Below are positions 1-64,000 of a DNA stretch of 64,000 nucleotides, one piece after another. This DNA is from a virus. A model generated the notes under the pieces. It saw nothing but the letters and a program-made list of their open reading frames with translations, was not told where the DNA came from and made no database searches. How positions within the stretch are numbered: the first letter of the stretch is position 1; the number at the start of each line of letters is the position of its first letter. The DNA is taken from the IMG/VR virus record IMGVR_UViG_3300046171_000314, positions 1-64,000 of that record; one strand, 5' to 3'. A program made the translations under genes and the position numbers.

Positions 1-251
1 GACACAAGGAACTTCCACTTGGTTGGGGCAGGGAACTTTGACTTCCAAAGTATCCTGTAGCCAAAAGGTGTGATGCAAACATCACAGATCGGAAGTGTGA
101 GTTTAGGGTCAGAGCCTCCCAAGTATGCCTTAGCCGCTCGGCTCGAAAGCCCTTTGGTTCGATAGAGAGTAAAGGACACCTTTCGCCCTTCGCCTGCAAG
201 GTCTTCAAGACCTCTGATTGAATCAACAATCGGATTATGTTCACAAATCAT
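1..251 (-). CDS. Unknown protein, 3' part outside window
   Basis: About 83 codons of a gene running off the left edge. Its ATG (complement of 249-251) overlaps the TAA of the upstream membrane-peptide gene by one base, an arrangement used repeatedly here, which supports the start. A CDVC cysteine pair lies at about residues 56-59 and could belong to a zinc-binding site. I do not recognise the family. It is the last visible gene of the minus-strand block that begins with the AAA+ ATPase. Confidence 0.6.
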   Translation of the reverse strand, partial: MICEHNPIVDSIRGLEDLAGEGRKVSFTLYRTKGLSSRAAKAYLGGSDPKLTLPICDVCITPFGYRILWKSKFPAPTKWKFLV

Positions 252-478
252 TATTCACCTCTCATACATTCAAAGTACATATTCATTTCTCGGTGGTCAT
301 TGTGGTAGGGATCATCATCATAATAATGATCCTCCCCAAAGCCGCTGTATTCTGTACAGGCATCGTGTGTAGCCCACACCTCCTTTTCATAGTTCTGTTG
401 GGAGTTCCAAAAAGCCAATAGGAGGAAAGTCGTGGCAAATACAATCAGGAACGTTTCTGTAAATTTTTTGAGTGTCAT
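251..478 (-). CDS. Small membrane-anchored or secreted protein
   Basis: A 75-residue protein with a hydrophobic segment at about residues 9-24 (TFLIVFATTFLLLAFW) behind a lysine, so a signal anchor or uncleaved signal peptide. The rest is acidic and rich in Tyr, His and Asp, with two cysteines. It overlaps the next gene by the TAATG junction and so is probably translationally coupled to it. Function unknown; an envelope-acting phage accessory is only a guess. Confidence 0.6.
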   Translation of the reverse strand: MTLKKFTETFLIVFATTFLLLAFWNSQQNYEKEVWATHDACTEYSGFGEDHYYDDDPYHNDHREMNMYFECMRGE

Positions 479-486
479 AGTTCACC

Positions 487-924
487 TCATTTGTGTCGGC
501 AACAGCCGAAGGGGTTTCGAGAAGGTTTGTAAATTATTTCAAGGGTCTCAGGGTCAATCTTTTTTTGACACCATTCGATACCCTTTGGGGTGAGTGTGTA
601 TTTGAAAGAAACCGCAAAGGAAGAGAAAGGCTTCCAAGTTCCTGCCCACCAAATGACTTCCTGCTTGTTGTAATAGGCAGGGTCTTTGTAGTTGATCTCT
701 TCTTTATGCAAGCCTCGTCTGCGATACTCTCTGCGAACATCCTCAGGCAAAGGCTTGCACACCTTTGTGATCATCTCCCTATACAACAGAGCATTGAGAG
801 GGTTTGTATTATTGGGGGTGTCCTTATCAGGGTCATACACTGACAGGGGAAGGGCTTGTCCTTGCAAGTAGTACTTCCGTAATAGTCGATGTTGTGTCTT
901 GGACATAGGGCGAATTACTTTCAT
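487..924 (-). CDS. Unknown 145-aa protein, possible winged helix
   Basis: Preceded by a GGAG ribosome site seven bases before the ATG. The stretch YTLTPKGIEWC near residues 109-119 resembles the end of a winged-helix domain (beta wing then recognition-type helix), and the C-terminus carries FGCCRHK. There is no firm family match. A stem-loop terminator lies between it and the AAA+ gene, so it may be expressed partly by read-through or from its own promoter. Confidence 0.65.
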   Translation of the reverse strand: MKVIRPMSKTQHRLLRKYYLQGQALPLSVYDPDKDTPNNTNPLNALLYREMITKVCKPLPEDVRREYRRRGLHKEEINYKDPAYYNKQEVIWWAGTWKPFSSFAVSFKYTLTPKGIEWCQKKIDPETLEIIYKPSRNPFGCCRHK

Positions 925-944
925 AAGAAATCTCCAAATACAGG

Positions 945-972
945 AAAAGACCCCCGACCCATAGGGTCGAGG
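945..972 (-). terminator. Rho-independent terminator after the AAA+ gene
   Basis: On the minus strand a GC-rich stem (GCCCTCGACCC paired with GGGTCGGGGG, one mismatch) is followed by TCTTTTC. It sits just after the stop of the AAA+ gene. Confidence 0.7.
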
Positions 973-991
973 GCATTTGAGAGGGCAAACC

Positions 992-2221
992 TTAGAGGTT
1001 CACCAACTCTCCATCATCAATGTGGCTTGTGTCACCTGCATCAACAACTCCACCTTGTATGTGAGCATTGACAAGGCGTTCAAGGTCTTTACGACTCTGA
1101 CCTTCGACAGAGCGAAGAACAGTTTTGAAACCCTTCTTCAAAGACTCAGTGTCGAAAGAGCCACCCTTTTTCAAACTCTTTCGAGCGTAGATTGAAGTCG
1201 ATTTCATCCAAGCGACCAACTCTCTGTGACCGAATTCCATTCGGATAGCATCAGCCTTGATAGCATTGCGAATAGCCTTGACAGACTTCTCAACCTGAGT
1301 CCAAAGACCTTCACCACCGTGACGAGCCAAGATTGGGAAACGATCAACCAAGATAGGCTTTTCATCTCGCCACTCAAGGGTAGTGTATTCAAACTTGAAA
1401 GTGAATCGACTCATGATACTTGCATCAACGACTCTTGAAGAGGCATAGCGACCACCCGTAGAGCCATTTCCTGCCGAGTTAGCAGTAGCGACAATGCGAG
1501 TGCCCTTCAACACCTTTTCAACACCGCCATCAGGGGTAGCGATACGACCACTTACAGAGTCAATGATCATACGAAGGTGCTCACCTTGCTCTTCTGTCAT
1601 ACGATCCACATCCGTGAGGATAATGAGGTATGGGATACGCTCGCCATCGTCAGTGAGATAACCATCACGAAGAGCCTTCAACAACTTACCCTCTTTGTAG
1701 AAAGTTCCTTCCTTCCCAATCTCGTGAGAGAAGAGGAATTTTGAAACATCAACATCAGGGTTGATTTGCACCATCAAGCAAGGGGTTCGTGTCAAGTAAG
1801 ACCAAGCCTGAAAACAAGCATCCTTACCTGTCCCTGCAGGACCATGTACATAGATTGGACTATCATCGCCTTCCAAGTGTAAGAACACATCCTCAACATT
1901 CTCACCCTGATCCCCATACTTGGGAGGGGTGTAGAATGGAACTTCAGGGGCACAAACTGCCAAAGGCACTTTGTAATTCACAGCAAACTCTGTGCCTGCG
2001 AAATCCACACTCAAAGTGTCAAGGGCAGGGGGAAGAACCCGAGACTTTCTACGAGCATTGAATTTTGCCACAGCCTCTTCACTTGCAGTTTCAGCACCCT
2101 CAAACTCAGAGAGGTACTCCTCAATGGTCATATTGTGCTCACTCATAAGGTGAGTACCCAACCAATGGGCTTTATGCCCACAGATTTTGCAAGTGGGAAG
2201 AGAAGAAGAATTGTTAGTCAT
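992..2221 (-). CDS. CobS/MoxR-type AAA+ ATPase with N-terminal zinc-finger-like motif
   Basis: A 409-residue AAA+ protein. Visible: an N-terminal CKIC...H...H motif (about 11-29) that may bind zinc, Walker A GPAGTGKD (about 127-134), a Walker B-like strand LIILTDVDR (about 203), a sensor-type ATANSAGNG, and an arginine-rich end to the core. CobS and MoxR proteins form hexameric rings that work with VWA partners; the next gene upstream on the same strand encodes such a partner. Cobalt chelation is unlikely here because no corrin genes are seen; remodelling of a target complex is the better inference. I chose the ATG after GGAGGTCATT rather than the upstream ATG that contains that ribosome site. 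A class 1 promoter lies about 85 bases upstream. Confidence 0.85.
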   Translation of the reverse strand: MTNNSSSLPTCKICGHKAHWLGTHLMSEHNMTIEEYLSEFEGAETASEEAVAKFNARRKSRVLPPALDTLSVDFAGTEFAVNYKVPLAVCAPEVPFYTPPKYGDQGENVEDVFLHLEGDDSPIYVHGPAGTGKDACFQAWSYLTRTPCLMVQINPDVDVSKFLFSHEIGKEGTFYKEGKLLKALRDGYLTDDGERIPYLIILTDVDRMTEEQGEHLRMIIDSVSGRIATPDGGVEKVLKGTRIVATANSAGNGSTGGRYASSRVVDASIMSRFTFKFEYTTLEWRDEKPILVDRFPILARHGGEGLWTQVEKSVKAIRNAIKADAIRMEFGHRELVAWMKSTSIYARKSLKKGGSFDTESLKKGFKTVLRSVEGQSRKDLERLVNAHIQGGVVDAGDTSHIDDGELVNL

Positions 2222-2302
2222 AATGACCTCCATATAAAGAAAAGAATAATGAATGAATAATGAATGAAAGTGCTGAAAGAGCGATTTGCCCCCTCAACAC
2301 TT

Positions 2303-2330
2303 CCTATACGATAGTGAGAAATTTACGTTA
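2303..2330 (-). promoter_or_regulatory. Class 1 promoter motif (AAA+ gene)
   Basis: Minus-strand ACGTAAA and CGTATAGG with the two boxes starting 18 bases apart, followed by AAGTGTTG. One of eleven copies with identical spacing. Confidence 0.75.
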
Positions 2331-2371
2331 GGGTCTGTACCGAACTTTCTATGAAAAAAGTTCATAAGCCC

Positions 2372-3646
2372 CTAGAAAGCGACCTTGACACCTCTTTTTG
2401 ATTCAGAGGGATCAAAGATTTTTTCAAGTTTCTCTAAGAGAAGTGGAGAAAGTTCAGACAGTTCCGGAGCGTAAACACTATCGTCATAATTTTGTACGAC
2501 ATCTCTAGTGCCATTACCAAGCCCTACTCCAACGATATGTATCCCTGCCTCACGAGCCATTCGAAGTTGTCTGCGAATGACAGCAGAGTGACCACGATTA
2601 GGACAACCATCTGTAAGGACAAAGATAACCCTGTGAGCCTCTTGTCTTTCAGATATACCTTCGAGAGCATATTGGATAGCATCAGCGGTAGGAGTACCCC
2701 CATCCGCTCTCAAGCGACCAAAGCGGTGCTTCACAGCATTGAATCGCTCACCATAGTTCATAAAGATATCAAGACGAACATTCCAACCACTGCGATGGGT
2801 TTCATCGTTGTACGAGTCCGATGTTCTTTCGCCACCGTTGTCATACCCAATGACCTCAACTTGACCACCAACATCAGAGATAGCATTTGTGAGAGCAAGG
2901 ACACCGATTTGAGTGGCGACAAGTTTATCACCCATTGACCCACTTTGATCAACTACGATACTACAAGCAATACTGACATCCAACTTGTCTGTCTTCTTCT
3001 TATAGGCTCGCTTGACCTTAGTGCCGCTTTTGATAGCACCCCAAGTTTGAGCGTAGCGTCTTTCTGAAAGAGAACGCCCCGTTCTTGTACCGTGTCGCAT
3101 TGAGCAAGTTTCCAATCCTCTCACGATTCGTTGAAGCCCTGTTCTCAAAGGAGCAGAGATACTAGCAGAGGACTCAATAATGTCTGCGTTCATCATCGTG
3201 CCATCCGACAGCAGACCATCAGCAACTTCCTTGATTTTGTCTTTGGAAGAGTCGCCAACATAATAGGCTTGCTCGCCTCTTTGTACATCGTCTTTGAGAG
3301 CCTCAGTGGTTTCTTCAGCAACGACTTCTTCTATAGCGTCATCTTTGTCAAGCAAACCGCCATCGCCACCATTGACGATTTCATCGACGATTTCCCCTGC
3401 GATATCTTTGAAATCTTGCATATCAGATCCACCATCAGCACCACCGCCACCGTACTCAGCGTTGTCGCCTGCGGTTGGGGGTTGATTGCTGTTGCCATCA
3501 GTAGCCTCACCATTGGCATCACCGCCATTTGTAAGGTCGCCCTTTTCAGAGCCATCACCCTTTTCAGAACCATCGCCTTTCTTTGGCGGCTTAGTATTGC
3601 CCTTAGGGATAAGGGAAAGCATTGTATTGAGTGTTTTGAAAGCCAT
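2372..3646 (-). CDS. CobT-like VWA-domain protein
   Basis: A 424-residue protein with a low-complexity Gly/Asp/Glu N-terminus (including a tandem KGDGSE repeat at about 23-35), a helical middle, and a C-terminal VWA domain. The metal-dependent adhesion site is complete: DQSGS at about 233-237, the GGTPTAD threonine loop, and VLTDG. This is the architecture of CobT/MoxR-partner VWA proteins, which bind a ring ATPase and present substrate. The AAA+ partner is the next gene and each has its own class 1 promoter. The HESAH protein divergently encoded at 4630 carries the remaining CobT-like features. Start supported by AGGAGG. Confidence 0.85.
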   Translation of the reverse strand: MAFKTLNTMLSLIPKGNTKPPKKGDGSEKGDGSEKGDLTNGGDANGEATDGNSNQPPTAGDNAEYGGGGADGGSDMQDFKDIAGEIVDEIVNGGDGGLLDKDDAIEEVVAEETTEALKDDVQRGEQAYYVGDSSKDKIKEVADGLLSDGTMMNADIIESSASISAPLRTGLQRIVRGLETCSMRHGTRTGRSLSERRYAQTWGAIKSGTKVKRAYKKKTDKLDVSIACSIVVDQSGSMGDKLVATQIGVLALTNAISDVGGQVEVIGYDNGGERTSDSYNDETHRSGWNVRLDIFMNYGERFNAVKHRFGRLRADGGTPTADAIQYALEGISERQEAHRVIFVLTDGCPNRGHSAVIRRQLRMAREAGIHIVGVGLGNGTRDVVQNYDDSVYAPELSELSPLLLEKLEKIFDPSESKRGVKVAF

Positions 3647-3689
3647 GTTGTACCTCCTATAAATTGTAAAACTAACTATCGAACACTAT

Positions 3690-3715
3690 CTATACGATAC
3701 TCAATTTTTTACGTC
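3690..3715 (-). promoter_or_regulatory. Class 1 promoter motif (VWA gene)
   Basis: Minus-strand ACGTAAA, 11 bases, CGTATAG, then AGTGTTCG. It lies about 45-70 bases upstream of the VWA start codon. Confidence 0.75.
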
Positions 3716-3785
3716 ATACCTATAAGCAAACTTTTTCTGATCGTTTTTCGGTAAGAGAAATACACCCTATATAAAGGAGAAGAAA

Positions 3786-4148
3786 ATGGGAGTAGAATTA
3801 GCCTTACTATGCAGAAATGCGAAGAATCTTACCACCAAGCACACATCTTGGAAAGTACAAGCCTCTGACTTGGGGGGATCTCTTAGTCCAAAGGATTATC
3901 AAGTCTTCACCACCTCAAAATGGGTCATTTCTGAGGAAAAATTAACAGCCCTTATTAATAAGGAAGCAGAACTCATTCTCACAGAGTCAAAAACTACCCC
4001 TGCATACATTGGGGGTCGCATTTTGTCTTATACAAAATTGGATTGTGGCAGAATTGCAATAGACTTCAGAGAAAATCCCAACTTGAAAGGAATCCTTCCA
4101 TCTGATTGGAAGGGTAGTAATCCTGTACACTATATTAATAGGAGTTAG
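3786..4148 (+). CDS. Unknown 120-aa protein
   Basis: Start follows AAAGGAGA at good spacing. The protein has a mixed alpha/beta composition and one cysteine near residue 9 and another near 92; I see no motif that assigns a family. It is separated by one base from the next gene, which is therefore likely in the same transcript. It is divergent from the VWA gene, and a TATATAAAG sequence just upstream may serve as its promoter. Confidence 0.7.
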   Translation: MGVELALLCRNAKNLTTKHTSWKVQASDLGGSLSPKDYQVFTTSKWVISEEKLTALINKEAELILTESKTTPAYIGGRILSYTKLDCGRIAIDFRENPNLKGILPSDWKGSNPVHYINRS

Positions 4149-4149
4149 T

Positions 4150-4551
4150 ATGATGTCCGCCCAAAAATACTGTTTTAAGAGCCTTGTGGAAGAGATAGAG
4201 GTCTTTATCCAAAGCACACGAACACAGGCACTAGAGCAGGAATGGGAATACACCAAGCGAATGATGTCCGCCCACAATGAAAATCCTCGTTTGGCTTGGA
4301 AAGCATTCGACAGAACCCTTACAGGAGAGGAAATATCCCCACCCTTACAAGGATTGATCCTAAATCTGCTCTCTTTTGTGCCTGAGGAACGCTTAAAAGG
4401 CTTTCACAGGGCAATAGAGGTAGGCAGGGCTAGGGCAAGAGGAATGGGCAGAGAGGAGGCTCTACAAAGGCATTTAGAGGCTTTCTCTTGTGCCCCAAAT
4501 CCTGCCCCAAATCTCAGGATAATAGAGGGAGGCAAAAAAAGTTCCGACTAG
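4150..4551 (+). CDS. Unknown helical 133-aa protein
   Basis: Begins one base after the preceding stop. A 14-base DNA repeat, encoding MMSA, occurs at the start codon and again in frame at 4261, so either internal ATG could also initiate. The remainder is predicted mostly helical, with a Pro-rich PNPAPN tail. No family recognised. A class 1 promoter for the next gene starts four bases after its stop. Confidence 0.65.
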   Translation: MMSAQKYCFKSLVEEIEVFIQSTRTQALEQEWEYTKRMMSAHNENPRLAWKAFDRTLTGEEISPPLQGLILNLLSFVPEERLKGFHRAIEVGRARARGMGREEALQRHLEAFSCAPNPAPNLRIIEGGKKSSD

Positions 4552-4554
4552 GTA

Positions 4555-4581
4555 TGACGTAAATTTTTGACTTTCGTATAG
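4555..4581 (+). promoter_or_regulatory. Class 1 promoter motif (HESAH gene)
   Basis: ACGTAAA, 11 bases, CGTATAGG followed by AGATGTTC. About 50 bases upstream of the start at 4630. Confidence 0.8.
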
Positions 4582-4629
4582 GAGATGTTCAGAAATCTCA
4601 TTCATTTTTATTCATTCTAGGAGGTCAAT

Positions 4630-6114
4630 ATGAGAAATGGTAACGAATGGCGAAAAAGCCACCACTTGACAGCGAAATCACTCGGTGTCAATGTTCCTGT
4701 AGAGTCTAAAGGTTCTATGTTCTACTGTACAAGTAGATTCACTCTCAATAAGTTTGCGGTAGCCTTGTGTCAGTATGCAAAGCACAACGGTGCAAAAATG
4801 CCGACACAAGAAATCGTGGCTCGTTGGGTTGAGGGTGCAAACAATCGTTTCCTTACTACAGGACACGGTGATAAAGTTTCAACCGATCCTAAGGTCAAGA
4901 TTGTCGTGGCAGAAACCCCTGAAAAGGTATCACCACGAATGGCAATGGCTTTGAACGGTGGTGTTCTTCACGAGAGTGCTCACTTGCTCTATACAATGCA
5001 GGAAGACTTGACCGCTGATATGATGTGGACAATCGTTGCTCCTCGTTGGGCTATCGTGAAAGATTGGAGCAAGTATCAAGGACTTCTTCTTCAATGGATC
5101 AACCTTGTAGAAGACATTGTGATTGAGCGAGCATTGAGAAGAAACTTTGTCAATACTCACAATGACCTTGCGGATCTTCAAGACTTGATCCTGAAGATGG
5201 AGGGCAAAGACGATGATAAGGTAGCCGAGTGGCGAGAAAAGGTCACACCTTTGGGAATCGTTGGTGGTGCTTTCCGAGACATTGGTCTTGGGTACAACAC
5301 GGTGCTTGGTCGAAAGGCTATCGCACTGTACAAAGAGTTCCCAAAAGAGTGGGCTATGGTTACTGACGGACCTCTCACCCCTCTCTTGAAAGAGGCTATC
5401 GCTGTTGTCGATGACCCACTTGCTAGTTTCAGAATCGCTATGTCAGTGGTTGGCATAATCGCTGAGTTGGCAGGTGATGGTGCTGACAAGCCACAAGATC
5501 CTGAGGATGGTGATGGTGGTGAGTCTGAGTACGATCCTTGTCCAAAGTGTGGTGCTAGCCCTAGCAACCTTGTTATTCGTGGTGTCTATGATGACTTTGG
5601 TCGAAAGGTCAAAGGCAAGGCTATGTTGGTCTGTCGTGTTTGCGGTCACACTCAAATCATCGATGTCGATACTGAAGGCGAAGGTGGCGGAACTGTGAAA
5701 GGTGAAACCCCTGACTTTGAGGATATGGATCAAGATCAGCCTGATAGCCCCGAAGGTGGTGGCGGTGATGGCGAAGGTGATGGTCAAGGCGACGATGGCG
5801 AAGATGCCGATGGTGAAGCAGGCGGCTCAGATGGTGAGGACACTGATGGAGAAGAATCCGATGGTAACGGTGGCGGTGATTCTGATGGCGATGAGTCAGA
5901 GGGAGATACCGAAGGCGAAGGCGATGCCGATGGAGATGACTCTGACAGTGGAGACGCTGATGGTGACTCCTCTGATGGTAGCGGTGACTCTTCTAAGACT
6001 CCCACTTTCAAGGTGGGTGACGAGGCTATGTTGCAAGGCATCAAGGTTCGAGTCACCTATGCAGGGGCTGTCAAGTCAGATGGTACGCAGGACTTAGAAG
6101 TTGAGCCTTGCTAA
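4630..6114 (+). CDS. Metallopeptidase-like CobT-N/DUF2201-type partner with acidic tail
   Basis: A 494-residue protein. HESAH at about 114-118 matches the HExxH zinc-peptidase signature of the putative metallopeptidase domain found with VWA-like domains, and NLVEDIVIE at about 157-165 fits the downstream helix with acidic ligands. A zinc ribbon (CPKC ... CRVC) lies at about 298-335. Residues 345-455 are an extreme Asp/Glu/Gly/Ser tail, as in the acidic middle of CobT, followed by a small basic beta domain. It has no VWA domain; that part is encoded separately at 2372-3646. I infer a three-protein machine of AAA+ ring, VWA and this protein. The SD is AGGAGG. Confidence 0.8.
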   Translation: MRNGNEWRKSHHLTAKSLGVNVPVESKGSMFYCTSRFTLNKFAVALCQYAKHNGAKMPTQEIVARWVEGANNRFLTTGHGDKVSTDPKVKIVVAETPEKVSPRMAMALNGGVLHESAHLLYTMQEDLTADMMWTIVAPRWAIVKDWSKYQGLLLQWINLVEDIVIERALRRNFVNTHNDLADLQDLILKMEGKDDDKVAEWREKVTPLGIVGGAFRDIGLGYNTVLGRKAIALYKEFPKEWAMVTDGPLTPLLKEAIAVVDDPLASFRIAMSVVGIIAELAGDGADKPQDPEDGDGGESEYDPCPKCGASPSNLVIRGVYDDFGRKVKGKAMLVCRVCGHTQIIDVDTEGEGGGTVKGETPDFEDMDQDQPDSPEGGGGDGEGDGQGDDGEDADGEAGGSDGEDTDGEESDGNGGGDSDGDESEGDTEGEGDADGDDSDSGDADGDSSDGSGDSSKTPTFKVGDEAMLQGIKVRVTYAGAVKSDGTQDLEVEPC

Positions 6115-6133
6115 TATTTCTTTGGCGAACCTA

Positions 6134-6161
6134 TAACGTAAAAGTTCGGTAATCGTATAGA
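6134..6161 (+). promoter_or_regulatory. Class 1 promoter motif
   Basis: TAACGTAAAA with CGTATAG 18 bases downstream, followed by AAGGTGTTCG. Upstream of the wHTH/Cys gene at 6224. Confidence 0.8.
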
Positions 6162-6223
6162 AGGTGTTCGAGGAGACTTGAACACCTATTTTTCATTTAT
6201 TTTTTCATTCATTGGGGGTCATT

Positions 6224-6805
6224 ATGACTATTGCAAAAACTTCACCGAGCAAACTTGCTCCTATTATTCGTGCCACGATTGGCACTTTGGCTGACACAGA
6301 GTGGTTTGAAATGGACACACTCATTGGGGCTTTCTGCCAACAACACAACATCACAGAGGATGCTTGGGGCTTTATGACCTCACAGAAGAAGCCTCGTGCT
6401 TGGATGCGTTTCAATATGACGAAGGCACTCAAAATCCTCGAAAAGGATGGATATCTTATTCGTCTAGGTCGTGGGAAGTTCAAGGTCGCCCAACACTACC
6501 CTGCTGAGGTTGCGGTCAAAGAAGAACCAAAACTTGTGGTTGTCGAAGAGCCTGAGGTCGAAATCAAAGAAGAGCCTAAGGTTGAGGATGTCGAAGTCGT
6601 TGAGGCAGTGTCCTTTGAGTTGCCCAAGCCCCCTGAGGATACAAGCGGCTTTGATGCTCACATGGTGAAAACCCTCAAAGATGCGACAGGTTGCTTTGGC
6701 TATTACAGCCCTAAGGCGACAGCCTGTGGTCACTGTCCTTTGGCTCACCACTGTGCCAAAGAGTTGAACAACGTAATGTCAAGCATTGGCAGAGCACTTA
6801 TCTAA
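6224..6805 (+). CDS. wHTH protein with C-terminal four-cysteine cluster
   Basis: A 193-residue protein: an N-terminal winged-helix-like domain (about 1-85, ending in YLIRLGRGKFKV), an acidic Glu/Val linker (about 92-135), and a C-terminal cluster CFGYY...CGHCPLAHHC (about 163-180). It is clearly paralogous to the protein at 54731-55585: both share PSKL..., EDAWG(F/Y)MTSQK(K/N)PR and CFGY...C..CPL...C. The four cysteines could bind zinc or an iron-sulphur cluster. Both paralogues have class 1 promoters, so a shared regulatory or replication role is likely. Start chosen at the ATG after GGGGGTCATT. Confidence 0.75.
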   Translation: MTIAKTSPSKLAPIIRATIGTLADTEWFEMDTLIGAFCQQHNITEDAWGFMTSQKKPRAWMRFNMTKALKILEKDGYLIRLGRGKFKVAQHYPAEVAVKEEPKLVVVEEPEVEIKEEPKVEDVEVVEAVSFELPKPPEDTSGFDAHMVKTLKDATGCFGYYSPKATACGHCPLAHHCAKELNNVMSSIGRALI

Positions 6806-6827
6806 ACCCTATTCTATTGGAGATACT

Positions 6828-7430
6828 ATGACTATTTTTATTAATAAGCCCATCTTCTCTATCAAAGAGAGAGACCGCCTTGAACCTGCTCAAGTATGGG
6901 ACATCTTGTCCTTTATTCATTTGGTTCGATTGAACCTTCCTGTTGTTTGTTACCTTGAAGCAGACGACATAGAGAAACCCCTCTATGAAGAACGTGGGGT
7001 ATATGAATGGGCTACTTTGAAAGATGGGACGCACGGACGTCTCAATGTGAAGTTGAAATTGCAGTTCGTACCGAAAGACAACTTTGTTCATTGTACTGAG
7101 CCTGAGTTCTACACTCACAGAGGAAATGACTATGCACAATGGAAGAGAAGTGGGTGGCACATTAATCAGCATTGGCAACGGATGCTAGCCTTCCTCAAAG
7201 AAAAAGCACCTCTGTTTGTTGCCCCAAATATGGAAGAGCCTCCCTCTTTCAAAACGGTCAAAAAGACAAAAGAGGGTTGGATTGTAGGGAACTTCCCTTT
7301 CCCAATGACCGCAACGGACTTTTTCAAGATCGTCAAGCAGAAGCCTTGGGCATTCGCCCCCTCACCAAAGTTCAAGTCTAGAGCAGACAGTGTCCTCAGA
7401 GCAGAGGATATGCCCTTTGACTTGGGCTAG
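6828..7430 (+). CDS. Unknown 200-aa protein
   Basis: ATG follows TTGGAGATACT. It lies 22 bases after the wHTH/Cys gene and is probably co-transcribed with it. The sequence is rich in Trp, Phe and Lys with two cysteines and looks like a compact globular protein with a C-terminal Pro/Phe-rich part. No family recognised. A palindrome, GGACAGAACTTGTCC, follows eight bases after its stop. Confidence 0.7.
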   Translation: MTIFINKPIFSIKERDRLEPAQVWDILSFIHLVRLNLPVVCYLEADDIEKPLYEERGVYEWATLKDGTHGRLNVKLKLQFVPKDNFVHCTEPEFYTHRGNDYAQWKRSGWHINQHWQRMLAFLKEKAPLFVAPNMEEPPSFKTVKKTKEGWIVGNFPFPMTATDFFKIVKQKPWAFAPSPKFKSRADSVLRAEDMPFDLG

Positions 7431-7433
7431 CCC

Positions 7434-7457
7434 TTTTGGACAGAACTTGTCCAAAAA
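7434..7457. repeat. Palindrome GGACAGAACTTGTCC, copy 1
   Basis: Nine-base arms (TTTTGGACA / TGTCCAAAA) around GAACT. The same 15-base core recurs exactly at 25048-25062. It could be an operator or a weak bidirectional terminator. Confidence 0.55.
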
Positions 7458-7477
7458 TAAAAGTTCCCTGCTACCCT

Positions 7478-7503
7478 AACGTAAATTTTTGAGGGTCGTA
7501 TAG
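7478..7503 (+). promoter_or_regulatory. Class 1 promoter motif
   Basis: ACGTAAA, 11 bases, CGTATAGG, then AAGTGTTGGAG. About 80 bases upstream of the DUF6011-like gene. Confidence 0.8.
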
Positions 7504-7583
7504 GAAGTGTTGGAGGCGATAGTGGGTCGCCTTTGGCACTTTTCCTTATTTCTCATTCATTTTTCCCACATTTCGGAGGTCTT

Positions 7584-8285
7584 ATGACTACAAATCACAA
7601 ACACGCACTTATTATTGAAGGCTCAGAGGCTCAATCAGAGTTTATTCTTGGTGGAAAGGCAATTTTCACCCTTGAAAACACTGTCCGAAGCACACGATTG
7701 ACTTTCCGAGTGGAGGCTATCAAGGGTGAAACGAACGCTTTTGATGTCCGAGTCTTTACAGGCTCTGAAAATCACCTCAAAAGTTCTTACACTTTCATTG
7801 GTCGCTTTGAGGGCGGCACTTTCAAGCCCACTCGTGGGATTGTCGACCTTCTTCCTGACCTCAAGGCTTGGGCAGAAGATGCCAATGACAAATATGTCAA
7901 GGAATTCGCTGACAATATGATGCGATACTACCGCAACGGTTGGAAACTCTCTGAAAAGCAAGAGAAATTCCTTGCCAAGCAACTCAAAAAAGCGGGACTC
8001 AAGCCTGCGGTTATCCCTGCTAGTGACTTTCGCTCTCAAACCTTTGCTTGGTTGATGAAGCGATTGGCGATTGGTGATCTTCCTGCGGCTCTCAACTTCT
8101 ATCACGAAGGTATGTGTTGCAAGTGTGCCAAGCGGCTCACAGTGCCTGCCTCTATCCTAACGGGTATGGGTCGTGATTGTGCTACAACCTTTGGTCGCAT
8201 TGAGTTGTGGAAGGCACTCAACAAGAGTTACCCTGCCACAATGCCTGCCAATGCCAAGTACATTGGAGGTAGCAAGGCGGCTTAA
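7584..8285 (+). CDS. DUF6011-like treble-clef protein
   Basis: A 233-residue protein. Near residues 176-198, CCKCAKRLTVPASI followed by TGMGRDC matches the DUF6011 pattern (CxxCxxxLTxPxSIxxGxGxxC), a small zinc-binding module seen in phage and mobile-element proteins. The N-terminal part is a beta-rich domain of unknown role and the middle is lysine-rich. DUF6011 has no defined activity; nucleic-acid binding is plausible. Start set by CGGAGGTCTT. It has its own class 1 promoter and a strong terminator, so it is a single-gene unit or leads into the next small gene by read-through. Confidence 0.75.
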   Translation: MTTNHKHALIIEGSEAQSEFILGGKAIFTLENTVRSTRLTFRVEAIKGETNAFDVRVFTGSENHLKSSYTFIGRFEGGTFKPTRGIVDLLPDLKAWAEDANDKYVKEFADNMMRYYRNGWKLSEKQEKFLAKQLKKAGLKPAVIPASDFRSQTFAWLMKRLAIGDLPAALNFYHEGMCCKCAKRLTVPASILTGMGRDCATTFGRIELWKALNKSYPATMPANAKYIGGSKAA

Positions 8286-8313
8286 GTCGCCCCCTTTTCC
8301 TATGAATGAATGA

Positions 8314-8352
8314 ATGTTCGGACAGGTACTTCGTGTACCTGTCCTTTTCCTC
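8314..8352 (+). terminator. Terminator after DUF6011-like gene
   Basis: GGACAGGTAC and GTACCTGTCC form a ten-pair stem followed by TTTTCC. Confidence 0.75.
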
Positions 8353-8365
8353 CAAGGAGTAAACT

Positions 8366-8677
8366 ATGAAACAAATTAAACTTGAAGTGATAACCACAAA
8401 AAGAGTATCGGCTATCAAAGCCGTGCGAGTGATACTTGATTGTGGCTTGAAGTATGCCAAACAGGTGTCCGAAGGTATGCCACTCTATATGAGGGATGTC
8501 CCTCTCTCAATGTTCTCTGAACTTTTAGAGTGCCCCTATATCAAGGTGCACGTTGTGGGGGTGTCCCTCCCATCTCACTCTGTCGAAAGACAGATTGTTA
8601 TCAAACTGCTGTGGCATAAAGAGAGAACGGCTGCTCTCTACACTCAGTTGGCAGAAATAAAAGGCTTGACACCCTAA
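8366..8677 (+). CDS. Small protein resembling the bL12 C-terminal domain
   Basis: A 103-residue protein starting after AAGGAG. Residues about 14-50 (KRVSAIKAVRVILDCGLKYA, then KQVSEGMP) closely follow the helix-turn pattern of the ribosomal L7/L12 C-terminal domain (IxVIKxVRxxTGLGLKEAKxLVExxP), which recruits translation factors. Phage-encoded bL12-like proteins are known, but here the N-terminal dimerisation domain and hinge are absent and the tail differs. The assignment is by eye and moderate; an unrelated domain with a similar helix is possible. Confidence 0.55.
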   Translation: MKQIKLEVITTKRVSAIKAVRVILDCGLKYAKQVSEGMPLYMRDVPLSMFSELLECPYIKVHVVGVSLPSHSVERQIVIKLLWHKERTAALYTQLAEIKGLTP

Positions 8678-8702
8678 CGTAAAAGCCCCCCTGTCGTATA
8701 GG
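8676..8702 (+). promoter_or_regulatory. Class 1 promoter motif
   Basis: ACGTAAA, 11 bases (C-rich here), CGTATAGG then GGATGAATC. It overlaps the stop of the preceding gene and lies about 36 bases before the start at 8738. Confidence 0.8.
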
Positions 8703-8737
8703 GGATGAATCGGAAACACCATTACAATGAGGTCAAT

Positions 8738-9295
8738 ATGAAATACAATCATTCTGATAAAAATCACCGCCTTTTCTTGGCAGGTCGTGTGCTTGATATG
8801 TTGAGCACCGCAGGCTTTGAAGAAGTGGAGATGCCTATGACAGAAGAGCGAGTGTTCGCTCGCAATGTCGTCGTCAAAAACGATAAGGGCGAACCTGTGA
8901 CAACGCCTGTTCGAGTCCTTGTTTATACAAGCATCGACAAACGAAGCAAAGAGATCCGCAAGGTTGGCACTGATGCTATTCGCATTTGTGGTGTTCGCTC
9001 TTACAAAGATGGAACTGAAAAGGGCTGCATCAAGCGAAAGCGAGTCAATCGTGTTGGAGAGATCGATGATGTCGTTGGTCGTGCTCTCGAAAGAATGCGA
9101 ACAGCATACAAAGAGGCTCTGCTTGCCTATCGCAGCCCTACGCACTGCAAGTCTTGTGGGGCGATGAACTTTGTGTCTAAGACAGGCAACGATGTCTGCT
9201 CTGATCTTTGTTTCACAAAGAAAGCAGGGTACAAGCCCAAGCCAAAGAAGACATTCAAGAAATACAGACGAACGTATAAAAGAGGAAGGAGATAA
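8738..9295 (+). CDS. Basic zinc-ribbon protein
   Basis: A 185-residue protein starting after GAGGTCAAT. The C-terminal third has HCKSCGAMNFV ... CSDLC, a zinc-ribbon-like four-cysteine motif, followed by a strongly basic tail of Lys/Arg/Tyr, both typical of nucleic-acid binding. The N-terminal two thirds resembles a small phage domain with a conserved arginine-rich core (DKRSKEIRKVGTDAIRI). Precise role unknown. Confidence 0.7.
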   Translation: MKYNHSDKNHRLFLAGRVLDMLSTAGFEEVEMPMTEERVFARNVVVKNDKGEPVTTPVRVLVYTSIDKRSKEIRKVGTDAIRICGVRSYKDGTEKGCIKRKRVNRVGEIDDVVGRALERMRTAYKEALLAYRSPTHCKSCGAMNFVSKTGNDVCSDLCFTKKAGYKPKPKKTFKKYRRTYKRGRR

Positions 9296-9296
9296 C

Positions 9297-9605
9297 ATGC
9301 CTAGACGCAGAAAAAAGACAACACGATATGATTGGTCAAACGATCCTGATTGCACTCAAATCCGATCCTCAAATATGCCAACCACCTCCCCTGAGGAAAT
9401 GGCTGAGATGATTGCCAAAGAGAAAGCCGAACTCAAAGCAGAAGCCAAGAGATGGAAAGCAGAAGCGAAGGCGGCTAGAGCCAAAGAAGACGCTGACTTC
9501 AATGCTTGGCTGAAACAAAACCCCAACAAGACAAGATATGATTGGGAAGTGTCGATAGCCAAGTCACGAAAAAGTGGAATTGGATGGTGCGGCTTTGGTC
9601 GGTAG
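9297..9605 (+). CDS. Unknown charged helical protein
   Basis: A 102-residue protein starting one base after the preceding stop, after GGAGATAAC. The motif TRYDW occurs near both ends, and the middle (about 30-75) is an Ala/Lys/Glu-rich single helix or coiled coil. Probably co-transcribed with the zinc-ribbon gene. Confidence 0.65.
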   Translation: MPRRRKKTTRYDWSNDPDCTQIRSSNMPTTSPEEMAEMIAKEKAELKAEAKRWKAEAKAARAKEDADFNAWLKQNPNKTRYDWEVSIAKSRKSGIGWCGFGR

Positions 9606-9620
9606 CCCACCCCCTATATA

Positions 9621-9645
9621 GTCCCCCTGTAACAAGGGGGGCTAT
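9621..9645. other. Stem-loop between genes
   Basis: TAGTCCCCC and GGGGGCTA can pair around a short loop, without a T-run afterwards. It may be an RNA processing or stability hairpin, or a weak terminator. Confidence 0.4.
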
Positions 9646-9671
9646 TGCTCCAAGGAGGGTATGGTGTTCGT

Positions 9672-10580
9672 ATGAATGAACTGCACCTACATATCGATGG
9701 ATCTCTCAGGCTCTCTACTCTCAAAGAATGGTGTCCGAATGTTCCTGATGACTTTGGCTTCAAGATCGGAATGAACCTACAGGATTGCCTTGCCTGTTTT
9801 GCTACCACTGTGGGAGCACTCAACTCCCCAAAGAGATTGGCGAGAGTTGTTCAAGAGATTTGCCAAGACCAAAGAGCACTAGGAATAGACAAAACAGAAC
9901 TAAGGTTCGCACCGCACATTCATCGTGCATCCGCATCCGAAATGATTGCTGCGGCTTCTGAAAATCTCGAAGAGGGTTTCACATTGGTTTTGTGCGGGCT
10001 GTTTGGAGATTCCCCTGATGTACTTTCGGAACTTATTGAACTTTCAAAGAAGTATCCCAACGTAGTCGGGATTGATCTAGCAGGTGCTCCCTCGAAAGTT
10101 CATAAGTTCAAACTAAAAGACTACCAAGATGTGTTCAGGATGGCAAAATCCTACGGCTTCAAAACAACTGCCCATCTTGGAGAAGGAAGACCTCCATCTG
10201 AAATCATCGATGCCCTGCATCTTCTGAACCTGAATCGAATAGGACACGGATGTTCCCTGCTAGAAGACAACAGAGCAAAGGAACTTATCATTGAAAAGCA
10301 TATCGTAGTGGAAGCCTGTCCGACATCGAATATTCACGTGGGTGTTTATCAGAACATCAAAGAACACCCCATCAAAGAATGGATAAGAGAAGGAGTTCTA
10401 GTGACAGTATGCTCAGACAACACATTGATGAGTCGCACGAACACAATAAGAGAACTCGAACTGTTGGATCTGACAGAGCAGGAACGTACTTGGATAGAAC
10501 ATTCTTCGCAGGTGGGACTCTTCCCCCTAAGGACAAAAGATTCCGAACCCACCCCAAAAGGAAAAAAACCGCTCCATTAA
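9672..10580 (+). CDS. Adenosine deaminase-like metal-dependent hydrolase
   Basis: A 302-residue protein of the adenosine/AMP deaminase superfamily. Zinc ligands HLHIDGS (about 5-11), a central GIDLAGAP, TAHLGEG (about 178), RIGHG, EACPTSN and VCSDNT are all present in the order expected for a TIM-barrel deaminase. The usual double aspartate (TDDP) is SDN here, so the second Asp is Asn. Likely role is deamination of adenosine or a modified adenine nucleoside in phage nucleotide metabolism. An ATG at 9661 nearer the AAGGAGGG site reads into a stop, so 9672 is the start. Confidence 0.8.
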   Translation: MNELHLHIDGSLRLSTLKEWCPNVPDDFGFKIGMNLQDCLACFATTVGALNSPKRLARVVQEICQDQRALGIDKTELRFAPHIHRASASEMIAAASENLEEGFTLVLCGLFGDSPDVLSELIELSKKYPNVVGIDLAGAPSKVHKFKLKDYQDVFRMAKSYGFKTTAHLGEGRPPSEIIDALHLLNLNRIGHGCSLLEDNRAKELIIEKHIVVEACPTSNIHVGVYQNIKEHPIKEWIREGVLVTVCSDNTLMSRTNTIRELELLDLTEQERTWIEHSSQVGLFPLRTKDSEPTPKGKKPLH

Positions 10581-10867
10581 CTCTTAGAAAAATTCGCACA
10601 ACCCGAAATTTTCGAATTGAAAACGCATTGATTTTCTCAACCTTTTACTTTTTTCCCCTTTTTATCCCTCCCTTAAAGATGGGTATTTCTTCTATACACA
10701 GAGCAAAGCAAAGGAGGGTTGTATCCTCAGAGAGAACAAAGAGATAGTGTCCTCAATTTGACCCCCCTTGTTATATATGAGGTTTTTCAAAACGGAATTG
10801 CGAATTAGTGAATTGTGAAATTGTTTTTGTAATTTTTTTTCGGAGGTTTGATTTTAACCCCCCTTTG
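10581..10867. other. Intergenic gap without a convincing gene
   Basis: About 290 AT-rich bases between the deaminase gene and the next operon. I see no supported gene, only very short reading frames without good starts. A class 2-type promoter lies at its right end. Confidence 0.5.
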
Positions 10868-10884
10868 GTATTCTGTTTATATTT
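10868..10884 (+). promoter_or_regulatory. Class 2 promoter motif
   Basis: TATTCTGTTTATA, a variant of TAATYTKYCTATA, about 25 bases before the start at 10907. Confidence 0.55.
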
Positions 10885-10906
10885 CATTGATGGCAGGAGG
10901 AATGCA

Positions 10907-11488
10907 ATGACGTACACTGATAAAATATTAGGCTTGATAGAAACAAAGGACTTGTTTAATGTCGAGCAAGCCTTTGCACTTGCGACAACTCTTTTGGAGA
11001 GTGGGGACATTTCAAAAGTTGATTTCAAGTTAATAAAGGGCGTTACAGAGTCCACCCTTAGGGACATAGAAGAGTCTTTGATATCAGAAGAAGAACGTAT
11101 GACTCTCAATTTGCAGTTCACTTTCAATGACCCTAATCACCAAGTAGATATATATGTACCTGCGTGGGTTATGTTGAATCTCACTCTGAAAGACCTTGAG
11201 GTGTCTGTCTTTCAGAAAAAGGGTATGCGATACGAGGTGTACGGTCTTGGGTATTCCTCACCGAAAAAATCATCGTTGAGCAGTAAAGATGTTCGCACAA
11301 TAGAGAAAAACAGAGGTTGGAAAAAAGCAACTCGAACTATTTCTCACGATAGAAATCTCAGCAAAAAAGCAGATGCCGCTGTCGTAGATATTATCCGAGA
11401 CTTAGAGAAAGTCCTTTCAAAGGACATGCAGATTATCGGCAAGAGAATATTAGAACAATACAGAACAGACCCCAAATGGTGGAAATAG
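10907..11488 (+). CDS. Unknown protein with N-terminal QA-helical module
   Basis: A 193-residue protein. Residues about 5-32 (KILGLIETKDLFNVEQAFAL then ATTLLESG) match a short helical module, QAxxLxxAL-like, seen in at least a dozen proteins of this window. The rest is alpha/beta with a basic stretch near 130-150. The apparent ATG at 10902 is followed by a stop, so 10907 after GGAGG is the start. Class 2 promoter upstream; operon with the next gene. Confidence 0.7.
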   Translation: MTYTDKILGLIETKDLFNVEQAFALATTLLESGDISKVDFKLIKGVTESTLRDIEESLISEEERMTLNLQFTFNDPNHQVDIYVPAWVMLNLTLKDLEVSVFQKKGMRYEVYGLGYSSPKKSSLSSKDVRTIEKNRGWKKATRTISHDRNLSKKADAAVVDIIRDLEKVLSKDMQIIGKRILEQYRTDPKWWK

Positions 11489-11497
11489 GAGTAACTG

Positions 11498-12184
11498 ATG
11501 AAAAAAGCAAATACAGGTTGGACTTATGTTTCAACGGTTGAGTACGAGTTAATGACAGGAGCGGATGGGGCACACATTCACCGCAGACCGAAAGATGGTT
11601 CTCCTTATATACATCAAAAAGACATTGAGAGATACACCGAAAGCGACACGCTGTCTTGGCGAGACTACATTATGGACACTCCTGAATGGGATGAAGCCAT
11701 CCTAGATATAGAGAACTCTTATGACACAAGTGACAATGAGTATGATCTTAGGGTGAAGCGAATTATCTCTGTAACTGAGAGTGATTCCTATTACGATATG
11801 GAAGTTAGTGATAAAATGGCTGTATATAAGGCGAACTTATCTCCCCAAGAGCGGAAAAATTTGGAGAAAGTCGTAAGGTCTTTCGATGCAAGAAAAAGTC
11901 TTAAAGATTTGAAAGACACCTATAACAACTCCACTAAAAAACAAGCCGATGCGATACGGAGTTTGTTGGAAAGCCATACGGTTAGCGGAATCAACCAAGC
12001 CATCTCTCTCGCAGAGGCTCTTGAAGATAAGAAGATCAATGATATGATCAGGGATTTCTTATTAAAAAGTAGCGGTGACATAAACGAGGGCATTGTGGAT
12101 ATGACCGTTGAGATAGTGGTTGAGTGGGAGTTCGTGGTTCTTGGTCGTCTTATACCTTACGGAGAAGATTCCGAAGAATATTAA
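11498..12184 (+). CDS. Unknown protein with QA-helical module
   Basis: A 228-residue protein nine bases after the previous gene, with a GGAG site. Residues about 145-180 contain ADAIRSLLESHTVSGINQAI then SLAEAL, the recurring module, here near the C-terminus. The N-terminal half is acidic and Tyr/Asp-rich. No catalytic motif seen. Confidence 0.7.
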   Translation: MKKANTGWTYVSTVEYELMTGADGAHIHRRPKDGSPYIHQKDIERYTESDTLSWRDYIMDTPEWDEAILDIENSYDTSDNEYDLRVKRIISVTESDSYYDMEVSDKMAVYKANLSPQERKNLEKVVRSFDARKSLKDLKDTYNNSTKKQADAIRSLLESHTVSGINQAISLAEALEDKKINDMIRDFLLKSSGDINEGIVDMTVEIVVEWEFVVLGRLIPYGEDSEEY

Positions 12185-12200
12185 AGTGTCCGTAGGGTCT

Positions 12201-12227
12201 AACGTAAAATTTTGGCAATCGTATAGG
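12201..12227 (+). promoter_or_regulatory. Class 1 promoter motif
   Basis: ACGTAAA, 11 bases, CGTATAGG then AAGTGTTGGAG. Upstream of 12290. Confidence 0.8.
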
Positions 12228-12289
12228 AAGTGTTGGAGAGGGGTGTCACCCTTTTCAATCCTTTAACCCTATTTCTTACGGAGGTCATT

Positions 12290-12514
12290 ATGAGGGTATA
12301 TATGGACTTAGACATGGTTATGGCATTGGAATTAACTTATTACGGAAAGGTCGGAGATGAAAGAGTCACTCTGACACCAAACGAACTGATAGAGTTGAGA
12401 GGTCCTTGGAAGGGATATGATGTCCGCCACATGGACTATTTCAGAATGGTCGGAATGGACACACCAATACTGTTATTGAACACAGGATTGGGATGGTTTG
12501 AAGCCCGAACTTAA
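12290..12514 (+). CDS. Unknown 74-aa protein
   Basis: Starts after CGGAGGTCATT, the same leader found before several class 1 genes. The product is small, Met- and Leu-rich, with a beta-rich pattern. No family recognised. Confidence 0.65.
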   Translation: MRVYMDLDMVMALELTYYGKVGDERVTLTPNELIELRGPWKGYDVRHMDYFRMVGMDTPILLLNTGLGWFEART

Positions 12515-12613
12515 TTTTTCACATTTTCACACACCCTGTCTTTGGGTTTCGGTAACGGAACTTGAAGGCAGGGATTTTTTTTACATCCCCTTTAGACATT
12601 CAAGGAGTCTACT

Positions 12614-14338
12614 ATGTCAAACAAAACCCTAATGGATATTTTCAACGAAGCGGAAACCCACAGACTTATGCAAGTGAAGATCCGACCTTCGGTTATCTTC
12701 GAGCAATTGGAACTCATACCTATTTCAAGATTACACCCTGTTCACCTTAGTCGAGCAGAAGCCCAATGGTTAGCCGAGAACCTTTCTGAATATGGTGCAA
12801 GCATCATTATTCCTGTATTGGTGGCTCTTCGGTCAGGCTTGCTTGATCCAAGAATGACCGCCCTCACAGAGGCACAGTTTGAGATAGTGTTTGCTAGAAT
12901 CAAACACTTTTTAGACAACTCTCCCTCCGCAATAAAGGCATTTAATAGTTGTTATTCTGATGTTATGGACTCTTTGATATACTCCCTTCCTTTGGAAGAT
13001 AAGATAGAAGAGATTAAACAGGGTGCTCATTCCTATGTCAAAATGGCTTTGAGCAAGGACTTTCTTAAATTGGCTCGGCAGTATTCAGGCAAAGAGATTG
13101 CTCGTGTTCGTAGGGCTTTGGCTATTCACCAAACAAGTGTTGGACACAGAGACTTCGCTCAAGACCACTTTTGGATGAACCTTGCCAATCAAAATAATCA
13201 CGATATGCTCAATCCTGAGTCGATGGCAACTGCCCTGACTATTTGTCGATGGATGGAAAAGGGACAGAAGACCTATCTATTAGATGATGATCTCTTTGAG
13301 AAGATTGAAATCCAAAGACCTCCCGACAATAATACGGATATTGATAAGCACGATAGAATCGAAGAACTGTACAACAAGCATGTTGAGTTGGTTCGGAAAG
13401 TTAGTGGGGGTTATGATGAAGTGACTCTCAGTAATGCTCAAGCGGTCTATATAGATCCTGACAAGTTCGACAAGTTGAAAGAGGACAGCCCTGAGATGGT
13501 GCGTTTGCGAGAGAGCAAGAAGGCAGTACAACAGGCGGTAATGGATTACATTTCTTTGGACTCTTTCAAAATCGAACTGCCTGAGGCTCTGAAAGACGAT
13601 TCCTTTGATCCCATTCTTGTGATCACTCCCGACCACACGATGACCTTCATTGCCTCCCTTGAGGTGAAAAAGAGAATCCCCTACAACCCCTCTCAGTTGT
13701 GGAAGATGGGAGGAACGTTCCAAAGGAACATCTTTTACCAAGAGATGTTGCGACAAAAATATGGTGATTGTCTGATTCAAAAAGGATGGATAGCCCTAAC
13801 AATGGATGACTCTCGTGTTCCAAGAATTGATCGATTTGCTCACTTTCAAATGAACCGAGAACGTTGCAGTGCCACAATGCACGTGGGTTTGTCTCAAGCC
13901 CTCACTGCTTTGAACTTGGTGACCTGTTTGCAAAATCCAAAGACAGTGGCGGTATGGAAAGACCGACCAAAGAATAGAAAGAAGAACAAAAAGAAGAGGT
14001 TCACTACAGTGGCGGACAAACCTCGTTTTCATTCTATTCAGGTCGATCCTACTTTCTTGGAAGAGATTAAGCCTCTAGTAATCAACCCCTCTAATAGTAG
14101 CGGTGGCGAAAAGTGCCAACACGAACGTTCTGCAACCACTGCTAATATTTGGGTGACACGAAAGAACTTGAAGCACGGTGAGACAATTCTTGGAACGAGA
14201 ACCAACCATGCAGGAAACCAAGTATTCCGAGTCACTCGACCACGAGCAGGGGCAACGGTCAATCCACACCTTGCTCGTAAAGAAAGAAAGCCCTTCTCAA
14301 TTACAAGGGTTAAATCTACCACCATTGATAGGGTGTAA
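12614..14338 (+). CDS. Large unknown 574-aa protein
   Basis: Start follows AAGGAGTCTACT. The N-terminal 350 residues are mostly helical; a central region has the dipeptide-rich DPDKFDKLKED segment; the C-terminal 150 residues are markedly basic (PKNRKKNKKKR and many Arg), which suggests nucleic-acid binding. I do not recognise any catalytic signature. It ends immediately before a class 1 promoter. It is probably transcribed from the class 1 promoter at 12201 together with the small gene upstream. Confidence 0.75.
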   Translation: MSNKTLMDIFNEAETHRLMQVKIRPSVIFEQLELIPISRLHPVHLSRAEAQWLAENLSEYGASIIIPVLVALRSGLLDPRMTALTEAQFEIVFARIKHFLDNSPSAIKAFNSCYSDVMDSLIYSLPLEDKIEEIKQGAHSYVKMALSKDFLKLARQYSGKEIARVRRALAIHQTSVGHRDFAQDHFWMNLANQNNHDMLNPESMATALTICRWMEKGQKTYLLDDDLFEKIEIQRPPDNNTDIDKHDRIEELYNKHVELVRKVSGGYDEVTLSNAQAVYIDPDKFDKLKEDSPEMVRLRESKKAVQQAVMDYISLDSFKIELPEALKDDSFDPILVITPDHTMTFIASLEVKKRIPYNPSQLWKMGGTFQRNIFYQEMLRQKYGDCLIQKGWIALTMDDSRVPRIDRFAHFQMNRERCSATMHVGLSQALTALNLVTCLQNPKTVAVWKDRPKNRKKNKKKRFTTVADKPRFHSIQVDPTFLEEIKPLVINPSNSSGGEKCQHERSATTANIWVTRKNLKHGETILGTRTNHAGNQVFRVTRPRAGATVNPHLARKERKPFSITRVKSTTIDRV

Positions 14339-14362
14339 CGTAAATTTTTGACAATCGTATAT
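14337..14362 (+). promoter_or_regulatory. Class 1 promoter motif
   Basis: ACGTAAA, 11 bases, CGTATAT then GAATTGTTGG; overlaps the stop of the 574-residue gene. Confidence 0.8.
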
Positions 14363-14425
14363 GAATTGTTGGGGGGGTTGCTATTCCCCCTCAGCATTAT
14401 TCTCAAAAACACTTGGAGGTGTTCT

Positions 14426-15076
14426 ATGTTCGATAAACTAGCAAAAGCAGACAAAGTAATGATTGTGACAACCAAAAAAGGTAAGGTCACAGGTCGTGGT
14501 CAAGACAAGAAACGCAGAGGTGCTGATAAGGTTGCCGCTGTTGTTCGCATTGGTGTTGATTACATTGACCTTGTAAAAGATAGTAAGGCTCTTTGTGAAG
14601 CCCCTAACTTTATCAATGAGGTCTTTGAAAAGGTCGAAGCCAAAGGTGTAACATTCGGAAAGAATGGTGATAAGCCAACCCTTGAAGATGTTGCTCTTGC
14701 GGTGGCTCAAACAATCGCAAGTTTTGATCGCACTCTCAACCCTGACCCAACGGTACAGCCAACTCGTGTCAATCCCTACAAGCCTTTGGTTTGGGATGGC
14801 GAAACTGTTCGTGGTATCAAGGTCTATGATGGTACAGGTGAAGGTGGTGTTGGCGATATGCACATCTATGGACTCATTGAGGACAAGAAAGTGCTAGAGG
14901 CGGATGAACCTATTCCTGCAAGTGTTCCTCGAAAGGGAACTACTGCGGTCAAACCAATCATCCGACGAATGTTGCCGATTGCCAAATGGGTGCAATACAC
15001 ACTTGTGGCAGGCACTGAGTATCGCCTTGTGGCAACGGATGTTGATACAGAGTTTCATGCTTTGAAGGGGGTGTGA
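14426..15076 (+). CDS. Unknown 216-aa protein
   Basis: Start after TTGGAGGTGTTCT. The N-terminus is basic (TTKKGKVTGRGQDKKRR) and is followed by a helical middle and a beta-rich C-terminal half with YDGTGEGGVGDMHIYG. The overall impression is a phage-specific regulatory or structural protein of unknown family. Its TGA is one base from the next ATG (TGATATG), so the two genes are coupled. Confidence 0.7.
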   Translation: MFDKLAKADKVMIVTTKKGKVTGRGQDKKRRGADKVAAVVRIGVDYIDLVKDSKALCEAPNFINEVFEKVEAKGVTFGKNGDKPTLEDVALAVAQTIASFDRTLNPDPTVQPTRVNPYKPLVWDGETVRGIKVYDGTGEGGVGDMHIYGLIEDKKVLEADEPIPASVPRKGTTAVKPIIRRMLPIAKWVQYTLVAGTEYRLVATDVDTEFHALKGV

Positions 15077-15077
15077 T

Positions 15078-15347
15078 ATGTCTGAAGAATATGAAAGAAT
15101 GTTCTTAGAGCAAATATCTAATCCTGTTACTTTCAGATTTCTTGAAAGTACTTTTGGGTGGGAAAACACTTGTACTTGGCTTGCCAAATATAGCAAGTCA
15201 GGCGGTGTTTTCCCACTCGACCCAACCAAAGCACAGGCTTGGTTGATCAAGGCTTGGGATCAGGTTGAACTGCCTGCAAAGGCAAGGTTCTATCCGAACA
15301 TTGAAATGTGGCGAAACATTAAGTGGCAAAAAGTCCACAGACCGTAA
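15078..15347 (+). CDS. Unknown 89-aa protein
   Basis: Coupled to the preceding gene by TGATATG. It is rich in Trp and aromatic residues and predicted mixed helix. It is followed by a strong terminator, which closes the class 1 unit begun at 14337. Confidence 0.65.
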   Translation: MSEEYERMFLEQISNPVTFRFLESTFGWENTCTWLAKYSKSGGVFPLDPTKAQAWLIKAWDQVELPAKARFYPNIEMWRNIKWQKVHRP

Positions 15348-15362
15348 TCTATAAAAATCTTA

Positions 15363-15393
15363 TAAAAGGCAAACAAAAATGTTTGCCTTTTCT
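15363..15393 (+). terminator. Rho-independent terminator
   Basis: AAAAGGCAAAC and GTTTGCCTTTT form an eleven-pair stem around AAAAAT. Confidence 0.85.
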
Positions 15394-15421
15394 GTATCAC
15401 ACAACCTATGGAGAGTTGATT

Positions 15422-15793
15422 ATGAAAACTAAGAAAAGAACTAATAAAGCAAAACCTCTGTCTTTAAGGCAACGGATTAATAAAGCCATTCGGAATCTCT
15501 ATCCCTCCAAACATTACTGCATTGAGTTTCAATATGGAGTTATTGGAGGTGTTCGTCAGCACCAAGATTGGGATAAACAGGGATTGTGGACATGGACAGG
15601 TCACTTTCAAGATTGGAGAGGAGGCTTGGGCTTTGGTCGGCTCAAAGATGGCGACAAATTTTGCCTCCAAATCAATCGCAGATACTATGAGTCTGAACGG
15701 CTTTGGGGTTGGGAGGCAGGAAACTCTCTTGAAGATCATCTCTATGTCACCATTGAGAATGGTGATTTCAAACTCAACGGGGTAGGCGAATGA
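15422..15793 (+). CDS. Unknown 123-aa protein
   Basis: ATG preceded by GGAGAGTTGATT. Basic N-terminus, then a Trp/Gly/Phe-rich domain (about 45-110) that looks beta-rich. No family recognised. Downstream genes to 16484 probably share its transcript. Confidence 0.65.
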   Translation: MKTKKRTNKAKPLSLRQRINKAIRNLYPSKHYCIEFQYGVIGGVRQHQDWDKQGLWTWTGHFQDWRGGLGFGRLKDGDKFCLQINRRYYESERLWGWEAGNSLEDHLYVTIENGDFKLNGVGE

Positions 15794-15875
15794 AAGTAAA
15801 AGCAACGGTTCTAATCACCTTTGGAATAAATAGGAGCATATTATGACACACACTACACACACTACAGGAGATACT

Positions 15876-16484
15876 ATGGATATCAAACTTGCCCCCTACA
15901 CCTCTGCCACCTTTTCTTGGTCGGCTTACAACGACAATTGTATTGGTTCTAAGGTCGTCATCGCCAATGATAAACATTGGCACATTCGAGAGTTCGAGTT
16001 AGCACTGCAAAAAGCGATTGCTACACACGACCCAAAAGACGATTGGTCAGAGGGACAACTCCAAGTGGTATTTCCCAAAGAACACCTCAACCTTCTCTCT
16101 TGCGGTGTCGGTGAGCGAACCGACAATCCTGATGACTATGTGGTTCGTGTTCATAGAGGACAGGTATCTCTCTTTCTCAAACGAGAGAAAGCACTTCCTT
16201 GCGAGTCTGCCAAAGTGATTGTCTATACGAAAGCCGCTCTTCTGAAAGACCCACAACTTGCAGAGGAAGACCGCACTCGAATTGAGGAGTCAGAGGTTAC
16301 TCATTATATGGTGGCTCTTTTAGCGAACGCAGAGGGAGTTCCTGATTCTCGTTCCCCATACAGACTTGTGGATTGTTTGGCGGGAGGCAACAACGATGCA
16401 GAGAAATGGACACTTGAGGACATTAAGCGTCTTGCCAAAGACGCAAGAGATTACGCAGACAAGTGGGAAGTAGTCGCTGACTAA
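15876..16484 (+). CDS. Unknown 202-aa protein
   Basis: The annotated ATG follows ACAGGAGATACT. An in-frame ATG at 15843, also preceded by AGGAG and followed by an ACACAC repeat, would add 11 residues, so two starts are possible. The product is an acidic alpha/beta protein with no recognised motif. It ends at one of the strongest terminators of the window. Confidence 0.7.
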   Translation: MDIKLAPYTSATFSWSAYNDNCIGSKVVIANDKHWHIREFELALQKAIATHDPKDDWSEGQLQVVFPKEHLNLLSCGVGERTDNPDDYVVRVHRGQVSLFLKREKALPCESAKVIVYTKAALLKDPQLAEEDRTRIEESEVTHYMVALLANAEGVPDSRSPYRLVDCLAGGNNDAEKWTLEDIKRLAKDARDYADKWEVVAD

Positions 16485-16502
16485 TCCCTATCTTTTACCA
16501 TT

Positions 16503-16564
16503 GAGAGCAGGAGGGCTGAGATACAGAACCTGATGGTTCTCTCAGCCCTCCTGCTCTCTTTTTT
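16503..16564 (+). terminator. Very strong rho-independent terminator
   Basis: A perfect 19-pair stem (GAGAGCAGGAGGGCTGAGA with its complement) encloses an inner GAACC/GGTTC hairpin and is followed by TTTTTT. It is unusually long for a simple terminator. Confidence 0.9.
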
Positions 16565-16584
16565 CATTTAACTCGGAGATACTT

Positions 16585-17088
16585 ATGACTACTTACAACC
16601 CACACAGAATCAAGGTCAAAGACCTAGTTCGCAGGAAGAAAGACCTGTACCCTAACCCTCTTCACAACTATGGGATAGTGAAAGAGAAAATGATATCAGG
16701 AAAAGACCCTGCACCTTGCATTGAAATGGTGAATCCCTACGCACGCCACTCCACCCACACAAAGGACATACTCGGAGAGTGTTATGTTCAAACAATTCTG
16801 AGAGCAGGGCAAACCATTTCTTGGGATGACAAGGGTTGTGGTGTCGTGTTCGATATCATTATTGAGTTCGCTGATATCAAAGTGAAAGCCTTCGGTGAGT
16901 GGGGTTCTCTTCAAGAGATTTCCATCAAGGAGATAGTTCCCTTTGAACTTGAGATACAGTTTGGTGGAGATGAAATCCTGAACATTGATTGGCATTGGCG
17001 AGGATTAGAGTTTCGAAGTGCCGATAAATTAGAATCTCTTGACTACAGACACTATACCAACTCGCACCCTATTCATAGTGACGATTAA
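16585..17088 (+). CDS. Unknown 167-aa protein
   Basis: Start after CGGAGATACTT. N-terminal basic segment (KVKDLVRRKKDLY) followed by a beta-rich body with ILNIDWHWRGLEFR. It sits between two terminators and so forms a single-gene unit, with the promoter not obvious. Family unknown. Confidence 0.7.
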   Translation: MTTYNPHRIKVKDLVRRKKDLYPNPLHNYGIVKEKMISGKDPAPCIEMVNPYARHSTHTKDILGECYVQTILRAGQTISWDDKGCGVVFDIIIEFADIKVKAFGEWGSLQEISIKEIVPFELEIQFGGDEILNIDWHWRGLEFRSADKLESLDYRHYTNSHPIHSDD

Positions 17089-17118
17089 AAAAGACCCCTT
17101 CACTTGGAGGGGTCTTTT
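17087..17118 (+). terminator. Rho-independent terminator
   Basis: AAAAGACCCCT and AGGGGTCTTTT pair around TCACTTGG. Confidence 0.85.
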
Positions 17119-17137
17119 GCTCCAAGGAACACTTGGG

Positions 17138-17150
17138 TAATTTGTTTATA
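17138..17150 (+). promoter_or_regulatory. Class 2 promoter motif
   Basis: TAATTTGTTTATA, about 32 bases before the start at 17182. Heads an operon of tagged and module-bearing genes up to 19487. Confidence 0.75.
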
Positions 17151-17181
17151 TTCAAATTAGAGTGTAAATGAGGTGTCCTCT

Positions 17182-17634
17182 ATGAAAAAAATGATTCAGC
17201 GTGTAGCAAGCAGATACTTGTCTAGCAGTAAGAACCAAAAACGATATCAGAAGGGTGTTGTCGATCAGATGGCGTGGAAAAGGTTCGACCAAAGCCCTCT
17301 TAAAGACTCCGATGAAAAGATGTATGTGGTGTTCGGAAAAGTCTATTCAGACGTTTCACGAGATTCTATGATGAAGGGTAGCAATATGACAACAGAGGTT
17401 GTACCTCGTCTAACTGCTTACCTAGAACTGCCTCAGGTAAAACAAGAGTTCACGAAGCACAAAAGGAGCGGTACTTGGTCTGCTAGTAATGATGGGTCTG
17501 TGTTGTTTCAACAGCACTCACAGGGTCTTGAGTTCAGAGGTGGCTACTCCTACACTTATAAATTTACAGTAGATGGCAAACCCATCAACGAAGCACTTGC
17601 CAAGCAAGTTGTTAAGTGGGCTGAGAAACTTTAG
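17182..17634 (+). CDS. RVAxRYL-tagged protein
   Basis: A 150-residue protein starting MKKMIQRVASRYLSSSKN; residues 6-13 carry the recurring RVAxRYL tag. The rest is an alpha/beta domain ending in ALAKQVVKWAEKL. The tag is found at an end, or beside a linker, of at least seven otherwise different proteins here and may be a capsid-targeting or propeptide signal. First gene of a class 2 operon. Confidence 0.75.
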   Translation: MKKMIQRVASRYLSSSKNQKRYQKGVVDQMAWKRFDQSPLKDSDEKMYVVFGKVYSDVSRDSMMKGSNMTTEVVPRLTAYLELPQVKQEFTKHKRSGTWSASNDGSVLFQQHSQGLEFRGGYSYTYKFTVDGKPINEALAKQVVKWAEKL

Positions 17635-17643
17635 GAGGTATCA

Positions 17644-18171
17644 ATGAAAGACAAACTCATTACATTACTCAATAAGGATAAAGCCCATTCTGTTCAGGCG
17701 ATGGAACTCAATAAGACTCTCGGATTACTTCAAAATAAGGAAATAGCCTCAATTCTTATGGCAAACCTGAAGCAAAGCGGTTGGGTTGTGTCGGAGATGC
17801 TCCAAAGGCTCGAAGACTTAGACGATGATTGGCATACCTTTTTACGGAAACGGAGGGGTGCTTCTTGGACTTTTGATTATGAGTCCAAAGACACAATACT
17901 TTCAGACTTTCCTTCTGTAACCCTTTATGGGGAAGTCGGAATGGGTCTTGAAGGTTCATCTTTGGAAGAGCATGGGAAAAATGTAGGCGAATTTCTTATT
18001 CTTGTAGAGAAACAAATATTGTCTTGGCTCTCAAAACGACCTTTAGTGAAGAGTGCCGACAGAACAATCTTATTAGAACCTGTATGTGATAGCGAGGGTT
18101 ATGGTTGGACTTTTTACATTGCTATAGAAATTGATTTCGATTCCCTCACACAACTTATTTTGGGGAACTAA
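17644..18171 (+). CDS. QA-helical-module protein
   Basis: A 175-residue protein after TAGGAGGTATC. Residues 1-32 (MKDKLITLLNKDKAHSVQAM then ELNKTLGLL) are the N-terminal version of the recurring module; proteins at 45687 and 46276 begin in the same way. The remainder is alpha/beta with several Trp. Function unknown. Confidence 0.75.
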   Translation: MKDKLITLLNKDKAHSVQAMELNKTLGLLQNKEIASILMANLKQSGWVVSEMLQRLEDLDDDWHTFLRKRRGASWTFDYESKDTILSDFPSVTLYGEVGMGLEGSSLEEHGKNVGEFLILVEKQILSWLSKRPLVKSADRTILLEPVCDSEGYGWTFYIAIEIDFDSLTQLILGN

Positions 18172-18172
18172 T

Positions 18173-18757
18173 ATGAGAAAACTATCAAAACAGGCAACAC
18201 TGCACCTGATGCTTCAGGGCTTATGGAAAGGCATTCAGGAAGCAAAAACAGACCCCAAAGTTATGAAAAAATATCCGAAGGGCTTGGGTTGGGTTGAAAA
18301 GTTTGTTGTTGACTTGGGCAAGAAAGCAAGAAACCCAAAGTTCAAACTCACCCAAAAGCAGGTTGACAAACTTAATGAATTTCTTGTCTTTGCTCGTCAT
18401 GGGTCGAACTTGAGTAAGATACTCCGAAAGCATATCGTAAAGCATTGCAAAGGAAACCAATGTGAAATACTCAGCCCCAACACTTTCCACTTCAAATTTG
18501 TTGAAGACGAGCACGACTCAGGTGCGATACTGAAGACTATGGAACAGGCGACAAAAGAATTTTATGATAGTCAAGGCAGCAGAGATCGATACAGAGACTC
18601 TAAGATGACCGCTTGGCAAGAAGACCCGAACCAATCCCTTGAAGATTTTAAGAAAGAGATATACTCGCAGTGGAGGGGGCTTCCCGGATCTGTAGAGTTC
18701 TATTACGACCCCAAAGAAAAGAAACACTTTGCGTTCGCAACATACAACACTTTTTAA
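18173..18757 (+). CDS. LSKQA-type protein, tandem paralogue A
   Basis: A 194-residue protein, coupled to the previous gene by TAATATG. It shares its first 100 residues with the next gene (LSKQATxHLxLQGxxKGxQE, later KHCKGNQC). Its C-terminus (YYDPKEKKHFAFATYN) is shared instead with the protein at 52220, so it combines two modules. The early LSKQA sequence recurs in the protein at 36980. Structural or injected protein is a guess. Confidence 0.75.
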   Translation: MRKLSKQATLHLMLQGLWKGIQEAKTDPKVMKKYPKGLGWVEKFVVDLGKKARNPKFKLTQKQVDKLNEFLVFARHGSNLSKILRKHIVKHCKGNQCEILSPNTFHFKFVEDEHDSGAILKTMEQATKEFYDSQGSRDRYRDSKMTAWQEDPNQSLEDFKKEIYSQWRGLPGSVEFYYDPKEKKHFAFATYNTF

Positions 18758-18767
18758 TAGAGGACAT

Positions 18768-19487
18768 ATGAAAAAATTATCAAAACAGGCAACAATTCAC
18801 CTGCTGTTGCAGGGAATGTATAAAGGACTCCAAGAGGCAAAGAAAGACCCTTTGGTTCAAGAGAAATACCCAAAAGGATTGGACTTCATCGAGGGGTTGG
18901 TTATTGACTTAGGCAAGCGAGCAAAGAATAACCCAAACTTTACTCTGTCTAAGAAGCAAGTGAAAAAACTCAATCAATTCTTATCGGGTTCATCAGGGGT
19001 TCTCTCTGCTGTTCTGAGAAGACATATTGTTATGCACTGCAAAGGGAATCAATGCACAATGGTTTCTCCAAATGAGTTTCGATTTGAATATGTCGAACCT
19101 CCAAAGAAAACTTTTCAAGTAAGTGGGGAGTTTGCGTTTTATGGAAAGATTCGAGAGCACGAAGCCTCTGAGAAAATCGCTATTCCTGTAAAGTCTTACG
19201 AGAAACTTTCGGACTTCTTGGAAGAAATTGGGTCTTCCTTTCACAACCTTTCTTACAAGAGAGTGGGACCAAAACAGAAAGGTGTTGATAGTTCGTGGGA
19301 GACTGTGTCCGTTGATGGGGACAGGATTCTTTGGGAATCAGAGTTAGAGTGGGACTATGATTATTTCCAATCTGAGCAAATCAACAAAGTACATTTGACC
19401 ATCTATGTAAATGGAAACCAAGTGAAAGATAAGAAAGTCCTTGAACAAGGGGCAGCCTTCTATCGAAAAAAATATCGAACTATGTAA
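18768..19487 (+). CDS. LSKQA-type protein, tandem paralogue B
   Basis: A 239-residue paralogue of the preceding gene over about 100 N-terminal residues, including the MHCKGNQC cysteine motif. The C-terminal 130 residues are different and beta-rich. Tandem duplication followed by replacement of the C-terminal half is the simplest reading. It closes the class 2 operon at a palindromic terminator. Confidence 0.75.
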   Translation: MKKLSKQATIHLLLQGMYKGLQEAKKDPLVQEKYPKGLDFIEGLVIDLGKRAKNNPNFTLSKKQVKKLNQFLSGSSGVLSAVLRRHIVMHCKGNQCTMVSPNEFRFEYVEPPKKTFQVSGEFAFYGKIREHEASEKIAIPVKSYEKLSDFLEEIGSSFHNLSYKRVGPKQKGVDSSWETVSVDGDRILWESELEWDYDYFQSEQINKVHLTIYVNGNQVKDKKVLEQGAAFYRKKYRTM

Positions 19488-19521
19488 GTTCAAGTACATT
19501 AAAACACACATCGAGTACCAC

Positions 19522-19551
19522 AAAGGGTTCAAGACGTCTTGAACCCTTTTC
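19522..19551. terminator. Bidirectional terminator palindrome
   Basis: AAAGGGTTCAAGA and TCTTGAACCCTTT are perfect complements around CG, flanked by T. Confidence 0.85.
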
Positions 19552-19575
19552 TATATTTGTTTTCCCAAACACCCT

Positions 19576-19602
19576 AACGTAAATTTTCGGTAATCGTATA
19601 GA
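19576..19602 (+). promoter_or_regulatory. Class 1 promoter motif
   Basis: ACGTAAA, 11 bases, CGTATAG then AGAGAGAATG. Upstream of 19671. Confidence 0.8.
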
Positions 19603-19670
19603 GAGAGAATGGAGAACCGACATCTGTTGGCTCTGTCAATTTTTCACTCTTTTAACTTATGAGGTACATT

Positions 19671-19997
19671 ATGGACTTTGAAACTTTTTGGGCAGGTTTT
19701 AATACACCGCCACCAACCACTATTAACATTGACTCACAACCTGTTGAGGTTCTTCGCTATATCACTGACAAAGGTCTTTTGGCATTGGACATTGACTTCA
19801 TCGATGACTATCTTCTCAAGGTCACACCAACCCACCCTGATGAATGGGAATACGATGAGCATTGTGTTGGCGAGATCGAGGATTTCAGAGATCGAGCCAT
19901 TGCTGCTCAAGACCATGAAGAAGGTCGTTGGTTGGCTGCGGTCAACAATCCTGACCACCCCGACCACAAAGCAGAGTGGGATAAACTCAACAAGTAA
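19671..19997 (+). CDS. Unknown acidic 108-aa protein
   Basis: ATG after GAGGTACATT; an in-frame ATG at 19659 lacks a ribosome site. The product is acidic, with Asp/Glu/His-rich C-terminal PDHPDHKAEW. No family recognised; T-terminated downstream. Confidence 0.65.
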   Translation: MDFETFWAGFNTPPPTTINIDSQPVEVLRYITDKGLLALDIDFIDDYLLKVTPTHPDEWEYDEHCVGEIEDFRDRAIAAQDHEEGRWLAAVNNPDHPDHKAEWDKLNK

Positions 19998-20022
19998 TCT
20001 TTCAATCCCAACAATCAATCAC

Positions 20023-20055
20023 AAAAGCCCCTTCGGTACTTGAAGGGGCTTTTTC
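20023..20055 (+). terminator. Rho-independent terminator
   Basis: AAAAGCCCCTTC and GAAGGGGCTTTTT pair around a seven-base loop. Confidence 0.85.
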
Positions 20056-20072
20056 ATTTAGGAGAATACAAT

Positions 20073-20483
20073 ATGACAACTTACTTATTACACGTTTGGG
20101 ATATGGGTATACACCATGTCACTCCCTGTGCCACCAAAGAGGCAGGCATTGAATTCCTATTGAAGACAATGTACGATGACAACTTCAAAACCCTTGAAGA
20201 CCTTGAAGCCTTTTGGGATAGAGAGGGCGATGGTTCTTATGAGTGGGAAGAAGCCCAAGTGGTCGGTGCAGATGGTTATCAAGGTGCTGACAAGTATCGA
20301 CTTGATCCCAAGTTATTGGCTCGCCTTACAGATGCTGCCTACTTCGGTGTGATGGATGACATCATCATACTGCTCGAAGAGGGCTGTCACTTGCGAGACC
20401 TTGACAAGGTGGTCGAAGATGCCGCTGAGAAGATGGCTTGTGAAATGGGCTGTGATGACTTTGAACCCGATTCTGAATTTTAA
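20073..20483 (+). CDS. Unknown acidic 136-aa protein
   Basis: ATG after AGGAGAATACAAT. An acidic, mostly helical protein with four cysteines, the last two in EKMACEMGCDD. No catalytic pattern seen. Leads a run of three genes with near-identical leaders (AAGGAGAACTATT). Confidence 0.65.
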   Translation: MTTYLLHVWDMGIHHVTPCATKEAGIEFLLKTMYDDNFKTLEDLEAFWDREGDGSYEWEEAQVVGADGYQGADKYRLDPKLLARLTDAAYFGVMDDIIILLEEGCHLRDLDKVVEDAAEKMACEMGCDDFEPDSEF

Positions 20484-20500
20484 TTACAAGGAGAACTATT

Positions 20501-20983
20501 ATGCCAAAATCAAACTATGAGAATATTAGCAAGGCTTTCATCAAGCACCTTTACTGTAAGGGCAAATTGTCAATGAGAGACACCCTTATTCGTTTTGCTC
20601 AACAAGGATACGATGTCAATGGCTCGTCAAGCCCTGTCATTGACGACAGAAACTATTGGCAAGAATGGACACACCTCTCTATTGGTGTGGAACATCTTTT
20701 TGAGTTTCATACAGCGACATTGGGAGTCACCGCCAAATTAAACACTCAGATTGAACCTGTCTTTGATGGACTTCCCTTAGAATATAAGTATATCTACCAT
20801 CTATGGGTAAAGGGGGAAATGCCTGAGTGTGATGGTTGCCCCACTCCCTCGTGGATATTTTCGGGCTGCTCTCAAAGGAATAAGTCTTGGGAGATGCTCT
20901 ACGATATCCCATTTCGATTTTCAAAAGGATACCGAAAAAAGTATCCCCACAACATTAACCACTTACACCATCTTGATTGGTAA
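20501..20983 (+). CDS. Unknown 160-aa protein with Cys cluster
   Basis: ATG after AAGGAGAACTATT. A CDGCPTPSWIFSGC motif near residues 108-121 may bind metal; the C-terminus is basic and His-rich. No recognised family. Confidence 0.65.
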   Translation: MPKSNYENISKAFIKHLYCKGKLSMRDTLIRFAQQGYDVNGSSSPVIDDRNYWQEWTHLSIGVEHLFEFHTATLGVTAKLNTQIEPVFDGLPLEYKYIYHLWVKGEMPECDGCPTPSWIFSGCSQRNKSWEMLYDIPFRFSKGYRKKYPHNINHLHHLDW

Positions 20984-20994
20984 GGAGAACTATT

Positions 20995-21624
20995 ATGACT
21001 ATGAAAGATTTTTTAGAAGCACAGGCAACCGTTGAAGCAGGTTGCTACCTGAGTAACAACAGAGGCAAAGACCCTGCGAACTTTTTGAACTACGCATCGG
21101 TTGGGGACTTTGTTCTTGATAGAGGAGAACCCCCTGCGGTTTCCGAACCTCTAACAGAGGAACAGTACGAGTATTTGATGCAGGTCGTTGAGAGCAGTGT
21201 CGAGAGTGAGTTTCCCTATAAACAATGCTTTTACAACTCACAGGTGTTGCTTATCGCAGACTTCCAAGACCGCTTGGTGTATTGCGAAGGATACTGTCAA
21301 GCCAAAACAATCCCTGTTCATCACGGATGGTTGGAGTTGGATGGCAAAGTCGTTGATGTCACTTTCACCGCAAAGGCGAAACACACTGAACCTCAACGCA
21401 AAGACTTGAAAGACAGAGTGCTTGGGGAAATCCCTAATGGTTGGGAGTACTTGGGTGTTCGGTTCGACAAAGAGGATATCCTTGATTTCATTCGAGAATA
21501 TGAGTCCGCAGAGGGAATGATTGGGAACTTCCGACAATTGAAATCCACCTTTATGTTGCCAAGAATCACTCCTAGAGATTTTGGTGCTTGGGAAAAACTT
21601 AAAAATAAAGTGTCCGCACCCTAA
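20995..21624 (+). CDS. Possible cysteine-hydrolase-fold protein
   Basis: A 209-residue protein after AAGGAGAACTATT. The spacing of QCFYNS (about residue 75), YCEGYC, VHHGWLELDGKVVDVT (about 108-123) recalls Cys-His-Asp hydrolase folds of the papain/transglutaminase type, in which a Cys, a His before Trp and an Asp line the site. Phage relatives with this pattern are common but uncharacterised. Activity is inference only. Confidence 0.6.
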   Translation: MTMKDFLEAQATVEAGCYLSNNRGKDPANFLNYASVGDFVLDRGEPPAVSEPLTEEQYEYLMQVVESSVESEFPYKQCFYNSQVLLIADFQDRLVYCEGYCQAKTIPVHHGWLELDGKVVDVTFTAKAKHTEPQRKDLKDRVLGEIPNGWEYLGVRFDKEDILDFIREYESAEGMIGNFRQLKSTFMLPRITPRDFGAWEKLKNKVSAP

Positions 21625-21650
21625 CGTAAAATCGTATCAATCGTATAGAC
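21623..21650 (+). promoter_or_regulatory. Class 1 promoter motif
   Basis: ACGTAAA, 11 bases, CGTATAG then ACAATGAATC. Overlaps the preceding stop. Confidence 0.8.
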
Positions 21651-21677
21651 AATGAATCAATCACAATGGAGGTCAAT

Positions 21678-22010
21678 ATGGCTACACTTAAATTTCAAAT
21701 CCCTCTCGATCCTGAGGTGATACTAGACATCTTAACATCGGCACACGATGCCAATGCTTGCAACTATTTCCTTATGGAGCAGCCCCCTTTCTTATCTGCC
21801 AAGTGGTACGACAAGATGAAGGCTGACCCCAAACTTTGGGAGACCTTTGAATGGAGGTTGCTTGTCGATGATGGTTCTGACAAGGGTGAAGAGCAAACAA
21901 TCACCTTTGCACGAATGTGCTTTGGCTTGCAGAAGATGCTCACAGATGAAATCAATGGCAAGTACAAGAATCGTTGGCATCGAGTCACTGATGTTGTCGG
22001 TAGGTCGTGA
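21678..22010 (+). CDS. Unknown 110-aa protein
   Basis: ATG after TGGAGGTCAAT. Helical, acidic, with a Trp-rich middle. Followed about 50 bases later by a terminator with a TTCG loop. Family unknown. Confidence 0.65.
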   Translation: MATLKFQIPLDPEVILDILTSAHDANACNYFLMEQPPFLSAKWYDKMKADPKLWETFEWRLLVDDGSDKGEEQTITFARMCFGLQKMLTDEINGKYKNRWHRVTDVVGRS

Positions 22011-22062
22011 TTACGGTTGATTCTGTGTTCGCACAGGATGTCATTCAATATGCAATGTACGG

Positions 22063-22095
22063 AAAGGTCATCTTCGGATGATCTTTATTTTTATT
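22063..22095 (+). terminator. Terminator with UUCG tetraloop
   Basis: AAGGTCATC and GATGATCTT pair (one G-U) around TTCG and are followed by TATTTTTATTT. Confidence 0.75.
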
Positions 22096-22111
22096 TATCA
22101 GGAGAATACAA

Positions 22112-22189
22112 ATGTCTTTTACAAAAAATGAGCAGTGTCTAATTGCCTTTGTTAGAGAAACCACCAACCAAAAGGAGACAGGACAATGA
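22112..22189 (+). CDS. Very small ORF, 25 aa
   Basis: ATG preceded by AGGAGAATACAA at normal spacing; its TGA overlaps the ATG of the next gene (ATGA). It may be a leader peptide that couples translation to the next gene rather than a functional protein. Confidence 0.4.
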   Translation: MSFTKNEQCLIAFVRETTNQKETGQ

Positions 22190-22860
22190 GTAAGGGATAT
22201 AGCACATATTGGTGGGTGAGGAAGCCATTGAGGTCACCACTAAAAATGGTAAAGACATACTTGGTAAAGTGGTAGACCCCTTTGTTTTCAATAGTGAACA
22301 GGGAAATCTCACTTTCAAGAAACTCTACCCTCGTATGTTGGAGTGTCTTAGTGAGATTAGCCCCTAATACTCATAAGTTGAGGTTTGAGTTCCGCAAAGA
22401 CATTATATTCAAAGGAGTGGATGGAGATGGAGATAGCCACAAAGTGTGGTGTGACTATGATCCCTCTAATGGTTACATTGGTGACTTTGAAGGAGACTTG
22501 AAAGAAGTTCTTGGTGACACCATTTTTGAGAAATTTGATCGAAAGCATCCTATCCACAGAGTGCGTGAAGAACTGAATGAGAAACAAATGAGTACTATGA
22601 CCGTTAAAGTTCTTGACCGCTCTACTTGGGGAACTTCTGCTCCCTATCCTTTGGTTCGAACGATCACTATCTCAAAGACCTGCCCCAAATGCGGAGCAAA
22701 GAGAGGCGAGCCAAAGGTCAGAAGTCAGTTCGACAATGGGGTTATGCACTACACACACACGTGGCACAACCCCTGCGGACACATCGATATGTATTCAGAG
22801 GTCTTGAAAGAGGCTTCAAAGAAAAAACAACTTTCTTCCAAACAAACGATCAAAGAATAA
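22186..22860 (+). CDS. Frame-interrupted gene with C-terminal zinc ribbon
   Basis: Start ATG follows AAGGAGACAGGACA. The good coding frame changes near 22214 (GGG, a base appears missing) and returns near 22359-22364 (AGCCCC, an extra C). Restoring both gives one protein of about 224 residues. Its C-terminal half has CPKCGAKRGEP ... HTWHNPCGH, a zinc-ribbon pattern. Because the two changes compensate, indel errors in the sequence are the likeliest cause. Function unknown. Confidence 0.6.
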
Positions 22861-23148
22861 GTTCTCTTTGGTAATATATTGCAAGGGTGATGCACAGCAA
22901 TCTTTACAAACCAAAAAATCAAGAGAAACCGCAGCACTTGACAACGTTGCGTACCTGTATGGTGCTAGTCAAACACCACCCTGTTTTTATCCCCCTCTAG
23001 TAGGGGGATTTTTTTGTACCAACAACAAACGAACCGAAGTTCTTTTCGGTATCACTTTTCAAGGGTACGAACAGCAAAACAATTTTTACTGATTCCATTA
23101 CATCAATACAAAACGTACCCTGTACTCATTTCTTACTCGGAGGTCATT
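22861..23148. other. Non-coding gap before the DUF2828 gene
   Basis: About 290 bases without a supported gene. The first 150 bases can form small hairpins (GGTG/CACC, AGCAC/GTGCT) and end at a strong terminator near 22990-23016, so a short non-coding transcript is possible. A second hairpin (ACCGAA/TTCGGT) lies at about 23033-23050 in the leader of the next gene. Confidence 0.4.
22990..23016 (+). terminator. Rho-independent terminator
   Basis: TCCCCCT and AGGGGGA pair around CTAGT, followed by TTTTTTT. Confidence 0.85.
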
Positions 23149-24519
23149 ATGCAAGCAGTACTCACACAAAACGGAGCGGTCACTAATGAAGAGAGTGGCT
23201 CTAGCCTCCTCGATATGTTCTTCTCAATTTCAAGTTATCGCTACAAAGGCTTAGAGGTTGCTGTGGGAGATTTTTGGAAGGCTTGGGAGGAAAACCAAAC
23301 ACTTGCTCTTAGGCTCTTATTCTATCTTCGTGATGTTCGTGGAGGTCAAGGTCAAAGACAAATGTTCCGAGATATTCTAAAAGACCTTGCATCAAAGATT
23401 GACCTTTCAGAAAAGTTTGTTCGTTGGATAGCCGATTATGGTCGATGGGATGACACCTTTGAATTGCTCGACACTATGAATGAGAGCAAACTTAAAACAA
23501 TCTTGGCTATTGAACTGACATTGGGAAACAAACTCCTTGCGAAGTGGATGCCTCGTGAGAAATCAGCGAAGAAGGAACTTGCGAAGAAACTTCGCAAACT
23601 CTTAGGCTTGTCTTCGAAGGACTACCGCAAACTTATTGCAGGAAACACTGAGGTAGTGGAAACACTTATGTGCTCTCAGCAATGGTCGGATATTGTGTAT
23701 TCCCACGTCCCATCGCAGGCAGGACTTCGATATAAAGGGGCATTCGCAAAGAGAGATGGGGAAAGATACCAAGCCTATGTTCAGAGTGTTCTAGATGGCA
23801 ATGCAGCCATCAAAGCAGGAACTTTGTACCCTCACCAATTGGTGGAGAAGTGTTTTGTAGGACAGTATGACAAAACTGTACAGGCAATGTGGGAAAATCT
23901 GCCCGATTACTTAGCAGGCACAGGGGAAAGTATTCTCCCTGTCGTAGATGTTTCAGGATCAATGTCAGGAAATCCTATGATAGTGGCGATTGCTCTTGGG
24001 ATATACCTTGCAGAAAGAAACGAAGGTCGCTTCAAGAATAAGTTCCTTACCTTTTCAGAAAGCCCACAATGGGCAAGTGTGCCCAAAGGGTCTTTGGATT
24101 TGAAGGTGCAGAAAGTTAGGCAAGCCGATTGGGGATATAACACTAACTTGGAGAAGACCTTTCATCTTATAAGAGACCTTGCGATTAAGAATCAAAGTGT
24201 TCCTGATAAGGTCATTATTTTATCCGATATGGAATTTGATGCGGCTTGTGAAGTCAGACAATCTTCAACTCAAACATTCTTTAAATCAATGAAAGCAATG
24301 TTTGCTCAGAAAAATCTCCAAATGCCTTCGATAATATTTTGGAACTTATCATCTAGATCGAACTACCCTGTTCGAGTGAATGAGTGGGGCACAGTTATGG
24401 TCAGTGGGTTTTCGCCAAGCATAATGAAACACATCTTGAAAGGTGGTGGAGAAATCACACCTTTCCAATTGATGTTGCAGGCATTAGGCTCAGATCGATA
24501 TGCTCAAATTTATTTGTAA
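23149..24519 (+). CDS. DUF2828/TROVE-like protein with C-terminal VWA domain
   Basis: A 456-residue protein. The N-terminal half is helical with LRDVRGGQGQR (about residues 61-71) and ADYGRWDD (about 94), the signature of DUF2828, a family related to the TROVE RNA-binding module of Ro60. The C-terminal VWA domain has VVDVSGSMSG (about 268), YNTNL and ILSDME, so its metal site is intact. Ro60-type proteins bind Y RNAs and misfolded RNA; whether DUF2828 does is not established. Start set by CGGAGGTCATT. It is flanked by non-coding stretches on both sides, with a tRNA just downstream. Confidence 0.85.
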   Translation: MQAVLTQNGAVTNEESGSSLLDMFFSISSYRYKGLEVAVGDFWKAWEENQTLALRLLFYLRDVRGGQGQRQMFRDILKDLASKIDLSEKFVRWIADYGRWDDTFELLDTMNESKLKTILAIELTLGNKLLAKWMPREKSAKKELAKKLRKLLGLSSKDYRKLIAGNTEVVETLMCSQQWSDIVYSHVPSQAGLRYKGAFAKRDGERYQAYVQSVLDGNAAIKAGTLYPHQLVEKCFVGQYDKTVQAMWENLPDYLAGTGESILPVVDVSGSMSGNPMIVAIALGIYLAERNEGRFKNKFLTFSESPQWASVPKGSLDLKVQKVRQADWGYNTNLEKTFHLIRDLAIKNQSVPDKVIILSDMEFDAACEVRQSSTQTFFKSMKAMFAQKNLQMPSIIFWNLSSRSNYPVRVNEWGTVMVSGFSPSIMKHILKGGGEITPFQLMLQALGSDRYAQIYL

Positions 24520-24733
24520 TGTGATGTTGGCTCGTGATTTGGTAGCCAATATGACTCAGGGAAGTGTGTATCAGCAGTTGCATTGGCACACATTTCGTCA
24601 GAGGGGGGAGTTCGTTGTTCTTCCCTTATGCCATAGTCTTGGTATATTAACCTCGCAGACCTCCAACCCCCATCCCTCCCTGTATGGGTAGACGTAATGC
24701 AGCAACAGGGTATCTTTTCAGTAAAATAATTAA
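24520..24733 (+). other. Non-coding gap upstream of the tRNA
   Basis: About 210 bases without a supported gene. A small hairpin (TGGCT/AGCCA) lies near its start and a TTGGTATATTAA sequence, possibly a promoter for the tRNA, at about 24639-24650. Confidence 0.4.
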
Positions 24734-24809
24734 GCACTCGTAGTTCAGTGGATAGAACAACCGCCTTCTAAGCGGTGGGTCGCAGGTTCGAATCCTGCCG
24801 AGTGTGCCA
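24734..24809 (+). tRNA. tRNA-Arg (anticodon UCU)
   Basis: Complete 76-base cloverleaf with encoded CCA: acceptor GCACTCG/CGAGTGT (first pair G-U), D stem GTTC/GAAC, anticodon stem ACCGC/GCGGT with loop CTTCTAA (anticodon TCT), T stem GCAGG/CCTGC with loop TTCGAAT. It reads AGA (and AGG), codons used heavily by the surrounding genes. It is the only tRNA seen and has its own terminator. Confidence 0.95.
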
Positions 24810-24813
24810 TTTC

Positions 24814-24849
24814 AGGTTGGGATATTACGGTATCCCAACCCTTTTTTTA
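24814..24849 (+). terminator. tRNA transcript terminator
   Basis: GGTTGGGATA and TATCCCAACC pair around TTACGG, followed by CTTTTTTT. Confidence 0.9.
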
Positions 24850-24885
24850 TATACAGGTGTTCAGTAGTACCAAGAACACCAAAAA

Positions 24886-25005
24886 GTGCAATAATTACAC
24901 TTAAAAGTGCAGTTTCTACACAGAGAAGTGCAATAATTACACGTTAAGGTACAAAATTTACACAAAGAAGTGCAGTTTTTACACCAAAAAGTGCAAAACT
25001 CACAC
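24886..25005. repeat. Six tandem 21-bp iteron-like repeats
   Basis: GTGCA-N5-(T)ACAC-type units begin at 24886, 24907, 24928, 24949, 24970 and 24991, exactly 21 bases apart; the fourth has GTACA and the sixth ends CACAC. Each unit is itself an imperfect palindrome (GTGCA with TACAC). A degenerate seventh may follow. Two helical turns per unit means a bound protein would lie on one DNA face. Candidate replication-origin iterons, partition site or operator array for the gene at 25076. Confidence 0.85.
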
Positions 25006-25047
25006 TTTCAAAACTCACTGAAACATTAGTTTTCGGTACAAACAATA

Positions 25048-25062
25048 GGACAGAACTTGTCC
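25048..25062. repeat. Palindrome GGACAGAACTTGTCC, copy 2
   Basis: Identical to 7438-7452. It lies 13 bases before the ATG at 25076, a position suited to an operator or a leader hairpin. Confidence 0.6.
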
Positions 25063-25075
25063 AAAGAGGTGCATT

Positions 25076-25783
25076 ATGAAAATGATGAAAGAAACGAATG
25101 GAGATCAATTATACCTTCTGTCGGAAACAGGTTACGGAACGGCTCGTCACTTTGATGGGGTGTTTGTCGTATCTTCTACCAAGTGTGCGTACATAGATGC
25201 TCTTAGAGATAGTCTTTGTCCTTGTGATGAGGAAGATCCTTGTCTTGTGCTTTCACAAGCCTTATCTTTTGAAAGAGGTCTTGATTGTATGTGGGGGAAT
25301 AACTTACAACAACACAAAGAGGCTCTTAGAGATGTCATTTGGGAAAATGAAACACGAAATCGAGGAATACCGAGATTTACTTTTGAGCAGGTACAACAAT
25401 TTTGCAACTCCTTGACCATTGGAAACGGTGGTTGGATTATGCCCCCTTATCTTCCAAATAACACTTTCACAAACAACCCCGACAGTGCCACCATTTTGTG
25501 GGCTTTTTTATCAGGAAAGAACTTGGTGAAATATGTTTCTGCCATAAAGTTCTATTCTACAAAGTATCATCTGCCCCATCTGACTCCTATGTTAGAGCAT
25601 GTCTTTGAGCGACTTGACTACAAGTGGAACAAAAACATAGACAGGATTAGTATTGCTTACCCTCACAAGGAAAGAGGTGATTATCAAAAGGTGTTCAGTA
25701 TTTTGGGGTATGCCCTGCTGACCGAAAATTTAATCAACAGTGAAACTCTTCTTGCTCAATACATAAAAACAGAGATCGATTGA
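25076..25783 (+). CDS. Unknown 235-aa protein next to the iteron array
   Basis: ATG after AGAGGTGCATT. N-terminal CPCDEEDPC cysteine motif at about 49-57, then a helical body. No family recognised and no obvious replication-initiator or ParB motif. Its position directly behind the 21-bp repeats makes it a candidate for a protein regulated by, or binding to, that array, which is inference from position only. Confidence 0.7.
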   Translation: MKMMKETNGDQLYLLSETGYGTARHFDGVFVVSSTKCAYIDALRDSLCPCDEEDPCLVLSQALSFERGLDCMWGNNLQQHKEALRDVIWENETRNRGIPRFTFEQVQQFCNSLTIGNGGWIMPPYLPNNTFTNNPDSATILWAFLSGKNLVKYVSAIKFYSTKYHLPHLTPMLEHVFERLDYKWNKNIDRISIAYPHKERGDYQKVFSILGYALLTENLINSETLLAQYIKTEID

Positions 25784-25795
25784 TCTAACTCTCTC

Positions 25796-25815
25796 ACTTT
25801 TTTGGTATAGGTGTT
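25796..25815 (+). promoter_or_regulatory. Class 3 promoter-like motif
   Basis: TTTTTTGGTATAGGTGTT, about 14 bases before 25828. Similar TTGGTATAGTGT sequences precede 30234 and 35724. The GTATAG plus GTGTT part resembles the downstream half of class 1. Confidence 0.45.
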
Positions 25816-25827
25816 CAAGGAGAACGT

Positions 25828-26166
25828 ATGTCTATTGCAGATAAAATTATGGAAGTTGCAAAACAAAGGGATTCTTTTGATGCCTTTGAAGTTGCGGAGA
25901 TCATTTGTGATCTTCTTGATAAAAAGATGATCGCTAAGTATGGTTATGAACCACGATTTGAAATCGATGTCATTGATGAATCAAAAGCCTTCCCCTCCAA
26001 GAAAGGTTGTTGGGTTTGTGTGTTTCAATATTGGAATAATGTGCGTGTCTATGTGGTAGAGATACACCACTCAGGAGAAGCCTACTACAATAACACTTCG
26101 TATGACCTGCTTGATTTGAAAGAGAGGACAAATCTTTTATCCACTATTGAAGGAATTTCTACTTAG
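25828..26166 (+). CDS. Unknown 112-aa protein
   Basis: ATG after AAGGAGAACGT. Mixed alpha/beta with a KGCWVCVFQYW strand. No recognised family. Confidence 0.65.
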   Translation: MSIADKIMEVAKQRDSFDAFEVAEIICDLLDKKMIAKYGYEPRFEIDVIDESKAFPSKKGCWVCVFQYWNNVRVYVVEIHHSGEAYYNNTSYDLLDLKERTNLLSTIEGIST

Positions 26167-26223
26167 AGGTTTAGTTAATTTATGTATATCGAACACCTAA
26201 TGATTAATGAACAAGGAAACTTT

Positions 26224-26733
26224 ATGACACCAAGAGAATTGGAGAATGAAGGAAGTCGCATCATCGTAGAGAAGATGCTTGATGACTATAAAGGAATCGA
26301 ACCTTCTGATGTCATTCATATGATGGTTCACTCTTCTATTGTCTTGGAAGGACACCACGAGCACAACTTAAAAAATGACATCATTGATTGGGTCAATGAC
26401 AATGAAGTTCTTATCAAGGAGATGTTCTCAGGGTTCTCAGAGTTGAGAGAAGATATGGAAAAGGTTTTCTCAGGATTTTGTCACGACTTAGATAAGAACC
26501 ACGACACACTCAATACCATAAGCACCTATTACACAACCCTTTGGGGTTTGTGGCTCGCAGGGGAAAAAGACCCCACAGGTGGTTTGGCTTGGGATTACCT
26601 TTCCTATGCCACCGAACAGATAGACCCAAAGAATTTTGGCTTGATTAAAGACTATATTAGATCGAATCTTTACAACAGGATGTCAGCGAATCCTGTACAA
26701 GAATTATGGAGCAAAATTTTGGTTCGGGGATAA
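26224..26733 (+). CDS. Unknown helical 169-aa protein
   Basis: ATG after CAAGGAAACTTT; an in-frame ATG at 26182 has no ribosome site. Helical throughout, His- and Asp-rich, with a DPTGGLAWDYLSYA segment. No recognised family. Confidence 0.65.
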   Translation: MTPRELENEGSRIIVEKMLDDYKGIEPSDVIHMMVHSSIVLEGHHEHNLKNDIIDWVNDNEVLIKEMFSGFSELREDMEKVFSGFCHDLDKNHDTLNTISTYYTTLWGLWLAGEKDPTGGLAWDYLSYATEQIDPKNFGLIKDYIRSNLYNRMSANPVQELWSKILVRG

Positions 26734-26754
26734 TCATGTTACATGGGTAGTCAC

Positions 26755-26878
26755 AACCATTTTTACAACACTCCCCCGTAGTTTCATTGTGTTGTATCCT
26801 TTGAACTCACCTGCTCTGTGAGTACGTATTGTGGCAAGAGCATACGCCCCCTGTTATTCAGGGGGCTTTTTTTGTTTT
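26755..26878 (+). ncRNA. Candidate short structured RNA ending in a terminator
   Basis: No gene fits here. TACAACAC/GTGTTGTA (about 26772-26806) and ACTCAC/GTGAGT (about 26814-26832) can form two hairpins, followed by a GCCCCCT/AGGGGGC terminator with seven T at about 26846-26873. It may be just a long 3' trailer of the preceding gene. Confidence 0.4.
26846..26874 (+). terminator. Rho-independent terminator
   Basis: GCCCCCT and AGGGGGC pair around GTTATTC and are followed by TTTTTTT. Confidence 0.9.
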
Positions 26879-26883
26879 TTGGA

Positions 26884-26896
26884 TAATTTGTCTATA
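26884..26896 (+). promoter_or_regulatory. Class 2 promoter motif
   Basis: TAATTTGTCTATA, the best match to consensus, about 34 bases before 26930. Confidence 0.8.
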
Positions 26897-26929
26897 AACC
26901 CTAAACGATAAAGACTTTGGGGGCATAAG

Positions 26930-27646
26930 ATGAAACTATTTATGAAAATGAACTCTCCTTTGCTGCAAGAGATTGTAAGCGATCAGGACTTCACAGATTC
27001 AGGTTGGTCTTGGTGGGAGGTTTGGGGAGAACACGCAGAGGTCATTGAAGAGTACTTTGGCATTAGAAACTTTTATGCAAGCGAAGACGACAGGTTTCTC
27101 ATCGATAAGAAAGAAACCTATATTGAGGTTAAAAAGGGCAAGGCGATACTAATGATATCAGGTGATATAGAATCGACATACAAGCACAGAGGGGCAACCA
27201 AGAACATTGGAAAAGTTATTACCAACAAATGCTTCAAAAAAGAATTAGATTGGCATTGGGATTTGCACGAGTGGACATCTGATGGGAAAACAACTGAGAT
27301 GACTTTTGGAGTGGGGAAAGATTACTCGGCTTCTTATGGTGACAACGAGAATTGGATCGCAAGAGTTGATGCCGTAGGCAAGGCAATGGAACTTCTCAGC
27401 CGATTTGAAAAGGTTAAGGGCAGACGAACCAAAGAGCAACAAGAGACCGCAGACCGAGAGAGTCAAAACTACCTTTCTAAACTGAAAGAAATGATTAATA
27501 CAGATGACCCTGCGAATATCAACCAAGCAATATCTCTTGCAGAGTCACTTGGTGTAATGGGAGAATTGAAGAGTGCTGTGGTATCCCAAGCCTACGCAAC
27601 CATTAAAAAAATGGGGATTAATCTCACAAAGATAGAGGGACTATAA
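26930..27646 (+). CDS. QA-module protein, paralogue of 28084
   Basis: A 238-residue protein sharing with the protein at 28084 an N-terminal MKL(F/Y)MK(M/T)NSP(L/F)LQ, central KETYI..., ATKNIGK, EW(T/S)SDGKT, and a C-terminal module (INQAISLAESLGVMG) ending in TKIEGL. The C-terminal part is the QAxxLxxAL module. Class 2 promoter. Likely structural or delivered protein by association; no catalytic motif. Confidence 0.8.
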   Translation: MKLFMKMNSPLLQEIVSDQDFTDSGWSWWEVWGEHAEVIEEYFGIRNFYASEDDRFLIDKKETYIEVKKGKAILMISGDIESTYKHRGATKNIGKVITNKCFKKELDWHWDLHEWTSDGKTTEMTFGVGKDYSASYGDNENWIARVDAVGKAMELLSRFEKVKGRRTKEQQETADRESQNYLSKLKEMINTDDPANINQAISLAESLGVMGELKSAVVSQAYATIKKMGINLTKIEGL

Positions 27647-28074
27647 TGAGCATTAAAAGACACTTGAACGCACTGCTACATAGAACTCGTGGAGGACATT
27701 CTTTCCACAAGGTTCGTGAGAGCATAGCCAATATGGAAGAGCAAGAAGCACAAGAGTGGTATCGGTTTATCACCAATGCTGTGGAAGATGCCAAGATGCA
27801 AGCCAAGAACCAAGCAAGAAATCGTGGTGGGTTCTTTGCAAGCCAACAAAGAGTAGCCGCTCGATACCTTGATAAGGTATCATCTGAATTTTTGGGGGAA
27901 CTAGAGTACTATCCTGTAACAACACGAGGTCGAACCACCTACGAAGTCATTATAGAGTGGGCAGACGATAAGGTATGGAGAAGTAAAGAAGCAAAGGCTA
28001 TACAGAAAGACCTTGATGACACTCTTTATGATGCTTTAGCGAAATTCTCGAAGAAGCATCCTAGTCTAGGTTAA
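27646..28074 (+). CDS. RVAxRYL-tagged protein with internal tag
   Basis: A 142-residue protein coupled to the previous gene by TAATG. The tag sequence FASQQRVAARYLDKVSSE lies at about residues 64-81, between a helical N-terminal part and a compact alpha/beta C-terminal domain. If the tag is a cleaved propeptide, the C-terminal domain would be the mature product. Confidence 0.75.
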   Translation: MSIKRHLNALLHRTRGGHSFHKVRESIANMEEQEAQEWYRFITNAVEDAKMQAKNQARNRGGFFASQQRVAARYLDKVSSEFLGELEYYPVTTRGRTTYEVIIEWADDKVWRSKEAKAIQKDLDDTLYDALAKFSKKHPSLG

Positions 28075-28083
28075 GAATAAGAC

Positions 28084-28764
28084 ATGAAACTGTATATGAA
28101 AACGAACTCTCCTTTTTTGCAACCATATATTGATAACCTCGAAAATGTTGACGATTTTGATTTTTGGGCTGAGTGGTCAGATGAACATAAGAAATTTATC
28201 AATGATTACTATGGTGTTGAAAGGAACTCTGATCTTTCAATTGAGTTCCACATTAATCCAAAAGAGACTTACATTGATGCGTACTCAGGCGATCCTTTGA
28301 TAATTAGTGGGGTCTTTGAAGGAGTGTACAAATTCAAAGCCACAAAAAATATTGGAAAGCACGTAAGCAACAGATGTTTCAAAGATGAGATAGAATCTTG
28401 GAATTACTATGAGTGGTCTTCTGATGGAAAGACAGTTGAGTTATCTTATCAGGCACAGGTTGGATTTTACCTTGATGAGAGTTCTTATCCCAAGTCTCTG
28501 AAGAATGTTATTGCGGCAATGAAAACCCTTAAAGGGTTCGATAAGATTCGGGTTCAAGGGAAAGAGATTCGATTAAATAAAGAGCAGGAAAAGCAACTTG
28601 AAAAGTTGCGGACTCTTGCGAGTGACGAAGAGGGCTTGGCACAGGCGATTTCTCTTGCCGATGCTCTCGGATTAATGGGGAACTTGAAGAGTGAGATGAC
28701 CTCAGAGGCTTACGGGATTCTCAAAAAGAATGGGGTCAACATCACAAAGATAGAGGGCTTGTAA
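28084..28764 (+). CDS. QA-module protein, paralogue of 26930
   Basis: A 226-residue paralogue of the protein at 26930 over its whole length, including the C-terminal GLAQAISLADALGLMG module and TKIEGL end. The two copies are separated by one tagged gene. Duplication within the operon is clear from the protein level. Confidence 0.8.
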   Translation: MKLYMKTNSPFLQPYIDNLENVDDFDFWAEWSDEHKKFINDYYGVERNSDLSIEFHINPKETYIDAYSGDPLIISGVFEGVYKFKATKNIGKHVSNRCFKDEIESWNYYEWSSDGKTVELSYQAQVGFYLDESSYPKSLKNVIAAMKTLKGFDKIRVQGKEIRLNKEQEKQLEKLRTLASDEEGLAQAISLADALGLMGNLKSEMTSEAYGILKKNGVNITKIEGL

Positions 28765-29328
28765 ATGAAAGTCTCAGCAATACGAGTTGCTTACCGATAT
28801 CTATCCGCAGATTTGTCCCCACCTTTAGGGGGTTCGGACAATCCCTGTGATGTTCTTAAGCGAATTGAGAAAGAAGTTTCTGATCCCCGTAACAAGAACA
28901 AACTGATTCGATTGGTGGAAGATGGCAAAGACCTGAGTAATCCTCAGGCTAATGTTGTTTATGATCTTGAAAGAGAGAAAGGCGTAGGCAAACTTAAATT
29001 CAAAAATATAGATATAACAGCACACGCTCAGTATCGAATGGACTTAAGGGGAGTGTCTGTTGCTGAGGTTCGGAGTGCTCTGTACTCTTTCCAAAAGAAC
29101 ATACAGGTTCAACGTTCTCAAAGAGGATGGTCTATGCTAGAAGAAAAATTGGAACGAGATGTTGTTTCATATACTGCCACCAATAAACTAAAAATAGTCT
29201 TTGAACCCTACTTAGATGGCAGAGGCAGAAATCTCCTTGATAGAGTGACAGGCTGTAAAATCATTACAGTATACTTTGAGGGTATAAATAACCCCACACC
29301 ACCTACCCTAGAGTCCTGTGGTCTATGA
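28765..29328 (+). CDS. RVAxRYL-tagged protein with DUF4258/RelE-like domain
   Basis: A 187-residue protein. Residues 7-13 are the tag (RVAYRYL). Residues about 88-170 (ITAHAQYRMDLRGVSVAEVR, then strands with KLKIVFEP and KIITVYF) follow the pattern of DUF4258/RelE-superfamily folds (HAxxRMxxRGIxxxEV). RelE-type proteins are often ribonucleases, but the catalytic residues cannot be judged here. A tagged toxin-like domain would suit a protein delivered with phage DNA; that is inference. Confidence 0.7.
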   Translation: MKVSAIRVAYRYLSADLSPPLGGSDNPCDVLKRIEKEVSDPRNKNKLIRLVEDGKDLSNPQANVVYDLEREKGVGKLKFKNIDITAHAQYRMDLRGVSVAEVRSALYSFQKNIQVQRSQRGWSMLEEKLERDVVSYTATNKLKIVFEPYLDGRGRNLLDRVTGCKIITVYFEGINNPTPPTLESCGL

Positions 29329-29543
29329 AAGAACCTGTTAATCATCCGAAACATTACGGGGGCAAGGAAAACCCCTATGAAGCCATCAAGGTCATCGAGG
29401 CTTGGGAACTAGACTTCTGTTTGGGGAATGTTATCAAGTATCTCAGCAGAGCAGGAAAGAAAGACCCACAGAAAGAAACAGAGGACTTAAAAAAGGCTCT
29501 TTGGTATCTCCAAAGAAAAATCGATCATCTAAAGAAAGAGTAA
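29325..29543 (+). CDS. DUF3310 family protein
   Basis: A 72-residue protein overlapping the previous stop by four bases. HPKHYGG, YEAIKVIEAW, FCLGNVIKYLSRAGKKD and DLKKALWYLQR are all diagnostic of DUF3310, a small all-helical family widespread in phages and sometimes fused to nucleotide-metabolism enzymes. Its biochemical role is not established. Confidence 0.9.
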   Translation: MKEPVNHPKHYGGKENPYEAIKVIEAWELDFCLGNVIKYLSRAGKKDPQKETEDLKKALWYLQRKIDHLKKE

Positions 29544-29615
29544 CGCTATTTCCTGACCTTGATCATCTTGCCAAGTAAAGACATTGAGATACCTCATTTT
29601 CTTACGGGGGTGTTT

Positions 29616-30164
29616 ATGACATTAGCAGAATATATCATTTGTAATGGATCGGAAACAACAATGAAAAAAGGGGAATCCCTGTGGTTTGATCGATCTGAAA
29701 TTATACTTTGCAAGAGGGGGGTTGTTGGCGAGTATCAAGGAGATTTATTGGTCGATGTCTATACTCGAAAAGAGTTCATATTTGGGGTACATACGAAAGG
29801 GGTGGCTCTATCGGAGGGGTCACTGTATTCTATGGCTAGGAATAAAATTCCTTCTAAGTACGAAGAAGCCTTGCATAAGAATCTTATAAAACGGAACGCA
29901 AGACTATTAGCCCGAATGAGTCATCTAACAGAGGGATCAGTGGAAAACCGCCTTCACAAGTTATTGGGGGATTTTGGTGACCGCTACGGAATGTTTACAG
30001 GCAAGACCACCTTTATTCCTTTATCGATCTCTCGTCAGAAGTTGGCTGAGATGTTGAACTGTCGATCTGAAACAATCACACGCATTGTTTCAAAGTGGAA
30101 AAGAAATGGGGAAGTTGATTTTCGCAAAGAAGGTATCGAGTTGATACGAAGTCCTCGACTATAG
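29616..30164 (+). CDS. Crp/Fnr-type transcription regulator
   Basis: A 182-residue protein. The C-terminal part (about 108-180) is a Crp-type winged helix: GSVENRLHKLLGDF, then LSISRQKLAEMLNCRSETIT with the recognition helix. The N-terminal sensor half is short and lacks the recognisable cyclic-nucleotide cassette, so any effector is unknown. Start at the ATG after GGGGGTGTTT; the frame is open further upstream but without a ribosome site. May control phage or host genes. Confidence 0.8.
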   Translation: MTLAEYIICNGSETTMKKGESLWFDRSEIILCKRGVVGEYQGDLLVDVYTRKEFIFGVHTKGVALSEGSLYSMARNKIPSKYEEALHKNLIKRNARLLARMSHLTEGSVENRLHKLLGDFGDRYGMFTGKTTFIPLSISRQKLAEMLNCRSETITRIVSKWKRNGEVDFRKEGIELIRSPRL

Positions 30165-30189
30165 AGAAAATTAGAAGCCCTGTTGACCA

Positions 30190-30206
30190 TTTATTGGTAT
30201 AGTGTC
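30190..30206 (+). promoter_or_regulatory. Class 3 promoter-like motif (groEL)
   Basis: TTATTGGTATAGTGTCC about 30 bases upstream of groEL. Confidence 0.45.
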
Positions 30207-30233
30207 CCCAACACATAATACAAGAGGAATACT

Positions 30234-31773
30234 ATGTCACGAGATATCTATTTTGGGTCTGACCTTCGAAAGAGAGTATTGAAAGGAGCACTGACTTTCT
30301 CGAAGACCATAACAAAGACTTATGGTCCTCGATCAGGAACTGTGATGATGAACCGAATGGGAGGTCTTCTCTCAACGAAAGATGGTGTAACAGTAGCAAG
30401 GGAACTACACCTGAAAGACCCTGTTGAAAATATGGGTTGTCAGGTATTGAAAGAAGCCTGCATCAATGTCAATGATGAGGTTGGAGATGGAACTACCACA
30501 ACCGCCTGTATTGCCTCTTCTCTGATACAAGAATCTCACAAGTTGATTACCGCAGGGTATGACCCAATGCAAATATCAAGAGAGTTACGAGAAGCAGCCA
30601 AAAAAGTCGTGGACGAGATACGAGCCAATGCTCTTCCTGTCGAAGAAGAAAGAGAACTTCTACACGTTGCTCTCATCTCTTGCAACAACGATAGGGAGGT
30701 AGCGGAGGCATTAACGGAAGCATCTCTTGCAGTTGGGAAAAATGGAACGGTTGCTATTGAGGATGGGAACTCTCTTGGGATAGAACTTGAATTCAAAGAG
30801 GGATTGGACATCAATAAGGGAGCGGTCAGCACTTACTTTATTGATGGTGTGGAAAGAAAGATGGTTAGTCCTCTCGTGGCAGTGATTCCGAAGGACTTGG
30901 TGGCGGCTGATGATGTGACCTCTGTGCTCGAAGAGAGTTCTCAGTGGCCCCAATAACGATTTGCTGTTGATATGTAAGAGTCTATCAGGGCAGGCACTAC
31001 AAACAATGGTGGTTAATCACACAAAGGGCGTAGTTCGCTCTTGTGCAGTTAGTGTGGCAGGCAGTTCTCTCAGACAAACAGATGTCCTTGCTGATATTGC
31101 TGCGGTCTGTGGGTGCGAGGTTTTGTACCAAGATCAAGGATACAACTCAAAGGATTTCAATCCTGAGTGGTTTGGTTCTTGTTCTGAGGTGTTGGTGCAG
31201 GAAAAGAAGACTGTCTTTATGTCATTTGAGGAGGCACAAGAAAGCATACAAAGGAGAATACGAGAGATTCAAAATGATATGCAGAGTTCCAAGAGTGATT
31301 ACGACAGGGATAGGTATCAAGAGCGAATAGCCAAGTTGTCTGATGGGTTTTGTCTTGTAAAAGTTGGGGGGCACACAGAAGCCGCTATGAAAGAGAAGCG
31401 TGCTCGTATTGAAGATGCTCTCGGTGCGGTTCAAAGTGCCCTTCGATCAGGGATTGTATCAGGAGGAGGTTGTGCTTACTTATATGCCTCTTTATGTTTG
31501 GGAGATGAGGGTGCAGAGGGCATTTTGAAAAGAGCCTTACGAGCACCCTTCAGAACGATTGTAAAGAACGCCAAACAAGAAGATGGTTATGTTTACAAGA
31601 ACTTGTTGGAAAAGCACGAGAACGTTTGGGAAGGTTGGGATCTGTACAATGAAGAAATTGTTAATATGTACTCCATAGGCGTGTTTGATCCATTAGAGGT
31701 AGCAGAGCAGGCTGTTCTGAATTCTGTGAGTGTTGCTGCTCTATTAATGACAGCAGAGTGTGCTATCGTTTAG
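30234..31773 (+). CDS. groEL: GroEL-type chaperonin, interrupted by a +1 frame change
   Basis: Two halves in different frames that together give about 512 residues of a group I chaperonin. The first half has GDGTTTTACIASSL (ATP site with the catalytic Asp) and an equatorial/intermediate domain; the second resumes at the apical domain and has DYDRDRYQERIAKLSDGF, MKEKRARIEDAL (second catalytic Asp) and SGGG. The frame changes at TGGCCCC (30945-30951), where the first half stops nine bases on; removing one C restores ...SQWPNNDLLLI... with no other damage. The second half has no ribosome site. The C-terminal Gly-Met tail of bacterial GroEL is absent, and no groES was found nearby. Phage chaperonins assist folding of virion or replication proteins. 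Confidence 0.85.
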
Positions 31774-31817
31774 GAAGACCTTCGGTAAAGGAAAAGATTA
31801 ATATCGGAGGAGATCTT

Positions 31818-32156
31818 ATGAAAAAAATTAGAATGGATGCAATACGATTGGAAACACACACGCACCAATTAAAGAGAATTTCAAATGTGTATTCCCTGTT
31901 GAGAATGCTTTCCTATGAAAACATTGAAGAGCACAATAAGTGTGAGTACTACTACAAACTATTCCCTGCTTGGAGGATCGATTTCATAAAGGGTCAGCCT
32001 GTCGATATTTCTGTTCTAATAGAACAACCACCAACGGAGGTCTCTTATTCTAGTGATGGGGCATACCTAAGGATAGGTTGGGATACACATGTTATTATGA
32101 TGGGAAAGTACCCTTCTTGTGGGGTTAAGACTTATGTATCCAATAGAGCCAATTAA
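31818..32156 (+). CDS. Unknown 112-aa protein
   Basis: ATG after GGAGGAGATCTT. Alpha/beta, with a Tyr/Lys-rich middle. The frame is open further upstream into groEL but this ATG has the only ribosome site. Unknown family. Confidence 0.6.
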   Translation: MKKIRMDAIRLETHTHQLKRISNVYSLLRMLSYENIEEHNKCEYYYKLFPAWRIDFIKGQPVDISVLIEQPPTEVSYSSDGAYLRIGWDTHVIMMGKYPSCGVKTYVSNRAN

Positions 32157-32415
32157 ACATATCAAAGGCGATGGGGATTGGAGCATCGAGAAACATCAAT
32201 TCAAAATCCCATACCACCCAAAAAACAATGCAAAAGCAGATTGTGTTATTGGAGTTTGTCGTAGTCGAGGAATGGTTGTTGGGGTTATCGCAACAATTCG
32301 AAAAATTGCCGCACCCTACAATGCTGATAAATATGAGTATGCTATTCAGTTAATATTGCACGAAATGATTATCCTTCATTTCTTTGGAAAAGAAGAAATC
32401 GAGATTCCCTTCTGA
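32134..32415 (+). CDS. Unknown 93-aa protein overlapping the previous gene
   Basis: Starts at an ATG inside the last 23 bases of the previous gene, in the +1 frame, with only a weak GGGG upstream. The product (KGDGDWSIEKHQFKIP ... ILHEMIILHFFGKEE) looks protein-like. It could be a coupled gene or the frame-shifted end of the previous one, though no homopolymer lies at the junction. Confidence 0.5.
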   Translation: MYPIEPIKHIKGDGDWSIEKHQFKIPYHPKNNAKADCVIGVCRSRGMVVGVIATIRKIAAPYNADKYEYAIQLILHEMIILHFFGKEEIEIPF

Positions 32416-32832
32416 ACTTCTAAAATAAGTTGAAGGAACTTTGTAAGTTCGATCAGCATCTTAGGGTTTATCTAAATACTTGAAAATACCCCTGTTTCTA
32501 AAACTACATCACAGTTTTAGAAATGTAAAAAAATTCGTGTTTTGTTTCAAAAACCCGACAATTATGTCAGACATAATTCAGGTTATTCCTCTATTATCTA
32601 ACATTGAACACCGTTCAGTTTTTTATGTAACTTACATAAAAAAACGGCTTTCTTGGCAAGATGTGAAGTTCAAGTTCGTGCAATAATAAAGATTGTTTCT
32701 AGGAAGATATGTTGCAACACTATAAAAATGAAAACGCTTCAAATGTTACGGACAAAACTTCGCAGCAATCGTGCTGTTTTTTGCGATGCTAATTTTTCTT
32801 AATTTTTTGATGTCGTTTGGTGTTGAACTTTT
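32416..32832. other. Palindrome-rich AT-rich non-coding gap
   Basis: About 420 bases with no supported gene. Three perfect inverted repeats occur within 150 bases: TTTCTAAAAC/GTTTTAGAAA (32495-32523), AATTATGTC/GACATAATT (32560-32578) and TTTTTTATGTAA/TTACATAAAAAA (32619-32643). A CAGCA/TGCTG hairpin with TTTTTT at 32763-32783 is a terminator. Candidate for an origin, an operator cluster or small RNAs. Confidence 0.6.
32763..32783 (+). terminator. Short hairpin terminator
   Basis: CAGCA-ATCG-TGCTG followed by TTTTTT. Confidence 0.6.
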
Positions 32833-32865
32833 ATGGGTAGGATAAGGAAACACAAGAGAGATGCT

Positions 32866-33270
32866 ATGCCCCAAAAAGAGTTAATTTGTCAGTGCGGAGT
32901 AAAGAGCCGAGCCTACTACAAGAAAGGTGCTCTTATCGTATATTGCGAACACTGTGGTGTCGGACACCCTCTTGCTTTCCCACCCTTTCAAGGGAAAACG
33001 TGTTTGACAGAGGAAGGAAAGGTTACTGCTTCTGAAGATATACCTAAAGGAGATCTTATAGAAAAATGCCCCTTACTTCCAATGCCAACCTCTCCTTTGG
33101 AAATAAGAAACAGTTTAGGGGAAAAAGTCGTTCCATTAGGATTGCTTCTTCGGTATGGAACATCAGAGCAAGGTAATGTAGTTCTGAAAGTCAAACAGAA
33201 ATTCATCTTTGTTTATGCCTTAGCCAATATTATGAAACACGAACCCCTAACTCTCAAGGAGAAGAAATGA
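32866..33270 (+). CDS. Zinc-ribbon protein with possible SET-like part
   Basis: A 134-residue protein (145 if the ATG at 32833 is used). CQCGVKS ... VYCEHCG forms an N-terminal four-cysteine ribbon. The segment KVTASEDIPKGDLIEKCPLL recalls the start of SET-type domains (xAxxDIxKGExIExCP), but later SET motifs are not clear, so this is only a resemblance. Coupled by overlap to the next gene. Confidence 0.55.
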   Translation: MPQKELICQCGVKSRAYYKKGALIVYCEHCGVGHPLAFPPFQGKTCLTEEGKVTASEDIPKGDLIEKCPLLPMPTSPLEIRNSLGEKVVPLGLLLRYGTSEQGNVVLKVKQKFIFVYALANIMKHEPLTLKEKK

Positions 33271-33836
33271 ATGTAATCAATGCCCTCATAGAAAAATATA
33301 AAACCGAATCGTCCGTTCCCTTGCGGAATGACCAAAATATCTACAGTGACTTGATGATTTATCTTGAACCTGAAGAGGACTTTCAAGTTTTTAATAGGTG
33401 GGGCTTTGATATGGCGACAGAGTATAACTTTCAAGCATACAATGGTTTTGAAAACAAATACATTGCTCTTATTTCAGAAGATACTTTATACTCAAAACTT
33501 GTGACAGAGTTGTTAGAGAGAGGGTTGTTGATTGAGTATCTTGAAGGGTTCTCAAGGGATTGGACAACTGAATATTTTGATGATCACTTTGAAGAAGCCA
33601 CCTCTTACACAGAGGTCTATGAAAATGGAGAGGTGACTTTGAAAGGAACACAATCCGCTACAATTTCTTTTGATGATATTTTGAATGAGATAAAAGAAGA
33701 AAACCTTTTGAATTCCCTTTGTCGATTTCTTGATAAAGAAAGCCTCTGTCATTGGAGCAAAGGTTGGTATCAAGATTTGTCCTACACAAGAGAGGCTATT
33801 GATGACCCACGACAACTCAAACTATTCGTGAACTAG
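33267..33836 (+). CDS. Unknown acidic 189-aa protein
   Basis: Overlaps the previous stop (ATGA). Acidic, with many aromatic residues and no recognised motif. Convergent with the minus-strand block that follows; the two genes overlap by four bases. Confidence 0.7.
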   Translation: MNVINALIEKYKTESSVPLRNDQNIYSDLMIYLEPEEDFQVFNRWGFDMATEYNFQAYNGFENKYIALISEDTLYSKLVTELLERGLLIEYLEGFSRDWTTEYFDDHFEEATSYTEVYENGEVTLKGTQSATISFDDILNEIKEENLLNSLCRFLDKESLCHWSKGWYQDLSYTREAIDDPRQLKLFVN

Positions 33837-34297
33837 TTCTTAAAGCGATTGCTCTCACAGGTGTCACAAAGAGTTCTGTGCCACCCTTTGGTACGATGCA
33901 CACCTTGATTACACCCACAAGATTCACAAGTAGTGGAGGACAAGTCTTCGGCATCTGAGAAGATGTCTCGAATGTGGTCATCACCCCCATCAAAGTAAAG
34001 CCGAAGTGTTCCAAACTTTTCCTTCACTTGTGTGAATTCAGGATAGAAAAGTATCTTACTCTCGTCACGTCCTTCATTGACAACTATCTTGTGCCATTGA
34101 TCTATGGTCATAACAGGAACGCCTGCTTTCTCTTGTTCCTGTATGTATGTTTCCACTTTCTCACAGGCTTGATAGATAATGTCGAACCACCCATCATCGC
34201 AAGCACAGCCCCAACACATAGCGGTGTGAGTCATTGGCAAGTCTTTCTGTCGAAACATCTTGGGGAATCGATCATAAAGTTCTTGCTGTCTTTTCAT
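33833..34297 (-). CDS. Phage Cys-rich protein of a conserved unknown family
   Basis: A 154-residue protein. MCWGCACDDGWFDII near the start, VKEKFGTLRLYFDGG in the middle, and a C-terminal TCESCG ... GWHRTLCDTC zinc ribbon are features shared by a common uncharacterised family of phage and bacterial proteins. Nucleic-acid binding is plausible. Last gene of a class 2 minus-strand operon. Confidence 0.75.
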   Translation of the reverse strand: MKRQQELYDRFPKMFRQKDLPMTHTAMCWGCACDDGWFDIIYQACEKVETYIQEQEKAGVPVMTIDQWHKIVVNEGRDESKILFYPEFTQVKEKFGTLRLYFDGGDDHIRDIFSDAEDLSSTTCESCGCNQGVHRTKGWHRTLCDTCESNRFKN

Positions 34298-34779
34298 TAT
34301 CTTTTCTCGCCATCAAGAAAAGGAATCACATCGAGGCAAAAATCCTTGTAAAGTCGTTCTTTTATATCGGCAAGCCCTGCTGATTGGATGGCAGGAGCAT
34401 AGTCACTTTTATGCGTTTCCTCGAAGAAACTCTTCGGTGCGGTTATCGGAGTGTACTTAGAAGGAGATTCCCCCTTTGCCAACGTGTAGGGGGAAGTTGC
34501 ATACCAAAACTCTAATCCTGCTTTGTCTGCAAAAAACTCTGTAAGCGTTCCCATGATAGTATTTTTAAATATATCTCTACACTTACTAATCGCATCCTCA
34601 ACTTTCTTATTGAGATAAAATTTGCGGATGCTTCCAAGTTCTGCTTCAAAGGCTTTGTCTTTCTTTTCAGAGAGGGCTTGAAACAACTCCCACGCTTGGA
34701 GCATAGATTCACGATCTTGTGCCTTACAAGCCCTTACCCAAAGTTCTTTAATCTTTCTTTTATGAGAGTTCGTTAGCAT
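34297..34779 (-). CDS. QA-helical-module protein
   Basis: A 160-residue protein. Residues 1-42 (HKRKIKELWVRACKAQDRES then MLQAWELFQAL) are the N-terminal module also seen in its two upstream neighbours and at 49483. It has a KGESPS loop and a C-terminal helical part. Overlaps the next gene by one base. Confidence 0.75.
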   Translation of the reverse strand: MLTNSHKRKIKELWVRACKAQDRESMLQAWELFQALSEKKDKAFEAELGSIRKFYLNKKVEDAISKCRDIFKNTIMGTLTEFFADKAGLEFWYATSPYTLAKGESPSKYTPITAPKSFFEETHKSDYAPAIQSAGLADIKERLYKDFCLDVIPFLDGEKR

Positions 34780-34782
34780 TAT

Positions 34783-35202
34783 CTAGTAGCCCCCATCTTT
34801 GTAGGGAATTTCTTCGTAAGCAAGGGCTTTATAGAGTTCGTCTACTTGTTTTATCATAGGGCTTTTTTTCATTTCTTTGGCAACCTGTGCGAACAGAAAA
34901 TCAATCGAGTCTTTATAGTTCTCACTATCATTCGGAAAAGCATCGTGAAACAACATTGCACTATCCTCAGTGTACTCTACAATTTCCTTTTTCATAATTT
35001 TAAGAACCGCCTGTTCAATATTGGATGCCCATTCAATGGCGGATTCATTTCTAATTCGTCTAAGTTTTTGTTCTAACTTTTTGTCAGTAGGATCAATGGC
35101 TTGAAACAACTCCCAAGCCTGAATGAGGTCAGCCCTATTTCGCTTTTCAAGCCCCTCTATCCAAAGAGATAGGAGTTTGTCTTTCTGATCTTTTGTTAGC
35201 AT
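34783..35202 (-). CDS. QA-helical-module protein
   Basis: A 139-residue protein beginning MLTKDQKDKLLSLWIEGLEK then RNRADLIQAWELFQAI, closely similar to the downstream neighbour over the first 45 residues and different after that. Three bases separate it from the next gene. Confidence 0.75.
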   Translation of the reverse strand: MLTKDQKDKLLSLWIEGLEKRNRADLIQAWELFQAIDPTDKKLEQKLRRIRNESAIEWASNIEQAVLKIMKKEIVEYTEDSAMLFHDAFPNDSENYKDSIDFLFAQVAKEMKKSPMIKQVDELYKALAYEEIPYKDGGY

Positions 35203-35226
35203 TGATATCTCCTGTATAAGGTTCTC

Positions 35227-35637
35227 TTACATATAAGGGGTCGGGATAATATCTCGAAAGAACCGTTTCTCTTCGTCTTTATTAAGGGCATCTATGAAAC
35301 GAGACATTTGTTGCGAAAACTTATCTGTTACTTCTTTTTTCATATGGGATTCTCGGTAATCGTGGTATCCGTACCAATTTCCTGCGATAACCATACTCCC
35401 CCAAGAGTCCCCATCAGGGTTTAGATAGAAGAGAGCCATCACAAGTTCTTTGTACTTTTTTTCCCACTTTGCCATCCAAGCATCCCAAATTTCAAAGGAT
35501 AGTTCGTGTATTTCTTCTAAGGTTAATCCATCTTTTCCAAGTGCTTGATTCAACTGCATAGCCTGTGAAGCAAGAGAGCGATCATTTTTTTTATAGGCAT
35601 CAAAGAACAACCTTTCGAGTTTCTTTTTATCTGACAT
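35227..35637 (-). CDS. QA-helical-module protein
   Basis: A 136-residue protein with MSDKKKLERLFFDAYKKNDR then SLASQAMQLNQAL at the N-terminus. I chose the ATG behind GGGAGT; the frame is open 11 codons further. First gene of the minus-strand operon under the class 2 motif at 35673. Confidence 0.75.
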   Translation of the reverse strand: MSDKKKLERLFFDAYKKNDRSLASQAMQLNQALGKDGLTLEEIHELSFEIWDAWMAKWEKKYKELVMALFYLNPDGDSWGSMVIAGNWYGYHDYRESHMKKEVTDKFSQQMSRFIDALNKDEEKRFFRDIIPTPYM

Positions 35638-35672
35638 TTTTTTACTCCCGTAATAAACTACAAACCACATAG

Positions 35673-35685
35673 TATAGAAGGACTA
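35673..35685 (-). promoter_or_regulatory. Class 2 promoter motif
   Basis: Minus-strand TAGTCCTTCTATA, about 36 bases before the start at 35637. Confidence 0.6.
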
Positions 35686-35686
35686 T

Positions 35687-35704
35687 TGGTTGGTATAGTG
35701 TTTT
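35687..35704 (+). promoter_or_regulatory. Class 3 promoter-like motif
   Basis: TTGGTTGGTATAGTGTTT about 20 bases before 35724; back to back with a class 2 motif on the other strand. Confidence 0.45.
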
Positions 35705-35723
35705 CTAAAAAGAGGCTCACCAA

Positions 35724-35933
35724 ATGAAAGAGATACTGCAACAAAGACTGTCGGAACTAACGGATTGGAAAAGCAAAGAAAACACTTCTGCTGATGGAGA
35801 CTCCCTGCGGTGTTTGAGGAGTTTAACAGACACAAATGAAAATAACTATCGGAGAGTGCTCCCTCTCATTGTATTTTTTGGTATAGAACGTCAGGCTTAC
35901 GATTACTTACAGAATTCGATAAGGGGGTTGTAA
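35724..35933 (+). CDS. Unknown 69-aa protein
   Basis: Helical small protein; ribosome site weak (AAGAGGCTCACCAA). Coupled to the next gene by TAATG. Confidence 0.6.
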   Translation: MKEILQQRLSELTDWKSKENTSADGDSLRCLRSLTDTNENNYRRVLPLIVFFGIERQAYDYLQNSIRGL

Positions 35934-36226
35934 TGAGTGCTCATTGGTTTTACATACAGCAATGGTCAGCAAGAAGGTGGTCTTATGTGGATATGGAAAT
36001 GCCTTTCAAGGATGCCCATGACCTATTCAAGGCTTTGACAAATACCTTTTCAGAGGACTATTGCAAGCCTTTGGCTTTGGTACAACATCCTGAGGATAAA
36101 TCCATAGGGAAAGTTATTATGTCAGACGAAAATCTAAATGGTTGGGAAATCCTTATGTGTAATGGGCTGTACTCGAATGGTGGAAAAGACGAACCCCTGC
36201 TTGTAAAGAAGGTGCTTGATGGATAG
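35933..36226 (+). CDS. Unknown 97-aa protein
   Basis: Coupled by TAATG. Alpha/beta with SRR-type basic residues in the first third and a beta-rich end. Its stop overlaps the start of the next small gene. Confidence 0.65.
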   Translation: MSAHWFYIQQWSARRWSYVDMEMPFKDAHDLFKALTNTFSEDYCKPLALVQHPEDKSIGKVIMSDENLNGWEILMCNGLYSNGGKDEPLLVKKVLDG

Positions 36227-36353
36227 GTTTCGATACACCATTCATAATATGATTGGACACCCCCTAATGGAGATTTTTTCTTTGTTAGGAATGCACGAAA
36301 GAGCAACGTGGATTCACGATGTGACATTGCCAAAAGAGACCACCAATGTCTAA
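36219..36353 (+). CDS. Small conserved phage protein, 44 aa
   Basis: ATG at 36219 overlaps the previous gene's end, and its stop overlaps the next start. The sequence (HNMIGHPLMEIFSLLGMHER then ATWIHDVTLPKE) matches a small motif I know from other large phages (xHPLMExxxLLGxxxxxxWIHDxTLP). Function unknown. Confidence 0.65.
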   Translation: MDRFRYTIHNMIGHPLMEIFSLLGMHERATWIHDVTLPKETTNV

Positions 36354-36639
36354 GAGGATCATCTTGGGCAGATACTGCCCTGCTTGCGACCACACCTATT
36401 TCAGTAGGGCGAGGCACGACTTCTGTGCCTGCCCCTGTTGGCTTTCTAGTGGGAGAACAACAGGGGGCTACATTGATGGTGGTCGAGACTATGTAAAAGT
36501 TGGTGGAAAGGGAATTACGGTTCGCATAGAAATCTCACAATCGGACAAAGAATTAGAGGAAGATTGGCGAAGCGGAACAAACAAGTACGGTATCCTCAAA
36601 GGGTGTCAAGGAACACCGATACTTGGAGAGAAGAAATGA
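36346..36639 (+). CDS. Cys-rich DUF7695-like protein
   Basis: A 97-residue protein. YCPACDH, RHDFCACPCW and YIDGGRDYVKVGG follow the pattern CxxCGxxIxSxxxHDFxxCxCGxxxxDGGxDYxR of a small phage and bacterial zinc-binding family. Role unknown. Confidence 0.7.
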   Translation: MSKRIILGRYCPACDHTYFSRARHDFCACPCWLSSGRTTGGYIDGGRDYVKVGGKGITVRIEISQSDKELEEDWRSGTNKYGILKGCQGTPILGEKK

Positions 36640-36932
36640 ACATAGATAGAGACCAACTGAGACAACTAGGTATGCAAAAGAGAAAGGTATATACCCTCCG
36701 AAAGAACCAAGAGGGTCTGTCTGCTATTTCAATCACAACCCCTCACATAGAACAAGTGCTTGCTTTATATTCAGAAAAACTATCTGCGGCTATGACGAGT
36801 GGTTGCTTTGTAGAACACGATTGTAAGATCGATCCTAAAAGATTGTTGGGAAAGACCATTATAAGAAAAATGACAATCACAACACAAGAGGGGGATACTT
36901 TTGAGTGGGTTCTCCTGTGTGAAGAAACCTAG
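36636..36932 (+). CDS. Unknown 98-aa protein
   Basis: Overlaps the previous stop by four bases (ATGA), with GGAGAGAAGAA upstream. Basic N-terminus, beta-rich C-terminal half. End of the plus-strand run. Confidence 0.65.
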   Translation: MNIDRDQLRQLGMQKRKVYTLRKNQEGLSAISITTPHIEQVLALYSEKLSAAMTSGCFVEHDCKIDPKRLLGKTIIRKMTITTQEGDTFEWVLLCEET

Positions 36933-36979
36933 TTTTGATTCCTATAAATTATCCAAAATAAAATCAGAGATTGTTTTTC

Positions 36980-37561
36980 CTAAAAGAAATTGTTGATTGC
37001 TTTCGCAATGTATGCGATGTCTTTGCGATAATCTCCTGAAAGTTCACTCTTGGTTACGATATCGCCACCCTTTGCACCATCGTTGTATACCAACCAATCT
37101 GTATTTGGGTTCTCGTTAAGAGAAACTTGTTGCGAATCAAAGGGCTTGCCCCATTGATTCCTGTCTGCACCTTCTTCGTTCCATATCCGATACGCATGCT
37201 CAAAGTATTGAACTACCCACTTTCTTCCGAGAAGTTTAGCAATATCTTTGGCAACTTTATCCCAATTCGTTTCTATGCTGTCCCACCACATAATTATTTT
37301 CTTAACATCAAGTTCGAGTTCAAACTCCCCTTTCACATAAGCGGTGTCTCCTTTAACGACAACCTTAGTAGCCCCCATATACCCAAACCCATCTAAGATA
37401 TCGAGAAGAACAGAATCAATGCTTGCGTTCAAGTCTGCCTCATCTTCATATTCGATAGGATATGGTTTGAAGAATCCCGAACTTGCTTGCTTGTTGAGAA
37501 CATCTCTGATTTCATTGAGTTCTGCGAGTATTCGCTTTCGTGCTTGCTTAGATAATTTCAT
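36980..37561 (-). CDS. LSKQA-type protein
   Basis: A 193-residue protein starting MKLSKQARKRILAEL, then a second KQAS at about residue 24. The opening matches the tandem paralogues at 18173 and 18768. The remainder is alpha/beta with many Trp and Asp. KQA(S) junctions recur in virion-type proteins here and could be protease sites. Class 2 promoter at 37587. Confidence 0.75.
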   Translation of the reverse strand: MKLSKQARKRILAELNEIRDVLNKQASSGFFKPYPIEYEDEADLNASIDSVLLDILDGFGYMGATKVVVKGDTAYVKGEFELELDVKKIIMWWDSIETNWDKVAKDIAKLLGRKWVVQYFEHAYRIWNEEGADRNQWGKPFDSQQVSLNENPNTDWLVYNDGAKGGDIVTKSELSGDYRKDIAYIAKAINNFF

Positions 37562-37586
37562 AGATACCTCTTTGTGGGTATATTTT

Positions 37587-37599
37587 TATAGGAAAATTA
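37587..37599 (-). promoter_or_regulatory. Class 2 promoter motif
   Basis: Minus-strand TAATTTTCCTATA, about 26 bases before the start at 37561. Confidence 0.75.
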
Positions 37600-37614
37600 T
37601 TGGGAGGAGAAGGA

Positions 37615-37905
37615 ATGTCTTTTACAGAGAAACAGAAAATGCTTATAGAGTTGTGTGTCCGAACTATACTTTGTAATCTATTAGAAAGAGAAGAAAGGGA
37701 TATAAATGATTTCACTGCGGGGCTGCACAACATAAACATAGGTTCTTTTGGAGAGAAAGGATTCAAGTTTGAGGATACCAATGATTGGGTTTCTTGTCTA
37801 CAAGACTTGCGTGATATAATCGCCATACTAGATCCTGTGTATCATCAACACACGATTGAAATGGGCGATAAGCCTGCCAAGTTAGAGGAAGAAGATGGCT
37901 CGTAA
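37615..37905 (+). CDS. Unknown 96-aa protein
   Basis: ATG after GGAGGAGAAGGA. Helical; two cysteines. Overlaps the start of the phospholipase D-like gene. Confidence 0.65.
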   Translation: MSFTEKQKMLIELCVRTILCNLLEREERDINDFTAGLHNINIGSFGEKGFKFEDTNDWVSCLQDLRDIIAILDPVYHQHTIEMGDKPAKLEEEDGS

Positions 37906-38470
37906 AGTTTGGAAACGGAAAAAGGGTACAGACCTCAATGCAAAGTTAAACAACAGCCACCATCATACAGGGGCATTGACCGAGTGTTATTTCAGAGAAC
38001 TTGATGTACAACTCGTCAAGTTCATTGAAGAATCGGACAGTGTTGTTGGGTGCTTTGCTTGGCTCACAAATCAGAAGGTAATGAAAGCCCTTGTGGAAAA
38101 GCCCTGTTGTATGGTTCTCCAAAATGAATCTTGGCTCAATAAGAAAGGAGGTCTTGCTGTCAAGACACGCAATATGTACTCCGAACTCAGAGCAAGCAAA
38201 GATAAGTTCAAGGTCGATGGACAAGACATAGAAAAGGACATCTATGTTTGTGGGATGATTTCACACCCACAGAATATGCACCACAAGTTCGCTGTTCGTA
38301 TTGGGAAAGAGGGCACACCACAATCTGTTTGGACAGGCTCGTTCAATCCAACAACAAACGGAAACCAATCAATTGAAAATGCCCTCGTGATTCACAATGA
38401 GGAAGCGGCAAGGGCATACATACAAGAGTTCTTGCAAGTTCGAGATATCAGCAAACCCCTCAAAATCTAA
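37895..38470 (+). CDS. Phospholipase D-superfamily nuclease-like protein
   Basis: A 191-residue protein with a single PLD motif: HHKFAVR (HxK, about residue 131), then SVWTGSFNPT and NALVIHN. Single-motif members such as Nuc act as dimers on DNA. The N-terminal region is basic. Likely cleaves nucleic acid; host-DNA degradation is a reasonable guess. Confidence 0.8.
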   Translation: MARKVWKRKKGTDLNAKLNNSHHHTGALTECYFRELDVQLVKFIEESDSVVGCFAWLTNQKVMKALVEKPCCMVLQNESWLNKKGGLAVKTRNMYSELRASKDKFKVDGQDIEKDIYVCGMISHPQNMHHKFAVRIGKEGTPQSVWTGSFNPTTNGNQSIENALVIHNEEAARAYIQEFLQVRDISKPLKI

Positions 38471-38973
38471 GAGTTGGGGTTCGGGTTCTCCGCCACCATC
38501 TTCTTGGCTATCTCTTTGAGTTTCTTTTCTTGCTGTTGCTCTCGGATAATAAGAAGGATCTCGTCTGTGTCTTTGTCGATCTCAACCAATGTTGTTTGGA
38601 TAGATTTTTCAACTCTATCAAGACCACTCTTTACATCATCTACGGTATCCCCAACCTCTGTTATTCGGATAATGGAGGATGACTCCATTCCCTCCAACCG
38701 TTGAACGGAATCGGTCAAGCCTTTGATGGCATCTTTGAGTTCTATCAAAAGAGTGTCTTTTTGGGTTTGGTATGTTTGTATGACTTTATCATACCTAGCC
38801 CTAATCATCTCTTCGTTGTCTTTATTATCCTTTCGCAACTTTTCAATACTTTCAAGAAACTTATCTTGCAGAGCATCCATCCGCTTTGTTCCTTGCAAGT
38901 AGTTCCAAATCATAAAAGCGAGGAACAGACCTGCCATTCCGTAATCAATTAATGCTGTGAACACTGAATCCAT
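38467..38973 (-). CDS. Membrane-anchored coiled-coil protein
   Basis: A 168-residue protein: hydrophobic segment at about residues 11-25 (YGMAGLFLAFMIWNYL) and then about 130 residues of coiled coil. ATG chosen after GGAGGTTCATT. Could be a spanin-, holin-associated or trafficking protein; sequence alone does not decide. It overlaps the convergent PLD gene by four bases. Confidence 0.7.
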   Translation of the reverse strand: MDSVFTALIDYGMAGLFLAFMIWNYLQGTKRMDALQDKFLESIEKLRKDNKDNEEMIRARYDKVIQTYQTQKDTLLIELKDAIKGLTDSVQRLEGMESSSIIRITEVGDTVDDVKSGLDRVEKSIQTTLVEIDKDTDEILLIIREQQQEKKLKEIAKKMVAENPNPNS

Positions 38974-39003
38974 AATGAACCTCCAATACATAGAGGTCAT
39001 CTA

Positions 39004-39016
39004 TATAAATAGATTA
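39004..39016 (-). promoter_or_regulatory. Class 2 promoter motif
   Basis: Minus-strand TAATCTATTTATA, about 31 bases before the start at 38973. Confidence 0.65.
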
Positions 39017-39122
39017 TCCACAATAACACGTACAAGAGCAAAGGGGAGTTTATACAAAGTTCGGTTATGGTCTATGGTTTGTGTTGAGAAATCTCAATCA
39101 ATATTTTTTTATATTTTGGTGA

Positions 39123-40047
39123 CTACCTTGCCAAGTCAATTTTTATAGCATCAGGAGCAATCTTTTTGGCGGCTTTCAGAACACCAATCACTGCATCATC
39201 ATACTCATATCCATAGGTCTTACAGAAAGCGAAGTCTTGTATTCCTTTTGAGAGATAAAAGTCTTCTCCAACATCTCCCAAAGAACCATTAAACAAAATA
39301 TAGTCATTTTTCAATTCGGGCTTGCCTTTTCCATTTCTGCCTCCAACCCAAAAGTCACCTCCATCAAAGGTGAGGATAGTCTTGGCTTCACGAAGAATTT
39401 TACTCCACTCTTTATCTGAGAAATCCCTACTCATATTCCAATAGTGCGTTCGACCTGCGGTGAGGTATCTTTGGGCAACACGATAAGAAGAAGGCTTCTT
39501 TGATGCCAATCGTATTTGAGGGGGCATTACTTGCACACCTCTCTGACTAATCTCAGGAGAAATCACACAAGCAGGTCTTCGAACCAAGTAGTTGGGGCCA
39601 CTTCTCATACCAAACCTTGTAAAACTGTTCCACAGACATAACACGAGTTGTTTCCATTGGGTTGGGCATATTCGGGTCTGCGATAGACACTTGTGTCAGG
39701 TCGTTAGACACAGAGTACACGACACTTGCGTGCGACCAATCACGACCTTCAGGGTTATAGGCAATGATTACAGGAAGCCCTCTGCTAGTCCATTCCTTCA
39801 ACTGCTCAATGTTGCAAGGGGCTGTCAGGGTGGCTCTCTTACCAAAGTGTTGTGTGGCGGCTACAACCTGCTCCCAAGTTGCCCCTTGCATAGGGCGAGC
39901 ACCCATCACTTTATTGACTTCTTCCTCTGTGAGATCCATACCAAGAGCATTAAGGCACATCATAAGCGAGCAAGGAACACAGGTATATTGGGTTCTTTGT
40001 CTTACAGGTGTCACCAAAGCCTCAGTTATGTAAGATTGAAATTCCAT
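39123..40047 (-). CDS. C39-like cysteine peptidase with RVAxRYL tag, interrupted by a +1 frame change
   Basis: Two reading frames that join into about 307 residues if one base is dropped at TGGCCCC (complement of 39594-39600). The first part is a C39-type papain-like domain: QYTCVPCSLMMCL (catalytic Cys), a helical middle, DWSHASVVY (His) and ADPNMPNP (Asp). The second continues as YLVRRPACVISPE, KKPSSYRVAQRYL (tag) and a C-terminal alpha/beta domain. The uninterrupted first frame would end after 164 residues. C39-type domains cut after Gly-Gly or act as phage maturation/lysis enzymes; substrate unknown. Class 2 promoter. Start after GAGGTGCTTT. Confidence 0.75.
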
Positions 40048-40081
40048 AAAGCACCTCATATATTGTCTGTGGTGCGGATAA

Positions 40082-40094
40082 TATAAAGCAATTA
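40082..40094 (-). promoter_or_regulatory. Class 2 promoter motif
   Basis: Minus-strand TAATTGCTTTATA, about 35 bases before the peptidase start; it overlaps the stop end of the next small gene. Confidence 0.7.
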
Positions 40095-40277
40095 TTGCAT
40101 TTCTTGGATCTGTACAATTGCTTCTGTTGTGCCTGCCCAAAATCCATTTATGTAGGCAAGTCGATAAATTTCCTCTTGAGATAGGTTAGGAGGCAATCTT
40201 TCTATATCTTTGGAGAAGTCCTTTCTCTTTAATGTTTTTCCTAGTTTTTCTCTTAGCAGACTAATGAATTTTTTCAT
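40092..40277 (-). CDS. Unknown 61-aa protein
   Basis: ATG after GGAGGGTTATT. Basic N-terminal helix followed by a helix with RLAYINGFWAGTTEAI. Family unknown. Confidence 0.65.
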   Translation of the reverse strand: MKKFISLLREKLGKTLKRKDFSKDIERLPPNLSQEEIYRLAYINGFWAGTTEAIVQIQEMQ

Positions 40278-40303
40278 AATAACCCTCCGAAGTGGTCTTG
40301 AAC

Positions 40304-40669
40304 TTACCGACCACTTTCAAATTCTTGATCGAAAGCCTTGACTAGCAAAGGAGTCATATTCTCAATCCCTTTTAGAACCATCGTGTTTATGGCTGTGTAA
40401 ACCTTGTCTTTCAAAGAATCTTGTTCGAGAGGGCTTCCTTGAGAGATTGTTGAGAAAATGGCTAGATAAAGTTCTCTCTTAACCCCCTCATTCAACAGAG
40501 CACTTGCCACCTGCTCCATTCCTCCTGTGTCCCAATTTTCAAGAATGGTCTCATCTTCTTTTGTCTCAGGGTAGTGGTGTGTCATTATTCCCTTCTTTGT
40601 TTTACACACCTCGACACGAATATGGGCAAGAGCATATTCGTCGTGTACTCCGTGTTTTTTATCTAACAT
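40304..40669 (-). CDS. Unknown 121-aa protein
   Basis: ATG after AGAGGTGATAAA; the frame is open much further upstream but without a start signal. Mostly helical C-terminal half. No family recognised. Confidence 0.65.
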   Translation of the reverse strand: MLDKKHGVHDEYALAHIRVEVCKTKKGIMTHHYPETKEDETILENWDTGGMEQVASALLNEGVKRELYLAIFSTISQGSPLEQDSLKDKVYTAINTMVLKGIENMTPLLVKAFDQEFESGR

Positions 40670-40719
40670 TTTATCACCTCTATTTTTATATGAACCACAA
40701 TACCCAACATAGGGTTGAA

Positions 40720-40732
40720 TAATTTGCCTATA
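40720..40732 (+). promoter_or_regulatory. Class 2 promoter motif
   Basis: TAATTTGCCTATA, about 29 bases before 40761; heads the long operon up to 46848. Confidence 0.8.
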
Positions 40733-40760
40733 CTTAAGGATTTGCAAAAACGGACAAGTA

Positions 40761-41015
40761 ATGACTCCTTCTGAAATAGCAGAAATCTCTAAGTATATGA
40801 CTATTTGGTTCAAGAAAACCCCGATGGGGTATTCTGATTTCAGGGAAGTTCCCACTAAATATGCTTTGGATATTTTTGATAAGATTAAGAAAGGCTCTGC
40901 CTACGATGTCGTTATTGATGAAGAGTTTGGAAAGGGGTTTTCGGAATACTTAAGAGAAGCAATGAAAACTATTGAAGAAATCCCAAAGCAGGCTTCTATT
41001 GATAAGTTTGGTTGA
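40761..41015 (+). CDS. Unknown 84-aa protein, in frame with the next gene across a TGA
   Basis: First gene of the large class 2 operon, with a weak GGACAAGTA ribosome site. It ends EEIPKQASIDKFG and TGA; the KQAS end resembles the junctions inside the next protein. The frame stays open past the TGA into the next gene, so read-through would make an 866-residue fusion. Confidence 0.6.
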   Translation: MTPSEIAEISKYMTIWFKKTPMGYSDFREVPTKYALDIFDKIKKGSAYDVVIDEEFGKGFSEYLREAMKTIEEIPKQASIDKFG

Positions 41016-41036
41016 GGCGAGCAAGAACATCACGAG

Positions 41037-43382
41037 TTGCGTGATAATGGTGAATGGGAACATTACTTTGAAGATTGGGAAAAAGAATTAGGAATACAGG
41101 ATATGCGAAAACAAGCAAGCAGCGATGAAAAGGAACTTCGGAATATTTTCCGTTTGTTGCAACAACAGTTCGGCTCTGCCAATCGATGGAATCAATCGGG
41201 CTTTGAAGATCAATATGTTTCTATCGAAAAAGGAATACTACTGTTCTCTTACACAACAGGTCTTCGTGGAGAGGACTTAGATAACTCCGACTTAGAAGAT
41301 GATATCCGAATAGACAATAAAAAACAGGTCGAAAAGTTTTTGAAGTCAAAGGGCTATGACTTTGTTCTTGAATGCACAAACCCTTATTGTGATACCTTCA
41401 TGCTGACCTTGAAAGGCAAAGAGTGGATGAAAAAATACAACCCCAAGTATGCCAAGCAAGCAAAAGATGAGTGTTCCGACAAGAATAAAACAATGGAATA
41501 TGTCAAATGCCGAGCCGAGAAGATGGAGAAGGAACAAGGGTATCCTGTAGATAAAGCCTTCGCTACCGCTTGGTCAATCGCCTGTAAGCACAAGAAACTG
41601 CCTGACTCAAAAGAACACTGTCAAAAGAAACCTTCTGAATACTTTCCTAAAAAGAAAAAAGCATCCAATGGAGAAATCAATATGAAAAAATTAACTGCCA
41701 ACGACTTGATGTCCTCTGAGGACTATCAAGAAATACTCGCTGAAGAAATGACAGCACGGTTTGAAAAAGGTAAGCCTGCCGACCCAACTGAAAATATGTC
41801 TCCCGAACAAAAAGAAGAGTGGGAAGCCCAAAAGGAAAAGAACAAAGACAACTTCAAGAAGGCAGGCAAAGGTTTGTCCGAGAACGAGATGTTAGATCTC
41901 CTTGATGAATTGGGGTACTCCACAGAAGATTTTGAAGATGATGCCAAACTCCTTAGAGAGTATGCTTCTAATGAAGGGTATGAACAAAAGGGAGACAAGT
42001 TCCATAAAATCAAAGGCAAGAAAGCCGATGACTTGATGTCCGCAGAAGATTTTGAAGAAGTGCTTGCAGGGCATACTCCTGAGTCGTTCAAGAAAATGAT
42101 GAAAGATAATCCTGAACTTGCAAAGAAGTTTAAAGATGAAGAAGTCAATAAAGACAATTACGAAGAAAAATTGAAAGGCAAGAAAGCAGGACAATCTGTT
42201 CGTGAAAGTGAGATGGATATCGGTACTGTTTATGTTGGAACTTTCGGTCACCAAACTTGGCACTTCAAGCCCACCGCTGCGGCTGCTAAGAGCGGCAAGG
42301 TCAAAGGGTTGATAATGGGCTATGGGGAGAAGAAACCCAAGACCGCTTTCATTGGAAAGAAGACAGGTTATGATGGGGTCAAGTGGGAAGAAGCAAGTGA
42401 TGTTCCTGCTAAAATGAAATCTGCTGCAAGCATGACACCACAGCAAAAGAATATTCTGAAAACCATTTCTGAACTTGGCAAGAAGACTCCTCTTAGAAAA
42501 GCCTTTAAGTTGGATATCGAATACGCAACCTCTTGGGGCATTTCAGTAACCATTAAAGATGCCATCCCAAAGCATACAGTATCTAAATTAGATATCACCT
42601 ATATGAGCGAACCTGACTTTTTGTACTACACAATCATAGGTGCAAATGAAGAGGAAGAATACATAGAGGTGAGAAAAGCAGGAGCATTGATTGAAGCAGG
42701 GGATATGAGTGCCCTAGCAAATCCGCTTCTAAAAGGACTTAGAAAGTTCCAATCGAGATCTGCTGCCGAAGATATTATGGCAGGACACACGCCTGAATCC
42801 TTTAAGAAATGGTGCAAGGACAATCCTGATGCTTGTGCTGAGTGGGAAGAGAACACCGAGAAATATAAAGATGTCGTGAAAGACCAAAGTAAGAAAGCAT
42901 CTCCTATTGGAAAGGGCAAGATGGGTTATGTCGCCTTTTGGATAAAGGGTCGTGATGGTTCTGACCGAGTTGAAATTATGGCAGACAGTAAGTATGAGGC
43001 ACAACAGTTGGCAGTAGCATACTTTCAAAAAACCACACGCAAAAAAGTGAAAGGCTTTGATATCGCTATTGAACTTGCCGATACCCCTATCTCTACTCAA
43101 CACCTTGCAAACAAGGAAGCAGATTGTGGTTGTGAGGGATACCAAGTGTTCTATGTTCAACCTGAGCAACACGAACACTTTGATGCTTACGAGCCTGAAT
43201 ACTTTGCTCCTGAGCCTGAGCCTTATTCGCCACTAGATATGTCTATGTACGAACAAATGTTGGGCTTGCCTCGATTTGCGACACAACAAAAGATCGCTGA
43301 TGCCGAGCAATTAATAAAAGATAATGATGCCCTGTTGGAAGTGCTAGAAGCACAGACCGACATGATCAATAAACTATTTTAA
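41037..43382 (+). CDS. Large modular virion-type protein with repeated KxA junctions
   Basis: Up to 781 residues; an ATG at about 41103 (MRKQASSDEKE) is a likelier start than the TTG at 41037. The protein breaks into segments at similar short junctions: RKQASS, KKKASN, KGKKAD, KGKKAG, KSAASM, SRSAAE, SKKASP. A HTPESFKK(M/W)xKDNP motif occurs twice, near residues 348 and 580. Another segment has the AFATAWSIACKHKK ... HCQKKPSEYF pattern of small phage/plasmid modules. It ends in a coiled-coil tail after Pro/Glu/Tyr-rich sequence. A prohead-protease-processed polyprotein is a reasonable inference. Confidence 0.75.
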   Translation: MRDNGEWEHYFEDWEKELGIQDMRKQASSDEKELRNIFRLLQQQFGSANRWNQSGFEDQYVSIEKGILLFSYTTGLRGEDLDNSDLEDDIRIDNKKQVEKFLKSKGYDFVLECTNPYCDTFMLTLKGKEWMKKYNPKYAKQAKDECSDKNKTMEYVKCRAEKMEKEQGYPVDKAFATAWSIACKHKKLPDSKEHCQKKPSEYFPKKKKASNGEINMKKLTANDLMSSEDYQEILAEEMTARFEKGKPADPTENMSPEQKEEWEAQKEKNKDNFKKAGKGLSENEMLDLLDELGYSTEDFEDDAKLLREYASNEGYEQKGDKFHKIKGKKADDLMSAEDFEEVLAGHTPESFKKMMKDNPELAKKFKDEEVNKDNYEEKLKGKKAGQSVRESEMDIGTVYVGTFGHQTWHFKPTAAAAKSGKVKGLIMGYGEKKPKTAFIGKKTGYDGVKWEEASDVPAKMKSAASMTPQQKNILKTISELGKKTPLRKAFKLDIEYATSWGISVTIKDAIPKHTVSKLDITYMSEPDFLYYTIIGANEEEEYIEVRKAGALIEAGDMSALANPLLKGLRKFQSRSAAEDIMAGHTPESFKKWCKDNPDACAEWEENTEKYKDVVKDQSKKASPIGKGKMGYVAFWIKGRDGSDRVEIMADSKYEAQQLAVAYFQKTTRKKVKGFDIAIELADTPISTQHLANKEADCGCEGYQVFYVQPEQHEHFDAYEPEYFAPEPEPYSPLDMSMYEQMLGLPRFATQQKIADAEQLIKDNDALLEVLEAQTDMINKLF

Positions 43383-43395
43383 GAGGATATTATCA

Positions 43396-44313
43396 ATGGC
43401 TGCAAACCCTATGAATACCTTTGCTGACTTAATAGAACTAAGGGCTGCTTTTAATGCGGCTTTTACAGCAACAGACCTTACAAAAGAAACTCTTAAAAAG
43501 TTTGAAGCACTCAGCCTGCCTGCGGATGATAGCACAACCAAAAGATTGGAACTCCAATTGAAAAAGTTTGAAGCGGCTATCAAGAAGGCTCGGAAGGCGA
43601 TGAACACTGCCACAAAAAAGAAAGTTCCTGATGAGTTAGTGAAGTACTTCAAGAAAGAACTCAAGGCTTTGAAGAAAGTTCTTGGTGCAGGAGTTTTCGG
43701 AACACCTGCCTATGGGGTGGTAGCCTTCGGAGGAAGAAAGTTATCCTTTTATATCTCAGTTCCTTTGAAAGACAGTTCCTCTATAAATTTCCAATTGGTT
43801 CTTCAATATGAGGAAGCCAAAGAGGGCTACACAAATTATCGAAGAACTTACATTCCTCCTGTCCCTGCTAAGGTTAAAACTGAGGCTTTTATCTCCTTCG
43901 GCAGCCTTGAGAACACCGCATCTTATGGCAGAGGTTATGTAGATAGCAGCGGACTCCTTGAAAAACTGAAAAATGACAAGTATGTTCATTATCCGAACTT
44001 GGCTCAGATACAACAGCAACTCGATGCAGAGAAAGCAGAATTAGAGAGATTGTCCAACAGGGTCTCCCACCTAGAATTCAGAGACATTGAAGAAAGAAAT
44101 GGAACGTTTGTAGCAGAGTTCGAAACTCGGTACGACCTGCATTGGGAATATGACCAAGAGGGTATGAGCAGAAGAGAATGGGATGATCAAGCCAATGCGT
44201 ATCTTAAAGAGGATGCTGACCGCCTTCACAATATTTTTCCGAAAGACACCTATCGCATACAAGGTGACGTTATGGATAAAGGATACGCATCTTTCTATGT
44301 TCAAAAGAAATAG
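43396..44313 (+). CDS. Unknown 305-aa protein
   Basis: Fourteen bases after the modular protein; AGAGGATATTATCA upstream. N-terminal 100 residues are a helical Lys/Ala-rich bundle; the middle is beta-rich (GVVAFGGRKLSFYISVP); a coiled coil (about 195-220) and a final alpha/beta part follow. Likely structural by operon context. Confidence 0.7.
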   Translation: MAANPMNTFADLIELRAAFNAAFTATDLTKETLKKFEALSLPADDSTTKRLELQLKKFEAAIKKARKAMNTATKKKVPDELVKYFKKELKALKKVLGAGVFGTPAYGVVAFGGRKLSFYISVPLKDSSSINFQLVLQYEEAKEGYTNYRRTYIPPVPAKVKTEAFISFGSLENTASYGRGYVDSSGLLEKLKNDKYVHYPNLAQIQQQLDAEKAELERLSNRVSHLEFRDIEERNGTFVAEFETRYDLHWEYDQEGMSRREWDDQANAYLKEDADRLHNIFPKDTYRIQGDVMDKGYASFYVQKK

Positions 44314-44322
44314 GAAAAATTT

Positions 44323-45096
44323 ATGCTGTTACCCATTTATGAATATCGGAAAGCCCTAAAACTTGGAAAAGGGCTGCATCGAAAACAAATGCAGGAAGCC
44401 ACAGCGTTGTCCAAAGTCGATCCACAATTAGCACAGGCTATGGTTCAAATGGGCAATGGGGAAACAGACAGGGTTTCTATTGGACAAAAATCAGGAATCA
44501 AGGCATCTCGCCTATTGCCTTCTCAAAGAACTATGAGAATAAAACACGCTGTGGGGATTGCTCTTGGTATGCTCAAATCTAAAAAGATTGGAGGAGGGAT
44601 TGGAGCAATTATCTCAAAAGATGGGCACATTATGGATGGACATCACCGTTGGGCAGCGAGTATTTTAGCGGCAGGTGAGCAAGCAACCGTTGGAGGTTGG
44701 GTGGCAAACTTGGAAGGAAGAAAACTTGTGGCTGTTTTGAACGTTATCACCAAAGGATACTTTGGAAAACGAAATGGAAACAAAGGCACAGGAGACATCA
44801 AAAAATTTACCCCCCAAGAAACAAAAAAAGTTCTACTAGAATATACCACTCAGGGTCGAGGGGGTGCGTATGCTATGTCAGCAGAAGAGATTCAAGATAT
44901 TCTCATAGACTATTTCGGATCTGTTGAAATAGGTATTTCAACAATGTCCTCTAATGCTTCCTACATAACAACAAGCGTTCCAAGTTGGGCACCGGATCGT
45001 ATAGATATGCCTGTAATCGACTCTAATGAAGTTCCTGAAGCAGCGAAATTACTGAACAAGGGTTTGGTTGATTGGAATGAACCTTTTACACAATAA
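44323..45096 (+). CDS. ParB/sulfiredoxin-fold protein
   Basis: A 257-residue protein. GGIGAIISKDGHIMDGHHRW then AASIL at about residues 88-112 is the ParB-N/sulfiredoxin-like nucleotide-binding signature (I.DG.HR..A). No ParB helix-turn-helix follows, so partition is unlikely. Related phage proteins have been found as virion or nuclease/kinase-like proteins. A later segment has a Gly-rich GRGGAYAMSAEEI loop. Confidence 0.7.
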   Translation: MLLPIYEYRKALKLGKGLHRKQMQEATALSKVDPQLAQAMVQMGNGETDRVSIGQKSGIKASRLLPSQRTMRIKHAVGIALGMLKSKKIGGGIGAIISKDGHIMDGHHRWAASILAAGEQATVGGWVANLEGRKLVAVLNVITKGYFGKRNGNKGTGDIKKFTPQETKKVLLEYTTQGRGGAYAMSAEEIQDILIDYFGSVEIGISTMSSNASYITTSVPSWAPDRIDMPVIDSNEVPEAAKLLNKGLVDWNEPFTQ

Positions 45097-45114
45097 AAAT
45101 GAATAGGAGAATCT

Positions 45115-45690
45115 ATGAGAAAACGACTTACTTGGAAAAAGAAAGCCACCACCAACACAGATCAGTTTGTTGAAAAACAAGCAGGATCAGGAATGTATGG
45201 CTCAACCAAAGCAATCGAGAGTTCTGTTCTTGCTAGTGTCCGTAAAATACAAAAGAGAGCCGATAAAATCGCAAAGGCGTTGTACAAGAAAAATGCAAAG
45301 ACCGCACAGTTCTTGGCAACACACTCAAAGCGTTCTAAGTCTTCCTCTGCAAAAGTGATTATGGATGCGATGGCGAATCTCGGACCTAAGTTCGCTGCTG
45401 ACAAAACAGCAGGACACGGAATGTATGGATACGAATCGAAAGTAGCCGCACTTTGTCTTGCAGGTTGCACAGAACTTAAGCAATATGTCGGTGAGGTCGT
45501 GTCCGACCTGCACAGAAGAAAAGCCGCAAAGCACGCCAATGTTATGTCCTTCTTGAAAACTCACAAGAAGGAAGCCAAGTGTGATTGTTCTTCAATGATG
45601 CTTTCTTACTACCCTGATGCGAGTACCAAGTTCGCTAGCAACACCCCCAAGACCGTAAGCGATTGGATTAAATGGGAGGATTGGAAATGA
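45115..45690 (+). CDS. Tandem-repeat virion-type protein
   Basis: A 191-residue protein built of two diverged repeats of about 75-80 residues. Repeat 1: KQAGSGMYG..., FLATHSKRSK..., LGPKFA. Repeat 2: KTAGHGMYG..., FLKTHKKEAKC..., STKFAS. Repeat 2 has added cysteines. The same GxYG ... FLxxHxKxxxC pattern occurs in proteins of other large phages. Function unknown; operon context suggests virion. Confidence 0.75.
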   Translation: MRKRLTWKKKATTNTDQFVEKQAGSGMYGSTKAIESSVLASVRKIQKRADKIAKALYKKNAKTAQFLATHSKRSKSSSAKVIMDAMANLGPKFAADKTAGHGMYGYESKVAALCLAGCTELKQYVGEVVSDLHRRKAAKHANVMSFLKTHKKEAKCDCSSMMLSYYPDASTKFASNTPKTVSDWIKWEDWK

Positions 45691-46265
45691 ATCAAAAAGA
45701 CAAATTACTGACCCTTGCTCGCCATGCCCGTAATAGTCGTGATTGGGAAACCCTTGAACAAGTGAAAATGCTCAATGAAACCTTGAATCTACTCTCCGAA
45801 AATGAAGAGGGTCTTCTTCATTGGGGTGTTTATGCTAAGTGGATAGCCCTTGCTATGAACTCAAACTTTTTCCACCACCTACGAGATTACAAGAAATACA
45901 ACTTGGGTGTGACCTTTTCAAGTGCAGGACAAGTCCTTGTAAGAGAAATTGTAGATCCCGACAAGGCTAAAAAGTTTTATGACTTAGGGTATGACATTAT
46001 CGAACTACAATTTGTTGCTTCCAACGTTATTCCTGAAGAATATCTTAGACGAGATTGGGATGACAAGATACTCGATGAGATAAGCGAAATTGAGAGTAAT
46101 GTAAAAGAAGCGGTCTCTACTTTTATGTCTGATATTGAGCAATTTGCGGAAACCTACGGGTGGATGAAATGTCGGCAAACAAAAATCTATGTTTCTTCTC
46201 GAAGGGAGTATGGCACGAATATAGTTCTCGAAACGGGAATCTCTCTCAAAGAAACCCTCAAATAG
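45687..46265 (+). CDS. QA-helical-module protein
   Basis: A 192-residue protein overlapping the previous stop (ATGA), with GGGAGGATTGGAA upstream. Residues 1-40 (MNQKDKLLTLARHARNSRDW then ETLEQVKMLNETLNLL) are the module. Paralogous to the next gene. Possible product of tandem duplication. Confidence 0.75.
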   Translation: MNQKDKLLTLARHARNSRDWETLEQVKMLNETLNLLSENEEGLLHWGVYAKWIALAMNSNFFHHLRDYKKYNLGVTFSSAGQVLVREIVDPDKAKKFYDLGYDIIELQFVASNVIPEEYLRRDWDDKILDEISEIESNVKEAVSTFMSDIEQFAETYGWMKCRQTKIYVSSRREYGTNIVLETGISLKETLK

Positions 46266-46275
46266 GAGATTGGAA

Positions 46276-46848
46276 GTGAAAAATAAATTAATAGAATTGG
46301 CGAGGGGTGCGAAAGAGCAAAGAGACAAAGGTATCTTGGAGCAAGCACAGATGCTGAATGAGTCTTTGAATCTGTTTTCAGAAGAAGAGAAGATAAAATA
46401 CTTCATTTGGGATGTAGATAAGCAATGGGAAGCCTCAGGGTATCAAAGAAAACTCGAAGCCCTTGCAAAGAAGTTCGCAACAGGAGAAAGGGAGGTCATC
46501 TTTTATGGTGACTATGATAATACAGCAGAATTAGAAATAACTCTGAGACTCTATGATTATGTTCCTGATAAAGTCATTGACACATATATGGAAAATCCCA
46601 AATATGGAATGTATGAACTAGAAGAAACGAAACTTTGGGAGAAGACAGGGGCAAGGTTAAAAAAACAAGCCGAAGGATTTATCAAAGATATTGTTTCGGT
46701 GTTTAGTAATTCCGATCTCTATGATATAAAGTTCAAAGGAAGTAGGATTAGACCACGAAATATCCTTGTAAGGCGTGTCGAAGGATACTATGCAGGAGAT
46801 TATGACGCAGGGCTTTTATTATCTTTCGATATTGAGATTAAGGAATAG
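46276..46848 (+). CDS. QA-helical-module protein, GTG start
   Basis: A 190-residue paralogue of the previous gene (MKNKLIELARGAKEQRDKGI then LEQAQMLNESLNLF). The GTG at 46276 stands seven bases after AGGAG, whereas the in-frame TTG at 46270 is too close, so GTG is chosen. Last gene of the large class 2 operon. Confidence 0.75.
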   Translation: MKNKLIELARGAKEQRDKGILEQAQMLNESLNLFSEEEKIKYFIWDVDKQWEASGYQRKLEALAKKFATGEREVIFYGDYDNTAELEITLRLYDYVPDKVIDTYMENPKYGMYELEETKLWEKTGARLKKQAEGFIKDIVSVFSNSDLYDIKFKGSRIRPRNILVRRVEGYYAGDYDAGLLLSFDIEIKE

Positions 46849-47035
46849 GCAGTATCTTCCAAAAGTACTTGGATAGGTTTTGGCTGACAGCATAGGTGTC
46901 CAATATCATATACTCAGGAGGGTTCATTATTTCGATAGTGAACTCTCTATCGTTTTCAGCAAAGACCCTACAAACCATACCCTCTTTGAGGGTTGATCCC
47001 AAGTCTTGCAGTATGACATACACTTTTCCCACCAT
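46838..47035 (-). CDS. Possible 65-aa protein
   Basis: Overlaps the end of the convergent upstream gene by 11 bases and lacks a clear ribosome site. The product (KVYVILQDLGSTLKEGMVCR) could be a small beta-barrel, SH3-like protein. Kept at low confidence because of the weak start. Confidence 0.45.
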   Translation of the reverse strand: MVGKVYVILQDLGSTLKEGMVCRVFAENDREFTIEIMNPPEYMILDTYAVSQNLSKYFWKILPIP

Positions 47036-47088
47036 ATCTATTTTCGGTTATTGTCTTATTATTGGGGGACATATGTGAGAGGTGCATT

Positions 47089-47490
47089 ATGTCAGAAGTC
47101 ATAGACCTAACCCAAATCCTGAGAAGGAAAAAAATGGTGAGATACCTAACTGAAGGTATTCCCCTCGACCTATCCCCTGAGTTACTTGAAGAATTCAAGT
47201 TTCGGTTGGAACACGTCATTTCAGAGAAGGGCTTGTATACAAAGCACAACTATGAGTGCGAAGGGTTCGATGTGGATGAAATCGAAATCTATTTTAGTGA
47301 AGAGTATGAGATCGAAAATCGCTTGATGACCATTGCTTTCATAGATGGGGTGTTGACCTTCTTAATGCCTGATACTCTTGTGGTAGGCACAGAAAATTTT
47401 ACACTATTTGGTCGCATCGCAGTAGCCACCATTAACTGTTGGGAAAGTTTTGAAGAACTAATCAAGTTCATAACACAAGAACTCGATTAG
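47089..47490 (+). CDS. Unknown 133-aa acidic protein
   Basis: ATG after GAGAGGTGCATT. Acidic alpha/beta protein with LTFLMPDTLVVGTE strands. A TTATTGTCTTATTA sequence about 35 bases upstream is a weak class 2 match. No family recognised. Confidence 0.65.
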   Translation: MSEVIDLTQILRRKKMVRYLTEGIPLDLSPELLEEFKFRLEHVISEKGLYTKHNYECEGFDVDEIEIYFSEEYEIENRLMTIAFIDGVLTFLMPDTLVVGTENFTLFGRIAVATINCWESFEELIKFITQELD

Positions 47491-47621
47491 TATCCCCAAA
47501 ACTGTTCATAAGATAAGCCCTTGCAACGCACGAGCAATAATATATAGTCCATCACCGTTTCCCTCCTAGTTGTGAACGGAGGCTATGTTAACACATAAAA
47601 CACAGTTCGTTTGTGACTTGC

Positions 47622-48236
47622 TTATGACCAAAACCAACGAGCCAATAAAATACCTGCTGCTATGTCACTTGGGTAGTGCATACCCCCAACCATTCGAGTG
47701 CGAGAAATAAGAGCGGCTACTCTCATCCACTCATCTGCAAGTTCAGGATACAGGTTCGTGTAGTACAACCTCAACATTTCTGCCTGTGTTGTATGTCCTG
47801 AGGGATAAGACGCTGACCAAGCCGAAATACTATCCATCGGATAAAGTTCGACATCGTAGTAAGAAGCAAGTTGAAAGGGGCGTGCTCTATTGAAAGAGTA
47901 CTTCAAAAAAGCAACCACCTCTGCCACCCTATCACTGATGTTTTCAACCACAGGAATCATTGGGTCTATTTGATACTCGGCACAAACCTCATAGAACATA
48001 GAGGTCAGGTCTTCGTCTGCTTTTACGATGAGGGGTCTCATATAAGGTCGCTCTTCTTCTTGCAGAAGATACAAGTACTCTAATTCGGACAGGGTTTCTT
48101 CTGAACTATTTCGAGGGTGTTCAGGTAGTTGGGGGATATCCATTCCGCTTTCAACAAACTTATCGAGCAGTTCTTCGTGTGAGTCAGAAGGATTCCCATA
48201 GCCCAAGATATCATCGATGTACATTTGCCTCTCCAA
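47622..48236 (-). CDS. PAP2-type acid phosphatase
   Basis: A 204-residue protein with the three signature motifs of type 2 phosphatidic acid phosphatases: KYSFNRARP, PSGHT and SRTRMVGGMHYPSD, giving the Lys/Arg, Ser-Gly-His and Arg-His-Asp catalytic sets. There are no clear transmembrane helices, so it resembles the soluble, bacterial class A acid phosphatase type rather than a lipid phosphatase. Possible role in nucleotide or phosphate scavenging. An internal ATG (48224) is an alternative start. Confidence 0.85.
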   Translation of the reverse strand: MERQMYIDDILGYGNPSDSHEELLDKFVESGMDIPQLPEHPRNSSEETLSELEYLYLLQEEERPYMRPLIVKADEDLTSMFYEVCAEYQIDPMIPVVENISDRVAEVVAFLKYSFNRARPFQLASYYDVELYPMDSISAWSASYPSGHTTQAEMLRLYYTNLYPELADEWMRVAALISRTRMVGGMHYPSDIAAGILLARWFWS

Positions 48237-48249
48237 TAATGCCTCTATA
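48237..48249 (+). promoter_or_regulatory. Class 2 promoter motif
   Basis: TAATGCCTCTATA, about 34 bases before 48283. Confidence 0.7.
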
Positions 48250-48282
48250 AAAATATAAAAGCATTATCGTGGAGGACGTTCT

Positions 48283-48633
48283 ATGAAAAACCCAAGCATA
48301 CAAAGAGTTGCCAACGCATACATCAAAGCCTCTTCTTTTGATATTGAGATGAGTACAGGTATGTGGAGTGATGGACAACAGTTCCTTAAGGCTATCAATA
48401 AAGAACTGAGTGCAGAGGGACTACCTGAGGTGTATCGAGTGGTGATTGACTCTCTGAAGGGATTCAATGGATATGAACTTATTCTTTCTTGGAAGGAGAG
48501 TTACGGTCAAGTAAAGAACACACAAATGTGCAATGTCATAAAGAACTATGCTGAAAAGAAATTTCCCACAAGCCTGTCGGTGCAGCCCTCAAAGATAACA
48601 GGCAGGGCACACTACAAAGTCATTTTGAAATAG
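48283..48633 (+). CDS. RVAxxY-tagged protein
   Basis: A 116-residue protein beginning MKNPSIQRVANAYIKASS, a variant of the tag, after GGAGGACGTTCT. The rest is a small alpha/beta domain. The next two reading frames are a stand-alone tag peptide and a nuclease. Confidence 0.75.
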   Translation: MKNPSIQRVANAYIKASSFDIEMSTGMWSDGQQFLKAINKELSAEGLPEVYRVVIDSLKGFNGYELILSWKESYGQVKNTQMCNVIKNYAEKKFPTSLSVQPSKITGRAHYKVILK

Positions 48634-48642
48634 GAAAACGCA

Positions 48643-48720
48643 ATGAAAACGCCAAGTATTAAAAGAGTTGCTTTTCACTACTTGAACAAAAGAGCGAGCC
48701 TATATGAGAGAAATCTTTAA
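48643..48720 (+). CDS. Stand-alone 25-residue tag peptide
   Basis: ATG after TAGGAAAACGCA encodes MKTPSIKRVAFHYLNKRASL and five more residues, almost only the tag seen at the front of its neighbour (MKNPSIQRVANAY). The TAA overlaps the nuclease ATG (TAATG). It is either a leader that couples translation, a degraded tagged gene, or half of a tag-nuclease fusion. Confidence 0.6.
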   Translation: MKTPSIKRVAFHYLNKRASLYERNL

Positions 48721-49076
48721 TGGAACTCTACACCTATAAAGCCACTATCACATCTGTCTATGATGGAGATACCTGCACCGCAGATGTCGATCTCGGTTTC
48801 TATATGATACAACGAAAGGTCAAGGTTCGCCTTTATGGTATCAACACCGCAGAACTTAGGGGTGGCACAGAGGAAACAAAACAAGCCGCTGTACAGGCTC
48901 GTGACTACCTCAGAAATTGTGTTCTCAACCAAGAGGTGTTGTTGAAATCTTGTGGGAAAGGCAAGTATGGTCGTTGGCTCTGCGAAATCTTTGTGGTTGA
49001 TCCACAGACAGGCGAGAAGACCAATGTCAATCAGAAACTAATCGAACTTGGTCTTGCTGTTCCCTATATGGTCTAA
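48720..49076 (+). CDS. Staphylococcal-nuclease-like protein
   Basis: A 118-residue SNase-fold protein: VYDGDTCTADVDLGF, VRLYGINTAELRG (Arg and Glu of the active site), ARDYLRN and KYGRWL (second Arg) are in the standard order. It would be a calcium-dependent DNA/RNA nuclease. No signal peptide. Coupled to the tag peptide upstream, within a class 2 operon. Confidence 0.85.
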   Translation: MELYTYKATITSVYDGDTCTADVDLGFYMIQRKVKVRLYGINTAELRGGTEETKQAAVQARDYLRNCVLNQEVLLKSCGKGKYGRWLCEIFVVDPQTGEKTNVNQKLIELGLAVPYMV

Positions 49077-49486
49077 GAGTTCTTATCGTCTCGCAACTTA
49101 TCAAGGTTGTCAAGATACGGTGGTGATTTGACTTTGTAATCCCAAAGCCAAGCCCATCGTTTTCTCGTTGCAAGATACTCTAAGTTAGAGTCATTGACAT
49201 ATGCCTCTTGTTCGGCTCGGATACAATAGTAGGAGATGTTCCCTTGCTTATGTATCAACAGACCAATGAACCAATCCCATAGATACACAAACCAAAAGCC
49301 AATAAAGAACAGGTCAAGGTATTGTTGGTAGTGAATGGTTTCGTGGTTGCGGAGTTTCTCATCCATCTCACCACGAGCGATAACGACAAAGCCTAACGTG
49401 ATAGCCCCAATGGTGATAGGGGATACCTTACTTAGCCACACAGGTATGCGACTATTCTCAATAAATATGGGTTTCCAATTTTTCAA
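49073..49486 (-). CDS. Membrane HExxH metallopeptidase-like protein
   Basis: A 137-residue protein. NHETIHYQQYLDL (about 47-59) is HExxH followed by Gln, then two hydrophobic segments (FFIGFWFVYLWDWFIGLL), and RAEQEAYVNDSNLEYLATRKR with a possible third metal ligand. The HExIHxxQ...E.EAY arrangement is shared by uncharacterised phage and Bacteroidetes proteins. Overlaps its neighbours at both ends. Confidence 0.7.
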   Translation of the reverse strand: MKNWKPIFIENSRIPVWLSKVSPITIGAITLGFVVIARGEMDEKLRNHETIHYQQYLDLFFIGFWFVYLWDWFIGLLIHKQGNISYYCIRAEQEAYVNDSNLEYLATRKRWAWLWDYKVKSPPYLDNLDKLRDDKNS

Positions 49487-49899
49487 AATACAAATCCTCC
49501 ATCTGATCCCTCTTGGATTACATCAAAGGCATAATCCAAAAGACTCAAAATCTGTTTCTGTTGTTTTCCTATTAAGGATTGCATATCGACTATCAAATGA
49601 TTGATAGTGTTTTCGTAAATCTTCGCATCCCCAATGTATGATAAAAGAGTATCGTTCAAGGCGTTCTCAAAGTCAAATCTTGGTGCTACGGTGGAAGCGA
49701 TGTTCCACGCATCGTTTTCTGCGTGGTTACGTCTGACATTTAACAAATGTCGTTCAAAATCTAAATCTCGACCATCCTCAGAAAGAGCCTCTATAAGAGA
49801 AGCCACTTGCAAAAGAGCCTCTCGGTTTTTATTTTTTAGACCTCTTTTCCAAATGGTGAATAGTTTCTTTTTGTGTTCTTGACTAATTGGTTTTTGCAT
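49483..49899 (-). CDS. QA-helical-module protein
   Basis: A 138-residue protein with KKKLFTIWKRGLKNKNREAL then LQVASLIEALSEDG at the N-terminus, close to the modules at 34297 and 34783. ATG after AAGGAGTTCCTA. Class 2 promoter motif at 49926. Confidence 0.75.
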   Translation of the reverse strand: MQKPISQEHKKKLFTIWKRGLKNKNREALLQVASLIEALSEDGRDLDFERHLLNVRRNHAENDAWNIASTVAPRFDFENALNDTLLSYIGDAKIYENTINHLIVDMQSLIGKQQKQILSLLDYAFDVIQEGSDGGFVF

Positions 49900-49925
49900 T
49901 AGGAACTCCTTTCTACTTTATAGAA

Positions 49926-49938
49926 TATAGAAAGAATA
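49926..49938 (-). promoter_or_regulatory. Class 2 promoter motif
   Basis: Minus-strand TATTCTTTCTATA, about 27 bases before the start at 49899. Confidence 0.65.
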
Positions 49939-49944
49939 AAAAGA

Positions 49945-50097
49945 AACCCCTCGTTTCCTCAAAGTTCTGAACACCGACTGACTTGCAAGTGTCGAAAGGA
50001 AACAAGGGGGACATATCTCGTAGCAAAGATGCGATCTCGCAAGCAGGGAACATCAATGTTCAGAACTTTGCTCTGCGGTGAGATTTTTCTTTTCTAA
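49945..50097. ncRNA. Candidate structured RNA with pseudoknot
   Basis: No gene fits. Stem A: CCCCTCGTTTCCT (49947-49959) with AGGAAACAAGGGG (49997-50009), one mismatch. Stem B: CAAAGTTCTGAACA (49960-49973) with TGTTCAGAACTTTG (50057-50070), perfect 14 pairs. The order A-B-A'-B' is a pseudoknot. A hairpin (CGAC...GTCG) lies inside A, and ATCTC..GCAG with CTGC..GAGAT (50034-50084) encloses B'. GAACA-TCAA-TGTTC offers a competing local fold for B'. T-rich tracts follow on both strands, so orientation is open. Confidence 0.65.
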
Positions 50098-50279
50098 TTT
50101 TTGTTTGAAACAAAAGCGTTGAGTTTCTTGGCTTCCTTGATTACATCTTCCGCTGTATATCCTTTCCACTCTTTATCGCCCGAAGCAGCGAACTGCATTT
50201 GAGCATTGTTTCTAAGAATTTCTTCGGCTAAGTGAAGGAGTTGTTGACGAATTTGATAAGCAGTTTGATTGTCTGCCAT
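50094..50279 (-). CDS. Small helical phage protein
   Basis: A 61-residue protein after AAAGAGGTGACTC. AYQIRQQLLHLAEEIL, KEWKGYTAEDVIKEAKKLNA and a lysine-rich end match a small family I know from T4-like and other large phages. Function unknown. A GTATAGTATA sequence about 60 bases upstream may be its promoter. Confidence 0.75.
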   Translation of the reverse strand: MADNQTAYQIRQQLLHLAEEILRNNAQMQFAASGDKEWKGYTAEDVIKEAKKLNAFVSNKN

Positions 50280-50292
50280 GAGTCACCTCTTT

Positions 50293-50316
50293 ATGTGTGT
50301 GTATGTGTGTGTATGA
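50293..50316. repeat. TG/TA microsatellite
   Basis: An imperfect run of TGTG and TATG units lies directly upstream of the small helical gene's ribosome site. Slippage here would change leader length. Confidence 0.5.
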
Positions 50317-50427
50317 ACCTATCTGATTGAAGGTTCGATATACTATACCCAAGAAAACTTCCTTGTCTTTTATTTATTTTTTTCAAATAAGACCCTTGTG
50401 TTTTCGGTACTATCCACAAAGGAGAGA

Positions 50428-50601
50428 ATGGTGATAGATACGCAAGCAGATGACTTTTGGGCGTGGGTGAGTTTAGGTTGGGCACTGACCCTACTCGTAT
50501 GGCTGTTGATACTTTGGGAAATACGAAGACCCCCAAGCCCCTGTGATGGAATTTATTTTAGAGAAGCACACCTAAGATGTCTTTGGGAGCAAAGTAAATA
50601 G
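50428..50601 (+). CDS. Small single-span membrane protein
   Basis: A 57-residue protein after AAAGGAGAGA. One transmembrane helix (WVSLGWALTLLVWLLILW, about 13-30) and a cytoplasmic or periplasmic tail with CDG and CLW cysteines. Might be holin-like in size, but nothing confirms it. Confidence 0.65.
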   Translation: MVIDTQADDFWAWVSLGWALTLLVWLLILWEIRRPPSPCDGIYFREAHLRCLWEQSK

Positions 50602-50611
50602 TTTCTCTATA
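50599..50611 (+). promoter_or_regulatory. Class 2 promoter motif
   Basis: TAGTTTCTCTATA, about 32 bases before 50643; overlaps the preceding stop. Confidence 0.7.
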
Positions 50612-50642
50612 TTCTTTTCAAAGTGTATTGGAGAAAAACATA

Positions 50643-51143
50643 ATGGCTCGTTCAGACAAAGAAAAGAAAGAAATATATGACAAGTGGAAAGGCTTGATCA
50701 ATATGAGCCAATCGGCTCTCGATGAATGGGCTAAGAATCCTGCTCGTTTGGAAGCCTCTCTCAATAGAGCGAAAGCCAAAGATGAGGGTGGGATTCAAAG
50801 TGGTCTTGATTCTCTCCACCGCATCAAAAGAAGAAAGTCCAAACCTGTCAAAGAATGGTCTGACCAAGATTACGACAATGCGGCTCAGGAGAATGGGTTC
50901 AATGGTCGTATGTTGGGCGGCAAGATTGGACAGCCTGTAGGTAGTACAGGAATGTCCAAGTGGGAAATCTCACTACGCAATTGGGGACACGACCCTGCAT
51001 TGAGTTCAAGCCCTGCTAACGCCAAGTATAAGGCTTGGAAGAAAGCAAACAAGGATGCTATTGCAAAGTCCAAAGCGAAAGCCAAGAAGAAAGCCTCTGT
51101 CGAAAGAGTTGCATATCAATATTTAATTTCTAGGAGCAGATAA
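50643..51143 (+). CDS. C-terminally RVAxxYL-tagged protein
   Basis: A 166-residue protein. WKGLINMSQSALDEW, a basic RIKRRKSK region and SKWEISLRNWGHDP match a recurrent phage domain (DUF9824-like). The C-terminus is an Ala/Lys helix ending KKKASVERVAYQYLISRSR, the tag preceded by KKAS. Coupled to the next gene by TAATG. Confidence 0.75.
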   Translation: MARSDKEKKEIYDKWKGLINMSQSALDEWAKNPARLEASLNRAKAKDEGGIQSGLDSLHRIKRRKSKPVKEWSDQDYDNAAQENGFNGRMLGGKIGQPVGSTGMSKWEISLRNWGHDPALSSSPANAKYKAWKKANKDAIAKSKAKAKKKASVERVAYQYLISRSR

Positions 51144-52210
51144 TGAGAAATAGGAGAGCAGGGAAAAAGTTCCCCCCATCAATGGGAATGAGAACCCCAA
51201 GCAATCAGAAGCACAAGAAAGATCCAAGACCAAAGGCTCGCCCTGCGGACACTTGGGATGACAAACAAGTCTCTCGTGGAAACTCTGCTTGGTATCGTGC
51301 TATGGATCGAATGATTGACAAGGGAATGTCCGAGCGAGATATCGTTCATTCTATTTCAAAAAAGTTCAAGATTGACCCTATGGCTATCAAGAAAGAACTT
51401 CGTGGTCGTATGCGAATGGCAAATGAGATGCTTGCCGACAGTGATGGCAACTATATGAGTGTTCAGAACATTGAGAGCATACTTAATGCCGCTGAGTTCC
51501 TTTCTGAAATGATCTATGATGGCGACGAAATGGAAGATTGGGTTGAGGACAAAATCTCTGTTGCTCGTGCCGCCCTGTCAGATGTCGCTCGCTATTACAA
51601 CAGTGGTCGTTCTATGTACGCATCAAGTCGAACCTTCTTGGCACATTCATACAAAGAAGCCCTCCGAAAAATCCAAATTCAAAAACTTATGGGTCAGGGA
51701 CAGTTTTCTTTGATTACCGCATATCGAAATGAGAACTCTAAGTCAGAGAACAAGCGTATCCAAACAGAGTTGAGAGTAGAACTTGCGAAAATGGGATACA
51801 AGCCTGAAACCTTGAAAGCATCTTGGGATGGAAAAACCGAACAATCTCTTCTTGTAAAAGGAATACCCTTTGGAAAGGCGAAAGCACTTGGCATCAAGTA
51901 TGGACAAGACGCTATTATTTGGAAAGGAGCAGGAGAGCCTTGGGTTGGGATGTATTATTTCAATGGCAAGAACGCAGGGAAGGTTGAGGTCGCTCTCGAT
52001 ACAAAGAATATGTCTGTCGATTATGATGTATCAATGGAGAAAGACCTGTACAGTAAGGCTCGTGGTTTATCCTTTGAGTTGGATTTCCATTGGGGTAAGT
52101 TTGTGAATACAAGCGGAGGTTACATAAAACCAAAGCACCTTGAGGAATGGCTAAGAACCTACTTTGATTTGGAAGCCATTGTGTCTAACAACGAGATACT
52201 TATCAATTAA
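51143..52210 (+). CDS. DUF3293-containing virion-type protein
   Basis: A 355-residue protein. The N-terminus is basic. SVQNIESILNAAEFLSEMIY then DGDEMEDWVEDKIS (about 112-145) is a helical module common in T4-like structural genes. The C-terminal half (FSLITAYRNENSKSENKR ... GQDAIIWKG) follows DUF3293, a family of unknown function. Fusion of the two is notable. Class 2 operon. Confidence 0.75.
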   Translation: MRNRRAGKKFPPSMGMRTPSNQKHKKDPRPKARPADTWDDKQVSRGNSAWYRAMDRMIDKGMSERDIVHSISKKFKIDPMAIKKELRGRMRMANEMLADSDGNYMSVQNIESILNAAEFLSEMIYDGDEMEDWVEDKISVARAALSDVARYYNSGRSMYASSRTFLAHSYKEALRKIQIQKLMGQGQFSLITAYRNENSKSENKRIQTELRVELAKMGYKPETLKASWDGKTEQSLLVKGIPFGKAKALGIKYGQDAIIWKGAGEPWVGMYYFNGKNAGKVEVALDTKNMSVDYDVSMEKDLYSKARGLSFELDFHWGKFVNTSGGYIKPKHLEEWLRTYFDLEAIVSNNEILIN

Positions 52211-52219
52211 GGAGGGATT

Positions 52220-52546
52220 ATGAAAAAGAGCATTGCAAAAAATCTTGAATCTGTGTGGTTTGGTAAATCTGCCAAAACATACGAAAGAAAGACCCCTAAA
52301 GAAGTGGTCAAAGAACATTACGCAAAACGACCCAAAAGAATGGGGGATGGATCTTCTATTTCGTGGCAAGGGGAGAAAGGTCGTGAGGGAGATAGGTTCT
52401 ATCCATTGACCACCTTTGAGGAATCCTTGTCTGAATTCGAAAAGAGAATAGAGAATGGTAACAGGGGAATTCCGGGCGGATGGCGGATATACTTTGATCC
52501 AAAGAAAAAGAAGCACTTTGCGTTTTCTTATTACAACTCAATGTGA
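52220..52546 (+). CDS. Small protein sharing a C-terminal module with 18173
   Basis: A 108-residue protein after AAGGAGGGATT. Its C-terminal 40 residues (SLSEFEKRIE, then IYFDPKKKKHFAFSYYN) match the end of the protein at 18173 (EFYYDPKEKKHFAFATYN). The N-terminal part differs. It closes the operon at a palindromic terminator. Confidence 0.75.
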   Translation: MKKSIAKNLESVWFGKSAKTYERKTPKEVVKEHYAKRPKRMGDGSSISWQGEKGREGDRFYPLTTFEESLSEFEKRIENGNRGIPGGWRIYFDPKKKKHFAFSYYNSM

Positions 52547-52563
52547 GTAGGAAATAAATACAA

Positions 52564-52594
52564 AAAAAGGGGAGTCAATTGACTCCCCTTTTGA
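52564..52594. terminator. Bidirectional terminator palindrome
   Basis: AAAAGGGGAGTCAATTGACTCCCC plus TTTT is fully self-complementary and lies between convergent genes. Confidence 0.85.
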
Positions 52595-52613
52595 TTATCT
52601 CAATCTGAGATAC

Positions 52614-53258
52614 TTAGAATGGTATGGCTTCAACCACAGGCTTTGGTATTTCATACCCCATTTCAAGGTAGGCTTCTTTAACTGAAAGTTCTCTCTTATG
52701 GGAGATGACATCTACCGCCAAGTTTTCTGCACGATGATAAAGGTCACTAGCCGTTGTTCCTGTGCCCCCTTGCTCTTGAAGGACTTGGTAAATGTGTCCT
52801 ATCGCTTGCCCAAATACACTTGCCCACTCAGGTTGGCTTGTTGCATAGTCGTGTGGGCTGTAGTCATATTGGTGTGGGTCTTCCTGCCACTCACCCCGTT
52901 CCATCAACTCAATAATGTAATCTCCTGTTCTGCTCATAGTTTCCTCCTTCAAATACGACAAGTAATCGGCTCGTTCGAGGGTGTTGTCTTTTGGTATTCG
53001 CATCCCCAACTGCACCTCGTGTAGATAAACATGCGAGAAATTATTCGCAAACCTCTTATAGACTTCCTCTTTGTCGATTCCGAACTGAGAGAGTTCTTCC
53101 GCAAGTGCTTGGATTTCTTCTCTGTCGAGGTTCATCCCTGTTGTGTGTTTCTCATTGAGGAAGGCGGATATCGCCATCTCAAATTCGTAGTTCAACCTGT
53201 CACAAACAGGTGTGTCTAAGTCCGAGTCGAAGATGTAGTCATCAAGGTTGATTTTCAT
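52614..53258 (-). CDS. Unknown 214-aa acidic protein
   Basis: Acidic, helical, with HQYDYSPHDYATSQ in the middle. Abuts the next gene with one shared base. No family recognised. Promoter of this five-gene minus-strand run (to 54661) is not obvious. Confidence 0.7.
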   Translation of the reverse strand: MKINLDDYIFDSDLDTPVCDRLNYEFEMAISAFLNEKHTTGMNLDREEIQALAEELSQFGIDKEEVYKRFANNFSHVYLHEVQLGMRIPKDNTLERADYLSYLKEETMSRTGDYIIELMERGEWQEDPHQYDYSPHDYATSQPEWASVFGQAIGHIYQVLQEQGGTGTTASDLYHRAENLAVDVISHKRELSVKEAYLEMGYEIPKPVVEAIPF

Positions 53259-53569
53259 TATACACCTCGTGCTTCAAAGTCTCGGCACGCATCCCACCCA
53301 CTTGCTGTAAGTTTGTGGGGCTTTCTCTTTTCAATAAATTCGTGATCTATTAAGAAAGATAAGAAAGGCTCAACGGGTCGTGTTGCCCTCAACCCTTTGT
53401 GGGCTGTCAAACACCACGCAGTTTTCATAACACAAAGATGCTCTAATGCTCTGTACTCCATTTCTTCTCTTGATAGGGAATCAAGTTCACAAAATTGGTC
53501 TTCCTTTAGATTGTCTCGGTAGTCATTGAACTCCCCATCTTTAAGAATTTTGAGTTTTGGCTTAGTCAT
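53258..53569 (-). CDS. Unknown 103-aa protein, possible winged helix
   Basis: FLIDHEFIEKRKPHKLTASG near the C-terminus has the look of a winged-helix wing. Overlaps the upstream gene. Unknown family. Confidence 0.65.
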   Translation of the reverse strand: MTKPKLKILKDGEFNDYRDNLKEDQFCELDSLSREEMEYRALEHLCVMKTAWCLTAHKGLRATRPVEPFLSFLIDHEFIEKRKPHKLTASGWDACRDFEARGV

Positions 53570-53978
53570 CGCACACCCCCATCATCCCATTGATAATCTT
53601 CTGTCCTACCTCTGCAAACTCTGCCATTTCCCGTTTTTCTTCTTCTGTATACACGGGGAGAGGAAAGGGCACAAAACGTGCAATCTTGTGTTGGATATAT
53701 TTTTGGTTGTTATCCCCTGAATAATTAACTCTCAGGTTGTCCCTGCGATAGGCGGTGTCGGTTCGTTCATCTACGAAAGCCCAATAGTGAGTATCCACCA
53801 TTGACTTTGTGTATGCCCCTGTGTGGGTTGTGTTGTCTGTCAAAGATATCAAATGATAGTAGCCGATCTTCTTCTTGTCGAGATAGACAGAGTACTTTCC
53901 TTGATGTCGCCTAGACGAGAAAGTGACTCTCGCCATTTGGCGTTTCTTTTCTTCTTGTTGTTGTCGGATTGCGTTCAT
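53562..53978 (-). CDS. Unknown basic 138-aa protein
   Basis: Basic N-terminal half (RQQQEEKKRQMARVTFSSRR) followed by beta-rich sequence with many Tyr; resembles a nucleic-acid-binding protein in composition only. Confidence 0.65.
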   Translation of the reverse strand: MNAIRQQQEEKKRQMARVTFSSRRHQGKYSVYLDKKKIGYYHLISLTDNTTHTGAYTKSMVDTHYWAFVDERTDTAYRRDNLRVNYSGDNNQKYIQHKIARFVPFPLPVYTEEEKREMAEFAEVGQKIINGMMGVCDD

Positions 53979-53990
53979 TGTATTCTCCTG

Positions 53991-54245
53991 TCAGGTTTCA
54001 ATGATTGGTTGTTGTAATAAAAGTCTTGTCTCTGCTATACCGACATCGGATGGTTTTCCGTTTGTCTTGTCATAGTCGATCAATAAGCCGCTAAAGTCGA
54101 ACTCTATCTTCTGACCGCCTCTTGCTGTCCAAGATGTAAGCATCCCATATCTTCTGTTTGGGCATCGAGGTTTATTCATCAGGGCTTCAATGCGAGCCTT
54201 GTTCCGTTGCTTTCTTTGGAATCTTTTCTTTTGTTTGCGGTTCAT
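53991..54245 (-). CDS. Unknown very basic 84-aa protein
   Basis: Starts MNRKQKKRFQRKQRNKARIE; strongly basic helix followed by a small beta part. Overlaps the stop of the upstream gene. RNA or DNA binding is plausible. Confidence 0.65.
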   Translation of the reverse strand: MNRKQKKRFQRKQRNKARIEALMNKPRCPNRRYGMLTSWTARGGQKIEFDFSGLLIDYDKTNGKPSDVGIAETRLLLQQPIIET

Positions 54246-54661
54246 TTTTCACCTCTCTTTTTGAAAGACACACGAGCCTTTCGGGTTTTTTGTTGCAGGG
54301 CTGTAAGTACTACCGATTTCATCTCGGTGGGTAGTTGTGGAAACACCTCTTCGAACTTTGGGTGCGTCCTGACATTGGTTTGGAAGAGCAATTGGAAATA
54401 GTGTCCAAGTCTTTGAGATAACTGACTATCCTCTAAAACAAGGTAGTCGGTCTTTGGCTCAGAGACAGAGAACTCTCCAAAGGGGGTTTCATATCTTCCT
54501 TTGCCCTTCTCTCGGAGTTCTTCTTTCCCTTGTTCGATGTAATCTTGAAGGGTGGATTGGAAGAGCCACATAATTGCGAGCAACTCTTTTCTATCCTTTG
54601 TGGTATCCCATTCCTTTTGAAGGGAATCGAATAGCCTTTGGAATTGTAGATAAGTAGACAT
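54242..54661 (-). CDS. Unknown 139-aa protein
   Basis: ATG after GGAGAATATT. A helical N-terminus (RKELLAIMWLFQSTL) weakly resembles the QA module, but the match is not strong enough to include. Basic C-terminus. Confidence 0.65.
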   Translation of the reverse strand: MSTYLQFQRLFDSLQKEWDTTKDRKELLAIMWLFQSTLQDYIEQGKEELREKGKGRYETPFGEFSVSEPKTDYLVLEDSQLSQRLGHYFQLLFQTNVRTHPKFEEVFPQLPTEMKSVVLTALQQKTRKARVSFKKRGEK

Positions 54662-54688
54662 AATATTCTCCTTTGAATTAAATACAAA

Positions 54689-54717
54689 AAAACTCCCCAC
54701 CCGAAGGTGGGGGTTCT
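54689..54717 (-). terminator. Rho-independent terminator (wHTH/Cys gene)
   Basis: Minus-strand CCCCCACC-TTCG-GGTGGGG followed by AGTTTTTTT. Confidence 0.9.
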
Positions 54718-54730
54718 TTATAGGAATTCC

Positions 54731-55585
54731 CTATGCACATTCATAGTGAATAGGGTTTTTTGAATTCTCAACATCCCATATTGCTTTGCTGCCCATTTTG
54801 ATGGTTTTACCACACTTGTCACACTCAAGGTCACAAGGGGCTTCCATCACTGTTGCAGGGTCGATAACAGCACTTGACTTAGGGGCTTCAACCTCAACAA
54901 GATCCTCCCAAGATTCTTCAACCTTTTCAGGCTCTTCTTCTTTGGACTCTGCCTGTGCTTTGGCTTCCTCTTTTCGCTTGGCATCTTCAGCATCAAGCCC
55001 CTCTGCAATTTCGAGGAAAGCAAGGAAAGCAGTTCTCTTACAAGACCCTGCAAGAGGACAAGCCTTGCAAGTAGGACTTCTCTCTGCCCAATAACCAAAG
55101 CAAGAGGTTTGAGAGATAGCGATCTCTTTAATACTCTCGTCATTGTGATAAGTATCCTCAGGAATATCTCCGATTGTCCAAGACACCCCATCACCTTCTT
55201 CAAAGTTGGTGGGATTTGCAACAGGTTTGGTGACTCGAACTTCAACAACAGTATCTTCTTGCCATTCAACCTTTGAGGCAGGGGCGTTTCCTTTTGCCTT
55301 TGTGATACCCTCAGCGGTCAAGCCATACTTACCACGACCCTTCGCCTCGCCCAACCCTTCTTCACGAAGTTTGGTAAAGGCTTTGGTGATATTGTATCGT
55401 ACCCAAGAGCGAGGATTTTTCTGACTTGTCATATAACCCCAAGCATCTTCCTCAATAGAGTGATGGTCACAGAAGGCTGTGACCATATCATCAAGTTGAG
55501 TGTGATCCGCAGGGGTGGCTACCAAGCCGCCAAGCACTATCAGAAGAGAAGGCTTGAGTTTAGAGGGGGAAAGTTTTGTAGTCAT
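54731..55585 (-). CDS. wHTH protein with two cysteine clusters, paralogue of 6224
   Basis: A 284-residue protein. The N-terminal winged helix (EDAWGYMTSQKNPRSWVRYN) and CFGYWAERSPTCKACPLAGSC (about 165-185) match the protein at 6224. It adds an acidic Glu-rich linker and a second C-terminal cysteine motif, CDLECDKCGKTIK...HYEC, like a zinc ribbon. Own class 1 promoter and own terminator, so it is a single-gene unit. A regulator or replication accessory is inferred. Confidence 0.75.
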   Translation of the reverse strand: MTTKLSPSKLKPSLLIVLGGLVATPADHTQLDDMVTAFCDHHSIEEDAWGYMTSQKNPRSWVRYNITKAFTKLREEGLGEAKGRGKYGLTAEGITKAKGNAPASKVEWQEDTVVEVRVTKPVANPTNFEEGDGVSWTIGDIPEDTYHNDESIKEIAISQTSCFGYWAERSPTCKACPLAGSCKRTAFLAFLEIAEGLDAEDAKRKEEAKAQAESKEEEPEKVEESWEDLVEVEAPKSSAVIDPATVMEAPCDLECDKCGKTIKMGSKAIWDVENSKNPIHYECA

Positions 55586-55644
55586 AATGACCTCCGAATG
55601 AAAAATGAAAGAGAAAAAATACAGCAGTTTATCAACTACATCCT

Positions 55645-55670
55645 CTATACGATAGAGAAAATTTTACGTT
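55645..55670 (-). promoter_or_regulatory. Class 1 promoter motif
   Basis: Minus-strand ACGTAAA, 11 bases, CGTATAG then AGGATGTAG. Upstream of 55585. Confidence 0.8.
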
Positions 55671-55676
55671 ACACCT

Positions 55677-56831
55677 TCAGGCTACTTTTATTTTAGCCTC
55701 TGCAATTCTGACAGGGATAAGCGTTGTCAAATCTCCACGATCCGACCCAATATAGGCTTCCTCGCCTTTTCTAGTGAGAGATAAGGTATTGATCCCTGTG
55801 GCTCTGATCAGCCCTGCGGATATCAAATTATTTACCATTTCAACATCTTTTGATGTCTCTTTGCCCCAAGATCCTGATTTCACTGCTCCCAAGATCACCA
55901 TTTGTCTGTGATGATCTTGACCGATCTTCAACAGGTCTTTTCTCATATAGGATTTGAGAACTCTTGCTCTGCTTTCAGATCGATCAATCTCCTCCGCCAA
56001 CTCCCCATCAGACAAATCTGACATAATTGCATTGAGGACTTGTGCGTTGAACTCCCCTTTATGTGTCCCCTCCATTGTATTTATGGCAAGGAGAATACCA
56101 CGATAGGACTCTCGGCTCTCCAACTCCTCTTGATCTATATAGACATCTTCAGGGCTACTGCTATGGTCTACCACCACAGATGTAATGTTGCCCTTATCGT
56201 CAGACACCACCGCTTGATCAAATGAGTCGTGTCGATGTTGAGATTGGGATTCCCCTGATATGACCTCTTGCTTAGACCTCTTGCCCCTTGCACGACAATG
56301 AGCATCTTGACCGCCTTTTTGCGTAGCATTTGTATGCTCTCGCATAGCAAAATTGACGATAACAGAAGCATACACCTTTTTGCCTGCTTTGAGTTGCTTG
56401 TCAAAGGCTCTGTTCTTCAGGGCTTTGGCATTGTAGTTTGCGAGAACATCCTCTGCTTCCTCACCTGTTCCATAAAGTTTGGAGGATAACTTGCGGAGGA
56501 TTTCCTTGTGCATTTTTGGATACTCTGTGCGATACCATGTGTCGGTGAGAGAGTTTTCTTCTTCGGTTTCGATAACAGGTCGTACAGGCTCTGTGGTCTC
56601 TAGGGTATGCTCATAGACACCCCAAGCGAAATCAACGAAGGTTACAGGCTCTGTGCGGCTGTAATAAACATCCTCAGTGATAAGATGGTTCTTATACTCG
56701 GTGAGGGATACCTTGAGATTGAGAGGGGCTACCTCTGTTCTTCTATATAGATTGTCTAGGACAATAGTGGTGTTCGTAATGAATTCTTTGGTATAGTTAG
56801 AAACGAACCACGCCAACGTGCGATTTTTCAT
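55677..56831 (-). CDS. Sigma-factor-like protein A
   Basis: A 384-residue protein. The region around 110-185 (MHKEILRKLSSKLYGTGEEA, EDVLANYNAKALKNR) resembles sigma region 2, and LSDGELAEEIDRSESRARVL near residue 275 is a region-4-like helix-turn-helix. A further winged-helix-like end (GLIRATGINTLSLTRKGEEA) follows. The long Gln/His/Asp-rich middle is unusual. It may redirect host RNA polymerase to one of the two promoter classes; which one is unknown. Alternative: an unrelated DNA-binding regulator. Confidence 0.6.
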   Translation of the reverse strand: MKNRTLAWFVSNYTKEFITNTTIVLDNLYRRTEVAPLNLKVSLTEYKNHLITEDVYYSRTEPVTFVDFAWGVYEHTLETTEPVRPVIETEEENSLTDTWYRTEYPKMHKEILRKLSSKLYGTGEEAEDVLANYNAKALKNRAFDKQLKAGKKVYASVIVNFAMREHTNATQKGGQDAHCRARGKRSKQEVISGESQSQHRHDSFDQAVVSDDKGNITSVVVDHSSSPEDVYIDQEELESRESYRGILLAINTMEGTHKGEFNAQVLNAIMSDLSDGELAEEIDRSESRARVLKSYMRKDLLKIGQDHHRQMVILGAVKSGSWGKETSKDVEMVNNLISAGLIRATGINTLSLTRKGEEAYIGSDRGDLTTLIPVRIAEAKIKVA

Positions 56832-56965
56832 AGGGGTCTCCCATTTTGATCAGTGATGTAGGATTAAGCGTGACCGTAGTCACAAAAGATGAAAATCTTT
56901 ATTACAGACAGTATATCATAGATTCCGAAAAATCGTCAAGGTTTTTGTGCGATAAAGATCCTCAA

Positions 56966-56978
56966 TAATTTGTCTATC
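56966..56978 (+). promoter_or_regulatory. Class 2 promoter motif
   Basis: TAATTTGTCTATC, about 39 bases before 57017. Confidence 0.75.
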
Positions 56979-57016
56979 GAATGTGGTTGGTGAAACTACG
57001 GTTAGGAGTTACAAAA

Positions 57017-58513
57017 ATGAATTTCAAGAAAAAGGCTTTCAGCACAAAAGATAAATCGACCCTGATACGGACATTTATTAATGACCCAAATTTTGGGAAC
57101 TTGAGTAACTATCCTGATATTGTGAGTGCTACGGATTCCCAATTAGCGGAGATGTTTGACTACGTTGTTGTTCAAGGAAAAAGACAGTGGAAAACTGGAC
57201 CTTCAAATATGAACTCAAAGGAATGGACAGAAGAGATAGAGTCAAGGTTCTCCTATTATCTAAGTGGGCAAAACATCAATACGACTATTGATACAACAGT
57301 TGATGACCCCACCCAAATGATAAAAAATGTTCACAGACAAGACAATATTCTTGGGAGGAACATACAAGGTTATATCGGAAGTAAGCCTGCTAACGAGCAG
57401 CACGTAGGACAACTTGCCGCAGGGTTCATTAAGTTTATGGCATCTCGTGTAAAGGATATGCAGAAAAACCATAAGATTATGAGAAGGCACATCAAGAATG
57501 TCACAGAACTTGGTGGGAATACTGATGAAGATGGTGGGCTAGATATAGAAAATATGGCAGATGAAGCCGCTATGGGTGGAGGTCGAGCCACAGGACACAG
57601 GTACTTTTTAAGAAATTGGCACGACTACTACAAGTACTCATCAGAGGTACAACAAATCGGAGAAGCCATTGAAGGCATTGATAGTGTTTTTGTCGACTTG
57701 GTTCAAAATGCGATAGAGCCTGCGATCCTAAAGCAAACCTTCAAGGCAGGCGGTCTGACAATTGAAGAAGAGCGGTTCATCTTCTATGCAGGATTTGGAT
57801 TAGATTACTTCGTTCCTTTTTCAAGTGGATCATCTGAAAACCAAACTCAACAATTGGGGAATATGCGAATTGTTCCTCCTTTCAGAAAGCCCTCTGTGTA
57901 TGACCTTAGTTACTATTTGCTTTGTTCTGCTTTGAAGAGAAGTGGGATGACCTTAAAAGAATTCGGAGATGTTGAAGAGGTAGCAGGAAAAAAATCCAAA
58001 GGGAAGATGTCTGCTAGTGCGAACTATAAGAAATACTTGAAAGCAATAGAAATGGCATTCAATGGGGGGTCAGGAAAGCCTTATGATCAAGTCTATGGGA
58101 ACGCAGGAAAAACAGCCCAAACAACCGCTGCCAAAATAAAAAACACTAATCAATTTGAAGCGAAGGATTTGAACGGATTGCGAGCCATCATCACTAAGAA
58201 GATTGGGTCACAAGGACAGTTTGAGAAAGCGGCTTTCGAACTAACTCAATTCCACATTGAAATGGACGAGGATAAGTCTTATGCGGAATGGCTTCCTGAG
58301 GGCTTTGCTTCGAACTATCCAAAGTACGCAAAAGAACTACTCAAGCACTTTGAAACGTTAGATATAGGACTTACCATCCTTGCAAGTAAGAAAACAGCCT
58401 CTGCTGTTCGTGTTGCAAATGCTTATATGGATAAGTACAAGAACAATCGACTTATCCAACGAGTGGCTTACAAGCACTTGATGAATAACGCCAACCCCAA
58501 AATCAGTTTTTAG
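57017..58513 (+). CDS. Large protein with two C-terminal RVAxxYL tags
   Basis: A 498-residue protein after TTAGGAGTTACAAAA. Mostly helical; a Gly/Ser-rich loop near 175-195 and an Ala/Lys-rich stretch near 345. The C-terminus carries the tag twice, KKTASAVRVANAYMDKYK and LIQRVAYKHLM. This doubling is unique in the window. Family unknown; abundant virion or ejected protein is a guess. Class 2 promoter. Confidence 0.75.
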   Translation: MNFKKKAFSTKDKSTLIRTFINDPNFGNLSNYPDIVSATDSQLAEMFDYVVVQGKRQWKTGPSNMNSKEWTEEIESRFSYYLSGQNINTTIDTTVDDPTQMIKNVHRQDNILGRNIQGYIGSKPANEQHVGQLAAGFIKFMASRVKDMQKNHKIMRRHIKNVTELGGNTDEDGGLDIENMADEAAMGGGRATGHRYFLRNWHDYYKYSSEVQQIGEAIEGIDSVFVDLVQNAIEPAILKQTFKAGGLTIEEERFIFYAGFGLDYFVPFSSGSSENQTQQLGNMRIVPPFRKPSVYDLSYYLLCSALKRSGMTLKEFGDVEEVAGKKSKGKMSASANYKKYLKAIEMAFNGGSGKPYDQVYGNAGKTAQTTAAKIKNTNQFEAKDLNGLRAIITKKIGSQGQFEKAAFELTQFHIEMDEDKSYAEWLPEGFASNYPKYAKELLKHFETLDIGLTILASKKTASAVRVANAYMDKYKNNRLIQRVAYKHLMNNANPKISF

Positions 58514-58749
58514 TTTAATCCATACTTAGCCAACAACTCAGGGGAGGGGATGAATCCAATGTCATTTCCTCCCTTGAACTTTAACAAGAGTTCCTTCACC
58601 TGAGCATCATTCAATCCTCTCAATGCGTTCTCTTGTGCTTGCCAATGAGCCTTTGCAAGTTTTGCAGACTCAGCAGGAACACCAAGACCCTCTATTTTTT
58701 CAATGGGTTGGGGTTTGTTTATTGCAACACTTCTTTTTAGGAAAGCCAT
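58510..58749 (-). CDS. Unknown 79-aa protein
   Basis: ATG after GAGGTGTCCT. Helical, with LNDAQVKELLLKFKGG. Convergent with the tagged gene, overlapping its stop by four bases. Confidence 0.65.
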   Translation of the reverse strand: MAFLKRSVAINKPQPIEKIEGLGVPAESAKLAKAHWQAQENALRGLNDAQVKELLLKFKGGNDIGFIPSPELLAKYGLN

Positions 58750-58785
58750 AGGACACCTCACACAAAGGGGGGGGGAATAAAAGAG

Positions 58786-59610
58786 TTATTGACCATCAAA
58801 GAAAGAGCGTGTCAATTGACGAACTCTTTTGATGCGAGCCGATATCTCTTTGGGTTCTATTTGAAGGCTCTCTGAAATTTCTTTTCGAGTCATTCCTAGC
58901 AAGAGCATATCTAGTATTGGTTCAAGATTTTTTCCGTGCTCTCTTATGAACTTGGCGAGGCTCTTTTTAGCAACCTCTTCCTCTGTCGCATTTTGAGGAG
59001 ATGTATAGTAATCCTCAATTGCTGCTGCTGAGACATCAACAAAGGCTTTGTTTCCATTTTCATCAAAGCCCATTATTCCAACCTGTTCTCTTTCTTTGAG
59101 TTTGTTCATCTTGCGATGATAGTTGGCTACGATACAACCGCACACCATATGGACATAATGTCCAAAAGAACTTTTTGCTGCATCGAAAGGACAGATGCCC
59201 TTATTTCGAGCCAAGATGCCACGATAGATTTCTTGCAAAACATCTTCAGGATCATACCCTGCGGCATAGCATTGTCTTCCAAATCCTGCGTAGAATAGTT
59301 TGCGAACTTCGTGAGATCTGTTCTTCAGATCTATTCCAAGATGAGCGGTACTGACTCTGTGTAGTTCTGCAATAGGGTCGAAAACAGGTTGGGCTTCATT
59401 TGTCCATCGAAAGTATTGTTGGAAAGACATTCTAGTTTTCTTTCCATATAAAGTAGAGAAGAATTGGTAAGCAGACAAGTATTCCTCACCATCCATTTCA
59501 AAGACAACTTTCTCGCCCTTCTTTTTTAATCTGACAAGTCTTGACCCATGTTCTCGTTTGGTGTACATCTCCTGTCCGATAAATTTTTCATAAATTGCAG
59601 TAACCGCCAT
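58786..59610 (-). CDS. Sigma-70-family-like factor B
   Basis: A 274-residue protein. Residues about 98-165 (EVRKLFYAGFGRQCYAAGYD, PEDVLQEIYRGILARN, FGHYVHMVCGCIVANYHRK) follow sigma region 2, including the DPEDVLQE core-binding helix. The last 45 residues (LDMLLLGMTRKEISESLQIE ... RIKRVRQL) match a region-4 helix-turn-helix. It resembles sigma-like proteins of other jumbo phages. It is a candidate late sigma factor for class 2 promoters, by analogy only. Confidence 0.75.
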   Translation of the reverse strand: MAVTAIYEKFIGQEMYTKREHGSRLVRLKKKGEKVVFEMDGEEYLSAYQFFSTLYGKKTRMSFQQYFRWTNEAQPVFDPIAELHRVSTAHLGIDLKNRSHEVRKLFYAGFGRQCYAAGYDPEDVLQEIYRGILARNKGICPFDAAKSSFGHYVHMVCGCIVANYHRKMNKLKEREQVGIMGFDENGNKAFVDVSAAAIEDYYTSPQNATEEEVAKKSLAKFIREHGKNLEPILDMLLLGMTRKEISESLQIEPKEISARIKRVRQLTRSFFDGQ

Positions 59611-59694
59611 CTATCCCCCCTTTCTGTGATTTGCAAGATTAAGGTGTATTGTAAGAGAATAGGTCTTGACTGTCAAAGATTTTAATCAAGATTA

Positions 59695-60042
59695 TCAGTT
59701 AGCCTTTGGCATAAAAAGCCCAAACAATTTCGCCATTTCAGTAACCATTTCGTCATAGTGAGTGAAAATCCAAAACATAAGAATTACCCCTTGTTCTGAT
59801 ACTGTTGCAAAAACAGAGTCCTCCCATTCTTCTTTGGGCGGAAGATCCTTTAGTGCTTCCTCATTGTCCGTTAAGCACTCCAACATAACAAACCACATAC
59901 TTTGCCCCATCAGGTCACCATTACGGAATAGGATCTTACTGCCGCCTTTTAGTACTGCCTTGTGCTTAACCTCCCAACTGATCATTGTTGCCAATGCTGT
60001 TTCAATGGCTGATTTTACTGATTTATATTCGTCTTCTTCCAC
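59695..60042 (-). CDS. Unknown 115-aa protein, GTG start
   Basis: The frame is open far upstream but there it is antisense to thyX; the GTG at 60042 behind TTGGGGGC is the likely start. Helical protein with LMGQSMWFVMLECL and a hydrophobic ILMFWIFTHY. Unknown family. Confidence 0.6.
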   Translation of the reverse strand: MEEDEYKSVKSAIETALATMISWEVKHKAVLKGGSKILFRNGDLMGQSMWFVMLECLTDNEEALKDLPPKEEWEDSVFATVSEQGVILMFWIFTHYDEMVTEMAKLFGLFMPKAN

Positions 60043-60057
60043 AGAAGCCCCCAACGT

Positions 60058-60070
60058 TAATCTTTGTATA
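60058..60070 (+). promoter_or_regulatory. Class 2-like promoter motif (thyX)
   Basis: TAATCTTTGTATA, about 40 bases before thyX. Confidence 0.6.
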
Positions 60071-60109
60071 CTTAGGAGGGTATATCTAAGGATTATCAAA
60101 GGATATGAA

Positions 60110-60757
60110 ATGAAAAAAAATGTCTTGGATAAGGGCTTTGTATCCCTTGTCGATTCGATGGGCAGTGACCTATCCGTAGTAAACTCCGCTAGAGTTTCGT
60201 TTGGAAAGAGAACTGAAAAGATGCGACCTCGTGATGAGAAACTTGTCAAGTACCTTTGGGAGCACAAACATAGTTCTCCTTTTCGACACGCAACTTTGCA
60301 GTTCCATATCAAAGCACCCATTTTTGTTCTCCGACAATGGATGAAACATCAGGTGGGGTGTTCTTGGAATGAGGCGAGCGGCAGATACATAGAGTTCGAA
60401 GGAGATTTTTATCATCCTGAAACATATCGACTTCAAAGTTCCGACAACAAACAAGGCTCGCATGGGCAGATACCAAAACAAGATCAAGCAAAAACCATTT
60501 ACGAAACATGTATGGTGTATGCTCTTAGAGATTACACACGATTACTTGAACTTGGTGTGTGTAAAGAACAGGCTCGTATGGTGTTGCCTCTTTCCCTTTA
60601 CACTGAATGTTATTGGACTTGCTCCCTCCAAGCCCTGATACACTTCCTTTCTTTAAGAGAAGATTCGCACTCTCAGTGGGAGATACAAGAGTATGCTCGT
60701 GCGGTAAGAGAGTTAGTAAAAGAGTTATTTCCTGTGTCCTTAAACTTAGGTCAATAA
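60110..60757 (+). CDS. thyX: Flavin-dependent thymidylate synthase
   Basis: A 215-residue ThyX, the usual size. It methylates dUMP using folate, NADPH and FAD. The signature stretch reads RQWMKHQVGCSWNEASGRY (about 78-96) where the canonical form is RHRxxxxNExSxRY, so the RHR triad is KHQ here; NE..S.RY is intact. HSSPFRHATLQFHIKAPIFV upstream and ECYWTCSLQALIHFLSLR downstream are typical. Start is the ATG at 60110 after AAAGGATATGAA. Confidence 0.85.
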   Translation: MKKNVLDKGFVSLVDSMGSDLSVVNSARVSFGKRTEKMRPRDEKLVKYLWEHKHSSPFRHATLQFHIKAPIFVLRQWMKHQVGCSWNEASGRYIEFEGDFYHPETYRLQSSDNKQGSHGQIPKQDQAKTIYETCMVYALRDYTRLLELGVCKEQARMVLPLSLYTECYWTCSLQALIHFLSLREDSHSQWEIQEYARAVRELVKELFPVSLNLGQ

Positions 60758-60767
60758 CTCTCCTATA
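60755..60767 (+). promoter_or_regulatory. Class 2 promoter motif
   Basis: TAACTCTCCTATA, overlapping the thyX stop, about 28 bases before 60795. Confidence 0.65.
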
Positions 60768-60794
60768 TTTACAGAGGAAATGAAAGGAGAGCAT

Positions 60795-61109
60795 ATGCAC
60801 GGACTACATACAACGGCTTGGGTCTTCGATACAACTGATTACAAAGCAATCAAAGTTATCGACCAATACAGAGATGCAGACCACGCTCTTGCAGGTGCTT
60901 TAAGGATTATCAAAGGCATTATGGAAGAGGTTGTTTCAGAATACACCATTACTTTTTTGAATGATGATGTTGTAATAGGTGGAGAACTCATCAGGGGTAT
61001 TTGCGTGACCGTTGAAGATGCTCCTGTTGGAACTTTTGTGCCTCAGACAGAACTTGAAGAACCCTTCCAACTCGTCGTAGATGGGGAAGAGCACTTTTAT
61101 TTATATTAG
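60795..61109 (+). CDS. Unknown 104-aa protein
   Basis: ATG after AAAGGAGAGCAT. Beta-rich acidic C-terminal half. Probably co-transcribed with the next gene. Confidence 0.65.
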   Translation: MHGLHTTAWVFDTTDYKAIKVIDQYRDADHALAGALRIIKGIMEEVVSEYTITFLNDDVVIGGELIRGICVTVEDAPVGTFVPQTELEEPFQLVVDGEEHFYLY

Positions 61110-61118
61110 GAGAAAACT

Positions 61119-62154
61119 ATGAGTTTAGCGGAGAAAATTCTTGATTGTGATGACCTCATTACTTGGGATTCAGGAAGCATTTCAAGAGAAGATGCTATCG
61201 AAGAGATTGAAGATGCTTTAGACAACAGCCCTTATGGGGGTTATGGGTACAGCCTCAACTCAAAAGATTTGATTTATGTTGAAAAAAAATTGGGTTGGCT
61301 CAGACACCGTACTCATTTTTGAAGACATGGAAGATGCCGAGAAAGAAGCCAAAGAGTATTGGAGAGACTCCTTAGAAGGAGACTCAGGTCTTGTCAATAT
61401 GGAAGAGGCAGGTCGCAATGGGTTCTTGAACAAGTCACACAAAGAAGTTGAAGATGATTGGGTTGAGGGAGAAGTCGAGACATATCAAAAAGACCCTGAT
61501 GATGCTATCTCAGACTTTCAAAGCCTCTCTGATAAAAATGATGAATGGACAGAAGAGATCGAAAGCATTGAAGAAGAACTCGATAACATTAACGATGGTT
61601 GGGATGAAATCAAATATCTTATGAAAGGGATGAGAAAGCCTAAGGAAAAGCCAAGTAGAAAGTCCATCTCACACGGAGAGAAGATTACAGTACTTTTGAT
61701 GTCTGATGACGCAGGTAAAAGACAAGCGGTTGAACTTTTAGAAGCCCTTGCCGATATAGATGAGAATGATCCACAAGAGGTTGCGGATCTCTACGGAATG
61801 TTAGACAAAGCCTATGACACTATGAAAGATGCTTACGATGAGAAAGACGATGAACTAACAGATAAGAAAGATGATTACAAAGATTGGTATCAAAATGACC
61901 TTATCGATCTCATTGCTGATGAAGTAGAAGATCAGGTAAGATCCGACATTCAAATGAACTATCACGGTGATATGTTCTCTTATCTCACTATGCACTACGG
62001 TTTAGATGAAGAAAATGTAATTGAGAATTACTATAATGGCATCGACTATGAAGCCTATGCCGAGCACATCGTAGATCACGGTGGTGCAGGCACTCTGAAC
62101 TCTTATGATGGGAACATTTACGAAGAGTGTGGATTAGTTTGGTTACTCTTTTAG
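61119..62154 (+). CDS. Acidic protein with QA module, interrupted at an A8 run
   Basis: Two frames that join at eight A residues (61282-61289) into about 344 residues if one A is dropped (…LIYVEKNWVGSDTV…). Very acidic and helical. Residues about 186-210 (LLMSDDAGKRQAVELLEAL) are another copy of the QA module. The C-terminus (IDYEAYAEHIVDHGGAG then TLNSYDG) resembles a small domain found in phage antirestriction-type proteins, weakly. Class 2 operon. Confidence 0.65.
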
Positions 62155-62179
62155 AGACTGACTTGTTTTCTGACAATAA

Positions 62180-62210
62180 AAAAGCCGATCATACTTGATC
62201 GGCTTTTTGC
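62180..62210. terminator. Bidirectional terminator
   Basis: AAAAAGCCGATC and GATCGGCTTTTT pair around ATACTT between convergent genes. Confidence 0.9.
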
Positions 62211-62227
62211 ATTATGAGGTGTGTGTT

Positions 62228-63747
62228 CTATTTGTCATTGACAGGTTCTATTTCTTGGGAGATAACTCCTCTTTCCTTTGAAACAACATAGGCTGTTAAG
62301 GCTTTCCGAGATTTGTACCCTGACTTTGCGTGCCAAGCATCTGTTCCTGCCAAAGAAGGCATACGAAATACGGTCACATTACCAAAAGTTGGTAGTTCTC
62401 TTTCGGTGTGAAAGTGTCCTGTGAAAATAAACTTGTTACTTGTGATACCCCATTTCTGTCTTTCTTCTCCTGCAATGATAGCGGGGCCAATCTTTTACTG
62501 AACCGATGTCACCGTGCAAGAAAGCAAGTAAGTTCTCTCCGTAAACCACATACTGTCTGTTGAGCAAAGATTCAACGACCTCAACATTTTCTGTGTTGTG
62601 AAACCAACCCTTCATCGATGCTCTCAATAAGGTGCTCGTGTAGTAATCGTGATTTCCTGCAATAACAAACAAGGTGACAGGAGCGAACTGCCGAACAAAA
62701 TCAACATACTCTCGACAAAGTTCGACCCAAGACCAAGCCAACTCTTCAGGAGTGCCATCACAATCTTGTGCTGTCCCACGAGTAGTCGTCTTACTTTGAT
62801 TGTCTATGTGTAAGCCATCTCCACCAAGAGCAAGGAAAATCTTATCAGGCTGTCCTCTATTTTCTAGTCTTGATAACAATCCTGCTGTTGCAGAAAACAA
62901 ACGCTCCTTTGCTATTTGCCTGTTGTAAGGATCACCTCCAAACTCAGGTCCGTACTTGCCCCAATGAAAGTCAGTTGGAGAGATGACCACAGAATAAGCC
63001 TCCTTCGATTCTTTTAATTTCAAAGGGCGGACTTTATAGTCCCCTGATGTTTGTATGATCTTGTTGAACAGGTCTGCTTGGAGGAACTCCCTTCTTCTAA
63101 ACTTCTCAGCATCTTTCTTTATCTTATTCCATTCCTTTCTTTGGGCTTTCACAAGAACTTGCTCTTCTTTCTTTCTAAGTAGATCTTCAACCAAGTGTAT
63201 TTGTTCTGTGCCTGACATCTCTTCGTCTGTCCAAGGGGCTTGAATCGTGGGTCACACCCATAACTCTCAGTAGTTCAACTACGGTCTTTCGTGACAGCCC
63301 TTGCTTTCTGCAAATCTCATTTATGCTTGCAGGAGCACCATCCCAATTTGAATAGGCTTCCTTGATAGACCTCCAACGAACCGCAGGAATAGCAAGTGGT
63401 CGCTTTCTTGATGGCAAATGTACAACATATAAATCACGATCTTTGTCGTACCAATAAGTTTGATTGTGCTCCCAATTGTCTACTTCAAGTGGAGGAAGAT
63501 TTTCCTCTGAAGCAGACTCAGAACCATAAATCTCTTCCTCAGAAATAGTGTCCTCTTCTTCTATGTCAGGGCTTAATATGTTTTTCAAACACCAAGTACC
63601 AACAGCCTTTGCTTCTTTGTATGAATCAAGACCTAAAAATTCTCCGTGCCTGTCATAAAGCCTCTTCCAATTATATGTTCTTGCTAATGACTTAATGGTC
63701 GCTCTCTGTCCCTCCGACAGAGAACTCCAAAACTTTTCGATATTCAT
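62228..63747 (-). CDS. HTH-metallophosphoesterase fusion, interrupted by two +1 frame changes
   Basis: Three frame pieces that join into about 505 residues. Piece 1 (start after GGGGGATTTTCTTT) has a helix-turn-helix near its end (INEICRKQGLSRKTVVELL). At AGCCCC (complement of 63235-63240) dropping one C gives ...SSPWTDEEMSGTEQ.... Piece 2 is the phosphoesterase core: TDFHWGK, GGDGLH, GNHDYY and HGD. At TGGCCCC (complement of 62483-62489) dropping one C gives ...DWPAIIAGEER... and the missing GHFHTE motif, then a normal end at TAG (62228-62230). So the full five-motif calcineurin-like enzyme exists in the corrected frame. Likely a phage nuclease or phosphatase. Confidence 0.75.
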
Positions 63748-63785
63748 AAAGAAAATCCCCCATAGTAGTTTCACTAATAGGGGCA

Positions 63786-63799
63786 TAATAGAACGATTA
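63786..63799 (-). promoter_or_regulatory. Class 2-like promoter motif
   Basis: Minus-strand TAATCGTTCTATTA about 40 bases before the phosphoesterase start. Confidence 0.45.
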
Positions 63800-63888
63800 A
63801 CAGAACTTAGGGGATTCCTATGTATTCATGTGAATAACAAACACGAATTTTTTCCCTGTTCGAATGATCTTTATTTTTTTGAAAAGAC

Positions 63889-64000
63889 TCAACCATTGTT
63901 GTGTATCGATCCGTTCGATATACTCGGTTTTTTGAGGTAGGCTTCCACTTGGGTGATCTTTCTCTTTGCTCTCCTAATCTTGGGTGGGCTGTTTTTCCAA
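63889..64000 (-). CDS. Basic protein, 5' part outside window
   Basis: The last 36 or so codons of a minus-strand frame entering from the right edge, ending at the TGA complementary to 63889-63891. The visible end (PPKIRRAKRKITQVEAYLKK) is basic and protein-like. Too short to identify; the opposite strand has a comparable short frame, so confidence is low. Confidence 0.35.
   Translation of the reverse strand, partial: WKNSPPKIRRAKRKITQVEAYLKKPSISNGSIHNNG

What the first reader, a model, noticed from the sequence alone, without database searches (positions are those of the whole stretch)
30945..62489. GGCC is almost absent, and its only three sites are frame-breaking TGGCCCC
Reading the whole window by eye I found GGCC only at 30945-30951, 39594-39600 and 62483-62489; base composition would predict on the order of 100 or more. 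All three are TGGCCCC at a Trp-Pro codon pair, which cannot avoid GGCC, and all three break the frame by +1 in an otherwise intact gene (groEL, C39-like peptidase, phosphoesterase). Explanations: strong selection against a GGCC restriction system, plus base-calling errors at modified GGCC; or a real +1 slip at TGG-CCC-C.
Basis: partly seen in the sequence, partly recalled or inferred. Interest (0 to 1): 0.8.

Follow-up and report, generated by a model that had tools for sequence, protein, structure and literature searches.

The report
Phage purges restriction sites, reshaping proteins
This large phage has removed almost every short CC/GG palindrome from its DNA, even giving up amino-acid pairs that cannot be written without one; the frame breaks at its three leftover GGCC sites are most likely sequencing errors, not biology.

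Summary
GGCC occurs 3 times in the window and 3 times in the whole 147,878-bp virus record (about 281 expected). All three are TGGCCCC at Trp-Pro, each with a +1 frame break. Two things were missed. First, GGCC is one of many purged motifs: CC-N(0-2)-GG, GG-N(0-2)-CC, AGCT, GCGC and CGCG are nearly absent here and in a 289-kb relative, but not in more distant relatives. Second, the breaks are not confined to GGCC: the best-supported others lie at CCTTGG (Pro-Trp) beside C/G runs. The relative reads Trp-Pro straight through in intact genes, including TGG-CCC-C twice. The breaks share a DNA context but not one codon event, so motif-linked base-calling error is likeliest; platform and DNA modification could not be checked. 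The avoidance itself is striking. Only four amino-acid pairs make a purged CC/GG site whatever codons are used: Pro-Gly, Gly-Pro, Trp-Pro and Pro-Trp. These are exactly the four most depleted of about 390 pairs in both genomes (Pro-Gly 6 seen/87 expected and 7/214). Selection on DNA, most likely by host restriction, has thus rewritten the proteome; the three GGCC sites are residual, unavoidable Trp-Pro pairs.

The parts
30234..30956 (+). groEL, 5' part (frame 1)
   Evidence: Pfam Cpn60_TCP1 E=1.8e-27, phrog_5725; 64% identical to residues 9-253 of one intact 524-aa ORF in G001
30945..30951 (+). TGGCCCC, Trp-Pro, GGCC site 1; +1 break
30952..31773 (+). groEL, 3' part (frame +1)
   Evidence: Pfam Cpn60_TCP1 E=6.2e-26; 59% identical to residues 252-524 of the same G001 ORF
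30324..30328 (+). GGTCC: residual Gly-Pro in the GroEL motif YGPRSG, a pair kept despite avoidance
   Evidence: that this Gly-Pro is essential in GroEL is from general knowledge
39594..39600 (-). TGGCCCC, Trp-Pro, GGCC site 2; +1 break in C39-like peptidase gene (39123-40140, -)
   Evidence: relative L120 reads W-P-N-Y-L-V-R-R-P in one frame
62483..62489 (-). TGGCCCC, Trp-Pro, GGCC site 3; +1 break in SbcD-like exonuclease gene (62231-63825, -)
   Evidence: G001 has TGG CCC GCT in one intact 526-aa frame
63231..63238 (-). CCCCTTGG: Pro-Trp, CCNNGG site; a second +1 break in the same exonuclease gene, no GGCC
51938..51943 (+). CCTTGG: in-frame Pro-Trp in an unbroken ORF
12404..12409 (+). CCTTGG: in-frame Pro-Trp in an unbroken ORF, no C/G run of 3 beside it
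57195..57198 (+). the only CTGG/CCAG in the 147.9-kb record (734 expected on both strands)
1..64000 (.). window-wide purge: AGCT 0, CGCG 0, GCGC 0, CCAG 0, CTGG 1, GGCC 3, CCGG 4

Best explanation
The record is a fragment of a large phage whose DNA has been under intense selection against short GC-rich sites (CC-N0-2-GG, GG-N0-2-CC, AGCT, GCGC, CGCG and others), most plausibly because its host carries many Type II restriction systems. Synonymous change removed nearly every avoidable site. The amino-acid pairs that cannot be encoded without one (Pro-Gly, Gly-Pro, Trp-Pro, Pro-Trp) were then replaced in the proteins themselves, and a few remain. The three GGCC are three of these remnants, at Trp-Pro. 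The +1 breaks there, and at several CCTTGG (Pro-Trp) remnants beside C/G runs, are most likely length miscalls in a long-read assembly at residual sites that are probably methylated, not features of the phage. Shown: the avoidance, its depth in the proteins, the breaks, their motif association, intact relatives. Inferred: restriction as the cause, modification, the sequencing platform.
For: Avoidance: GG/CC pairs at spacing 0-2 are 0-8% of expected in both genomes, normal at spacing 4 or more; not seen in LR745208 (GGCC 128/156 in 21.7 kb) or other relatives; seen again in two more IMG/VR contigs of the G001 type. Proteome: the four predicted pairs are the four lowest observed/expected of 386 and 397 pairs. 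In proteins aligned to LR745208, Pro-Gly is kept at 1 of 37 and 0 of 52 columns, against 32% and 27% for other pairs with Pro. Breaks: 7 of 10 C/G runs touching GGCC or CCNTGG are broken against 1 confirmed of 2,434 others (Fisher 9e-18; ascertainment is incomplete). Downstream frames show no decay (84% identity after the SbcD break). G001 has no frameshift in 289 kb by the strict codon model. Nanopore errors concentrated at methylation motifs are documented (PMC6591954, PMC10687267), and errors at GGCC in PMC12345217.
Against: The GGCC errors in PMC12345217 were mostly substitutions and not tied to a known methylation motif. About 26 residual GGNCC sites show no confirmed break, and three run-bearing CCNTGG sites look unbroken. 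The strict codon model also missed most of the homology-confirmed breaks in G000, so its clean result for G001 is weak evidence by itself. Host and its restriction systems not identified.
Confidence: 0.78

Rival explanations
1. Programmed or tolerated +1 ribosomal frameshifting at TGG-CCC-C, so the genes are functional as written.
For: Downstream frames are well conserved; CCC-C and CCC-T are known slippery proline contexts (general knowledge).
Against: G001 reads TGG CCC C in frame in two intact genes and has single-frame orthologues of the broken genes. The window's record has 64 CCC-C and 101 CCC-T in frame in predicted genes. The breaks are after Pro, before Trp, after Trp, and one of opposite sign at Tyr-Trp: no common decoding event.
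Confidence: 0.05
2. The extra bases are real and adaptive: lengthening the C/G run beside a residual palindrome lowers cleavage.
For: In G001 all 43 GGCC lie in GGCCC or GGGCC, and runs of 4 or more are over-represented there (23 of 43 against 29% background, p=6e-4).
Against: The motifs remain after the lengthening, and the cost would be loss of GroEL, the exonuclease and others. G001 keeps TGGCCC in frame at the same exonuclease position.
Confidence: 0.07
3. The genes are really broken by independent recent mutations (a decaying phage).
For: Several genes are broken in one record.
Against: Breaks sit at residual motifs and downstream reading frames are not eroded.
Confidence: 0.05
4. The avoidance is mutational (deamination of methylated C), not selection.
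For: G001 encodes C5-methyltransferase genes.
Against: At lost Pro-Gly columns the replacements are Glu, Ala, Val, Thr, Phe, Asp, Lys before Gly, mostly not C-to-T products; nine or more motif classes go to near zero.
Confidence: 0.05

Closest known systems
Restriction-site avoidance in phages (Rusinov et al. 2018, PMC6286503)
   Same: Near-complete loss of short palindromic Type II sites; not shared by relatives without the pressure.
   Different: Many motif classes at once in a large genome, and amino-acid pairs that force a site are purged; the words amino acid, synonymous and dipeptide do not occur in that paper.
Modification-linked nanopore consensus errors (PMC6591954, PMC10687267; GGCC in PMC12345217)
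   Same: Errors cluster at specific short motifs or homopolymers while the rest of the assembly is clean.
   Different: Here they are length errors in C/G runs at residual sites; platform and modification unverified.
Programmed +1 frameshifting at proline codons (general knowledge)
   Same: CCC-C or CCC-T at five of the breaks.
   Different: Not conserved in relatives, no common codon event, same codon context read normally elsewhere.

Membership tests
Restriction-site avoidance | Depletion of specific short sites beyond composition | tested here: met
Restriction-site avoidance | Specific to the motif spacing, not to base composition | tested here: met
   CC/GG and GG/CC near expectation at spacing 4-8
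Restriction-site avoidance | Absent in relatives not under the same pressure | tested here: met
   LR745208 and IMG/VR relatives
Restriction-site avoidance | Host carries restriction enzymes for these motifs | not testable with these tools
   host unknown; no related phage contig in genome contigs
Programmed +1 frameshift | Shift site conserved across relatives | tested here: not met
   single-frame orthologues in G001, L120, L041
Programmed +1 frameshift | Same slip event at every site | tested here: not met
   positions and signs differ
Modification-linked base-calling error | Errors concentrated at a motif | tested here: met
   7 of 10 against 1 of 2,434 runs
Modification-linked base-calling error | Native-DNA long-read platform | not testable with these tools
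   record name and platform not given
Modification-linked base-calling error | Motif is chemically modified | not testable with these tools
   no signal data; no PF00145 or PF01555 methyltransferase in the 148-kb fragment

The most novel reading that the evidence does not exclude
One broad-specificity defence that senses CC and GG half-sites 0-2 bases apart, rather than six or more separate restriction systems, drives the purge, and the phage answers by rewriting its proteins as well as its codons.
Probability: 0.15. Interest if true: 0.85.

Novelty: new variant of a known kind. Interest (0 to 1): 0.6.

Why it matters
Restriction avoidance is usually described as loss of sites in DNA. Here the genetic code predicts which amino-acid pairs must be given up, and exactly those are missing, by 4- to 30-fold. 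That makes protein sequence a readable record of past restriction pressure, usable on unassigned viral contigs. It also warns that frame breaks in such records can be technical and motif-linked.

Tried and rejected
TGG-CCC-C slip (rejected on relatives and on in-frame CCC-C/CCC-T counts). GGCC alone as the target (other motifs equally purged). Breaks only at GGCC (rejected: 63237, 72252, 131661). A relaxed codon HMM was too noisy: it flagged ordinary gene joints in both genomes; the strict one missed most homology-confirmed breaks. Search for the same site in other IMG/VR contigs found none. Host search in bacterial genomes found no relative.

Full report
Observation. GGCC occurs three times in the window and three times in the whole 147,878-bp IMG/VR virus record G000; about 281 were expected. 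All are TGGCCCC at Trp-Pro with a +1 break, in groEL, a C39-like peptidase and an SbcD-like exonuclease.

The avoidance is broad. In G000, AGCT, CGCG and GCGC are absent and CCAG/CTGG occurs once (734 expected). Pairs CC..GG and GG..CC are 1-8% of expectation at spacing 0, 1 and 2 and close to normal at spacing 4 and more. A 289-kb relative, G001 (contig 3300046167_000825), shares this core and differs in detail: CCTG/CAGG 17 of 1,356, CCGG 0, GGACC/GGTCC 0. Two further IMG/VR contigs nearly identical to G001 show the same. More distant relatives do not: LR745208 (485 kb, portal 67% identical) has GGCC 128/156 in 21.7 kb, and the other portal relatives show no comparable purge of GG/CC sites.

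The proteome follows. Enumerating codons shows only four pairs that cannot avoid CC-N0-2-GG or GG-N0-2-CC: Pro-Gly, Gly-Pro, Trp-Pro, Pro-Trp. They are the four lowest observed/expected of 386 pairs in G000 (PG 6/87, WP 3/20, PW 4/20, GP 20/87) and of 397 in G001 (PG 7/214, GP 25/214, WP 5/39, PW 8/39); the next lowest are 0.43 and 0.48. In relatives PG is 131/132 and GP 109/132, though WP is also low there (11/24), so the Trp-Pro signal is the weakest of the four. The effect is not a gene-calling artefact: CCNGG occurs only 7 times in all of G000, which caps Pro-Gly. Against LR745208 orthologues Pro-Gly is kept at 1 of 37 columns (G000) and 0 of 52 (G001), against 206/641 and 249/907 for other pairs with Pro; replacements are varied and mostly not C-to-T products.

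The breaks. Frameshift-aware alignment to G001 gives further breaks at 63237 and 72252 (CCCCTTGG), 131661 (CCTTGGGG) and 146967 (Tyr-Trp, opposite sign, 0.9 kb from the contig end); a G8 run at 130470 beside CCTTGG also changes frame (judged by eye against G001). A possible break in an A run at 115794 lies in a Glu/Lys repeat and is uncertain. Of 10 C/G runs touching GGCC or CCNTGG, 7 are broken; of 2,434 other runs, one is confirmed. This count is biased, because breaks can be confirmed only where a homologue exists. In-frame Pro-Trp at 12404 and 51938 is unbroken.

Reading the breaks. G001 has six in-frame Trp-Pro, all TGG CCC, and two are TGG CCC C read straight through. Its strict codon model shows no frameshift in 289 kb, although the same model missed most of the confirmed breaks in G000. 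Because the breaks share a DNA context but not a codon event, and downstream frames are undecayed, I judge them technical. Nanopore consensus errors concentrated in methylation motifs are documented (PMC6591954), also for untrained modifications (PMC10687267), and residual errors at GGCC in two isolates (PMC12345217, there mostly substitutions and with no methylation found). I could not establish platform or modification for this record.

Tolerance pattern. In G001 all 43 GGCC are GGCCC or GGGCC and none is flanked otherwise. Many of them lie at Gly-Pro or Trp-Pro. This fits with the Trp-Pro remnants all using the codon CCC; why GGCCC is tolerated is unknown.

Literature. Site avoidance is well known (PMC6286503). 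I found no paper in the held library that reports loss of unavoidable amino-acid pairs; that library lacks most subscription journals, so this is not proof of novelty.

Noticed in passing
G001 225274-228142, 267023-268156 (L248-L251): The relative G001 encodes C5-methyltransferase genes (PF00145), two of them adjacent, plus several N6/N4 methyltransferase matches (PF01555), yet still avoids sites; none found in the 148-kb G000 fragment.
   Followed up: partly
window 57195; G000 whole record: CCAG/CTGG, a non-palindromic 4-mer, is purged in G000 (1 of 734), while G001 purges CCTG/CAGG (17 of 1,356): a different asymmetric target in each phage.
   Followed up: no
G001 (L151-L165): All 43 GGCC in G001 are GGCCC or GGGCC; none lies in any other context, and runs of 4 or more are over-represented. 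Unexplained.
   Followed up: partly
G000 130470; L007 6470: A G8 run beside CCTTGG where the reading frame changes relative to G001.
   Followed up: partly
window 23014-24519: 501-aa protein with a strong match to phrog_850, 'RNA-binding protein' (E=3e-133).
   Followed up: no
G000 and G001 proteomes: Met-His is the next most depleted pair (0.43, 0.48); ATG-CAY always holds TGCA, itself moderately avoided.
   Followed up: no

What the first reader, a model, noticed from the sequence alone, without database searches (positions are those of the whole stretch)
49945..50097. Pseudoknot-forming non-coding element
Two long stems, 12 of 13 and 14 of 14 pairs, interleave in the order A-B-A'-B', with an inner hairpin, an enclosing third stem and a competing local hairpin for B'. 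About 150 bases have no coding potential on either strand. T-rich ends on both sides would suit termination. This is too organised for a plain terminator and I know no matching RNA family.
Basis: partly seen in the sequence, partly recalled or inferred. Interest (0 to 1): 0.75.

Follow-up and report, generated by a model that had tools for sequence, protein, structure and literature searches.

The report
Knotted 3' end of phage mRNA
A large uncultured bacterial virus ends the message of one small gene in an elaborately knotted RNA structure, and a related virus keeps the same knot although many of its letters have changed in matched pairs, so the RNA shape is real and under selection even though its job is not yet proven.

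Summary
The RNA strand is the minus strand. Stem B is 15-19 bp and stem A 13 bp, in the order B-A-B'-A'. This is the strongest interleaved stem pair in the 147.9-kb phage record and in a 289-kb relative (weaker stem -23.2 kcal/mol; next best -16.8). The relative carries the same element at the same place, 3' of the same small gene. An identical UUUCUUUUU follows stem A. The conserved block is one transcription unit: promoter-like site, 5' hairpin, CA-repeat leader, 61-aa gene, knotted RNA, U-tract. In the relative the next gene is convergent, so this is not a leader of the downstream gene. Best reading: a pseudoknotted intrinsic terminator and 3' UTR that ends, and probably protects, the small mRNA. 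It may also accumulate as a stable ~130-150-nt RNA. No Rfam match; no further homologue in IMG/VR, 50 related records or ~85,000 species genomes. Transcription and function were not tested. A new, narrowly distributed RNA family; moderately interesting.

The parts
50342..50369 (-). promoter-like site of the transcription unit (AAGACA - 16 nt - TATAGT); only the TATAGT(A/G)TA part is conserved in the relative
   Evidence: consensus match only, 1 found against 1.3 expected in shuffles
50315..50336 (-). 5' leader hairpin GAACCU-loop-AGGUUC, predicted at or near the transcript 5' end; relative has GAACUU-loop-GAGUUC
   Evidence: sequence comparison and fold; a 5' hairpin of unrelated sequence is also in L140, L141, L184
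50294..50312 (-). CA-repeat leader ACACACACATACACACACA upstream of the ribosome binding site
   Evidence: shared with distant relatives of the gene
50094..50279 (-). 61-aa gene, phrog_653-like (E 0.012), unknown function; 80% identical in the 289-kb relative
50052..50070 (-). stem B, 5' arm (15 pairs conserved at aligned positions; 19 contiguous in the window)
50036..50044 (-). stem C, 5' arm (GCUUGCGAG), nested inside B
   Evidence: one compensatory change
49997..50009 (-). stem A, 5' arm (CCCCUUGUUUCCU)
49981..49989 (-). stem C, 3' arm (CUUGCAAGU)
49960..49978 (-). stem B, 3' arm
49947..49959 (-). stem A, 3' arm (AGGAAACGAGGGG), starts directly after stem B 3' arm
   Evidence: 7 double changes, 1 broken pair out of 13
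49937..49946 (-). U-tract UUUCUUUUUA; UUUCUUUUU identical in the relative; predicted transcript end

Best explanation
This is the 3' untranslated end of a single-gene phage transcription unit of about 400 nt (roughly 50336 to 49937, minus strand) that encodes a 61-aa protein. The RNA folds as a long hairpin (stem B, then stem C) whose apical loop contains the 5' arm of stem A. That arm pairs with the sequence directly 3' of stem B, making an H-type pseudoknot, and a U-tract follows. As RNA polymerase leaves the gene, B/C forms first and presents the A arm; A then closes next to the U-tract and terminates transcription. The knotted 3' end, together with the 5' leader hairpin, probably shields the mRNA from exonucleases, and after decay of the coding part it may persist as a stable ~130-150-nt RNA. 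Shown: strand, three helices with covariation, U-tract, linkage to the gene, absence of a dependent downstream gene in the relative. Inferred: transcription, termination, protection. Stacking of all three full-length helices at once looks geometrically tight (the linker between the A 5' arm and the C 3' arm is only 7 nt), so B or C may bend or fray at its ends.
For: A homologous element lies in L003 (289-kb record) and L002, immediately 3' of the 80%-identical 61-aa gene in the same orientation. The blastn block between the two genomes (49935-50350) runs from the promoter-like site to the U-tract, i.e. one transcription unit. Covariation: 36/37 pairs kept, 9 double changes, slid controls 0-1; with the same substituted columns and random letters, P = 0.0005. 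U.G pairs (one in A, two in the B extension) make sense only on the minus strand. The U-tract after stem A is identical. In L003 the gene beyond the element is on the opposite strand, so the element follows the 61-aa gene and not what lies downstream. 5' hairpin plus CA-rich leader in relatives. Terminator structures protecting mRNA 3' ends from exonucleases, and 5' stem-loops stabilising mRNA, are established (PMC3997798).
Against: Stem B (12 bp) and most of C are invariant in sequence, which is more than a mere terminator or exonuclease block needs and hints at a sequence-specific partner. The terminator stem has a 37-nt loop, so the standard terminator scan does not call it. No transcript data. 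Only two independent sequences. Other genes of these phages make do with simple hairpin terminators (for example after the major capsid gene). Distant relatives of the gene lack the element.
Confidence: 0.6

Rival explanations
1. A trans-acting phage small RNA (about 130-150 nt), made from its own promoter or processed from the 61-aa mRNA, which binds a host or phage protein, or other RNAs, during infection.
For: Invariant 12-bp core of stem B, invariant GAGAUCG and CAGUC segments beside diverged loops; 3'-UTR-derived small RNAs are known in bacteria (PMC7398697).
Against: No promoter-like site just upstream of the element; no conserved single-stranded seed of any length apart from short segments; no transcript data.
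Confidence: 0.25
2. A protein-binding or autoregulatory site in the mRNA, similar in logic to the T4 gene 32 pseudoknot, with the 61-aa product or another phage protein as ligand.
For: Tight linkage of RNA and gene in both genomes; precedent of an autoregulatory mRNA pseudoknot in T4 (PMC3014915).
Against: It sits 3' of the gene, not at the ribosome binding site. Pairing between leader and element is no better than shuffled leaders (30 of 300 and 118 of 300 shuffles as good). Relatives of the protein lack the RNA.
Confidence: 0.08
3. An ordinary, possibly two-way, terminator between genes, with the interleaving a by-product.
For: U-tract on the minus strand in both; in L003, where the genes converge, the opposite strand of stem A also has a T-run (CATTTTCTTTT).
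Against: A terminator alone does not explain conservation and covariation of stems B and C upstream of it, nor that this is the strongest interleaved pair in either genome. In the window the opposite strand has no T-run beside stem A.
Confidence: 0.05
4. A DNA-level element (cruciform, replication or packaging site) rather than an RNA.
For: Long inverted repeats.
Against: G.U pairs fit only one strand; U-tract; position and orientation locked to the gene; one copy per genome.
Confidence: 0.02

Closest known systems
Intrinsic (Rho-independent) terminators
   Same: G+C-rich stem directly followed by a U-tract at the 3' end of a gene
   Different: 37-nt loop, and the loop itself is engaged in a 15-19-bp pseudoknot plus a nested 9-bp helix
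T4/T2/RB69 gene 32 mRNA pseudoknot
   Same: structured H-type pseudoknot in a phage mRNA
   Different: that one is short, lies in the 5' leader and binds gp32 to repress translation; this one is long and 3' of the gene
3'-UTR-derived bacterial small RNAs (for example OppZ, CarZ)
   Same: a possibly stable RNA domain at an mRNA 3' end
   Different: [quoted passage not shown] no seed or leader pairing found here
Phage permuted tmRNA (RF04321)
   Same: in other phages a permuted tmRNA, itself a structured RNA, lies close 3' of a relative of the same small gene
   Different: no tRNA-like domain, tag frame or CCA end here; not detected by ARAGORN or Rfam

Membership tests
Intrinsic terminator | stable stem directly followed by U-tract | tested here: met
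   13-bp stem A, then UUUCUUUUU in both homologues
Intrinsic terminator | short loop (3-8 nt) | tested here: not met
   37-nt loop between the arms; terminator scan finds none
Intrinsic terminator | transcripts end there | not testable with these tools
   no RNA data
Any Rfam 15 family | match to a covariance model | tested here: not met
   none at gathering score; best chance hits E 0.27-7 on 351 bases
tmRNA | tRNA-like domain and tag reading frame | tested here: not met
   ARAGORN finds no tmRNA in either whole record; no Rfam tmRNA match
Autoregulatory mRNA pseudoknot (gene 32 type) | located in the 5' leader near the ribosome binding site | tested here: not met
   element is 3' of the gene
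Y RNA of a Ro/TROVE protein | Ro-like protein encoded in the same genome | tested here: not met
   Ro-like protein at window 23014-24519 has no tblastn match in the relative that carries the element
3'-UTR-derived trans-acting small RNA | processed, accumulating 3' fragment | not testable with these tools
   no RNA data

The most novel reading that the evidence does not exclude
A new class of structured phage RNA: a three-helix pseudoknot whose invariant core binds a specific protein or other partner during infection, released from the 3' end of the 61-aa mRNA, with termination as only one of its tasks.
Probability: 0.25. Interest if true: 0.7.

Novelty: new variant of a known kind. Interest (0 to 1): 0.45.

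Why it matters
Structured RNAs of large phages are hardly catalogued. Here a single window gives a covariation-supported pseudoknot family that Rfam lacks, tied to one small gene that in other phages lies next to tmRNA or tRNA-like RNAs. If confirmed, it would be a clear case of a terminator built as a pseudoknot, and a handle on how large phages stabilise short mRNAs or make stable RNAs from mRNA ends.

Tried and rejected
Plus strand as the RNA strand: rejected by the U.G pairs and by the weaker fold (z -1.9 against -4.1), though in L003 the single-sequence z-score favours the other strand, so the strand call rests on G.U pairs, the U-tract and gene linkage. Leader or riboswitch of the downstream 138-aa gene: rejected because in L003 the neighbour is convergent. 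Y RNA partner of the Ro-like protein: rejected, protein absent from the relative. tmRNA: rejected. Leader-element pairing for autoregulation: not above shuffles. Further homologues: pattern and protein scans of viral contigs, a covariance model over 50 related records and over the 61-aa-gene loci, and two genome-collection scans gave only chance hits in coding sequence. L019/L020 motif match: chance, in coding sequence. INPHARED phages: none for the element or the 61-aa protein.

Full report
What is there. The window is part of a 147,878-base virus record. Its major capsid protein and those of the nearest named records (an uncultured 485-kb phage, Bacillus phage G) place it among very large tailed phages. 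The element lies on the minus strand between a 61-aa gene (50094-50279, minus) and a 138-aa gene (49483-49899, minus).

Observation. On the minus strand the RNA reads: stem B 5' arm 50070-50052, stem C 5' arm 50044-50036, stem A 5' arm 50009-49997, C 3' arm 49989-49981, B 3' arm 49978-49960, A 3' arm 49959-49947, U-tract 49946-49937. A scan of both strands of this record and of the 289-kb relative for interleaved contiguous helices within 160 nt ranks this pair first by a wide margin (weaker stem -23.2 kcal/mol; next -16.8; three Markov-resampled genomes at most -16.7). Single-strand folding of the minus strand is also far more stable than shuffles (z -4.1), though that nested fold cannot contain both stems; nested folds with A or with B/C are about equally good (-53.2 and -52.8).

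Homologue. A protein search with the 61-aa gene found L003 (289-kb record) and the near-identical fragment L002. Directly 3' of the gene both carry the element. The search in that record finds one full copy, as in the window's own record. Whole-record comparison shows one block, 49935-50350 against 47031-47437, 73% identical, that begins at the promoter-like site and ends at the U-tract.

Covariation. In the alignment (A3) three helices are shared: B 15 pairs, C 9 pairs, A 13 pairs. Of 37 pairs 36 stay paired, 9 by changes on both sides and 2 by a one-sided change to or from G.U; one pair in A is broken in L003. Sliding the partners by 1-3 columns leaves 0-1 double changes and 26-60% pairing against 98.6%. 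With the same substituted columns but random letters, keeping as many pairs has probability 0.0005. The window's three G.U pairs that correspond to A.C on the plus strand fix the strand as minus.

Context. In L003 the gene beyond the element points towards it and the 137-aa gene is on that opposite strand too, whereas in the window the 138-aa and 137-aa genes follow on the same strand. So the element stays with the 61-aa gene while its downstream neighbourhood has changed. Upstream, both records have TATAGT(A/G)TA, a hairpin (GAACCU...AGGUUC, GAACUU...GAGUUC) and a CA-repeat leader; L140, L141 and L184 keep hairpin plus CA repeats with unrelated hairpin sequence. I read this as a compact transcription unit with structured 5' and 3' ends.

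Reach. No match in Rfam, INPHARED phages, IMG/VR beyond the two records, 50 related records or one genome for each of ~85,000 species (the three pattern hits are chance). The family is therefore narrow in what is held; distant relatives of the 61-aa gene have other things 3' of it, including permuted tmRNA and unclassified tRNA-like RNAs.

Mechanism. Best reading: a pseudoknotted intrinsic terminator and 3' UTR. Order of synthesis (B 5', C 5', A 5', C 3', B 3', A 3', U-tract) means B/C can close before A; A then closes beside the polymerase at the U-tract. A knotted 3' end should resist 3' exonucleases; terminator stems are known to do this and 5' stem-loops are known to prolong mRNA life (PMC3997798). 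The linker from A 5' to C 3' is only 7 nt, so B, C and A can hardly all stack end to end at full length; a bend at the internal loop between B and C (10-12 nt against 5 nt) or fraying is needed. That is inference from the anatomy.

Limits. Two independent sequences; no RNA data; E-values of the covariance model are rough and it was built from those two sequences. Single-sequence fold statistics for L003 alone do not favour the minus-equivalent strand (z -2.7 against -3.8); the strand call rests on G.U pairs, U-tract and gene linkage. In L003 the opposite strand also has a T-run beside stem A, so there it may terminate both ways.

Noticed in passing
L148, L153, L157, L158, L159, L160, L163, L164 (about 1390-1925), L186 (772-1208): Relatives of the 61-aa gene lie close upstream of a permuted phage tmRNA (Rfam RF04321 in those scanned; tags such as ANDDVYALAA, ANDETFALAA); in L186 the tmRNA ends just upstream of the gene. 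The small protein may be linked to tmRNA loci.
   Followed up: partly
L140 about 1705-1825, L141 about 1739-1895, L184 about 1453-1610: Unclassified tRNA-like RNA 3' of a relative of the 61-aa gene inside a tRNA cluster: acceptor-like and T-arm-like ends with a long insert; L141/L184 carry TAGTTTGACAGG, close to the tmRNA 5' motif. No Rfam or ARAGORN call.
   Followed up: partly
window 50279-50336 and loci L140, L141, L147, L148, L185: CA-repeat leader before the start codon of this small gene recurs in very distant phages, in some with a 5' hairpin of unrelated sequence.
   Followed up: partly
window 23014-24519: Ro/TROVE-like protein candidate (phrog_850 'RNA-binding protein', DUF2828 and DUF7788, vWA-like) with a tRNA-Arg(TCT) gene 215 bases downstream; no match in the 289-kb relative.
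   Followed up: partly
window 10603-10668 and 10781-10883: Two non-coding blocks conserved with the relative (79% and 87% identity) in an intergenic region; between them the relative has an extra reading frame. Possibly promoters or protein-binding sites.
   Followed up: no
L003 about 5255-5345, minus strand: In the relative, where the flanking genes converge, the opposite strand of stem A has a T-run, as for a two-way terminator.
   Followed up: partly
window 51143-52210: Protein with DUF3293 and a borderline match to phage S-adenosylmethionine lyase, a known type of counter-defence protein.
   Followed up: no
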